Shown here piece by piece: positions 1-33,221 of a stretch of DNA of 33,221 nt. The stretch comes from Deltaproteobacteria bacterium (GTDB lineage Bacteria > Myxococcota > XYA12-FULL-58-9). The position numbers were made by a program, and so were the translations under genes. Under the pieces are notes generated by a model, which was not told the origin of the DNA, did no database searches, and saw nothing but the letters and a program-made list of their open reading frames with translations. The stretch covers positions 1 through 33,221 of the forward strand of contig JACRCV010000054.1 of assembly GCA_016218825.1 (NCBI GenBank). Direction: 5' to 3'. Position 1 is the stretch's first letter; the number at the start of each line of letters is the position of its first letter.

Positions 1-62
1 CGGTCGCCCAGTTTCAACCCATCGGTAACCTGCTTCGTCCACGATGTACCCGGTTTTCGCAT
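1..62 (-). CDS. IS4-family (IS50/Tn5-like) transposase, N-terminal fragment
   Basis: Only the first 20 codons are present, cut by the window edge. The ATG at 62-60 follows GGGAGCGCAG, a good ribosome binding site. The peptide contains SWTKQVTDGLKLGD. Tn5 transposase begins with a segment containing DWAKSVFSSAALGD. The Trp and the LGD triplet keep exactly the same spacing (Trp plus 10 to Leu), the signature of the N-terminal DNA-binding domain that recognises the terminal repeat. The terminal repeat only 55 bp upstream makes the assignment firm despite the short length. The catalytic DDE part lies outside the window. Confidence 0.72.
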   Translation of the reverse strand, partial: MRKPGTSWTKQVTDGLKLGD

Positions 63-117
63 CTGCGCTCCCGCCAGCCACATCGCGGCCGGCCAACGGA
101 GACAGATCACAAACGGA

Positions 118-136
118 CGATGTGTAGAAGAGTCAG
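118..136 (-). repeat. Terminal inverted repeat of left IS50-type element
   Basis: Nineteen bases, CTGACTCTTCTACACATCG on the minus strand, with the outer boundary at 136. It is identical at 17 of 19 positions to the repeat at 33084-33102 at the other end of the window and lies in opposite orientation to it. The family makes 9-bp target duplications. The partner copy is outside the window, so this cannot be tested here. Confidence 0.8.
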
Positions 137-194
137 CCCCCGAGTAGGGCGAGGGGCGTAGGTCCACCCAAGTGTTGCGCGCCAAGGCCGTGGT
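137..194. other. Short intergenic spacer between left IS and corC
   Basis: Fifty-eight bases between the IS boundary and the corC stop. They hold no gene. A weak inverted repeat GCCCC/GGGGC, partly made of the last IS bases, is the only structure seen. The original terminator of the corC operon may have been displaced by the IS. Confidence 0.5.
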
Positions 195-1502
195 CTAACC
201 GCCGGCGAGGTCGCGGCGGCGCTCGATCTCGACGGTGCCGATGCGGCGCTCGTTGGCCTCTTTCACGGTGAAGCGCAGGTTGTTCCAGGTGATCACGGTG
301 CCGGCCTCGGGCAGGTAGCCGGCGCGCGCGGTCAGAAACCCGGCCAAGGTCTCGTAGGGCAGATCGTCGGGGAACTCGACGTCGAGCGCCTCTTCGATCG
401 CCCAGACGCTCACGCGGCCGTCGGCGAGGATCTTGTTCTCGCTGATCACCCGGAACTGCTTCTCGTCGACGTCGTACTCGTCCTGAATCTCACCGACGAT
501 CTCCTCGATGATGTCCTCGAGGGTGACGACGCCCGCGGTGCCGCCGTACTCGTCGACGACGATCGCCATGTGGGTCTTGCGCTTCTGAAACTCGCGCAAC
601 AGCTCGCTGATCTTCATCACCTCGGGCACGTAGAACGTCGGCCGCACCATGGCGCGCAAGTTGGGGCGCGGCACCGGTGCGCTCTCCTGCGAGCGCAGGA
701 TGGCCGCCGACAGGTCCTTGACGTAGAGCAGCCCGAGGACGTTGTCGATGGTGTCCTCGTACACCGGGATCCGCGAGTGGCCGCCCTCGACGACGCGGGC
801 GCGCACCTCCTCGGCGGTGCTGTCGGCGGCGAGCGCCATCATCTCGGTGCGCGGCACCATGATCTCGCGGATCACGGTATCGGAGAACTCGATGATCGAG
901 CGGTAGATGTCCTCGCCGGAGCGGCCCAGGGCGTCGGCGCGTGACTCCTCGGCGAGCTGCCCGACCTCGTCCGGGGTCCAAAACGACACGCTGCCGCGCT
1001 CCGGCGGCTCGATCCCCATCAGCCGCGACACCAGCCGGGTGATGAACATCAGCGGCCAGACCACCGGCCGGAGCAGGGCGACGATGACGCGGACGATGCG
1101 GATCGTGGACAGCGCCCACTCGAGCGCGAACTTCTTCGCCACCAGCCGCGGCACCAGGTGCCCGAACAACATCGTCACCGCGCCGACCACCGCGACCGAA
1201 GCGATCCACGGCCAGTCGAGCCCGACCGCCGCCGAGGCCCCGACCGCGGTGACCCCCATCGCCACCACCATGCACAGGCGCAGGAAGTGGATCGTGGTCA
1301 GCACCCGCCCGGGATGGTCGAGCCAGAACGTCAGGTGATGGGCGTTCTCCATCTTGCGGGTCCGCGCCAGCCGCACCCGCGCCTCGGGCACGCCGCCGAG
1401 CGCCGTCTCGACCGACGCCAACAGCGCCACCCCGAACAGCGTCAGCACCAGGGCGCCGACGTCCCAGAGCCAGTATCCGGAGGCCTCGAACACCGCGCTC
1501 AT
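195..1502 (-). CDS. CorC/HlyC-type membrane protein with CBS pair (hemolysin family)
   Basis: A 435-residue inner-membrane protein of the CNNM/CorC family, which is linked to magnesium or cobalt homeostasis. Residues 1 to about 180 form the DUF21-like membrane part with several hydrophobic helices. A CBS pair follows at roughly 200-335, containing VPRTEMMAL and the hallmark [21 protein letters not shown] CorC/HlyC C-terminal domain covers roughly 350-430. I chose the ATG at 1502 because it forms an ATGA overlap with the stop of the upstream gene; a GTG at 1511 is the alternative. It is the last gene of a coupled set with a DUF4124-like and a GAF protein. The transported ion cannot be told from sequence. 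Confidence 0.9.
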
Positions 1503-2083
1503 AGCAGCCACTTCGGCGGCACTTGCTCTTTGCGCGCCCGCGCCGGCAGCTCGACGAGCAGCATGTGCCGCGCCGCCTCCAGGCGCTCCAGCGCCTGCAC
1601 CCGGCGGCGGTCGATCTCGGCGAGCGCCTCTTGCACCTGCGGCGTTTGCACCAGCACCGGGTTCATCGCCGCCTGGTCGCGCTCCTGGTCGATGGCCTCG
1701 ACCTCGGCGGTGGCCTTGGCGAGCGCGTCGCGCCAGCGTTGGATGAGCGCCCGCCAGTAGTGGTAACGCTTGATCTCCTCGTCGACCAACGACGGCGGCG
1801 GCGCTGAAACCGAGCCGGTCTCGACGCTCCCCGGGCCCGGCGGCGGCGCGGTGCTGGGCACCGGCGGCGGCGCGCCTGCCTGGGCGCGTTGTTGCTCGAG
1901 CGCGCGTAGCTTGGCGACGTACATGCTGTAGTAGGGCTCGGGGACGTCGCCCAGTCGATCGGTCAGGTGCAGCGTCCCGCGCTTGTCGACGAAGCGGAAG
2001 ATCGTCTCTTCGGACATCGCCGGCCGGGAGCCGAGGACGGCGATCGCGACCACGAGCGCCGCTTGCGCCCGTCCTCTGCTCAT
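1499..2083 (-). CDS. DUF4124-like secreted protein with coiled-coil tail
   Basis: 194 residues. An N-terminal signal peptide (hydrophobic segment ALVVAIAVLG, Ala-rich end) is followed by a short DUF4124-type segment containing IFRFVDKRGTLHLTDRLGDVP. This kind of beta-hairpin motif is common on periplasmic proteins of unknown role. A Pro/Ala linker follows at about 75-95, and then a charged Gln/Glu/Arg-rich helical part likely to form a coiled coil. The ATG overlaps the stop of the GAF gene (ATGA), and its own stop overlaps the corC start in the same way, so the three are probably translated together. Function unknown; a periplasmic partner of the CorC-like protein is only an inference. Confidence 0.75.
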   Translation of the reverse strand: MSRGRAQAALVVAIAVLGSRPAMSEETIFRFVDKRGTLHLTDRLGDVPEPYYSMYVAKLRALEQQRAQAGAPPPVPSTAPPPGPGSVETGSVSAPPPSLVDEEIKRYHYWRALIQRWRDALAKATAEVEAIDQERDQAAMNPVLVQTPQVQEALAEIDRRRVQALERLEAARHMLLVELPARARKEQVPPKWLL

Positions 2084-3249
2084 CCCAGATCTCCAGGCTG
2101 CCCGGTGTTCATCAGGTAGTCGGCGAACTCGTGCGCCAGGTAGTTGAGCAGGTTCATCTCGTCACCGGTGAACGACGAGCCGCTGCTCTTGTTGATCAAC
2201 TCCACCGCGCCGTAGACCCGCCCCTCGCTCTGCGCCGCGGCGCAGAGGATCGACTTGGTCTCGTAGCCCAACGCCTGCGAGATCTTGGCGTAGAAGCGCG
2301 GATCGCGGTGCACGTCGGACACCGCCAGCGACACGCCCTCCTGGGCCGAGAAGCCGACGATCCCCTGCCCCATCCCGATCCGGAACTTCATCACCTCTTT
2401 GGCCTTCGGCCCGGTCGCGGCGGCGAAGAACAGATCGCCGCGGTTGAAGTCGGCCACGAACACCGAGCCGGAGTCGCTCGGCACGCACTTGTGCGCCAGA
2501 TCCAAGATGAGCTGCGCCGCCTCCCGGAAGTCGCTCTTGTCGTACATCGCCTGCGTCGCCTCGAAGAGCTCGGCGATGATGTCCTCGACCGGGCGGGCGT
2601 TCTCGACCCGCCCGCGACCGATCGCGACCGGCACGGCGGCCGGGCGCTCCTCGCGCACCGTCTCTTCCTCGACCTCGGCCTTGAAGCGCTCGCCGGCGGC
2701 GGCGAGCGTCGGGGTCAACAGCGCCGCCGCCTTGGCGGCGACCGGCGGCGGGGCAACGCTCGCCTTCTCGTCCACCATCGGCGCGAGCGGCGCCTTGGCG
2801 ACCACGGCCGGCGGCGCCGGCGGGGGCGGCGCGGCCGGCGGCGGCGCGACCACGGCCGGAGGTGGGGGCTTGCGAGCGGCGGGGGGCGGCGCGGAGCTGA
2901 TCACCGGTCTGACGGCGGCCGGGGCTGCGGGGGGCGCGGCCGCCGGGGGTGCGACCGACGCGACCGGTGCGGGTGCTGCCGGCCGTGGGGCGACCGGTGC
3001 CTGCGCCGGCGCCTGCGGGGCCTGGGCGTCTTGCAGCTCGCGGATCCGAAAGACGCGACCGCTCGTCGGCTCGGTGACGTCGATCCCCTGCTCGGTGATG
3101 TCGCACATGACGTTCTTGACGTCGGCGGTATCCCCGAGCCGCGCCAGACCGCTCTTCAGCGCCTGAATCCATGAGTCGGCGCGGATACGCGCGGTGATGT
3201 TGAAGCCGTTCGGATCGGTCGTCGGGATGAACACCTCGAACAACGCCAT
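2080..3249 (-). CDS. GAF-domain protein with Pro/Ala-rich linker
   Basis: 389 residues, apparently cytoplasmic. The first 70 residues form a small compact domain (MALFEVFIPTTDPNGFNITA onward) that I do not recognise. Residues about 80-200 are a low-complexity Pro/Ala linker. The C-terminal half, about 225-380, is a GAF domain: GMGQGIVGFSAQEG, a conserved VSDVHRDPRF stretch, then TKSILCAAAQ and GAVELINKSSG. GAF domains bind small ligands such as cyclic nucleotides or sense redox state, but the ligand here is unknown. No output domain is attached. The ATG at 3249 has AAAGGA eight bases upstream; a TTG at 3309 is less likely. It is coupled by ATGA to the DUF4124-like gene. Confidence 0.85.
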   Translation of the reverse strand: MALFEVFIPTTDPNGFNITARIRADSWIQALKSGLARLGDTADVKNVMCDITEQGIDVTEPTSGRVFRIRELQDAQAPQAPAQAPVAPRPAAPAPVASVAPPAAAPPAAPAAVRPVISSAPPPAARKPPPPAVVAPPPAAPPPPAPPAVVAKAPLAPMVDEKASVAPPPVAAKAAALLTPTLAAAGERFKAEVEEETVREERPAAVPVAIGRGRVENARPVEDIIAELFEATQAMYDKSDFREAAQLILDLAHKCVPSDSGSVFVADFNRGDLFFAAATGPKAKEVMKFRIGMGQGIVGFSAQEGVSLAVSDVHRDPRFYAKISQALGYETKSILCAAAQSEGRVYGAVELINKSSGSSFTGDEMNLLNYLAHEFADYLMNTGQPGDLG

Positions 3250-3321
3250 CGCATCAGTCCTTTGCTTGAAGGCCGCTTCGGTCTTATCTCGAAGCTCGGC
3301 CCCTCTCAAGCGGCGCGCGCC

Positions 3322-4929
3322 TCACGGGCACTGCGCGGGCTTCGGGACCTTCGGCAACAGATTCCCGGAGGTCGACGTGGACGCCTGGCGCTGGCGAAAC
3401 GACGCGCCGCTGTACGCCCAGGCGATGGTGTAGCCCGCGGTGGCGGTGACGGTCCAGGTGAGCTGCTTGCAGATGTCTTGGCCGGTCGCCGCGCGGGCGT
3501 CGACGACGCTGAACGACCACTCCCGCCCCTTCAGGCAGTCGGCGCAGCCGGAGGCGGTCTGGAAACCGCCAAAGATCGGCTTCTGCACCGGGTCCCCGAG
3601 CCCGAAGATGAAGCCCGGGAACCGATCGTCGAGCCACATCCCGTGCGTGCCCTCGACGTCGACGCCGTTCGTGTCCCAGGCCGCCGGCTCGAAGCGCGCC
3701 TTGCCGGAAGACGGCGTGGTCGCGAGGCTGAAGTCGATGCGGTCGCTGGTGCTCAATGACGCCAGCGGGTTGAAGTTGGCGTCCGCGAGGCGCAGCACCG
3801 CGACCGTCTGCGCCTCGGCGTCGATGTCGCGCGGCGTCGCGCTGAGGAAGGTCTTCGACGCCGAGTAGTCGACCTCGCCGGTCCAGAGGATGTGCGCCAT
3901 CCGGCCGATGAAGACGTCGCTGTCGTGGCGACCGTTCATGCCGTCGACCCGGCCGTTGCCGTTCGCGTCACAACAGGGCGGCGGGTCGAAGTCGGCGTCG
4001 AACACCCCGTCGTCGTCGTAGTCGAGGAAGGGCTCGCCCTCGTCGAGGATCTCTTCGCCGGAGTCGTAGACCCCGTTGTGATTGGCGTCGACGTAGCCCT
4101 CTTCGCCCTTCACCACCGCGAGGATGGTCACCAGGCCGTCGCGCGGATTCTGCTCGATGACGTTCGGGTCGCTGTTGTAGTCGACCAGGTCGTGCGCGAG
4201 CTCCGGCTCTGCCGGCGCCACGTCGCGCGGCTCGACGCCGGCCGCCACCGGGACCACGTAGGTGAACCGGCGCGGCGCGCCGGCAGTGGCGTTGGTCTGC
4301 CGCATCTCCCCGGCCTCGGAGTAGAAGTGCACCGGCACGTGCGGCAGCTCCCGGCCGGTCGCGTCCTTGGCGGTCACCACGCACGCCACCTCGATCGCGG
4401 CGCGGTCGGCGACGAAGCCGCCGACGTTCTCGCTCTCGCAGTGGAAATCGAAGTAGTTCAGCGTCGTCGCCGGGTTGCCGTTGCCGACCCCGCTCAACAC
4501 CAGCGGCGGTGGCGTGACCGCGAGCTTCAAGGTGTCGGTGACCACGTCCTTGTTCACCGTCGTCAGGCTCGCCGTCACCTCCAGTCGCACCTGGTCGGTC
4601 GGCGCCCGCAGGTAGGCGGTCGCGACCCCGCCCTTGGTGTCGAGATCGAGCAATGTCGCCCCGGTCTGCAAGCCGCCCTCGACGTCGGGGGTGGCGTCCT
4701 CGCGGCGCTCGAACAGCAACGCCTCATTGCAGCTGAAGCTGACGCGCTTGCCGTCGGGGATCGGATCGCCGCGGAAGATGACCGCCGCCGACAGCGCCAC
4801 GAGCGTCTCGCCGTCGGCGCGGATCGACGCCGGGTCCGCGGTGAGGGTGAGCGACTGGTTGCCGGCGCCGCACGACAGGGCGATGCCGCACCACAACGAC
4901 GCCGCGAGGCGGAGGGCGAGCCGAATCAT
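3322..4929 (-). CDS. Ig-like lipoprotein with EF-hand-like acidic loops
   Basis: 535 residues. The start at 4929 gives a signal peptide MIRLALRLAASLWCGIALSC with a lipobox-like end, so an exported lipoprotein is likely, though the lipobox is imperfect. Residues about 25-130 look like a bacterial Ig-like (Big/invasin-type) domain, with TADPASIRADGETLVALSA. A cluster of acidic loops follows in the middle: DANHNGVYDSGEE, DYDDDGVFDADFD and DANGNGRVDG. These resemble calcium-binding dockerin or thrombospondin-3 loops. The C-terminal third is beta-rich and Cys-containing. It is separated from the GAF gene by 72 bp, so it may head that operon. A TAGACT -10-like box lies ten bases before the ATG. Confidence 0.75.
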   Translation of the reverse strand: MIRLALRLAASLWCGIALSCGAGNQSLTLTADPASIRADGETLVALSAAVIFRGDPIPDGKRVSFSCNEALLFERREDATPDVEGGLQTGATLLDLDTKGGVATAYLRAPTDQVRLEVTASLTTVNKDVVTDTLKLAVTPPPLVLSGVGNGNPATTLNYFDFHCESENVGGFVADRAAIEVACVVTAKDATGRELPHVPVHFYSEAGEMRQTNATAGAPRRFTYVVPVAAGVEPRDVAPAEPELAHDLVDYNSDPNVIEQNPRDGLVTILAVVKGEEGYVDANHNGVYDSGEEILDEGEPFLDYDDDGVFDADFDPPPCCDANGNGRVDGMNGRHDSDVFIGRMAHILWTGEVDYSASKTFLSATPRDIDAEAQTVAVLRLADANFNPLASLSTSDRIDFSLATTPSSGKARFEPAAWDTNGVDVEGTHGMWLDDRFPGFIFGLGDPVQKPIFGGFQTASGCADCLKGREWSFSVVDARAATGQDICKQLTWTVTATAGYTIAWAYSGASFRQRQASTSTSGNLLPKVPKPAQCP

Positions 4930-4939
4930 GATCTTCCGC

Positions 4940-4945
4940 AGTCTA
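4940..4945 (-). promoter_or_regulatory. -10-like hexamer TAGACT close to the start codon
   Basis: TAGACT on the minus strand ends ten bases before the ATG of the Ig-like lipoprotein. The same ten bases TAGACTGCGG precede the start of the DUF3857-like lipoprotein at 23955. No clear -35 is seen. Confidence 0.35.
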
Positions 4946-4990
4946 CGATGCCGGCGAGGAAAGTCCACTCCCGCGAACGCGGCGCTGACG

Positions 4991-5440
4991 TCAGCTCTTG
5001 ATCATCCGATTCTTCACCGCGAGCTCGTTCTGCAGCTCGCGCACGCTCAGGCGCTCGTTGTCGACCCGCTTGGCGTCCTCCTCCTCGAGGCGGGCCTTCT
5101 CGGCGCGCGCCTTCTCTTCGACGCTTGGCGGCAGCTCGGTCGCCTCGGCGGTCCTGAACTTCTTCCAGTCCTCGCCGCGCGTCTGCTGGTGGTGCGCCGC
5201 CTCGACCGCTTCGGCGGCGCGCTCGACGCCCTTCTGCTGGTCCTGCTGCACCGCAGCGCGCTGCAGCTCGACCGTGACCTCGGTGGCTTGCAGCTCGCTC
5301 TTCTTCTCGGCGTTCTTGACCTCGTCCTTGGCGCCGGCGCCCGCCGGCTTGTCGCTCTGCTGCTGCTGATCTTGGATGCGGCGGATCAAGTCCATCCGCT
5401 TCTGGCGGCCAATCTTGCGGTCGTCGTCGTCGATGCGCAT
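4991..5440 (-). CDS. Small charged, coiled-coil hypothetical protein
   Basis: 149 residues with no signal peptide and no membrane segment. Composition is dominated by Glu, Lys, Arg, Gln and Ala, including a Gln run (QDQQQQ) and a C-terminal Glu/Arg-rich stretch EEKARAEKARLEEEDAKR that should form a long helix or coiled coil. I do not recognise a family. The ATG at 5440 has GAGG seven bases upstream and a good promoter (5465-5493) in front, so it is probably a real monocistronic gene. Function unknown. Confidence 0.65.
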   Translation of the reverse strand: MRIDDDDRKIGRQKRMDLIRRIQDQQQQSDKPAGAGAKDEVKNAEKKSELQATEVTVELQRAAVQQDQQKGVERAAEAVEAAHHQQTRGEDWKKFRTAEATELPPSVEEKARAEKARLEEEDAKRVDNERLSVRELQNELAVKNRMIKS

Positions 5441-5451
5441 CGCCGGACCTC

Positions 5452-5480
5452 GGTGGCGCCACCCACGCTATCGGCGCCAC
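5452..5480. promoter_or_regulatory. Operator-like palindrome plus half-site
   Basis: GGTGGCGCCACC at 5452-5463 is a perfect 12-bp palindrome. GGCGCCAC recurs at 5473-5480, so the two copies sit on either side of the -10 box of the promoter at 5465-5493. This placement is typical of a repressor site. The regulator is unknown. Confidence 0.35.
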
Positions 5481-5493
5481 AGAAACGAGACAA
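5465..5493 (-). promoter_or_regulatory. Sigma-70-like promoter for the small coiled-coil gene
   Basis: TTGTCT (minus strand, 5493-5488), a 17-base spacer, and TAGCGT (5470-5465). The -10 ends 24 bases before the ATG, leaving room for the GAGG ribosome binding site. The palindrome GGTGGCGCCACC at 5452-5463 covers the expected transcription start, and half of it (GTGGCGCC) is repeated in the spacer. Confidence 0.55.
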
Positions 5494-5593
5494 TCCATCA
5501 TACACGAATCGCGCCCGGGGTGGCTCGCCGAAAACCACCTTCATTCCGGGAACCTATGACACGCCGCCCTTGCTTTGATTTGTCTGCGACCAC

Positions 5594-5857
5594 TCACGCC
5601 AGCGACACGACCCAGGCGAGCACGTAGAGCACCAGCGACCCGGCCCCGGCGTAGATCGCCCACGGCTCGATCTTGAGGTTGTCGAGCTCCTCTTTGGCCT
5701 TGGTGGCGACGTCGCTGTCGGGCGCGGTCGCGAGCAGCTTGTGATGCAACGCTCTCAGGCTCCGGTAGTCGCCGGCGGCAAACAACGCCCGTGACTCTTC
5801 CCACAGCCCCCGCGCCTGGCGCTTCGCCTGCTTGTCGTCCTTGTCCTTGTCAGCCAT
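5594..5857 (-). CDS. Small single-pass membrane protein with TPR-like helix pair
   Basis: 87 residues. A very charged N-terminus (MADKDKDDKQAKRQARG) leads to a helix pair resembling half a TPR (SRALFAAGDYRSLRALHHKLL), then one hydrophobic C-terminal segment IYAGAGSLVLYVLAWVVSLA. The topology suggests a tail-anchored cytoplasmic protein. The ATG at 5857 is preferred over a GTG at 5866 because it opens the typical charged N-terminus. It is divergent from nadE, with 83 bp between. Function unknown. Confidence 0.65.
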   Translation of the reverse strand: MADKDKDDKQAKRQARGLWEESRALFAAGDYRSLRALHHKLLATAPDSDVATKAKEELDNLKIEPWAIYAGAGSLVLYVLAWVVSLA

Positions 5858-5887
5858 CGGGCACACATAAGATAGGTCCGGCGAAAA

Positions 5888-5903
5888 GTCGACCCGGGTC
5901 GAC
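5888..5903. promoter_or_regulatory. 16-bp perfect palindrome in divergent promoter region
   Basis: GTCGACCCGGGTCGAC is a perfect palindrome located between the small membrane protein gene (minus) and nadE (plus), 37 bp ahead of the nadE start. Its position suits an operator for either gene. GC-rich palindromes can also arise by chance. Confidence 0.35.
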
Positions 5904-5924
5904 GTGCCGGCGACGACGGGGGTG

Positions 5925-5933
5925 TGTTAGGGT
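5925..5933 (+). promoter_or_regulatory. Extended -10 element TGTTAGGGT before nadE
   Basis: TG-T-TAGGGT ends seven bases before the nadE ATG, a spacing that would put the transcript start at or next to the start codon. No convincing -35 and no Shine-Dalgarno are seen, which fits a leaderless mRNA. Confidence 0.45.
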
Positions 5934-5940
5934 CGCGGCC

Positions 5941-7602
5941 ATGCGCATCGCCATCGCCCAGCTGAACCCGACGGTAGGCGATCTGACCGCCAACGTCGAC
6001 CGGCTCGCAGCGGCGGTGGACGACGCCGGCGCGCAGGGGGCCGAGCTCGTGGTCGCACCGGAGCTCGCGGTCACCGGCTACCCGCCCAAAGACCTCCTCG
6101 AGAACCCGGCCTTCGTCCGCGACGCCGTCGCCGCGGCGCGACGGCTCGTCGACCAGGTGCGTGGCCCGGCGCTCCTGGTCGGCGCCGTCATCAGCCCCGC
6201 CGATGATCCGCTCGCGGTCGAGAGTCGGTTGGCGAACGGCGCGCTGCTCATCAAAGACGGCGCGATCCGCGCCGCGCACCGCAAGCTCTTGCTCCCCACC
6301 TACGACGTCTTCGACGAGTCGCGTTACTTCGTGCCCGGCAGCACCCCGAGCACCGCCGTCCTCGGCGACCTGAAGCTCGGGATCACCGTCTGCGAGGACA
6401 TCTGGAACGACAAGGCCTACTGGCAGGCGCCGCGCTACGACCGCGATCCTGCAGCCGAGACCGCCGCCCTCGGCCCCGACCTGATCGTCAACCTCAGCGC
6501 CAGCCCCTTCGAGCGCGGCAAGCCCGAAGAGCGCGCCAAGATGCTGCAGGCGCTCGCCCGCCATCACCGCCGCCCGGTGCTCTACGTCAATCAGATCGGC
6601 GGCAACGACAGCCTGATCTTCGACGGCCGCTCGACCGCGGTCGACGCCACCGGGGCGATCACCTGGCGGGCGCCGGCGTACGAGGAGACCGTCGCCGTCG
6701 CCACCTTCGCCGGCGGCCGACTCGAGGGTCAGGTGAGCCCGGAGTACGACAGCCTCGAGGCGGACGTCATCGACGCGCTCTGCCTCGGGCTGTCGGACTA
6801 CGCTCGCAAGTGCGGCTTCACCAAGGTGGTCCTCGGGCTCTCGGGGGGCATCGACTCGGCCATCACCGCCAGCCTCGCGGCGCGGGCGCTCGGACCGGCG
6901 GCGGTGTTGGGCGTCGCGATGCCGTCGCGCTACTCGTCGCCCGGCTCCCTCGCCGACGCCGAGGAGCTCGCGCGCCGCCTCGGGATCCGTCTCGACGTCG
7001 TCCCGATCGAGCCCCTGTTCGCGCCGTTCTTGACCGCGCTGGCGCCGGCGTTCCAAGGCCTCGCCGCCGACGTGACCGAGGAGAACTTGCAGGCGCGCAT
7101 CCGCGGCACCCTGCTGATGGCCTACGCCAACAAGCTCGGGGCGCTGCTCCTCACCACCGGCAACAAGAGCGAGGTCGCGGTGGGCTACGCGACGCTGTAC
7201 GGTGACATGTGCGGCGGCCTGGCGCCGCTCGCCGACCTCTACAAGACCCAGGTGTACGCGCTCGCCCGGCACTTGAACGACCGCGCCGGCGCCCCGATCC
7301 CCGAGGCCTCGATCACCAAGCCGCCGTCCGCCGAGCTCCGACCCGGCCAGACCGATCAGGACTCCCTGCCGCCGTACGCCGCGCTCGACCTGATCCTCGA
7401 GGCCTACATCGAAGGCCGGGCTGATCCCGCCGAGATGGTCCGCAACGGCTTCGACGCCCGATTGGTCGCGCGGGTGGTCGCGATGCTGCACCGCGCCGAA
7501 TACAAGCGCCGCCAAGCGGCCCCCGGGCTGCGGGTCAGCCGCAAGGCGTTCGGGGAAGGCCGCCGGCTGCCGATCGCCCAGACCTACGTGCCCGAGCCCT
7601 GA
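5941..7602 (+). CDS. nadE: Glutamine-dependent NAD+ synthetase
   Basis: 553 residues, the normal length for the two-domain enzyme that amidates nicotinate adenine dinucleotide to NAD+ with ammonia from glutamine. Residues 1-265 are the nitrilase-type glutaminase domain, with the catalytic triad visible as Glu41 (VVAPELAVTG), Lys115 (HRKLLLPTYD) and Cys151 (ITVCEDIW). Residues about 275-553 are the ATP-dependent synthetase, with the SGGIDS pyrophosphatase loop at 301-306 and the conserved TTGNKSEVAVGYATLYGD segment. The ATG at 5941 matches the family start MRIAIAQLNPTVGD. The gene ends in a 19-bp tail-to-tail overlap with gcvPB on the other strand. Confidence 0.97.
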   Translation: MRIAIAQLNPTVGDLTANVDRLAAAVDDAGAQGAELVVAPELAVTGYPPKDLLENPAFVRDAVAAARRLVDQVRGPALLVGAVISPADDPLAVESRLANGALLIKDGAIRAAHRKLLLPTYDVFDESRYFVPGSTPSTAVLGDLKLGITVCEDIWNDKAYWQAPRYDRDPAAETAALGPDLIVNLSASPFERGKPEERAKMLQALARHHRRPVLYVNQIGGNDSLIFDGRSTAVDATGAITWRAPAYEETVAVATFAGGRLEGQVSPEYDSLEADVIDALCLGLSDYARKCGFTKVVLGLSGGIDSAITASLAARALGPAAVLGVAMPSRYSSPGSLADAEELARRLGIRLDVVPIEPLFAPFLTALAPAFQGLAADVTEENLQARIRGTLLMAYANKLGALLLTTGNKSEVAVGYATLYGDMCGGLAPLADLYKTQVYALARHLNDRAGAPIPEASITKPPSAELRPGQTDQDSLPPYAALDLILEAYIEGRADPAEMVRNGFDARLVARVVAMLHRAEYKRRQAAPGLRVSRKAFGEGRRLPIAQTYVPEP

Positions 7603-9071
7603 CGCCGATAGCGCAGCACCGGCTTGCGCGCCGCCAGCGCCTCGTCGAAGCGCCGCGCCGGGGCCAAGGTCGGCGCGTTCTTCACCAGCTCCGGCGTCTC
7701 TTGGGCCTCACGATCGATCTGCTTGAGCGCGGCGACGAACTCGTCCAGGGTCTCTTTGGGCTCGCTCTCGGTCGGCTCGATCATCAGCGCCCCGGGGGCG
7801 ATCAACGGGAAGTAGATCGTCGGCGGATGGAAACCGAGATCGATCAGGCGCTTCGCCACGTCCAGGGTCGAGACGCCGTGCTCCTTTTGCCGCTTGTCGG
7901 TGAACACCGCCTCGTGCATCGTCGGCGCGTCGAAGGCGAGCTCGAAGACCCCCTTCAACGCCGCGCGGACGTAGTTCGCCGACACGATCGCGTCGCGCCC
8001 GACCTGCATGACCCCGGCGGCGCCGAGCTCGTTGATGTAGCAGTGGGCCCTGAGCAGCATCCCGAAGTTGCCGTAGAAGCTCTTCACCTTGCCGATGCTC
8101 TTCGGCCGGTCGTGATCGAAGCGCGCCGCCTCGGGTGGCCCGACGACGACCGGCGTCGGCAAGTAGGGGGCGAGCGCCTGGACGCACAGCACCGGCCCGG
8201 CCCCCGGACCGCCGCCGCCGTGCGGCGTCGAGAAGGTCTTGTGCAAGTTGACGTGCACCACGTCGACGCCGAAGTCGGCGACCGTCGCGACGCCGAGCAG
8301 CGCGTTGAGGTTGGCGCCGTCCATGTAGACCAGGCCGCCGCCCTGATGCACGACGTCGGCGATCTGCTTGATGTCGCGCTCGAACACCCCGAGGGTGTTG
8401 GGGTTGGTCATCATGATCGCGGCGACGTCTTGCGCCATCACCGCCCGCACCGCCTCCACCTTCACGTGGCCCTCGGGGCCGGTCTTGATCGGCACGATCT
8501 CGTAGCCGTTCAACGCCCCGGTCGCCGGGTTGGTGCCGTGCGCCGAGTCCGGGACCAGGATCTTCCGGCGCGCGTCGCCGCGGTCCTTGAGCGCGGCGCG
8601 GATCATCATCACCCCGGTCAGCTCGCCGTGCGCGCCGGCCGCCGGCTGCAGGGTCACCGCGTCCAACCCGGTGACGTGCTGCAACCACAACCCCAGCTCG
8701 CAGAGGATCTGCAGCAAACCGCGCTGCAGCCCCTCGGGGGCGAGCGGATGGGCGAGCGCGAAGCCGGGCATGCGCGCCACCCGCTCGTTCAGGCGCGGGT
8801 TGTATTTCATCGTGCACGAGCCGAGCGGATACATGTGGGTGTCGATGCTGGCGTTCAGCTGCGACAGCCGGGTGTAGTGGCGCACCACCTCCGGCTCGGT
8901 GACCTCGGGGAGCAGCGGCGGCACCTTGCGCAACAGCGCCGGCGGCAGGTCGAGAGGCACGTCGCCGACGTCTTCTGCCGGCAGACTGACGCCGACGCGA
9001 CCCGGCGCGCCCTTCTCGAAGATCGGCGGCTCGCCGACGCGCGCCCTCGGGGTCTTGAAGCTCGGGGTCAT
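7584..9071 (-). CDS. gcvPB: Glycine dehydrogenase (decarboxylating) subunit 2
   Basis: 495 residues. This is the PLP-carrying beta subunit of the split P-protein, which decarboxylates glycine and passes aminomethyl to the lipoyl arm of GcvH. The PLP lysine is Lys278 in HVNLHKTFSTPHGGGGPG, a signature of the family. Other conserved blocks are MYPLGSCTMKYNPR, PAAGAHGELTG and PDSAHGTNPA. The ATG at 9071 overlaps the gcvPA stop (ATGA), so the two subunits are translationally coupled. It is the last gene of the folD-gcv array. The TAG stop at 7584 overlaps nadE by 19 bp. Confidence 0.97.
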   Translation of the reverse strand: MTPSFKTPRARVGEPPIFEKGAPGRVGVSLPAEDVGDVPLDLPPALLRKVPPLLPEVTEPEVVRHYTRLSQLNASIDTHMYPLGSCTMKYNPRLNERVARMPGFALAHPLAPEGLQRGLLQILCELGLWLQHVTGLDAVTLQPAAGAHGELTGVMMIRAALKDRGDARRKILVPDSAHGTNPATGALNGYEIVPIKTGPEGHVKVEAVRAVMAQDVAAIMMTNPNTLGVFERDIKQIADVVHQGGGLVYMDGANLNALLGVATVADFGVDVVHVNLHKTFSTPHGGGGPGAGPVLCVQALAPYLPTPVVVGPPEAARFDHDRPKSIGKVKSFYGNFGMLLRAHCYINELGAAGVMQVGRDAIVSANYVRAALKGVFELAFDAPTMHEAVFTDKRQKEHGVSTLDVAKRLIDLGFHPPTIYFPLIAPGALMIEPTESEPKETLDEFVAALKQIDREAQETPELVKNAPTLAPARRFDEALAARKPVLRYRRQGSGT

Positions 9072-10408
9072 CGGCACACCTCCGTCACCAGGGCGACGAG
9101 CTCGTCGAGGCGCGCCTTGGTGTGGCGCTCGGTGACGCTCACCATCAGCCCGCCCTTCCACTCCTTGCGCCAGCGGCCGAGATCGAAGCCGGCGGCCAGG
9201 GACCGCGACAGACCTTTCTCGAGCACCGCGTCGACCTTGGCGCCGAGCTCGAAGACCACCTCGTTGTAGAACGGCCCGGCGAAGCGCCGCTTCACGCCCA
9301 CGGCCTCGAGCTTACCCACCAGATAGCGGGCGCGCTTGGCGCTCTGCTCGGCGACCGCGCAGAGGCCCCGCGGCCCGAGGAGCGCGGCGTGGATGGTGAA
9401 CGCCAGCGCGCACAGCCCGTGGTTGGTGCAGATGTTGGAGGTGGCCTTCTCGCGGCGGATGTGCTGCTCGCGGGTCGCGAGGGTGAGCACGTAACCGATG
9501 CGGCCGTCGGCGTCCTTGGTCTCGCCCGCGAGCCGGCCGGGCATCTGCCGCAGGTAGGCCTCTTTGCAGGCGAACAGGCCGAGCCCGGGGCCGCCGAAGG
9601 AGGGCAGGATCCCGATCCCGGTCCCTTCACCGACCGCGATGTCGGCGCCGCAGGCCCCCGGCGACTCGAGCAACCCGAGCGAGGTCGGCTCGGTCACCGC
9701 GACCACGCTGAGCGCCCCCGCCCCGTGGGTCGCCGCCGCGATCGCCGCGGTCTCTTCGACCTGTCCCAGGCAGTTGGGGCTCTGGACCAGCACGCAGGCG
9801 ACGTCGTCCTTGAGGAGCTTGCCGAGCGCCGCGGTGTCGGTGCGCCCGTCTTTGAGCGGCACGGTCTCGATCGTCACCTCGAGGTGGCTCAGGTAGGTCT
9901 CAATCACGCGGACCGCGTCGGGGTGCAACGCCGCCGACAACAGCACCCGCCGGCGCTTGCCGAGCACCCGCAGGGTCATCAGCACCGCCTCGGCCGCCGC
10001 GCTCGCCACGTCGTACATCGACGCGTTCGCGACATCGAGGCCGAGGAGCTCCGCGGCCACGGTCTGGAACTCGAAGATCGACTGCAGCGTGCCTTGCGAC
10101 GCCTCCGGCTGGTAGGGGGTGTAGGCGGTGAAGAACTCGCCCCGGGAGATCAGGGTGTCGACCGCGTGCGGGACGCAGTGGTGGTACAAGCCGGCGCCGA
10201 CGAACGAGGTCTTGACCTCGCCCTGGCGCGACAGCGCGGTGTAGCGATCGACGAGCTCGGTCTCGGAGAGCGCCGCCGGCATGGTCAGCTTGCCGTGCCG
10301 CAGCTCCTTCGGAATGTGGCCCAAGAGCGCCTCGAAGCTCGGGACGCCGATGGTCGCGAGCATCGTCTCTATGTCGCTGTCGGTGTGGGGCAGATAGCGT
10401 GAGCTCAA
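9068..10408 (-). CDS. gcvPA: Glycine dehydrogenase (decarboxylating) subunit 1
   Basis: 446 residues, the alpha subunit of the split glycine decarboxylase, working as a heterotetramer with GcvPB. The N-terminus SSRYLPHTDSDIETMLATIG matches the family. Conserved blocks include YTPYQPEASQGTLQSIFEFQ and FGGPGLGLFACKE. The start is a TTG at 10408 preceded at six bases by GAGG; the next ATG would remove conserved residues, so the rare start is well supported. It lies 73 bp after gcvH, the only sizeable gap within the gcv genes, and is coupled to gcvPB. Confidence 0.96.
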   Translation of the reverse strand: MSSRYLPHTDSDIETMLATIGVPSFEALLGHIPKELRHGKLTMPAALSETELVDRYTALSRQGEVKTSFVGAGLYHHCVPHAVDTLISRGEFFTAYTPYQPEASQGTLQSIFEFQTVAAELLGLDVANASMYDVASAAAEAVLMTLRVLGKRRRVLLSAALHPDAVRVIETYLSHLEVTIETVPLKDGRTDTAALGKLLKDDVACVLVQSPNCLGQVEETAAIAAATHGAGALSVVAVTEPTSLGLLESPGACGADIAVGEGTGIGILPSFGGPGLGLFACKEAYLRQMPGRLAGETKDADGRIGYVLTLATREQHIRREKATSNICTNHGLCALAFTIHAALLGPRGLCAVAEQSAKRARYLVGKLEAVGVKRRFAGPFYNEVVFELGAKVDAVLEKGLSRSLAAGFDLGRWRKEWKGGLMVSVTERHTKARLDELVALVTEVCR

Positions 10409-10481
10409 AGGACACCTCGCACGGGCCGCGGCGCAGGACGGCGCGCGGTGCCGATCAGGGATTATCCGAGCGCGGGCGTGC

Positions 10482-10868
10482 TCAGCCCTCGCTGTCGCAG
10501 AGCTTCTCGTAGTCGGCCGGCGACAGGAGCTTGTCGAGCTCGCTCGCCTGGCTCGGCTTCACCTTGATCATCCAGGCGCTGCCGTAGGGGTCCTTGTTGA
10601 CGGTCTCGGGGGCGTTGGTCAGCGCGTCGTTCACCGCGGTGACCTCGCCGGAGAGCGGCGCGAACAGGTCGGAGACCGCCTTCACGGACTCGACGGTGCC
10701 GAAGGTGGCGCCGGCCTTCACCTGGGCGCCGACCGCCGGCAGCTCGACGAAGACGATGTCGCCGAGCTTGTGCTGCGCGTGGTCGGTGATGCCGACCACC
10801 ACGAGGTCGCCGTCCTTGCGGGCCCACTCGTGCTCTTTGGTGTACTTCTGGCCGTCGGGGATGTTCAT
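10482..10868 (-). CDS. gcvH: Glycine cleavage system H protein
   Basis: 128 residues, the lipoylated shuttle protein of the glycine cleavage system. The lipoyl-lysine is Lys63 in GTVESVKAVSDLF. The YTKEHEWARKDGD start and the PLSGEVTAVND block are typical. The ATG at 10868 overlaps the gcvT stop (ATGA). The length is normal for the family. Confidence 0.97.
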   Translation of the reverse strand: MNIPDGQKYTKEHEWARKDGDLVVVGITDHAQHKLGDIVFVELPAVGAQVKAGATFGTVESVKAVSDLFAPLSGEVTAVNDALTNAPETVNKDPYGSAWMIKVKPSQASELDKLLSPADYEKLCDSEG

Positions 10869-11968
10869 GGCTGCTCTCTCTTGTAGAAGGGTGTCGTGAC
10901 GACGCGCGCCAAGACCGGCTTGCCCCGCACGACGACATCGAGCTCGCTGCCGACGGTCGCGAGCGCCGTCGGGACGTAGCCGCAACCGATCGGACGGCCG
11001 AGCGACGGGCTGTGGGTGCCGCTCGTCACCTCCCCCACCTTGGCGCCGTTCTTGTGGATCTCGTAGTGCTGCCGCGGGATGCCGCGCCCCACCATCTCGA
11101 AGCCGACCCACTGCCGCGTCACGCCTTCGGTCTTCGCCGCCTGAAGCGCGGCGCGGCCGAGGAACTCCCCCTTCTTGAGCTTCACGACCCAGGCGAGGCC
11201 GGCCTCGATCGGGTTGTGATCGCGATCGATGTCGTTGCCGTAGAGCGGGTACTTCATCTCCAGGCGCAGCGTGTCGCGACAACCGAGCCCGCAGTAGCCG
11301 AGGCCGTGCTTCTTGCCCGCGTCCGCCATCGCCCGCCACAGGCGCGCCGCGTCGCCGTTCTTCACGTAGAGCTCGACGCCCGGCTCCCCGGTGTAGCCGG
11401 TGCGCGCGATCCGCACCCCCTTCACCCCACCGACCTCGGCGTCCGCGAAGGTGAACGACGGCATGGTCGCGGTCTCGTGGCTCGAGAGATCGGAGAGCAG
11501 CAGGTCGGCCTTCGGCCCCTGGATCGCGAGCTGCGCCCAGTCGTCGGAGAGGTCCCGCACCCGGCAGTCGAAGCGCTTCGCCTGCTCCTTGATGTGGGCG
11601 ACGTCGCCGTGACGGCAGGCGCCGTTGACGCACAGAAAGAAGCTCTGCTCGCCTTCGCGATAGACGATCAGATCGTCGACGATGCCGCCGTCGGCGACGC
11701 ACATCACGGTGTAGACCGCCTTGCCGGCCGCGACGTCGACGTTGTTGGTGACCAGCCACTGCACCGCCGGCAGCGCGTCTTTGCCGTCGATCACCACCTC
11801 GCCCATGTGCGAGACGTCGAAGACCCCGACGCGGCGGCGCACCGCGTGGTGCTCCTCCATCAGGCCGGCCTCGAACGTTACCGGCAACTCGTAGCCCGCG
11901 AACGGCACGAAGCGAGCCTGGTGCTCGGCCTCGAGGGCATAGAACGGCGTGCGCTTCAGGTCGGTCAT
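10865..11968 (-). CDS. gcvT: Aminomethyltransferase (glycine cleavage T protein)
   Basis: 367 residues. It releases ammonia from aminomethyl-GcvH and moves the methylene group to tetrahydrofolate. The N-terminal RTPFYALEAEHQARFVPFAG block, the catalytic aspartate region GGIVDDLIVYR (Asp98/99) and the C-terminal GTHSPSLGRPIG block are present. The ATG at 11968 gives the canonical start; no clear Shine-Dalgarno is visible. It lies 52 bp after folD and is coupled to gcvH. No glycine riboswitch is present in the gap. Confidence 0.96.
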   Translation of the reverse strand: MTDLKRTPFYALEAEHQARFVPFAGYELPVTFEAGLMEEHHAVRRRVGVFDVSHMGEVVIDGKDALPAVQWLVTNNVDVAAGKAVYTVMCVADGGIVDDLIVYREGEQSFFLCVNGACRHGDVAHIKEQAKRFDCRVRDLSDDWAQLAIQGPKADLLLSDLSSHETATMPSFTFADAEVGGVKGVRIARTGYTGEPGVELYVKNGDAARLWRAMADAGKKHGLGYCGLGCRDTLRLEMKYPLYGNDIDRDHNPIEAGLAWVVKLKKGEFLGRAALQAAKTEGVTRQWVGFEMVGRGIPRQHYEIHKNGAKVGEVTSGTHSPSLGRPIGCGYVPTALATVGSELDVVVRGKPVLARVVTTPFYKREQP

Positions 11969-12020
11969 GATGGGGGCGGATGATAGCCGAGAGTCCGGCG
12001 AGGTCAAGCGCCCCGATCAC

Positions 12021-12866
12021 TCAGGGCTTGCGCTCCCAGAGCTCGACGGTGTTCTGCACCAGCATCGCGACCGTGAGCGGCCCGACGCCCCCGGGGACCG
12101 GCGTGATGTAGGAGGCGCGCGCACTCGCCGCCGCGAACTCGACGTCGCCGGTCAGCTTGCCGTCGACCCGGTTGATGCCGACGTCGACCACCACCGCGCC
12201 CTCGGCAATCCAGTCGCCCTTGACCGCGCCGGGCTTGCCGATCGCGACCACCACGACCTCGGCGCGTCCGATCTCGCCGGCCAGATCCTTGGTGCGCGAG
12301 TGACACAGGGTCACGGTCGCGTGACGCTCGAGCAGCATCATCGCCATCGGCTTGCCGACGATGGCGCTGCGCCCGACCACGACCGCGCGCTTGCCCGCGA
12401 GCTCGATCTTCGCCGAGTCCAACAGCGCCATCACCCCGGCCGGCGTGCACGGCCGCGGCGCCGCCACCCCCTTCAACAACGCCCCGAGGTTCTCGGGGTG
12501 CAGGCCGTCGGCGTCCTTCTCCGGCAGCACCCGCGCCACCACCGTCGCCTCGCGGATCCCGGCCGGCAGCGGCAGCTGCACCAGGAAGCCGTCGATCCCG
12601 GGCTCGGCGTTCAACTGGTCGACCGCGGCCAGCACCTCTGCCTCGCGGGCGTCGGCCGGCAGCCGGACCACCGCGGAGCGCAAGCCCACCTCCAGCGCCG
12701 CCTTCTCCTTGTTGCGCACGTAGACCGCCGAGCCGGGGTCGTCGCCGACCAGCACCACGCCGAGGCCGGGCGGCCGCCGCAGCCGCTTCATCGTCAACAG
12801 GACCCGGGCTTTCAGGTCCGCTCTGATCTTCGCCGCCAGCGCCTTGCCGTCGAGCAACGTCGCCAT
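12021..12866 (-). CDS. folD: Bifunctional methylene-THF dehydrogenase / methenyl-THF cyclohydrolase
   Basis: 281 residues, normal length. It interconverts methylene-, methenyl- and 10-formyl-THF. The conserved YVRNKEKAA (catalytic Lys), [14 protein letters not shown] (nucleotide-binding side) and [17 protein letters not shown] blocks are visible. The start at 12866 ([14 protein letters not shown]) lies three bases after the stop of the preceding DUF3857-like gene. Its position upstream of gcvT makes sense, because the glycine cleavage system supplies its substrate methylene-THF. Confidence 0.97.
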
Positions 12867-12869
12867 GCT

Positions 12870-14813
12870 CTAGTCCCCTTGGATGCTCAAGACCGCCCGC
12901 TCCGACGCGAGCATCTGCTCTGCAAAACCCACCAGCGGCGCGAGCCGCGACACCGGCACGCTGCGGGTGAAGAGTCCCAACCGCCGCCTGACGGTGATCG
13001 TCTCGCCGCGCGAGGTGTAGCGGACGCTACCCTCGCCAACCGCCGAGTGTTGGTCGGCGTCCGCCGGCGTCACGCCGACGAACACTTGCGGCAGATCGAC
13101 GCTGGCGGTGACCTCGACGCTGACCGGCGCCGCGAGCAGGACGTCGGTGCGCCGGCCGGCGAGCTGCGGCAACCCGATCCCCGCCGGCGCCACCACCGCG
13201 CTCGTCACCTCGAAGCGCCCGTCCCCCTTGATGATCGTCGGCGCCGTCACCTCGAGGGCCATGCTGACCGCGCCGCTCGCGGCGTTGCCCCTCTCGTCGT
13301 CGACGGCCACGACGCGGATCGGGCTGTCGCCGCCGAACAACATCCGCGCCAGCGCCGCTCGCCGTTCGGCCGCCGCCAGCGTCGACGGCGCCGCCACTTC
13401 GACCGCCCGCGCCGCGTCGCCCTCGAAGTCGACCAGCAACCGGCCGTGGAGCTGCCCGTCTACCGCCAGCGTCCAGTCAAACTGCAGCCGGCGGCGATTG
13501 GGGCCCGCGACCCCGGCCGGGATGTCGACGATCGTCGGCGGCGAGGTGAGCACCAGCGCCCTGCCGCCCGCCACCTCCATCGAGACCTCGCCGAGCTCAC
13601 AGGCGGCGCAGCTCGGATCCGCGAACACCCAGTCACCGCCGAGCCGGAATGCGACGCCGGCAGACTGGAAGGCGTAGAGCCCCGGCAAGTCGTCGTGGAG
13701 CATCGGTCCGGCGAGCGGCGCCAAGAGCGCCAGCGTGCCCTTCTCCAACGAGTCGGCGCACGCGGCCTCGATCAGCGCCGCGCTCTCCAAGGTCGTCGCC
13801 CCACCGGCGAGCACGGCGGCGAGCTTCCGCGGCGGCACCTCCAGCAGGCCGCGCGGCTCACTCGCCGGCTGCAGCCGCCGCCGGATCGCCTTGATGCGGG
13901 CCTTGGCGAGACCGCGGCCAAACTCGGCGCGCTCTGCCGCCGCCAGCGCCACGGTGTCGGTGAGCGCCGCCCGCACGCGGTCGGCCACGGTCTGCCAGCT
14001 GTCCGCGAGCGCTGCCCCGCCGTTCGGCCCGGCGGCGCGCGCCAAGACCACGGTGGCCCAGGGCGCGAGCCGCTGCGCCGGCACCGCCTCCGGCTCGGTC
14101 GGCACACCCAGGACGTTCGCGTGGCGGATGGTCCACGATCTGTGGCCGCCGCTCGTCTCCCTCGCCGGGATCAGGGCGCCGTGATCTTCCTTCGCCCCCT
14201 GGCCGGTCCGGATCCGGACGTCGAAGTCCCGAGGCGCCACGATCTCCAGGGTGGCGACGGCGCTCGGGGCCGCGTCGGCAAACACGTAGGGCGAGATCGC
14301 CTCGGGTCGGAGCCAGACGCTCTCGCTGACCACGTCGACGCGGTCCCCAGGCGCGAGCGCCGGCAGGGTCAGGACCACGTCCGCGCCGCCGGCCGCGTCG
14401 CTCACCGCCAGCCCATCCACCTCCACGGCCGTGCCGTCTTGTCGCGCCACCCGCGCCCGGGCGAGGCGCAGCGTCGACGTCCTGTTCTGGGCGAACCGCC
14501 GGACCTGCAGCCCCGGGTCGACTTGCGTCCCGGTCACGAGGAGCGCGGTCTCGCGGCGGACGACGGCGTAGGGCGCGCGCGGCCCGGACGTGCCGTCGGC
14601 GGCTGGCGCCAAGAACTGAATGCGACCCCGACTCTCGAGGACGACGCCGCCCGACGCGTCGTGCGCCAACGCCGACGGCGGTGCCGGGAACTGCACCGGC
14701 GGAAAGATGGACGCCGACGGGCCGCCGCAGCCGAGCGCCAGCCGACCGCATATCATCAGGCCGACCAGGCTCCTGTCGGGCATCAGACCGCGCCGTCGCC
14801 GCTCTCGTGCCAT
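12870..14813 (-). CDS. DUF3857/transglutaminase-like protein with lost catalytic residues
   Basis: 647 residues. The first 35 residues hold a possible lipoprotein or signal segment (MICGRLALGC), so an envelope location is likely. The architecture follows DUF3857 proteins: an N-terminal beta domain (about 40-270), a transglutaminase-like core (about 300-430) and a C-terminal beta domain. Compared with the family pattern GDCKDxA...FDHVIV...LDPT, the core here reads ATTLESA, FQSAGV and ADPSCAACELGE, so both Cys and His of a transglutaminase are missing. A paralogue lies at 21970-23955. The ATG at 14813 has GAGG five bases upstream. A binding or scaffolding role is an inference. Confidence 0.7.
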   Translation of the reverse strand: MARERRRRGLMPDRSLVGLMICGRLALGCGGPSASIFPPVQFPAPPSALAHDASGGVVLESRGRIQFLAPAADGTSGPRAPYAVVRRETALLVTGTQVDPGLQVRRFAQNRTSTLRLARARVARQDGTAVEVDGLAVSDAAGGADVVLTLPALAPGDRVDVVSESVWLRPEAISPYVFADAAPSAVATLEIVAPRDFDVRIRTGQGAKEDHGALIPARETSGGHRSWTIRHANVLGVPTEPEAVPAQRLAPWATVVLARAAGPNGGAALADSWQTVADRVRAALTDTVALAAAERAEFGRGLAKARIKAIRRRLQPASEPRGLLEVPPRKLAAVLAGGATTLESAALIEAACADSLEKGTLALLAPLAGPMLHDDLPGLYAFQSAGVAFRLGGDWVFADPSCAACELGEVSMEVAGGRALVLTSPPTIVDIPAGVAGPNRRRLQFDWTLAVDGQLHGRLLVDFEGDAARAVEVAAPSTLAAAERRAALARMLFGGDSPIRVVAVDDERGNAASGAVSMALEVTAPTIIKGDGRFEVTSAVVAPAGIGLPQLAGRRTDVLLAAPVSVEVTASVDLPQVFVGVTPADADQHSAVGEGSVRYTSRGETITVRRRLGLFTRSVPVSRLAPLVGFAEQMLASERAVLSIQGD

Positions 14814-14826
14814 CGCTTCCTCGACC

Positions 14827-15429
14827 TCACGGCTTCGGCGGAGTCCCCGCGGGCGACGCCGCGCACGCCCCCACGACTCTTACCTCCAGACGGTCCTTCC
14901 GGGCCAGCACCACCGCCGCGCCGCCGGCGGCGACCCCGTTCAGCTCCACGCCTGCCACCGTCCACCCGTCTTGCGCGCGGACTTCGACGCCGAGCGGTGC
15001 GGCGCGCGCGTCGAGCGCCACCTCGAGCCGGTGCGGGCCACAGCGCCCGGCCGCCGGCAGCAGCAGCTCGACGAGGCCCAACGCCACGAGGGCGTTCCCG
15101 GAGGCGTCGAGCTTCGGCTTCAAGTCCGCCTGGGCGAGCGGCGCCTCGTCGAAGCGGAGGCTCACCCCTTTTCTCGCCCGGGCGAGCAACGACAGCGCCA
15201 CCGCGACGCGCGCCGCGGGCGACAGCGTCGCCTGCCGATCCAGGTTGGCGGCCGCGAGCGTCGCCGCCGCGGCTTCACCGCCGATCTGGAGCCGCCACAG
15301 CTCCGCCCCGCCTCCGGCGTCGAGCTGCAGCAGCAGCTCCCGATCCGGCTTGACCGCATGGGCGTGCGCGAGCGCGGCGACGCCGCAGATGCCGAGCGAC
15401 AGCCACCGCAACCGCCGCAACGAGGGCAT
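14827..15429 (-). CDS. Secreted hypothetical protein
   Basis: 200 residues. A clear signal peptide (RRLRWLSLGICGVAALAHAHA) is followed by an Ala/Leu-rich mature part with no recognised motif. Two regions alternate helix-like Ala/Leu stretches with beta-like segments near the C-terminus (HRLEVALDARAAPLGVEVRA). Only a few bases separate it from the metallohydrolase gene before it and the DUF3857-like gene after it, so it belongs to the same transcript. The ATG at 15429 is chosen; a TTG at 15441 is possible. Function unknown. Confidence 0.65.
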   Translation of the reverse strand: MPSLRRLRWLSLGICGVAALAHAHAVKPDRELLLQLDAGGGAELWRLQIGGEAAAATLAAANLDRQATLSPAARVAVALSLLARARKGVSLRFDEAPLAQADLKPKLDASGNALVALGLVELLLPAAGRCGPHRLEVALDARAAPLGVEVRAQDGWTVAGVELNGVAAGGAAVVLARKDRLEVRVVGACAASPAGTPPKP

Positions 15430-15444
15430 CGGCGGGCCCAAGGG

Positions 15445-18400
15445 TCAGTCAAGGCCCGCGAACAGGCGGCGGATGTCGCCCGGCCCGAAGTGCGCGCCCT
15501 GCGACACATTGAGCAGCGCGGCCGCGGGCCGCTTCTCGGTGTGCAGCGCCGCGGGCTCCGGGCACTCGCCGGGCAGCGGATCCCGCGCCGGCGCCACGGG
15601 GATCGGGTTCCCCGGCGCGTCGAAGACGCCCGAGGCGTCGATGTCGAGCCAGATCGGGTTGGTGACCGCGTACGGCGTCACCTTCTGCACGTAGGCCGGC
15701 GCGATCTTGCCGTCGCCGCGCGCGAACGCGTTGCCCAACCCCAACCCCGAGGCGATACCGCCGAGGGCGTCGCCGATGTTGGTCGGCGGATCTTCTTTCG
15801 GGGTCACGATCGGGAACATGCTCACGTGACTCTGCGCCTCGGCGACGAGCACGGTGTCGCGCTCGAACGCGTAGTACCTGATGAAGGTGTTGTCGTCGTC
15901 GACGTCGATGTCGCGGCCTTCCAGCGGCGCGTCCGGGACCTCGATGCGGTCCAGCACCTCGCCGTTGGCGTAGACCACGATCTCGCTGACCTTCACCCAC
16001 GGCGCGCTCTTCAAGATGAAGGCCACCTTCACCTGGCGACCGGCGTTCGAGACCGCGTAGGGGACGGTGTCGCCGACGTGCCAGGTCTGGGTATCGCCGG
16101 CGGCGCCGGCGGCGGTAGTGACCACCGCCATGTCGAGGAACGGACCGTTCGTCACCAGGGCCCGGTGGCGCTTGATCGCGTCCACCAGATCGAGCTCGTG
16201 GATCGCGGCGGGCGCAGCGTCGCGCGCGGTGCCGTCGGCGGCCGGCTGCACGTAGAGGTAGGTCCGCGGCGTGCCGACCTCGGCCATGAGCTTGTGGCTG
16301 TCGGAGTTGCCGGTGGCGGTGAAGGTGTAGCCGGCGTTGAGCAGGTGCAGCCAATCTTCCATCGCCCCCGGGTACGCCGGATAACCGCCGTTTCGGAGCC
16401 GCACCTTGCCGACGCCGTTGTCCTGGTGGCCGTTCTGGCAGACGTCCTGGAGCCTCGCGACCTCCTCGGCAGACGCGGCGGCGCTCACCTTGAAGGCGTG
16501 GATTTGATCGAGGCGCTTGCCGTTCAGCACCTCCATGGCGTCGAACGACCAGGAGAACGACTCGGGGCTGTACTGCCCCGGCACCCGATCGTGGGGATAG
16601 ATGAAGAACGCGGTCTCCGGGTAGTTCTTCGCCGTCGGCACCTCGGGCGCCGCGGTGTACGGGTTCAAGAAGTACTGGTTGTAGTAGCCGAGCACCGTGT
16701 CGCGCGCGTGGTTGACCTGGACGACGGTGTCGGTCCGACCGTAGCGCCCGAGCGCCCGGACGTTGTCGAACAGCTGTTGCGGCGCGCACTGCACCCAGTC
16801 GAACGCGGTCTTGTTGACCTTGACCTCCTCGGCGCGGTTGCAGACCTGAACGAACGGGAACCGCGACGGCGAGCTGATGTCGTACTCGAGCGGGAAGGCG
16901 TTGAAGTGCCCCATCTCCAGGGTCGACAGCTCGACGCCGACGACGCCGGCCATCCAGTCGGAGAGCCCGAGCCCCCCGATCACCGGGGTGTAGTCGGTGA
17001 CGTAGTTGTGATCGGTGGCGACCGCGATCTCCAGGCCCTCGGCGGCCGCGGCCGTGACCCGGCCGTCGAGCGGCATGAAGGAGTCGACCGAGTTGATCGA
17101 GTGCACGTGCAGATCGGTCGACACCCAGTTCTCGGTGTCCACGGTGCGCGTCAACGTCACCGCGAACGACTGCTTCCGGCCTTCTTCGAGCCGCAGGCCG
17201 CGGATGATCGCCCTGTCGTACTCCGGACCGCGCGACACGTACAGGTCGTAGTCGTAGCAGTAGCTCGAGGTGCAGCTCGGCCGCACGTCGAACACCGCGA
17301 GGCCGTCGGCGCTGATCTCGACCTGCTCGACGAAGCGACGCTCTTCGGCCCGACCGCCGTCCACCCAGGTGAGGTCGGTGGCGCGCCGCGCCTCGTTCAA
17401 GGAGAAGTCGAACAGGAAGGTCATCGGATCTTTGCCGCTGTAGGTGTCCGGGTAGGTCGACACGACGCTGACCTTCGCGGGCAGCGAGCGACCGGAGGCG
17501 TCGCGGATCTCGATCGCGACCCGGGCGGCGGCGGGGAGCTCCACGTAGATCTCGGCGTCCTTTGCCTTTGGCGCCGCGCAGTCGCCGATCGCGGTGACGT
17601 TGGCGTCGTCGCAGCGCCAGGTGTCGAAGCGCGTGCCGTCGAGCTCTTCCTTCTCCGGATACGGATAGCGGCCGGGCGCCGTCACCCGATAGTAGTACGT
17701 GCCGCGCTCGAGGGCGCAGACGAAGCGGCCGTTCTTGTCGGTCTGCACCTGCGAGTAGGGGCGGCGCTCGGCGTCGAGGATGTGGACCGAGGCCTCGGTC
17801 TCCGGCTGGCCGGTCTTGCGGTTCACCACCCGGCCCGAGAGCTGCGCGGTGGTCTGACCGCGGATGGCGTAGAGCTCGTCGCGGATCGAGGCGACGTCGC
17901 CGTTGCCGACGATGAAGTAGCGGGTGTACTCGAAGGTGTCGCCCGGTTGACCCTCCGGCTCGAGGCGCGACGGCGGCACGACGCTGTAGGCGCCGGCGAA
18001 CGACTCCATCAAGAACGGCACCAACATCGAGTGGAGGGTGGCGGCGACCTGGTGGTCCTTCTCGTACTCGCCGCGGTTCATCGCCACGTAGTTGCGCTCG
18101 TGATCGGCGACCGCGAAGCCGTAGGAGACGTCGGGCCCGGCGGTGGCGAGGAAGTCGACCACCAGCCCCGGCAGCGCCGGCAGCGACCGGGCGATGGCGT
18201 ACGACGCGTCGACCGAGAAGCGCAGATCGAAGCCCACCGGCTTCGGCGCCGCCCCGGCGCGCTCGACGGCGCCGGGGGCATAGACGTCGTTGCCCTCGCC
18301 GAACAGCGTCACGTCGCCGAGCGGCACCTGCAGCGCCGCCACCCCGAAGCGCTGCAACAACGTCGCGAGCCCGGGGTCCGGGAGCTCCACCGCCTGACCG

Positions 18401-18999
18401 CCGGCGTTCAGCAACCGGCCGACGATCTCGACGTGACGGGTCCCGGGGTGGACGACGTAGTCGGTCTCGAAGCGCAAGCCCCGCTGCGGGATCGCGGCGC
18501 CGAGCAGCTCCGACACCAGGGTCAGGAAGTCGCCGCCGCTCGCCCGGGTCCGGATGACCGCGTCGCCGCCGGCGGCGCCGTCCTTGATCACCTCGATGCC
18601 CGGGATCTGGACCGTCTTGCGGGTGGCGGGATCCAACCGGGTCTGATCTTCGACGTCGAAGGCCTGGAGAAAGAGCGCCGGAAACAGCTCGCCGAAGTTG
18701 TCCCGCCCCTTGCCGCCGCCGGCGGTGCCGACCGCGCCGGGTCGCTCGAGGTCGGCGTCGATGATGCCGCCGCCGAAGATGCCAAAGCCCCGCGACCAAC
18801 CTTGGTCCTGAATGATCACCCGGAACTTCGAGTTGCCGATGATGAAGTCGCCCACCTGGCCGAGGGCGCTCGGGCCGCCGATCAGCTCCTCGGGGGTGGT
18901 GATGCGCCGCGCGTAGGCGCCGGCGTTCTTGGCCTCGCAGCCGGAGAGGCAAAACAGCGCCACGGCCAGCGTCACGGCGGTGACCGCGGCACGCTGCAC
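15445..18999 (-). CDS. Large lipoprotein with CehA/McbA-like metallohydrolase (PHP-type) domain
   Basis: 1184 residues. The signal peptide ends in a clear lipobox (VALFCLSGC). Residues about 30-370 form a beta-rich domain I do not recognise. About 380-440 is a carboxypeptidase-regulatory-like fold (LSGRVVNRKTGQPETEASVH, TDKNGRFVCAL). From about 620 on comes a PHP/CehA-McbA metallohydrolase: TDLHVHSINSVDS, then ATDHNYVTD, VVGVELSTLEMGHFNAF and, near 900, ATGNSDSHKLMAEVGTPR. His and Asp residues in these blocks would bind metal. Relatives cleave carbamate or phosphoester bonds, but the substrate here is unknown. The GTG at 18999 is the best start; the open frame continues upstream only because it crosses a palindromic repeat. 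Confidence 0.75.
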   Translation of the reverse strand: MQRAAVTAVTLAVALFCLSGCEAKNAGAYARRITTPEELIGGPSALGQVGDFIIGNSKFRVIIQDQGWSRGFGIFGGGIIDADLERPGAVGTAGGGKGRDNFGELFPALFLQAFDVEDQTRLDPATRKTVQIPGIEVIKDGAAGGDAVIRTRASGGDFLTLVSELLGAAIPQRGLRFETDYVVHPGTRHVEIVGRLLNAGGQAVELPDPGLATLLQRFGVAALQVPLGDVTLFGEGNDVYAPGAVERAGAAPKPVGFDLRFSVDASYAIARSLPALPGLVVDFLATAGPDVSYGFAVADHERNYVAMNRGEYEKDHQVAATLHSMLVPFLMESFAGAYSVVPPSRLEPEGQPGDTFEYTRYFIVGNGDVASIRDELYAIRGQTTAQLSGRVVNRKTGQPETEASVHILDAERRPYSQVQTDKNGRFVCALERGTYYYRVTAPGRYPYPEKEELDGTRFDTWRCDDANVTAIGDCAAPKAKDAEIYVELPAAARVAIEIRDASGRSLPAKVSVVSTYPDTYSGKDPMTFLFDFSLNEARRATDLTWVDGGRAEERRFVEQVEISADGLAVFDVRPSCTSSYCYDYDLYVSRGPEYDRAIIRGLRLEEGRKQSFAVTLTRTVDTENWVSTDLHVHSINSVDSFMPLDGRVTAAAAEGLEIAVATDHNYVTDYTPVIGGLGLSDWMAGVVGVELSTLEMGHFNAFPLEYDISSPSRFPFVQVCNRAEEVKVNKTAFDWVQCAPQQLFDNVRALGRYGRTDTVVQVNHARDTVLGYYNQYFLNPYTAAPEVPTAKNYPETAFFIYPHDRVPGQYSPESFSWSFDAMEVLNGKRLDQIHAFKVSAAASAEEVARLQDVCQNGHQDNGVGKVRLRNGGYPAYPGAMEDWLHLLNAGYTFTATGNSDSHKLMAEVGTPRTYLYVQPAADGTARDAAPAAIHELDLVDAIKRHRALVTNGPFLDMAVVTTAAGAAGDTQTWHVGDTVPYAVSNAGRQVKVAFILKSAPWVKVSEIVVYANGEVLDRIEVPDAPLEGRDIDVDDDNTFIRYYAFERDTVLVAEAQSHVSMFPIVTPKEDPPTNIGDALGGIASGLGLGNAFARGDGKIAPAYVQKVTPYAVTNPIWLDIDASGVFDAPGNPIPVAPARDPLPGECPEPAALHTEKRPAAALLNVSQGAHFGPGDIRRLFAGLD

Positions 19000-19017
19000 T
19001 GCCGGGGATCTGCTCCC

Positions 19018-19109
19018 GTGCGGGGGCACGGGGGGGCGAGCCGGCGCGCCACGTTCGGCGTGGTCCGCGGACGGAGTGCCGGCGGGAGGTCCCCCCGCTA
19101 GGTTGGCTG
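19018..19109 (+). repeat. Dispersed palindromic repeat, copy A
   Basis: Copy A aligns with copy B (32994-33083) at GTGCGGGGG, GAGCCGGCGCGCC, GCCGGCGGG, GGTCCCCCCGCT and TTGG. It folds as nested stems: six G (19031-19036) with six C (19091-19096), GCCGGC (19040-19045) with GCCGGC (19078-19083), and CCACG (19049-19053) with CGTGG (19059-19063) around a TTCGG loop. It lies between the porin stop and the metallohydrolase start. Strand is nominal, because the element is close to symmetrical. Confidence 0.7.
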
Positions 19110-19181
19110 GGGGTGGGGAGCGCCGCGGCGGCCGCGGCGCGGGAATCAAGGAAAGGCCAAGAGGCGCTGGGCGGGCCCTCA

Positions 19182-20624
19182 TCAGAATGTCACCTGCGTC
19201 GCCGCCTCCACGCGGTCGTTGGCCTGGGCGCGCCCGCCCTGCTCGACGCTGTGGGCGTACTCGAGGTGCAAGATGAGCGGCATGCTCTCGGCGATGTACT
19301 TGAAGCCGACGGTGTGCAACACCACCCGATCGACGTCGGCGCCGGCGGCGGCGTCGCTGGTCTTGACCTCGCGCGGATCCAAGAGCGCGAAGCGATACCC
19401 CGGGTAGAACCCGGTGTCCGGCACCTGCACCGACACCTGCGCGTGACCGCCGAGCGAGTAGACCGGCTCGAGGCCGGTGCGGCTCATGGCGTCGGTGCGC
19501 GCGCCCAGGAGCTGCCCCTGGAGGTAGAACACCATGAAGTGCCACGCGACGTCGAGGCCGGCGCCGATGACCCGGTCGCTGTAGCGACTGGGCTCGAGCC
19601 CGTAGGACAGCTCGTTGTAGAACCCCGACAGGCCGACGATCCCGCCTTCTTGCACCTGCCGATGGGTCGCGGGACCTTCCTCGTCGTCGCCGTCGCCGGC
19701 GGCGGCGAAGCGGGCGAAGAAGCGGCCGTAGGCCGCCGGTAGATCGTTGTCGTTGAACGCCGCGTCGCCGGAGTTGCCGTTGGTGACGGCCAGAGCGTAG
19801 CCGAGGCTCATCGCGCCGCCGGCCATGAGCTTGTCGCTGCCGAGCATCACGCCCATCTGCCGGCCGGGCGCGAAGCCGGCGACGTCGCTGCGGCCGAACA
19901 AGTCGCCGTGCGGGCCTTCGTGGCGTAGGACGCCGCGCGACTCCAGAGCGCGGTGGACGAAGAACTGATCCTCGGTGGGGGTGAGCTCCTCGACGTCGAA
20001 GGGCGGCTTGAAGCGGCCGACGAAGATGCTCGCCGCCGGCACGAAGGTGTAGCGCAGGTAGGCATCTTTGAGGCCGGTCGACAGCGCGCCGACGGTGTCC
20101 TGGTCGTCGGCGTACGACACCAACGCGCCGTCGAAGCCGAGGCGCACGTAAAGGTTGTCGCGGTAGACGGCGCGCAGGTTCAAGCGCGCATCGCCCAAAC
20201 CGAAGCCGTCGTTGCGGCCGACCCCGGGGAGCGCGGAGCGCTCGTAGCTCGCGGGCATGCGGATCCCCATGAATCGGTCGGGGAGGATGCTGCCGGCCTC
20301 GACGCGCAGGTGACCGTCGACGCTGAGGTCGAAGTGCCCCTTGGCCTTGCCGGCCGGGCAGCCGCAGGCGCCATCCTCGCCGCGCTCGCCGTGATGCTCG
20401 TGTCCCTGGTGATGCATCGGCATCTCGGCGGCGGGCGCCTCTTTGGCCGGCTCCGGCAACGCCGCCGGTTGTTCCGCGCTTGCCGGCGTCGCGGTGATCG
20501 CGGCGTCCTGAGCCGCAGCCGCCGGCACCGCCGGCGTCTCTTGGGCCGTCGTGCCCGGCTCGCCTTCTGCAAACGCGACGAACGAATGGAAGACCGACAG
20601 CGCCACCAGCACCGCATTCCGCAT
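19182..20624 (-). CDS. Outer-membrane porin, phosphate-selective (OprP/OprO) type
   Basis: 480 residues. Signal peptide MRNAVLVALSVFHSFVAFAEG, then about 60 residues of Ala/Pro-rich linker and an unusual His/Cys-rich stretch (MHHQGHEHHG, then CGCPAG). From about residue 95 the protein has alternating beta strands with aromatic girdle residues and ends in Phe, as BamA substrates do. FVGRFKPPFDVEELTPTEDQ resembles the strand-turn region of Porin_O_P members, and periplasmic-turn spacing is regular. Substrate is not known; phosphate is only the family association. The ATG at 20624 has GGGAG six bases upstream and TATCGT at 20642-20647. It is the first gene of the minus-strand array running to gcvPB. 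Confidence 0.72.
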   Translation of the reverse strand: MRNAVLVALSVFHSFVAFAEGEPGTTAQETPAVPAAAAQDAAITATPASAEQPAALPEPAKEAPAAEMPMHHQGHEHHGERGEDGACGCPAGKAKGHFDLSVDGHLRVEAGSILPDRFMGIRMPASYERSALPGVGRNDGFGLGDARLNLRAVYRDNLYVRLGFDGALVSYADDQDTVGALSTGLKDAYLRYTFVPAASIFVGRFKPPFDVEELTPTEDQFFVHRALESRGVLRHEGPHGDLFGRSDVAGFAPGRQMGVMLGSDKLMAGGAMSLGYALAVTNGNSGDAAFNDNDLPAAYGRFFARFAAAGDGDDEEGPATHRQVQEGGIVGLSGFYNELSYGLEPSRYSDRVIGAGLDVAWHFMVFYLQGQLLGARTDAMSRTGLEPVYSLGGHAQVSVQVPDTGFYPGYRFALLDPREVKTSDAAAGADVDRVVLHTVGFKYIAESMPLILHLEYAHSVEQGGRAQANDRVEAATQVTF

Positions 20625-20641
20625 CAGACTCTCCCGAAAAG

Positions 20642-20647
20642 ACGATA
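20642..20647 (-). promoter_or_regulatory. -10-like TATCGT before the porin gene
   Basis: TATCGT on the minus strand lies 17 bases before the porin ATG, leaving a short leader that contains the GGGAG ribosome binding site. No clear -35 is seen. Confidence 0.3.
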
Positions 20648-20717
20648 GGTTCCCGTCGCCTGCTGGCGGCGGTTCGGCGCATCAGAAGCGCTCCGCCGCT
20701 TTCAAGTCAAGCGGGAA

Positions 20718-20757
20718 CTGGGGCGCTGGGATCCCGTCCGGCTGCGGCGAGCCCCAG
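20718..20757 (-). terminator. Stem-loop downstream of tRNA-Thr
   Basis: CTGGGGC (20718-20724) pairs perfectly with GCCCCAG (20751-20757). The loop contains GGGATCCC, which is itself a palindrome. It lies 33 bases after the 3' end of tRNA-Thr in the direction of transcription. No T-tract follows, so a terminator or processing signal is plausible but not certain. Confidence 0.35.
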
Positions 20758-20789
20758 AACCCAAGAACCCTTTCGCGCGGGGGAAATGG

Positions 20790-20862
20790 AGCCAAGAAGC
20801 GGGTTCGAACCGCCGACCTGCTGATTACGAATCAGCTGCTCTGCCAACTGAGCTATCTTGGC
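20790..20862 (-). tRNA. tRNA-Thr (anticodon CGU)
   Basis: 73 nt with a seven-pair acceptor stem GCCAAGA/UCUUGGC, D-arm AGCUCAGUUGGCAGAGC, anticodon stem GCUGA/UCAGC around the loop UUCGUAA (anticodon CGU, decoding ACG), and T-arm with UUCGAAC. The discriminator is U. CCA is not encoded. It has its own promoter at 20874-20903. Confidence 0.95.
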
Positions 20863-20873
20863 TCGCGACGCCC

Positions 20874-20903
20874 CCTGTAGCAAACCCATGGCGCCCCTGT
20901 AAA
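20874..20903 (-). promoter_or_regulatory. Promoter of tRNA-Thr
   Basis: TTTACA (minus strand, 20903-20898; five of six to TTGACA), an 18-base spacer, and TACAGG (20879-20874) with an upstream TGC extension. The expected transcript start is about five bases before the tRNA 5' end, a normal arrangement. Confidence 0.55.
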
Positions 20904-20907
20904 GGCG

Positions 20908-21924
20908 TCAGTACGCCTCGTAGTAGACGTACGGCGCCAGGCTGCAGCCGTTGGAGCTGCTGCTCGGCGAGCACGAGCCGTCGCGCGCGGTGCGCTGGTT
21001 CGCGGGCGTCCCGTCACCGCGCGTCCCCGCCCAGATCGCGACGCTGACCCCGGTCACCACCAACGCCGCGGCGCCGGTGAGCGCCCACCACTGCAGGTAC
21101 CACGGCTTCGCCGAGGTCACCGTGGCGCCGAGGTTCGCGGTCGGACCCGACAGCTTGGAGCCGGTGGGCGACACCGCCAGGATCTCGAGCGGCGGGGCCT
21201 CGAGCGGCAGCAGCGCGTCGCCGTCGCCGCCGCCCGGCGGTGGGGCCTCGAGCGGCAGCTCGCCGAGCGCGTCGACCTCGGCGCCCTTGCCGCCCTTTGG
21301 CGGCATCGCCAGCCCTGGAAGCGGCGCCAGCGCCAGGTCATCCGCGGCCGCGGCCGAGCCCTTGCGACCCCCGGGCGCCGCGAGCGGCACCAGCGCCAGC
21401 TCGTCGACGGCGTCGGCGGCGCTCTTCTGCAGCGTCGCCTGCACCTCGTACTCGTTGCCGGGATCGGCGGCGACGACCTTCGAGTAGGTCCCGTAGCCGG
21501 GAGCCGAGACCGTGACCGTGTGCGAGCCAATCTTCAGCTCGTGCTCCAGCGGCACCTTGCCGACCGCCTTGCCGTCCACCGACACCACGGCCTTCGGCAC
21601 GTTCGCCTGCACCTTGATGACGCCGGCGAACGGCAGCATGTCGGCGAAGATCGCGACCGGCTTGCCGGCCTTGGCGCTCACCTTCTCGGTGAAGTCGAGG
21701 TAGCCGAGCTTCTTGACCACGATGGTGTGGTTGCCGAGGCTCAGATCCTTGTTCTTCAGCGGCGTCTTGCCGATCTCCTTGCCGTCGACGTAGACCTTGG
21801 CGCCGCCGATCGTGCCCTCGACCGAGATCGTGGTCTTCTTGCCGGCGCCCTTGGCGACGGCGACGCCCCCGGACGCGAAGCCGAGCGCCACCACGAGGCC
21901 GACGAGGGTCGAACGACGCACCAC
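20908..21924 (-). CDS. Tandem PEGA-domain protein with C-terminal membrane anchor
   Basis: 338 residues. An N-terminal signal peptide (VVRRSTLVGLVVALGFASGG) leads into two PEGA repeats: the first has AKVYVDGKEIGKTPL and GNHTIVVKKLGYLDF, the second AVVSVDGKAVGKVPLEHELK and SHTVTVSAPGYGTY. PEGA repeats are thought to bind or pack against surface-layer and cell-wall structures. A Gly/Pro/Ala linker (about 170-260) follows, then one membrane segment (WALTGAAALVVTGVSVAIW) and a short Cys-containing tail. I chose the GTG at 21924 because an extended -10 lies six bases upstream; GTG at 21921 or 21945 is possible. Confidence 0.75.
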   Translation of the reverse strand: MVRRSTLVGLVVALGFASGGVAVAKGAGKKTTISVEGTIGGAKVYVDGKEIGKTPLKNKDLSLGNHTIVVKKLGYLDFTEKVSAKAGKPVAIFADMLPFAGVIKVQANVPKAVVSVDGKAVGKVPLEHELKIGSHTVTVSAPGYGTYSKVVAADPGNEYEVQATLQKSAADAVDELALVPLAAPGGRKGSAAAADDLALAPLPGLAMPPKGGKGAEVDALGELPLEAPPPGGGDGDALLPLEAPPLEILAVSPTGSKLSGPTANLGATVTSAKPWYLQWWALTGAAALVVTGVSVAIWAGTRGDGTPANQRTARDGSCSPSSSSNGCSLAPYVYYEAY

Positions 21925-21930
21925 GCAAAG

Positions 21931-21939
21931 ACTGTAGCA
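21931..21939 (-). promoter_or_regulatory. Extended -10 element TGCTACAGT before the PEGA gene
   Basis: TG-C-TACAGT on the minus strand ends six bases before the GTG at 21924, with no ribosome binding site. This supports a leaderless transcript and helps choose the start codon. Confidence 0.45.
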
Positions 21940-21969
21940 CAACACCGCGCGCCGCTCCCGCAGTTGCAG

Positions 21970-23955
21970 TCAGGGCTCGGCGTTCCCGAGCCGGATCTCG
22001 ATCGGCGTGGTCTCCGCCTCTTCGATCCGATCGAGGAAGCGCCGGAACGCCGGCCAATCGGCGGCGTCGACCCGATGCACCTTGACCACCAGGCGCCGGG
22101 TGTAGGTGAGGGTCCGATCGCGACGCGCGAAGCCGGCGGCGTATTCGGCGAACGGCTCGACGATCTTGACCAGCGCCGGCAGCGTCATCTCGTAGCCGAC
22201 CGGCACCTCGACGCTCGCGACCGCCTCGCCCCACAACGGCGCCTCCAGCAACGCAGCGTGCCGCCGCGAGGTCCGCCAGCGCCCCGGCAACGCCGGCCCG
22301 GCGAGCTCGACGGCGCGCAGCCGGTAGTGCTCGAAGTCGATCTTCTCGAGTCGACCCTCGGCCTTGGCCCTGAGCTTGACCGGCTCGTCCACCTGGGTCT
22401 CGCCGGTGACCTTCACCTGCGTCAGACGCACGCTCGGCTGTTCGCCCAGCACCGCCTGGGTCGCGATCTGGTCGCGGCCGTCGTCGCCGTCGACCCCGGC
22501 GAGCGCGCCCCGCACCCGCCGCGCCACGGCGCCGGTGAGCTCGCCGTTCATCGCGCCGCTCAAGCTGCCGTCGATGTCCAACGCCAGGCGAAACTGGGTC
22601 ACCGAGCGGTTGCGCTCCGGCGGGTCGAGCGGCACGTCGACGAAGCGCGGCCCGTCGGGGTGGAGCACCAGCGCCGTCCCCCCGGTGAGCGCGGTCGCCA
22701 GCTCGCCGTAGCGGCAGCTGCCGCAGAGAGGATCGAGGAAGGCGTAGCTGTCGGCCGGCACGGTGCACAACAGGCCGCGGCGCGCCGGATCGTCTTTGCA
22801 GCTCGGGTCTTTCGCGATCTCTTCGCTGACGTCGACGGCGACCACCGCGCGGACGAAGGGGTAGAGGCCGGGCAGGTCCTTGACCACCACCGGGCCGGAG
22901 GCGGTCGCGAGGAACGCCGGATAGGCCTTGGCCGACCCGCCCTGCATCGCGCGCCACAGCAGCGCCGCCGCGTCCCGGGTGCACGCCGCCTCGCCGCGCT
23001 CCAGCTCCTTGGCCGGCACCGGCCGCCGCACGCCCAGGCCGGGGACGTCGAGGCCGGCGAGCATCGCCCGCACCCGCATGAAGCGCTTCTTCGCCGAGCC
23101 GCTCTGGGCATCGCCGCCGACCTCCTCGAGCTGCAGCGACAGCTTGGCGGCGACGTCCTCCCAGGACTGGAGCCTACGCTTCAGCGAGCCGTGCCGGGCG
23201 CTGGTCACCACCGCGGCGATCCACGGCGACAGCCGGGCGTAGCTCGGCATGTCGGGCTCGGCATAGTACGCCGGCAGATCGCGCTCGACGAACACCCAGC
23301 GCTCGCGGCCGTCGTCGAGCTTGCGCCGCAACGGCAGGTTCTCGACGACGCTCTCGCCACGGCCATAGCGATAGTCGACCTTCACCCCGGCGCCGGTGAC
23401 GATGCCGAGCTCGGCGCGCATCACCGGCAGCGGCCCGCCGAAGACCCACACCGGCACGTAGTCGGGGTCGGTGAACACCCGCTCGTAGCGATACTCCACG
23501 AGCCCGCCGACCTCGGCGCCCGGCACGGTGAACACCACCTGCTTCACCTCGCTCGCCTGGGTCCTGACGTCGGCCTGCGGCAAGATCGAGAAGGCGTTCT
23601 CCTCCATGTGGGTCACGTCGCCGTCGGCCGCGACGCTGCGCCCCACGGCCCGCGTCACCCGCGAGAACCCGTCCATCGGCAGGACCACCCGCGCCTCGGC
23701 GAGGCCGGCGGGGCTCAAGATCTTCAGCCGCCGCCGGTGATCCAGGACCACGACCAGCCGCGGCGCGACGTTTTCGGTCACCAACACGTCATAGGTGAGG
23801 GTCGCGACGTCCTCGATCACCGCCGCCCCGACGTCCGGCCAATCCCCGGCGGTCGGCTGCGCCGGCACGAACGGGGGCGGGAAGGCGTCGCTGCCCAGGG
23901 TGCCGCAGCCGGCGAAGGTCGCGAGCAGCGACAGGCACGAGAGGATCCGTTGCAC
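21970..23955 (-). CDS. DUF3857/transglutaminase-like lipoprotein, catalytic His missing
   Basis: 661 residues. The signal peptide ends in a lipobox (LLATFAGC), so it is a lipoprotein. The N-terminal part (about 50-300) is beta-rich and DUF3857-like. The core (about 320-460) keeps a Cys in AACTRDA where active relatives have GDCKDxA. The expected His of FDHVIV is replaced in FVRAVV, and the LDPT region reads LDPLCGSCRYGE. The C-terminal region is beta-rich. It is a paralogue of the protein at 12870-14813: both share DLPGLYxF and DPxCxxCxxGE. The start is a GTG with an extended -10 (TGCTAGACT) six bases ahead. The function is not known. Confidence 0.72.
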   Translation of the reverse strand: MQRILSCLSLLATFAGCGTLGSDAFPPPFVPAQPTAGDWPDVGAAVIEDVATLTYDVLVTENVAPRLVVVLDHRRRLKILSPAGLAEARVVLPMDGFSRVTRAVGRSVAADGDVTHMEENAFSILPQADVRTQASEVKQVVFTVPGAEVGGLVEYRYERVFTDPDYVPVWVFGGPLPVMRAELGIVTGAGVKVDYRYGRGESVVENLPLRRKLDDGRERWVFVERDLPAYYAEPDMPSYARLSPWIAAVVTSARHGSLKRRLQSWEDVAAKLSLQLEEVGGDAQSGSAKKRFMRVRAMLAGLDVPGLGVRRPVPAKELERGEAACTRDAAALLWRAMQGGSAKAYPAFLATASGPVVVKDLPGLYPFVRAVVAVDVSEEIAKDPSCKDDPARRGLLCTVPADSYAFLDPLCGSCRYGELATALTGGTALVLHPDGPRFVDVPLDPPERNRSVTQFRLALDIDGSLSGAMNGELTGAVARRVRGALAGVDGDDGRDQIATQAVLGEQPSVRLTQVKVTGETQVDEPVKLRAKAEGRLEKIDFEHYRLRAVELAGPALPGRWRTSRRHAALLEAPLWGEAVASVEVPVGYEMTLPALVKIVEPFAEYAAGFARRDRTLTYTRRLVVKVHRVDAADWPAFRRFLDRIEEAETTPIEIRLGNAEP

Positions 23956-23961
23956 CGCCGC

Positions 23962-23970
23962 AGTCTAGCA
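23962..23970 (-). promoter_or_regulatory. Extended -10 element TGCTAGACT before the DUF3857-like lipoprotein
   Basis: TG-C-TAGACT on the minus strand ends six bases before the GTG start at 23955. Just upstream, CGGGGC and GCCCCG (23977-23998) form a hairpin followed on this strand by GTTTTC, which could block read-through from the divergent side or act as an operator. Confidence 0.45.
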
Positions 23971-24049
23971 GAAAACCGGGGCGTGGACAGAAGCCCCGTG
24001 CGCCGTCCCCCGGCACCGGAAACCTCTCCGCTTCGGCGCCGTTCCTTTG

Positions 24050-24055
24050 TATGAT
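24050..24055 (+). promoter_or_regulatory. -10-like TATGAT before the FHA gene
   Basis: TATGAT matches TATAAT at five of six bases and ends nine bases before the ATG at 24065. No Shine-Dalgarno fits in between, so the mRNA would be leaderless or nearly so. Confidence 0.4.
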
Positions 24056-24064
24056 GACGCGCCC

Positions 24065-26065
24065 ATGGCGTCCTCCGATCCGTTTGCGGCCGGACCCGTG
24101 CCGCCCCGCGTGCTCCTCGTCGAGGTGCGCCTCGGCGCCAAGCTCCTCGCCACCCACACCCTCGAGCGCTCGCCGGCGGTGATCGGGCGCAGCAAGACGT
24201 CGGATATTCGCCTCGAGGCGTCGGGGGTCTCGCGGGTGCACGCGCGGCTGTTCTTCGACGTGCGCGGCATCCGCATCGTCGACGCCGACAGCCACCACGC
24301 CTTCAAAGTCCGCGGTCGACGCCAGAAGGACAGCCAGCTCGCCGAAGGCGAGGAGGTCGACATCTGCGGCTACGTGCTGACGTGCCGTTTTTGCGATCCA
24401 AAGACCGCCGCGGCCAAGGCCCTTCCCGAGTCGACCCACCCCGACGTCGTCCCGGCGCCGCCGGTGGATGACTGGGACGACGGCGAAGCGGACGAAGAGG
24501 CCCCCGAGCCGGGGACCATCGTCCGCCCCCTGACGCAGAACCTCGCCCAGTCGCCGCGGCCGCTCGGGCTCGATGCGTCGATCCCGGAGGGCAGCGTGAT
24601 GAACCGGCTGGTGTTCCAGTCGAGCGTCGCGGCGCAACCGGATCCGGGCGCGCCGGCGTCGGCCAAGCACCCGCTCGAAGACGGCGAGGCCCCGGGCGAC
24701 AATGACGGCGACAATGACGGCGACGGCGACGGCGACGACCCGCCGCCCTTCGACTCCCGGCCGCAACTGCTCACCTTGCACGAAGAGGCGAACGCGCTGT
24801 TGCGGGACCACCCCTACGGTCGGGTCGCGGTCTTGGTCATCCAGACGATCAACGAAGAGGTCGCGAGCGTCGACACGATCCTGCCCGGCCGGGCGACCTG
24901 GTGGGGCGGCCGACCGGGGCCGGTCGAGTCTTTGTGGGTGGTGCCGACCGTCACCCGCTTCCCGATGGTCACCCACACGGTGGTCGGCGAATACAGCGTC
25001 CAGATCCCGCACGATCCGGACTGGAAGATGTTCCACCGCGGCCGGCGGCCGGTGGATCTGTACCGCTCCGGCCCCTTCGTCGGCTGCAAGGCCGAGTTCG
25101 ATGATCAGGTCGAGATCTCGACCGGCGCGTTCGCGGCGTACGTCCGCTGCGTGCGCCTGCCGGCGCCGCCGCCGGCCAACGGGCGCTGGCAGGACGCGAT
25201 GCCGACGAAGAGCGTGTGGCAGGCCTTGGCGGCGTCGCTCGCGCTGCACCTGTTGTTGACGCTGTTGCCGGCCGCCACCCGACCGTGGAACATCACGCCG
25301 CTCGGCCGGCCGGACTACTTCGTCGCCCTGCTGCGCCCGGAGCCGACGGCGCCCGAGGCGGTGCTGTCGGCGACGGCCGCCAAGCCGGCACCACGACCGC
25401 CGCCACCGGCGACCGCGGACGGCCAGCGCCGCCCGGGGGCCGCGCCGCTCGATACCGCGTCGCTGCCGCCGATCGTCGCCCCGACCAAGCGCGCGGCCGG
25501 GCTCCGGGCGCGGGTCAAACGCCGGCCGGAGGTGAAGCCGGGCACGCCGGAGGCGACGCCGACCCCGGAGACCCTGAGCACGCCATTGAAGTCGGTGTCG
25601 GTCGCCGACTTCAAGGTGTCGGGGTTCATCGCCGGGCTGCCGACCCTCGAGATCGATCTGCCACAGCGGCGGGCGATGGGTGGCGCCGCCGCGGCCATCC
25701 GCTCCGGCGCGGCATTGCCGGCGGGCGTGGTGACGAAGAGCCTCGCCAACCTGAAGACGACACCGACCGGGCGCCTGCCGGACGCGACCGTCAAGGCGGT
25801 GGTCAGCGCGCACGCGGCGGAGATCGAGCGCTGCTACAACCAGGCGCTGTTTCGGGAGCCCGGGCTGTCGGGTCGGATCGACCTCACCTGGACCGTCGAC
25901 AAGATCGGAGTCGCGACCGACGTCCGCGCCGCCTACGACGAGCCCGGCTCGCCGACGTTGCTCTCCTGCCTGCAGCGCACCGTGGCCACGTTCGTGTTCC
26001 CGCCGCCCAAGGGCGGACCGACCCGAGTGAGCTTCCCGTTCGTGTTCACCGACCTGCGGCGCTGA
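24065..26065 (+). CDS. FHA-domain protein with TonB-like AgmX/PglI C-terminus
   Basis: 666 residues. Residues about 15-105 are an FHA domain (VIGRSKTSDIRLE, SGVSRVHARLFF), which binds phosphothreonine peptides. An acidic linker with a DNDG/DGDG repeat follows. About 230-370 is a globular region of unknown type. One membrane segment lies near 383-402 (LAASLALHLLLTLLPAA), then a Pro-rich stretch. The last 95 residues (about 572-666) match the TonB-like AgmX/PglI C-terminal domain of gliding-associated envelope proteins, with IERCYNQALFREPGLSGRIDL and VSFPFVF. The topology would put FHA in the cytoplasm and the TonB-like end in the periplasm. It is followed by a zinc-ribbon/TPR protein of similar design. 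Confidence 0.82.
   Translation: MASSDPFAAGPVPPRVLLVEVRLGAKLLATHTLERSPAVIGRSKTSDIRLEASGVSRVHARLFFDVRGIRIVDADSHHAFKVRGRRQKDSQLAEGEEVDICGYVLTCRFCDPKTAAAKALPESTHPDVVPAPPVDDWDDGEADEEAPEPGTIVRPLTQNLAQSPRPLGLDASIPEGSVMNRLVFQSSVAAQPDPGAPASAKHPLEDGEAPGDNDGDNDGDGDGDDPPPFDSRPQLLTLHEEANALLRDHPYGRVAVLVIQTINEEVASVDTILPGRATWWGGRPGPVESLWVVPTVTRFPMVTHTVVGEYSVQIPHDPDWKMFHRGRRPVDLYRSGPFVGCKAEFDDQVEISTGAFAAYVRCVRLPAPPPANGRWQDAMPTKSVWQALAASLALHLLLTLLPAATRPWNITPLGRPDYFVALLRPEPTAPEAVLSATAAKPAPRPPPPATADGQRRPGAAPLDTASLPPIVAPTKRAAGLRARVKRRPEVKPGTPEATPTPETLSTPLKSVSVADFKVSGFIAGLPTLEIDLPQRRAMGGAAAAIRSGAALPAGVVTKSLANLKTTPTGRLPDATVKAVVSAHAAEIERCYNQALFREPGLSGRIDLTWTVDKIGVATDVRAAYDEPGSPTLLSCLQRTVATFVFPPPKGGPTRVSFPFVFTDLRR
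24698..24739 (+). repeat. In-frame acidic microrepeat (GACAATGACGGC and GACGGC units)
   Basis: Two 12-bp units GACAATGACGGC are followed by GACGGC units, coding for an Asp/Gly/Asn run in the linker of the FHA protein. Units are multiples of three, so slippage would change length but not frame. Confidence 0.7.
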
Positions 26066-26075
26066 CCGGCGGCGC

Positions 26076-26102
26076 GGATTCGCTTGCCATGAAGACGAAT
26101 CC
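26076..26102 (+). terminator. Hairpin after the FHA gene
   Basis: GGATTCG (26076-26082) and CGAATCC (26096-26102) form a perfect seven-base inverted repeat ten bases after the stop codon, with a 13-base loop. The following TTGAAATC is not a T-tract, so termination is uncertain. TTGAAA at 26103-26108 could instead serve as a -35 for the next gene. Confidence 0.35.
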
Positions 26103-26163
26103 TTGAAATCAACACGGCGACGGTGCCAGACTGTGGCCTTGGTCGGGTGAGGAGTAGATCGCG

Positions 26164-28149
26164 ATGTTGGTCAGGTGCACGAGCTGCAACAAGCCGGTGT
26201 TCGTCAGCTCCGCCGCGGTAGCGACAGGCGACGCCACCGTGCCCTGCAAGGCGTGCAACACGATGAACATCGTCTCGCCCAAGGGCGAGGTCCGACGCGC
26301 CGACGGTGCCGCGCCGGCCGCCGCGGCCACCCCGGCAGCCACCGGCGCCGCGAGCCCGTTCGGAGCACCGACGCCGCCGGAGATCGCGCCGGCCGCTCCA
26401 CCCGAGGCCGCGCTGTTGGCGACGACGCCGGTGACCCACGACGCTGCCGTGATCGAGACGACCGTGATCACCCCGTCGCCCGCGCCGCCGGTGCCGGTCG
26501 CAGTGCAGGCGGTACCGCTGTCGGTGCAGCCGGTGATGAGCCTGCCGACCGAGCCCCAGAATCCGGAGGTGACCGCGATCTCGACGGCGCCGACGCCGCC
26601 GGAGCCGACCGCTCACGTCGAGGTCACGTCGATCACCCCGTCGCCGTTCGCGGCACCTCAACCCCGACCGTTGACGCCGGCGAAGCTGTCGCCGCAATCG
26701 CTCGGGCGAGCGGCGAGCGGCTCCGGCCCGGCACCGGTGGCGACCGGCGCCACCAGCGGCGTGACCCGGCCGCTCGCCTGGCGCAAGACCGCGGACTCCG
26801 AGGTCACGTACAAACCCCCGGAAGCGCAGAGCGGCATGGGCGCCCCCTTCGAGCCCACCAATCCCGACGCGGCCGCGCCCTTCAACGACAGTCCGCCGCC
26901 CCCCGAGGAGGAGCCGGCGCCGACACCGAGCTTCTCGCGCGTCGCCACCGATCCGGTCGCCGCCCCCACGGTGTTGAGCGGGCATCCGTTCGAGCCCGAA
27001 GACGAAGACGAGGACGCCCCGCCGCCCGCGGTCGCCGCCGCCGACGTGGTGACCCATGTCGGACCGGCACCCTCCCCCACCGCCGGCATGAGCCCGCCGG
27101 GAGCCGCGGCAGCCGAGCCCGCGCACGCGCCGCCTGCCGCTCTGGGCCTCGCCGCGATGCCCGCGGAGCATGCGGCGGCACCCGCGCCCGCCACGCCGGA
27201 GCCCGCGGTTGCAGCCCCCGAGGAGATCGGGATCGAGGAGGCGATGCCGATCGAGATGGCAGAGCCGCTCGAGGCCGAGCCGGCCCCGACTGCCATCGAG
27301 GCGCCGGTCCCGGTGGAGACGACGCTGGCGGCGGCCGTGGCGCCGGCCGGAGCCGACTCGCCGTTCCGCCCCCCCACCCCCGAGATCGAAGCCGCCGCGG
27401 GGGTCCGCAAGACCGGTCGCCGAGCCGCGCTCTACGGCCTCGCGGCGGTGCTGATCGTCGCCGTCGTCGGCGGCCTCGCGTGGACGACGGGGCTGCTCCC
27501 TCGCCGCTGGCTGCGCTCGTTGCGCCCGGTGGTCGCAGCGACGACCGAGGCGCCGACGACGCCAAAGACGCCCGCGGCCGACGAGCCGTCACTGGCGGCA
27601 ACGCCCGACGCGACGCCGACTGAGCCGACGCCGGCCGCCGCCACCGCCGAGGCGGCCGCCGACGCCACGCCGCCAACCGAGACCCCGAGCGCGGAGGAAG
27701 CAGCGGAGGCCGCCACCGAAGAAACCGGGGACAAGGCCAAGGACCACACCCCCAAAGGCAAGAAAGACCGCAGGAAGCCGCCGAAGGCGACCGGCAAGAC
27801 CGGCAAGCTTGCATCGGGCAAAGGCGCCGGCAAGGGGAAGAGCCCGGCTGCAGGCTCGGTGCCGACCAAGGCCGGCGCCGACGTCGCCGAGGAGCACTAC
27901 AAGAAGGCCAACGACCACATGAAGGAGAAGAAGACCGCGGCGGCCATCGACGAGCTCAACCAGGCGCTCGCCGCCAATCCCAAGCACGCCAAGAGCTATC
28001 GCCTGCTGGGGATGGCCTACACCCTCGTGGGCCGCGAGAAGAGCGGCGTCGACGCCTTCGAGAAGTTCATCAAGCTCGACCCAACGCACAAGGACGTGCC
28101 GAAGATCAAGGCGCTGGTCGACGACTACCACCGCAAGAACCCGAAGTAG
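26164..28149 (+). CDS. Zinc-ribbon / single-pass membrane / TPR protein
   Basis: 661 residues. The N-terminus is a small zinc ribbon with paired Cys at 5/8 and 28/31 (CTSC, CKAC), like the MJ0042-type ribbons that open many myxobacterial regulatory and motility proteins. Residues about 40-415 are low-complexity Ala/Pro/Thr. A membrane segment follows (GLAAVLIVAVVGGLAWTTG, about 425-443), then a Lys-rich linker and a C-terminal TPR pair (about 580-661) with EEHYKKANDHMKEKKTAAAI and YRLLGMAYTLVGREKSG. Cytoplasmic ribbon and periplasmic TPR are inferred from topology. The ATG at 26164 has GAGGAG upstream. It follows the FHA protein gene on the same strand. Confidence 0.8.
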   Translation: MLVRCTSCNKPVFVSSAAVATGDATVPCKACNTMNIVSPKGEVRRADGAAPAAAATPAATGAASPFGAPTPPEIAPAAPPEAALLATTPVTHDAAVIETTVITPSPAPPVPVAVQAVPLSVQPVMSLPTEPQNPEVTAISTAPTPPEPTAHVEVTSITPSPFAAPQPRPLTPAKLSPQSLGRAASGSGPAPVATGATSGVTRPLAWRKTADSEVTYKPPEAQSGMGAPFEPTNPDAAAPFNDSPPPPEEEPAPTPSFSRVATDPVAAPTVLSGHPFEPEDEDEDAPPPAVAAADVVTHVGPAPSPTAGMSPPGAAAAEPAHAPPAALGLAAMPAEHAAAPAPATPEPAVAAPEEIGIEEAMPIEMAEPLEAEPAPTAIEAPVPVETTLAAAVAPAGADSPFRPPTPEIEAAAGVRKTGRRAALYGLAAVLIVAVVGGLAWTTGLLPRRWLRSLRPVVAATTEAPTTPKTPAADEPSLAATPDATPTEPTPAAATAEAAADATPPTETPSAEEAAEAATEETGDKAKDHTPKGKKDRRKPPKATGKTGKLASGKGAGKGKSPAAGSVPTKAGADVAEEHYKKANDHMKEKKTAAAIDELNQALAANPKHAKSYRLLGMAYTLVGREKSGVDAFEKFIKLDPTHKDVPKIKALVDDYHRKNPK

Positions 28150-28172
28150 CCCGAACGGGACCGTCCTGCCGG

Positions 28173-28201
28173 TTGCGCGCCCGCGGCCAACGCGGTATTG
28201 A
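28173..28201 (+). promoter_or_regulatory. Promoter of tRNA-Arg
   Basis: TTGCGC (28173-28178), a 17-base spacer, TATTGA (28196-28201), then 12 bases to the tRNA. The spacer contains the small inverted repeat CCGCG/CGCGG. Confidence 0.5.
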
Positions 28202-28213
28202 GAGTGCGGCCTC

Positions 28214-28290
28214 GCGCGATTAGCTCAGATGGATAGAGCGTCGGCCTCCGGAGCCGAAGGCCGCAGGTTCGAATCCTGCATCGCGCGCCA
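28214..28290 (+). tRNA. tRNA-Arg (anticodon CCG)
   Basis: 74 nt plus an encoded CCA (28288-28290). The acceptor stem GCGCGAT/ATCGCGC, the D-arm, the anticodon stem TCGGC/GCCGA around the loop CTCCGGA (anticodon CCG, decoding CGG) and the T-arm GCAGG-TTCGAAT-CCTGC are all intact. Discriminator G. It differs from tRNA-Thr in this window in carrying the CCA end. Confidence 0.96.
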
Positions 28291-28385
28291 CTCTTTCACG
28301 ACGCCGCCGGTGTGGGCCGTGCCGAAGCGGCAGATTCGGGTTGCGCCGCCGCGATCGGCACCGATTCTAGACCGGGAGTCCATCG

Positions 28386-29012
28386 ATGGTCCTCGGACAC
28401 GCCACTCCCCTCCTCCTGCTGTCGTTCTTGGCCGGCACCGCCGCCGACCCCGTCACCCGCACCGAGGCGCTGGTCGCCACCTTCAAGGCGGTGAAGACCA
28501 AGACGAACGCCGCCGCGCCTCTGAGCGACGCCGACCGCAAACAAAACGGCGCGACCTTCGCCCTCCTCGACGACTTCTTCGACTTCGACCGGATCACGAA
28601 CGACGCGATCGGCGACCTCAAGAGCCGGTTCGCGCCCGACGCGCTGAAGCAGTTTCTGGCCAACTTCAAGGACGTCATCCGCCTGGTCGCCTACCCCAAC
28701 TCCGGCGCCGCGCTCGCCAAGGCGAAGCTCCACCTGAAGGCCGGGCCGAAGCGGGACACCGCGACCCAGGCCGACGTCGACATGACGCTCCGTGGTGACG
28801 CCGACGACAGCGACACCCGGGTGACGTTCCATTGGGAGCAGCGCCAGGGCACCTGGCGGATCTACGACGTCAGCTTCGACGGCAGCTCGCTGGTCAAAGA
28901 CTATCGCAACCAGTTCGGCCGCATCGTCGACAAGGACAAGGTCGAGGGGCTCACGAGCAAGGTCAAGAAGAAGCTCGACGAGAGACGAAAGGAAGACCTG
29001 ATCCTGCCATGA
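28386..29012 (+). CDS. MlaC/Ttg2D-like periplasmic lipid carrier
   Basis: 208 residues with signal peptide MVLGHATPLLLLSFLAGTAA. The mature part resembles MlaC/Ttg2 proteins, which carry phospholipids across the periplasm between Mla complexes: a helical start, then LLDDFFDFDRITNDAIGD and a beta part with VTFHWEQRQGTWRIYDVSFDG and GSSLVKDYRNQFGRIV, which is the typical C-terminal block. The ATG at 28386 has GGGAG upstream. It is coupled by ATGA to a TolC-like gene. MlaD, MlaE and MlaF are not in this window. Confidence 0.8.
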   Translation: MVLGHATPLLLLSFLAGTAADPVTRTEALVATFKAVKTKTNAAAPLSDADRKQNGATFALLDDFFDFDRITNDAIGDLKSRFAPDALKQFLANFKDVIRLVAYPNSGAALAKAKLHLKAGPKRDTATQADVDMTLRGDADDSDTRVTFHWEQRQGTWRIYDVSFDGSSLVKDYRNQFGRIVDKDKVEGLTSKVKKKLDERRKEDLILP

Positions 29013-30325
29013 GGATCGCGATCGGCTGCGTGTTGGCGCTGTCGGCCGGCACCGCGGGCGCGGCGCCGCTCACCGCCGATGAGTGCGTCGCGGTCGCGCT
29101 CGCGAAGAGCGCCAAGATCGAAGAGGCCGCGGCCAAGGTCAGAGAGTACGAGGCCCGACTGGCGGAGGTCGAGTCGGTCTACTACCCCAAGCTCCAGGCG
29201 GTCGCCTACGTCGCGCCGATGTTCACGCTCAGCGGCGACGCCACCCACTTCGAGCGCCGGTACAAGAGCTCGAAGGATTGGGGGCCTTACACCCACCTGC
29301 AAGCGCTGTTGGCGCAGCCGCTCTACACCTTCGGCCGCGCCGAGGCCGGCGAGGTCGCGGCGGCGGAGCGCGTCGAGGTCGAGCGCGCCCGGGTGCGGGA
29401 GGTGGAGCTGGCGGTGGCCCTCGAGGTGCGCAAGCTCTACTACGGGCGCCTGCTGGCGTTGAGCATGCTGCCGGCGTTGGACGCGGCCGCGGCGACGGTG
29501 CGCGAGGCGCTGGAACGCGGCGAGGAGCGCTACGATGCCGGTACCGGCGAGGTGAGCCAGGCCGATCTGATGAAGCTGACCTATGGGCGAAGCGAGATCG
29601 CCAAGGGACAGCTGGAGGCGCAGTACGGCGCGACCCTGGCCGCGGCGGCGCTGAAGCAGGCGATGGGGCTCGCCGACGACCAGCCGCTGGCGCTCGCCGA
29701 CGACCGTCTCCCGGACCTGCCGGGGGAAGAGCCGCTGAGCGTCCCGGCCCTCGTCGCCGAGAGCGCCCGCCGGCGACCGGAGTGGCGACAGATCCAGCAC
29801 GGCCGCCGCGCCGTCGAGTCGCTCGCGCTCGCCGAGCTGCGCGCCAACTACCCGGTGCTGTTCGCCGCCGGCCAGCTCACCTACGACTGGACGCCGATGC
29901 GGCAGGACTCGCCGAACCCCTACGTCTACGACGCCTACAACCAGCTGGTGGGCGGCGTCGCCATCGGCCTGCTGTTCAACCTCGACCCGGCGCTCGCCGC
30001 CGCCAAGGCACGCGGCGCCGAGGCGCTGGCCGCGGAGATCGACGCGCTGGACCGCTTCGCGGCGACCGGGATCCCGCTGCGGGTCCGCAAGGCCGCCGGC
30101 GACCTGCAGCGGGCGCGACGCCTGGCCGAGCTGTCGGCCGACGGGGTCAAGGCGACGAAGAAGTGGATGGCGTTTGCCGCGACCCAATACCTGACCGGGC
30201 TCGGCGACGCCCGCGACCTGCTCGAGGGGCTGGTGGCGTATCTGAGCGCGAAGAAGGCCGCGTACCAAGCGAGCTACGAGTACTTCGTCAGCCGCGCCGC
30301 GCTCGACTTCGCCGTCGGTCACTAG
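29009..30325 (+). CDS. TolC-family outer-membrane efflux protein
   Basis: 438 residues, a usual length. Signal peptide MRIAIGCVLALSAGTAGA, then LTADECVAVALAKSAKIEEAAAKV, the standard start of the outer-membrane efflux protein fold. Two alpha-hairpin repeats of long Ala/Glu/Arg-rich helices follow, each with a short beta region (YVAPMFTLSG; FAAGQLTYDW). It would trimerise as an outer-membrane and periplasmic tunnel. The ATG overlaps the mlaC-like stop (ATGA). No inner-membrane pump or adaptor is in the window, so the exported substrate is unknown; a lipid route is an inference from its neighbour. Confidence 0.87.
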   Translation: MRIAIGCVLALSAGTAGAAPLTADECVAVALAKSAKIEEAAAKVREYEARLAEVESVYYPKLQAVAYVAPMFTLSGDATHFERRYKSSKDWGPYTHLQALLAQPLYTFGRAEAGEVAAAERVEVERARVREVELAVALEVRKLYYGRLLALSMLPALDAAAATVREALERGEERYDAGTGEVSQADLMKLTYGRSEIAKGQLEAQYGATLAAAALKQAMGLADDQPLALADDRLPDLPGEEPLSVPALVAESARRRPEWRQIQHGRRAVESLALAELRANYPVLFAAGQLTYDWTPMRQDSPNPYVYDAYNQLVGGVAIGLLFNLDPALAAAKARGAEALAAEIDALDRFAATGIPLRVRKAAGDLQRARRLAELSADGVKATKKWMAFAATQYLTGLGDARDLLEGLVAYLSAKKAAYQASYEYFVSRAALDFAVGH

Positions 30326-30352
30326 CCGGCCGGTTCACTGTTGCTCGATTTG

Positions 30353-30396
30353 GGCGGATCTGTTAGGTCCGGCTCGACTTCGATGAGCGATCCGCC
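30353..30396 (+). promoter_or_regulatory. Inverted repeat in the leader of the PilZ gene
   Basis: GGCGGATC (30353-30360) is perfectly complementary to GATCCGCC (30389-30396), and GCTC/GAGC pair inside. The structure ends six bases before the GGGAGG ribosome binding site of the PilZ gene. It could be a terminator for the TolC-like gene or a translational control element. Confidence 0.4.
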
Positions 30397-30413
30397 TCGG
30401 CGGGAGGGCGCGC

Positions 30414-30809
30414 ATGAGCAGTGTTGATCGCCGCAGTGGTGAAAGACGCAAGGGACAGACGAGGGTTGCCCTCGAGCGCCGGCACCTCGAGCGCCGGCGC
30501 GGCGCCGATCGCCGCGAAGCCCAGCGCGTCCCGCTCGAGCTGTGGATGGAAGAGGTCTCCGGGGACGACGTCTACTTCCGCCGCACCGGCAACGTCAGCG
30601 TCGGCGGGGTCTACTTCGACCGCGCCATCCCGCACGCGCTCGGCACCGTGGTCACCCTGAAGTTCGCGCTCCCCGGCGACCGCGAGATGGTGGTCGCGAG
30701 GGGCGAGGTCGTCACCAGCGCCGGCACCCAGCAGGGGCTCGGCATGGGCGTGAAGTTCATCTCGATCGAAGGCGACGGCGAGAAGCGGATCCGCACCTAC
30801 CTGCGCTGA
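30414..30809 (+). CDS. PilZ-domain c-di-GMP receptor
   Basis: 131 residues. The first 35 residues are very Arg-rich (DRRSGERRKG and the repeated LERRH/LERRR). The PilZ domain covers about 35-130, with the c-di-GMP motifs RREAQR (RxxxR type) and NVSVGG (D/NxSxxG). Both halves of the binding motif are present, so it is expected to bind c-di-GMP. No output domain is attached; single-domain PilZ proteins act by binding partners, often in motility or exopolysaccharide control. The ATG at 30414 has GGGAGG upstream. It converges with the lipoprotein gene at 30825. Confidence 0.88.
   Translation: MSSVDRRSGERRKGQTRVALERRHLERRRGADRREAQRVPLELWMEEVSGDDVYFRRTGNVSVGGVYFDRAIPHALGTVVTLKFALPGDREMVVARGEVVTSAGTQQGLGMGVKFISIEGDGEKRIRTYLR
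30470..30498 (+). repeat. Tandem 14-bp direct repeat inside the PilZ gene
   Basis: CCTCGAGCGCCGGC occurs at 30470-30483 and 30485-30498, a period of 15 bases, duplicating the peptide LERR(H/R). It lies in the basic N-terminal arm, before the PilZ fold. Confidence 0.7.
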
Positions 30810-30824
30810 GCCGCCGCGGTCGTT

Positions 30825-31250
30825 CTACAACGGATACAGATACAGCTGCACCTCGACGGTGCTGCCGGCGGCCACGGTCACCGAGTCGGTGCAGCCGTTG
30901 GCGATCGCCGTACCGCCGGCGTCGAAGGCCTCGCCGTAGACCAACCGATTGTCGCCGGGCTCGACGTTGGCGATGTCGAGGGCGCGCCCGGCGGGATCAG
31001 TGAACGCGATGTCCTGACCGCCGAGGGCCTCGACGCGGGAGTCGTCGGGGGCCATCGCCCGGTCCATCAGGTTGCTGCAGGTCAGGAAGATGCCGTCGGT
31101 GCGGCGCGGCCCGAGCACGTAGACCGAGAGGCTGCGGACCTGGTCCTTGAGCAGCGCGTCCAGCCGCACCGTCGCCGCGACCGCGGTCGGCGAGGCGTCG
31201 CCGCAGCCGACGGCGAGCATCAACCCCACGCAGATGAAACGCTTGCTCAT
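30825..31250 (-). CDS. Small lipoprotein, unknown function
   Basis: 141 residues. The signal peptide MSKRFICVGLMLAVGC has a lipobox (LAVGC). The mature part is beta-rich with two further Cys (LTCSNL and NGCTDS) that may form a disulfide, and the C-terminus ends VEVQLYLYPL. I do not recognise a family. The start overlaps the stop of the TPR-like lipoprotein gene (ATGA), so the two are coupled. A partner role is inferred only from that. Confidence 0.65.
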   Translation of the reverse strand: MSKRFICVGLMLAVGCGDASPTAVAATVRLDALLKDQVRSLSVYVLGPRRTDGIFLTCSNLMDRAMAPDDSRVEALGGQDIAFTDPAGRALDIANVEPGDNRLVYGEAFDAGGTAIANGCTDSVTVAAGSTVEVQLYLYPL

Positions 31251-32110
31251 GGCTCGTCCGAAAAGTGAATGTTCACGTGCACCGTGCCCGGCGCCTGGTC
31301 CCGGGTGAGCACGATCGCCAACGCCACCCCGGTCAACACCAGCACCACCGCGCCGCCGACGATGCTCCAGATGGCCCACTGCGGCAGCGGCTTGCTGCCG
31401 CCGGTCGTGGTCACCGCGCCGCTTTGCGGTCCGGTGAACGGCGACCCGTGCGTGTCGCCGCGGTCGCCCTCGACGCCGGTGCCCGCCCCCACCCCGCCGC
31501 CGGACGGCGACGACAACCCCCGCACGAGCGGCGCGCTCTCGCTGCCACTCGGCACCTCGACGCCGGACGCGAGCTTCGCCACCAGGAAGTAGCGCAGCTT
31601 CGCGCCCGCCGTGGCCTTGACGCTCCCCACCCACACGTCGCCCTCGCGCTTCAGCGTCACCTCGACGGGCCGGGCGTCGGCGGCCGCGAGGACGAAGGCC
31701 TTGAGCTCGCCGAGCTCGACGCCGGCGGGGGCGACGACCTTGACGGCCCAGGCGTCCGTCGCCGTCTTGGTGTCGATCGGCTCGAGCTCGAGGCCCTGGG
31801 TCTCGAGGATGTCGCGCTTGGCGTTGTTGAACAGCGTCTGCAGCTTGGGTGCGACGTCCGGCCCCAAAGACAGGTCGGGGTTGTCGACCAGCAAGCGATG
31901 GAACGCGGCGCGGGCGTCATCGTCACGGCCGAGCGCCAAGAGCACGAAGGCGCGCAACCGCTCGCAGGCGGCGAACGTGCTCCCCGACTCGCAGCGCTCC
32001 CCGAGCTCTTTGAGCGCCCGCTCGTACTTGGCTTTCTCGTAGAGCTGCTCGGCCCGCTCGATGGGCGTGGCGCCCTGGCAGGCAACGACGAGCAACAGCA
32101 CCGGAGTCAT
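31247..32110 (-). CDS. TPR-like lipoprotein with C-terminal membrane segment
   Basis: 287 residues. A very short signal (MTPVLLLVVAC) ends in a lipobox-like VVAC. Residues about 15-100 are helical repeats of TPR type (RAEQLYEKAKYERALKELGE and FVLLALGRDDDARAAFHRLL). A beta-rich middle domain (about 115-200) follows, then a Gly/Ser/Thr linker and one membrane segment (WSIVGGAVVLVLTGVALAIV) near the end. The membrane segment resembles that of the PEGA protein at 20908-21924. The ATG at 32110 has GAGG eight bases upstream; a GTG at 32119 is possible. It is divergent from the HEAT-like gene. Confidence 0.7.
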   Translation of the reverse strand: MTPVLLLVVACQGATPIERAEQLYEKAKYERALKELGERCESGSTFAACERLRAFVLLALGRDDDARAAFHRLLVDNPDLSLGPDVAPKLQTLFNNAKRDILETQGLELEPIDTKTATDAWAVKVVAPAGVELGELKAFVLAAADARPVEVTLKREGDVWVGSVKATAGAKLRYFLVAKLASGVEVPSGSESAPLVRGLSSPSGGGVGAGTGVEGDRGDTHGSPFTGPQSGAVTTTGGSKPLPQWAIWSIVGGAVVLVLTGVALAIVLTRDQAPGTVHVNIHFSDEP

Positions 32111-32213
32111 CTGGTCCACCTCGAGCGGGATACCTCGGGAGCTTCTCTGCGGGCGCTGTGCAAGTCAAGCCGAGCTGCTTGACCCAACCGGCCAACCCCA
32201 TTTTACTGCCGCC

Positions 32214-32960
32214 ATGAGCGACACTCCGGCGAAGGGCGGCGCCAAGGCGCTGGTCAGCGACATCCTCGCCGCGACCCCGGCGGCCGCCACGACTCCCGCG
32301 GCGCCGGCGCCCGTCGCTGCGCCGCCTGTCGACCCGGACAGCGAGGCCAAAGATCTGATCGAGGTCTACTTCGATCTCGAGGAGCCGGACGAGCGCGACG
32401 TCCTCTTCGATCAGCTCTGCCGCCTCGATACCCCGGTGGTCACCGAGTTTCTCCGCACCATGCTCAGCCACGACGAGGACGACTACGTGCGCGCCGAGGC
32501 CGCCTGTGAGCTCTGCCGCCGCGGCGACGCCGATGGGATCGCCGCCCTCGAGGCCGACCTCGCCGACCCCGAGGAGCCCTATTTCTTCGAGCGCGCGGTG
32601 CAGGCGCTCGCCGAGATCCGCGGCCCGGCGTTCTACGACACCGCGGCGGCCCTGTGGCGCGACCCGGAGCGCGACGCCGAGGAGCGCCGCGAGGCGATGC
32701 TCGGCATGGAGACCGCCGACCCGGCGCGCGCCGTCCTCGACTTCGTGCGCTTCGTGGATTCGATCACCGACATCGCGACGATGCCCGACGACCAGGTGGA
32801 GGTGGCGATGCTGGCCTTCGTCCGCCACGCCCACCGCGACGCCGAGCCGGCGCTCGAGGCCCTCAAAGCGCGCATCGCCAAGGCGTCGATGGATGAAGAA
32901 GAGCGGCTCGAGCTCGTCGCCTTCGTGCAAGAAGGGCTCGACCTGCTCGCCGGCGCCTAG
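32214..32960 (+). CDS. HEAT-like repeat protein
   Basis: 248 residues, no signal peptide. After an Ala/Pro-rich start (about 15-45) the protein is almost entirely helical and acidic. Repeated helix pairs such as FLRTMLSHDEDDYVRAEAAC and ERAVQALAEIRGPAFYDTAA look like HEAT or PBS-lyase-type repeats, which act as protein-protein scaffolds. No catalytic motif is visible. The gene is divergent from the TPR-like lipoprotein, with 103 bp between the start codons. The palindromic repeat copy B starts 33 bases after its stop. Confidence 0.7.
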   Translation: MSDTPAKGGAKALVSDILAATPAAATTPAAPAPVAAPPVDPDSEAKDLIEVYFDLEEPDERDVLFDQLCRLDTPVVTEFLRTMLSHDEDDYVRAEAACELCRRGDADGIAALEADLADPEEPYFFERAVQALAEIRGPAFYDTAAALWRDPERDAEERREAMLGMETADPARAVLDFVRFVDSITDIATMPDDQVEVAMLAFVRHAHRDAEPALEALKARIAKASMDEEERLELVAFVQEGLDLLAGA

Positions 32961-32993
32961 GAGGCACCGAGCATCTGGCTCTGCCAGTGCGAG

Positions 32994-33083
32994 GTGCGGG
33001 GGTTCGGGGGGACGCAGAGCCGGCGCGCCGCGCCCCGAGAGAGCCTCGGGTATCGAGCCGGCGGGCGGTCCCCCCGCTCTTGG
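32994..33083 (+). repeat. Dispersed palindromic repeat, copy B
   Basis: Same element as at 19018-19109. Outer stem GGGGGGAC (33006-33013) with GTCCCCCC (33068-33075), middle stem GCCGGC (33019-33024) with GCCGGC (33057-33062), and inner stem CCCGAG (33034-33039) with CTCGGG (33045-33050). The inner stem differs in sequence from copy A but still pairs. The right IS50-type element begins directly after its conserved TTGG. Confidence 0.7.
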
Positions 33084-33102
33084 CTGACTCTTCCACACAT
33101 CT
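33084..33102 (+). repeat. Terminal inverted repeat of right IS50-type element
   Basis: CTGACTCTTCCACACATCT, inverted relative to 118-136 and differing from it at positions 11 and 19. The outer boundary is 33084, immediately next to the palindromic repeat copy B. Confidence 0.8.
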
Positions 33103-33171
33103 TTTTCCTGCGGCGCGTCGGCTTGCCTTCGGTCGGATTCGATGATCTGCCACGGCTGAGGAGCGGTTCAC

Positions 33172-33221
33172 ATGAAACCAGAAGGGAATGTCGTTGCTTG
33201 GGCTGAGAGCGTTTTCGGGGA
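33172..33221 (+). CDS. IS4-family (IS50/Tn5-like) transposase, N-terminal fragment
   Basis: Sixteen codons are present before the window ends. The ATG at 33172 follows GAGGAG by eight bases. The peptide MKPEGNVVAWAESVFG aligns with the start of Tn5-type transposases, where a Trp-Ala-x-x-x-Phe segment precedes LGD. It is the N-terminal DNA-binding part. The terminal repeat 70 bp upstream supports the call. It is not the same protein as the fragment at 1-62. Confidence 0.72.
   Translation, partial: MKPEGNVVAWAESVFG

Follow-up and report, generated by a model that had tools for sequence, protein, structure and literature searches.

Two similar palindromic repeats in a 33,221-nt stretch of the genome of a Deltaproteobacteria bacterium (contig JACRCV010000054.1; the whole stretch is called the window here) raise the questions of what family they belong to, whether their pairing is maintained and how they are dispersed. 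An earlier note on the window had placed copies at 19018-19109 and 32994-33083, with nested pairing of six G with six C and of GCCGGC with GCCGGC. Both copies and both layers of pairing were found there. The repeat proved to be real far beyond chance; the unit was drawn too short, as copy 2 spans 32960-33079, of which a 5′ hairpin (P1) had been missed.

Copy Number and Distribution

Within the window, exact GGTCCCCCCGCT occurred only at copy 1 and copy 2. BLAST of the host genome (6.5 Mb) returned 44 matches to a 108-nt copy 2 query (best non-self E = 1.5e-44), which puts the relatives of copy 2 at about 40, and a covariance-model search, as the earlier note had suggested, gave about 60 copies; its counter-case, that no further copies would exist, did not arise. 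The pair in the window are members of one family inside a much larger family.

In total, the two-hairpin element was present in 29 of 396 genomes, with a patchy distribution of 0 to 63 copies per genome. The carriers were Myxococcota/‘Deltaproteobacteria’ MAGs and Acidobacteriota, with identical architecture in both phyla; the family extends beyond the host lineage, to which the earlier note had tied it. Copy-rich Holophagae included genomes with 63, 23 and 20 copies. One Acidobacteriota copy used as a query had no match in phages or plasmids. Three pattern matches in viral contigs lacked the P1/P2 context, and pattern matches L123, L128-L130, L139, L143, and L145 looked like chance; all were set aside.

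Element Architecture and Covariation

The core of the element consists of hairpin P1, a G-rich linker and hairpin P2 (GGGGGGAC-GCAGA-stem ... stem-GGGCG-GTCCCCCC). Element length is about 85-120 nt; the 180 distinct copies span 66-131 nt, mostly 85-94 or 115-122 nt. The P2 internal loop is asymmetric and conserved, with GCAGA opposite GGGCG; loop variants occur in Acidobacteriota. The features of the two copies in the window are collected in Table 1.

Table 1. Positions and supporting evidence of the repeat features in the window.
Feature	Positions	Strand	Evidence
Copy 1: degraded long-end subfamily member, no P1	18991-19149	+	covariance model R1 match 19008-19098, E = 1.8e-4; BLAST 74%
Copy 1 P2: GCCGGC/GCCGGC (19040-19045 / 19078-19083) and lower G/C stem	19029-19097	+	sequence, alignment
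Copy 1 outer extension AGGTTGGCTGGGGGTGGGGAGC-hairpin-GCGGGAATCAA	19100-19149	+	flank comparison; repeat matches of TTTGATTCCCGCG segment
Copy 2: complete element, short-end subfamily	32960-33079	+	covariance model R1 match 32960-33077, E = 3e-13
Copy 2 P1 hairpin GCACC..CTGGC-TCT-GCCAG..GGTGC	32964-32997	+	consensus fold; apex GGC-TNN-GCC conserved among relatives
Copy 2 G-rich linker GGGGGTT joining P1 to P2	32998-33004	+	alignments
Copy 2 P2 lower stem, 5′ strand CGGGGGGAC	33005-33013	+	outer pairs covary, four pair types at the outermost
Copy 2 internal loop, 5′ side GCAGA	33014-33018	+	near-invariant across phyla, partly through choice of anchor
Copy 2 P2 upper stem, 5′ strand GCCGGC	33019-33024	+	double-sided changes at 6/6 upper pairs
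Copy 2 hypervariable apical region with CCCGAG/CTCGGG hairpin of the earlier note	33025-33056	+	not structured beyond shuffles, 32 distinct versions
Copy 2 P2 upper stem, 3′ strand GCCGGC	33057-33062	+	covariation
Copy 2 internal loop, 3′ side GGGCG	33063-33067	+	conserved in alignment
Copy 2 P2 lower stem, 3′ strand GTCCCCCCG	33068-33076	+	covariation

Copy 1 has lost most of the 5′ strand of its conserved internal loop. Its outer extension was common to other long-end copies and was related to a separate repeat family, to which the TTTGATTCCCGCG segment matched.

Covariation among copies, which the earlier note had proposed to look for and without which its structural claim would have lapsed, was strong in P2: 57 double-change cells were observed vs. 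17.4 ± 3.0 in shuffled data, and the covariation score was 0.345 vs. 0.087 shuffled, with slid structures scoring at most 0.083. This signal sat in the outermost and upper pairs, and the P2 stems are maintained by compensatory change. The stem sequences of P1 also varied between copies with pairing retained; P1 was aligned by pairing, so its pairing is no independent test of covariation. The claim of structure kept under sequence change thus held in P2 for its outermost and upper pairs and failed for the inner stem, where CCACG/CGTGG in one copy and CCCGAG/CTCGGG in the other had been read as compensatory. The apical region was hypervariable and barely more structured than shuffled sequence (mean folding z-score −0.27 ± 0.17 over 32 distinct long versions). 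A reverse-strand open reading frame through the element was dropped as a candidate because copy lengths were not kept to multiples of three.

Placement Relative to Genes

Copy 1 has a minus-strand gene on either side (15445-18999 and 19182-20624). Copy 2 starts flush with the TAG (32958-32960) that stops the upstream HEAT-repeat gene, the gene call ending at 32960. Host copies were nearly all intergenic, vs. 86% coding in the DNA scanned, and copies were often flush with stop codons; positions 0-16 nt behind stop codons were recorded. With gene starts and ends taken from an ad hoc codon model, under which some copies of the Acidobacteriota survey fell inside predicted genes, convergent gaps were enriched and divergent gaps depleted (p = 0.02 in the host, 2e-5 in Acidobacteriota). 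Mapping to gene ends, another step that had been suggested, thus placed the copies between genes, with convergent ends favored and divergent promoters avoided. In Acidobacteriota, opposing downstream genes ended within 16 nt of the element in 46 of 53 cases. Short-end copies of the host sat at CTAG. Orientation in the host was inconsistent with respect to the sense strand (upstream + 28, downstream − 32). One copy in a Holophagaceae MAG (L126) lay between groES-like and groEL-like reading frames, and one locus was retained in several genomes (L244/L246/L252/L327).

Mobility, Arrays and the 170-bp Subfamily

Orthologous empty sites with uninterrupted flanks were found in related genomes, and homologues of the gene adjoining copy 2 in genomes G001 and G002 ended without the element. 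The element is mobile, occupying sites at which relatives lack it. It also multiplies locally into head-to-tail arrays: adjacent copies had the same orientation in 25 of 25 pairs, mostly 91-99 nt apart, and one orthologous locus held one, one and three copies in L242, L258, and L305, respectively. Dispersed, multi-copy, intergenic, near gene 3′ ends and mobile, the repeat is of the kind that the earlier note had named, REP/BIME-like or MITE-like.

Host subfamily B is a 170-bp MITE with inverted ends GTAASCGTTCACGG...GAACGGTAAC and 8-bp target duplications, a length that leaves no room for a transposase gene. The duplications matched at 82 of 96 positions vs. 34.4 ± 5.9 in shuffled data, in the correct register only. 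These ends and duplications have an IS66-like appearance. The IS66 transposase (PF03050) had no match in the host (G000, 96.5% complete) or in G195; the IS66 source of subfamily B may be extinct or lost. Derivatives of subfamily B lacking P1 were also found between duplications (L087, L089, L091), which indicates that P1 is not needed for the mobility of this subfamily. In Acidobacteriota, equal triplets flanked the element in 8 of 23 cases (p = 0.02), suggestive of a 3-bp target duplication.

Comparison With Known Systems

REP-type repeats are a textbook case in which a dedicated Y1 transposase mobilizes short pieces of bacterial DNA. They fall into two superfamilies, GTAG and CGTC (Di Nocera 2013, PMC3733652), their transposases being the RAYTs (PMC2817692), and are single palindromes of 20-40 bp, one end of which bears an unpaired tag, GTAG (GTRG) or CGTC; they are extragenic, occupy tandem and convergent gene gaps less than 20 bp from 3′ ends, and lend stop codons with their termini (PMC3733652). 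REP dimers are mainly head-head or tail-tail, and the cognate Y1/RAYT gene is flanked by the repeat (PMC3733652, PMC2817692). The present element resembles REPs in being short, palindromic and dispersed near 3′ ends in tandem and convergent gaps, in copies that lend stop codons, and in an occasional GTAG-type head (some copies have GTAG or GTGG). Unlike REPs, it is 85-120 nt long with two dissimilar hairpins and a conserved internal loop, and its arrays are head-to-tail. No tag was conserved: GTRG occurred near the 5′ head in 28 of 180 copies and a CGTC-like tag in six of 180; 48 of 180 had CGTC in the 5′ head when read on the minus strand. The host carries three Y1 genes. Y1 (PF01797) was undetected in nine of 13 genomes tested, including the complete G516 (20 copies) and G242 (63 copies), and the element was absent around the Y1 loci examined (best match 18 bits, E = 0.56). 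Strict REP membership, by tag and RAYT, fails, and a RAYT partnership was rejected on the copy-rich genomes free of detectable Y1 and the examined Y1 loci lacking the element.

TIRtron repeats, associated with TIRYT genes, are palindromic, some doubly so, and form moderate repeat families, including in Acidobacteria (PMC3733652); the element is like them in its palindromes, its two hairpins and its repeat family in Acidobacteria. It differs in flanking none of the examined Y1 loci, and the TIR motif GGGGWSAS occurred in only seven (+) and two (−) of 180 copies; on these grounds it is probably distinct from TIRtrons. Subfamily B resembles MITEs with 8-bp duplications; such ends were seen in that subfamily alone, and the core common to all subfamilies does not depend on them. 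No Rfam covariance model matched the element. The string GGGACGCAGAGCC is similar to a GEMM motif of the c-di-GMP-I riboswitch. The riboswitch was rejected, the likeness being of motif only, the Rfam search negative and the topology different, in that P2 carries the string on its 5′ strand. An attC/integron site was considered on account of the hypervariable apex; an informal look revealed no cassette arrays or R-box-like ends.

Origin and Maintenance of the Element

The element is probably a non-autonomous REP-like mobile repeat, mobilized in trans, tolerated at stop codons and with pairing kept for recognition. A transposase acting in trans would recognize the element ends or the folded core, and insertion would occur at short targets able to coincide with stop codons, such as CTAG for host short-end copies and TCA/TGA in Acidobacteriota. 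To judge from the placement, insertion at a stop codon would leave the neighboring protein unchanged and so be tolerated; selection would then purge copies from promoters and genes. Pairing may be kept because the folded strand, as single-stranded DNA, cruciform or transcript, is recognized by an enzyme or host protein. Some copies may have been carried by conventional transposon ends, for example the host 170-bp MITE with its GTAA-type ends and 8-bp duplications. Counting against this reading are the failure to detect Y1 in most copy-rich genomes or beside the element where examined, and the missing IS66 match in G000 and G195. More tentatively, and with some doubt, the core could be cross-phylum structure-encoded mobile DNA, the substrate of a stop-codon-targeting enzyme that is neither Y1/RAYT nor a conventional IS transposase.

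The same placement behind stop codons, with its convergent enrichment, might instead reflect a structured RNA in 3′ untranslated regions, a transcript-end protector or terminator-like element whose spread is secondary to its usefulness at gene ends. The retained locus and the groES/groEL copy fit this reading, as does the strong P2 covariation, which DNA hairpins would show likewise. It is nevertheless unlikely, given the inconsistent sense orientation in the host, the absence of a U-tract after the hairpins and of an Rfam match, and the patchy copy numbers with empty orthologous sites. Wobble pairs showed no clear strand asymmetry in an anchored test of the upper stem (16 G-T and 12 A-C cells); an excess of G-T over A-C as a sign of RNA was seen in model-fitted alignments only, was perhaps model-biased and was gone in that test. 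Ordinary IS-family MITEs (IS66-like, IS5/IS630-like) carrying the hairpin core as passive cargo would account for subfamily B, its duplicated-flank derivatives without P1 and the short-end copies at CTAG. This appears quite improbable for a core whose conservation far exceeds that of any ends and which, in two phyla, is found joined to unrelated ones, and for a 170-bp subfamily whose matching transposase was not found in G000 or G195. Classic REPs moved by RAYT transposases would explain the placement 3′ of reading frames, the lending of stop codons and the hairpin DNA (the pattern in PMC3733652), along with the GTAG/GTGG heads and the Y1 genes of the host. Set against the Y1 survey, the scarcity of GTRG and the exclusively head-to-tail arrays, this account has for the most part been refuted as one that would cover the family in general, and is highly improbable.

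The probable REP-like repeat would thus combine the lifestyle of REPs with another architecture, and its occurrence in a complete, copy-rich genome lacking a detectable Y1 gene points to a different route to REP-like populations. With the covariance model, the empty-site pairs and genomes that range from 0 to 63 copies, the search for the enzyme behind it becomes directly testable. In practice, such repeats can confuse the annotation of gene ends. Repeats were also seen to coincide with contig ends in the host assembly.

Copies of the element in the host genome

The positions reported by the earlier note for two copies of a structured repeat were confirmed in sequence. Exact matches to GGTCCCCCCGCT in the window occurred only at these two sites, and a repeat scan also listed the pair (D12). 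The proposed dispersed family extended well beyond them. In the host genome, 44 matches were found by BLAST using a 108-nt copy 2 query, while a covariance model built from 25 copies (R1) gave 67 matches at E ≤ 1 (ca. 60 strong), taking in weaker subfamilies that BLAST missed. Several host contigs began or finished within copies, suggesting that the repeats broke the assembly.

Element structure and covariation

The core consisted of a 5' hairpin (P1), a G-rich linker, and a 3' hairpin (P2), with the P1 tip usually GGC-TNN-GCC. A short-apex form (whole element ca. 85–92 nt) was typical of Acidobacteriota; in the other form, found in the host and other Myxococcota/‘Deltaproteobacteria’, a hypervariable apex extended the upper hairpin to 43–48 nt.

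Features of the element and locations of copies and neighboring sequences
Feature	Location	Description
P2 lower stem		GGGGGGAC/GTCCCCCC
P2 internal loop		GCAGA/GGGCG, conserved
P2 upper stem		ca. 6 bp, then apex
Host short-end copies		At CTAG
Host long-end copies		Set within sequence related to second repeat (TTTGATTCCCGCG...)
Host 170-bp MITE	L063–L092	
Host diverged singletons	L013, L069, L071, L081, L082	
Copy 1	window 18991-19149	Degraded: without P1, most of 5' loop side lost
Copy 2	window 32960-33079	Complete family member
Second repeat, outer part of long-end copy	window 19100-19149	
Stretch adjoining copy 2	window 33084-33221	CTGACTCTTCCACACATC..., running into reading frame MKPEGNVVAWAESVFG
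tRNA gene	window 20790-20862 (-)	
tRNA gene	window 28214-28287 (+)	
Element in locus L082	1501-1609 (G000:C101:88498-88606)	6 nt before tRNA
SRP RNA in L082	1378-1474	
tRNA in L082	from 1616	
Element in locus L126	5626-5743	Single copy, Holophagaceae MAG
Array in locus L303	G242:C26:98200-98900	Head-to-tail

To measure covariation, 29 distinct P2 sequences were excised at set distances from the loop motifs; in this set loop conservation partly reflects the anchor pattern, and the six outermost pairs had been lightly selected for pairing. Across the set 92% of cells were paired. Both-sided changes occupied 57 cells, compared with 17.4 ± 3.0 in shuffles, and the covariation score was 0.345 (0.087 shuffled), although the shuffles overstate significance because the sequences are related. 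Sliding the structure by 1–3 columns lowered the score to ≤0.083, and an APC-corrected test agreed. P1 was aligned by pairing. The apical inner hairpin that the earlier note emphasized was not conserved (mean folding z −0.27 ± 0.17 over 32 versions).

In five Acidobacteriota variants (L254, L256, L257, L321, L325) the P2 internal loop read GACATCG..CAGGCGGTC rather than GACGCAGAG..CGGGCGGTC, with both sides altered jointly. A second repeat, TTTGATTCCCGCG-hairpin-CGCGCTCCCC..CCCC, was also dispersed through the host genome: it lay in the left flank of locus L010 and in more than 20 further places, both alone and as the outer part of long-end copies.

Distribution across genomes

Scanning GTDB species genomes for the exact pattern placed the full architecture in Myxococcales/‘Deltaproteobacteria’ MAGs and Holophagaceae/Acidobacteria MAGs; matches in other taxa look like chance, and record MH_R1_5, labelled Bacillota, clustered with Acidobacteriota genomes. 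Within the phylum of the host, the pattern was matched by just two of 195 genomes, those of the host and its congener. A broader covariance model (R2), with 10 candidates scored per genome, matched 29 of 396 Acidobacteriota genomes. Deeper searches of six genomes, including G516 (a single 3.67-Mb contig), found 63, 23, 20, 13, 11, and 8 copies.

Placement relative to genes

Using an ad hoc codon-usage gene caller, host copies were nearly all intergenic in DNA that was 86% coding. Host gaps with an element were convergent, tandem, and divergent in 16, 27, and 7 cases, respectively, compared with 10, 50, and 19 other gaps (p = 0.02); the Acidobacteriota counts were 21, 39, and 4 compared with 7, 49, and 25 (p = 2e-5). 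In Acidobacteriota the end of the opposing downstream gene usually lay 0–16 nt from the element, with a distance of exactly 7 nt being the most common. In G516, which is complete, the element's first three letters were often the TGA of the upstream gene. In the window, the TAG of a HEAT-repeat gene sat flush against copy 2, and the homologues of this gene in genomes G001 and G002 end without the element.

The diverged L082 copy lay in a tRNA/SRP RNA cluster, between the two RNA genes, and the L126 copy apparently between groES-like and groEL-like reading frames.

Mobility and relation to known elements

Joined flanks of filled sites in genome G422 had uninterrupted matches in many related genomes, and the element was absent there in alignments. 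At L322 the empty form was GGATCAGA and the filled form had TCAGA at both sides, flanks compatible with a short duplication; equal flanking triplets over 23 Acidobacteriota copies were suggestive only. The host 170-bp MITE had GTAA-type ends and 8-bp duplications matching at 82 of 96 positions (34.4 ± 5.9 shuffled; 20–28 in other registers). Its P1-less derivatives carried duplications too; therefore, P1 is dispensable for mobility of this MITE. All 25 adjacent pairs in arrays were head-to-tail, and copies per orthologous locus ranged from 1 to 3 (L242, L258, L305). The arrays at L303, L304, and L311 had 3–6 units with a period of ca. 97–99 nt.

The best reading is that the element is mobile, REP-like, and non-autonomous, kept because of the shape into which it folds and tolerated where genes end. 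Its placement, and the stop codons that its termini supply, agree with the description of REPs (PMC3733652), but it departs from the REP criteria of tag, size, array orientation, and transposase and is therefore regarded as akin to REPs without being assigned to a REP family. When assemblies, some of them incomplete (G516 is a single contig), were searched in all six frames, a Y1 transposase, the type tied to REP elements, was undetected in nine of 13 genomes (G516, G352, G335, G242, G376, G584, G196, G446, G195), most of them copy-rich, and neither the host nor G195 gave a match for IS66 transposase. No element flanked any Y1 locus examined. An RNA role is possible, although no Rfam family matches the element and an anchored count of wobble pairs in the P2 upper stem gave 16 G-T and 12 A-C cells. 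No paper describing the element was found in searches of largely open-access literature.

End of the window contig

Seven other contigs (C66, C26, C98, C104, C68, C102, C43) carried the sequence from 33086, just after copy 2, at their ends with 100% identity. This repeated stretch, which resembles a Tn5/IS50-like IS end, probably explains why the window contig stops.
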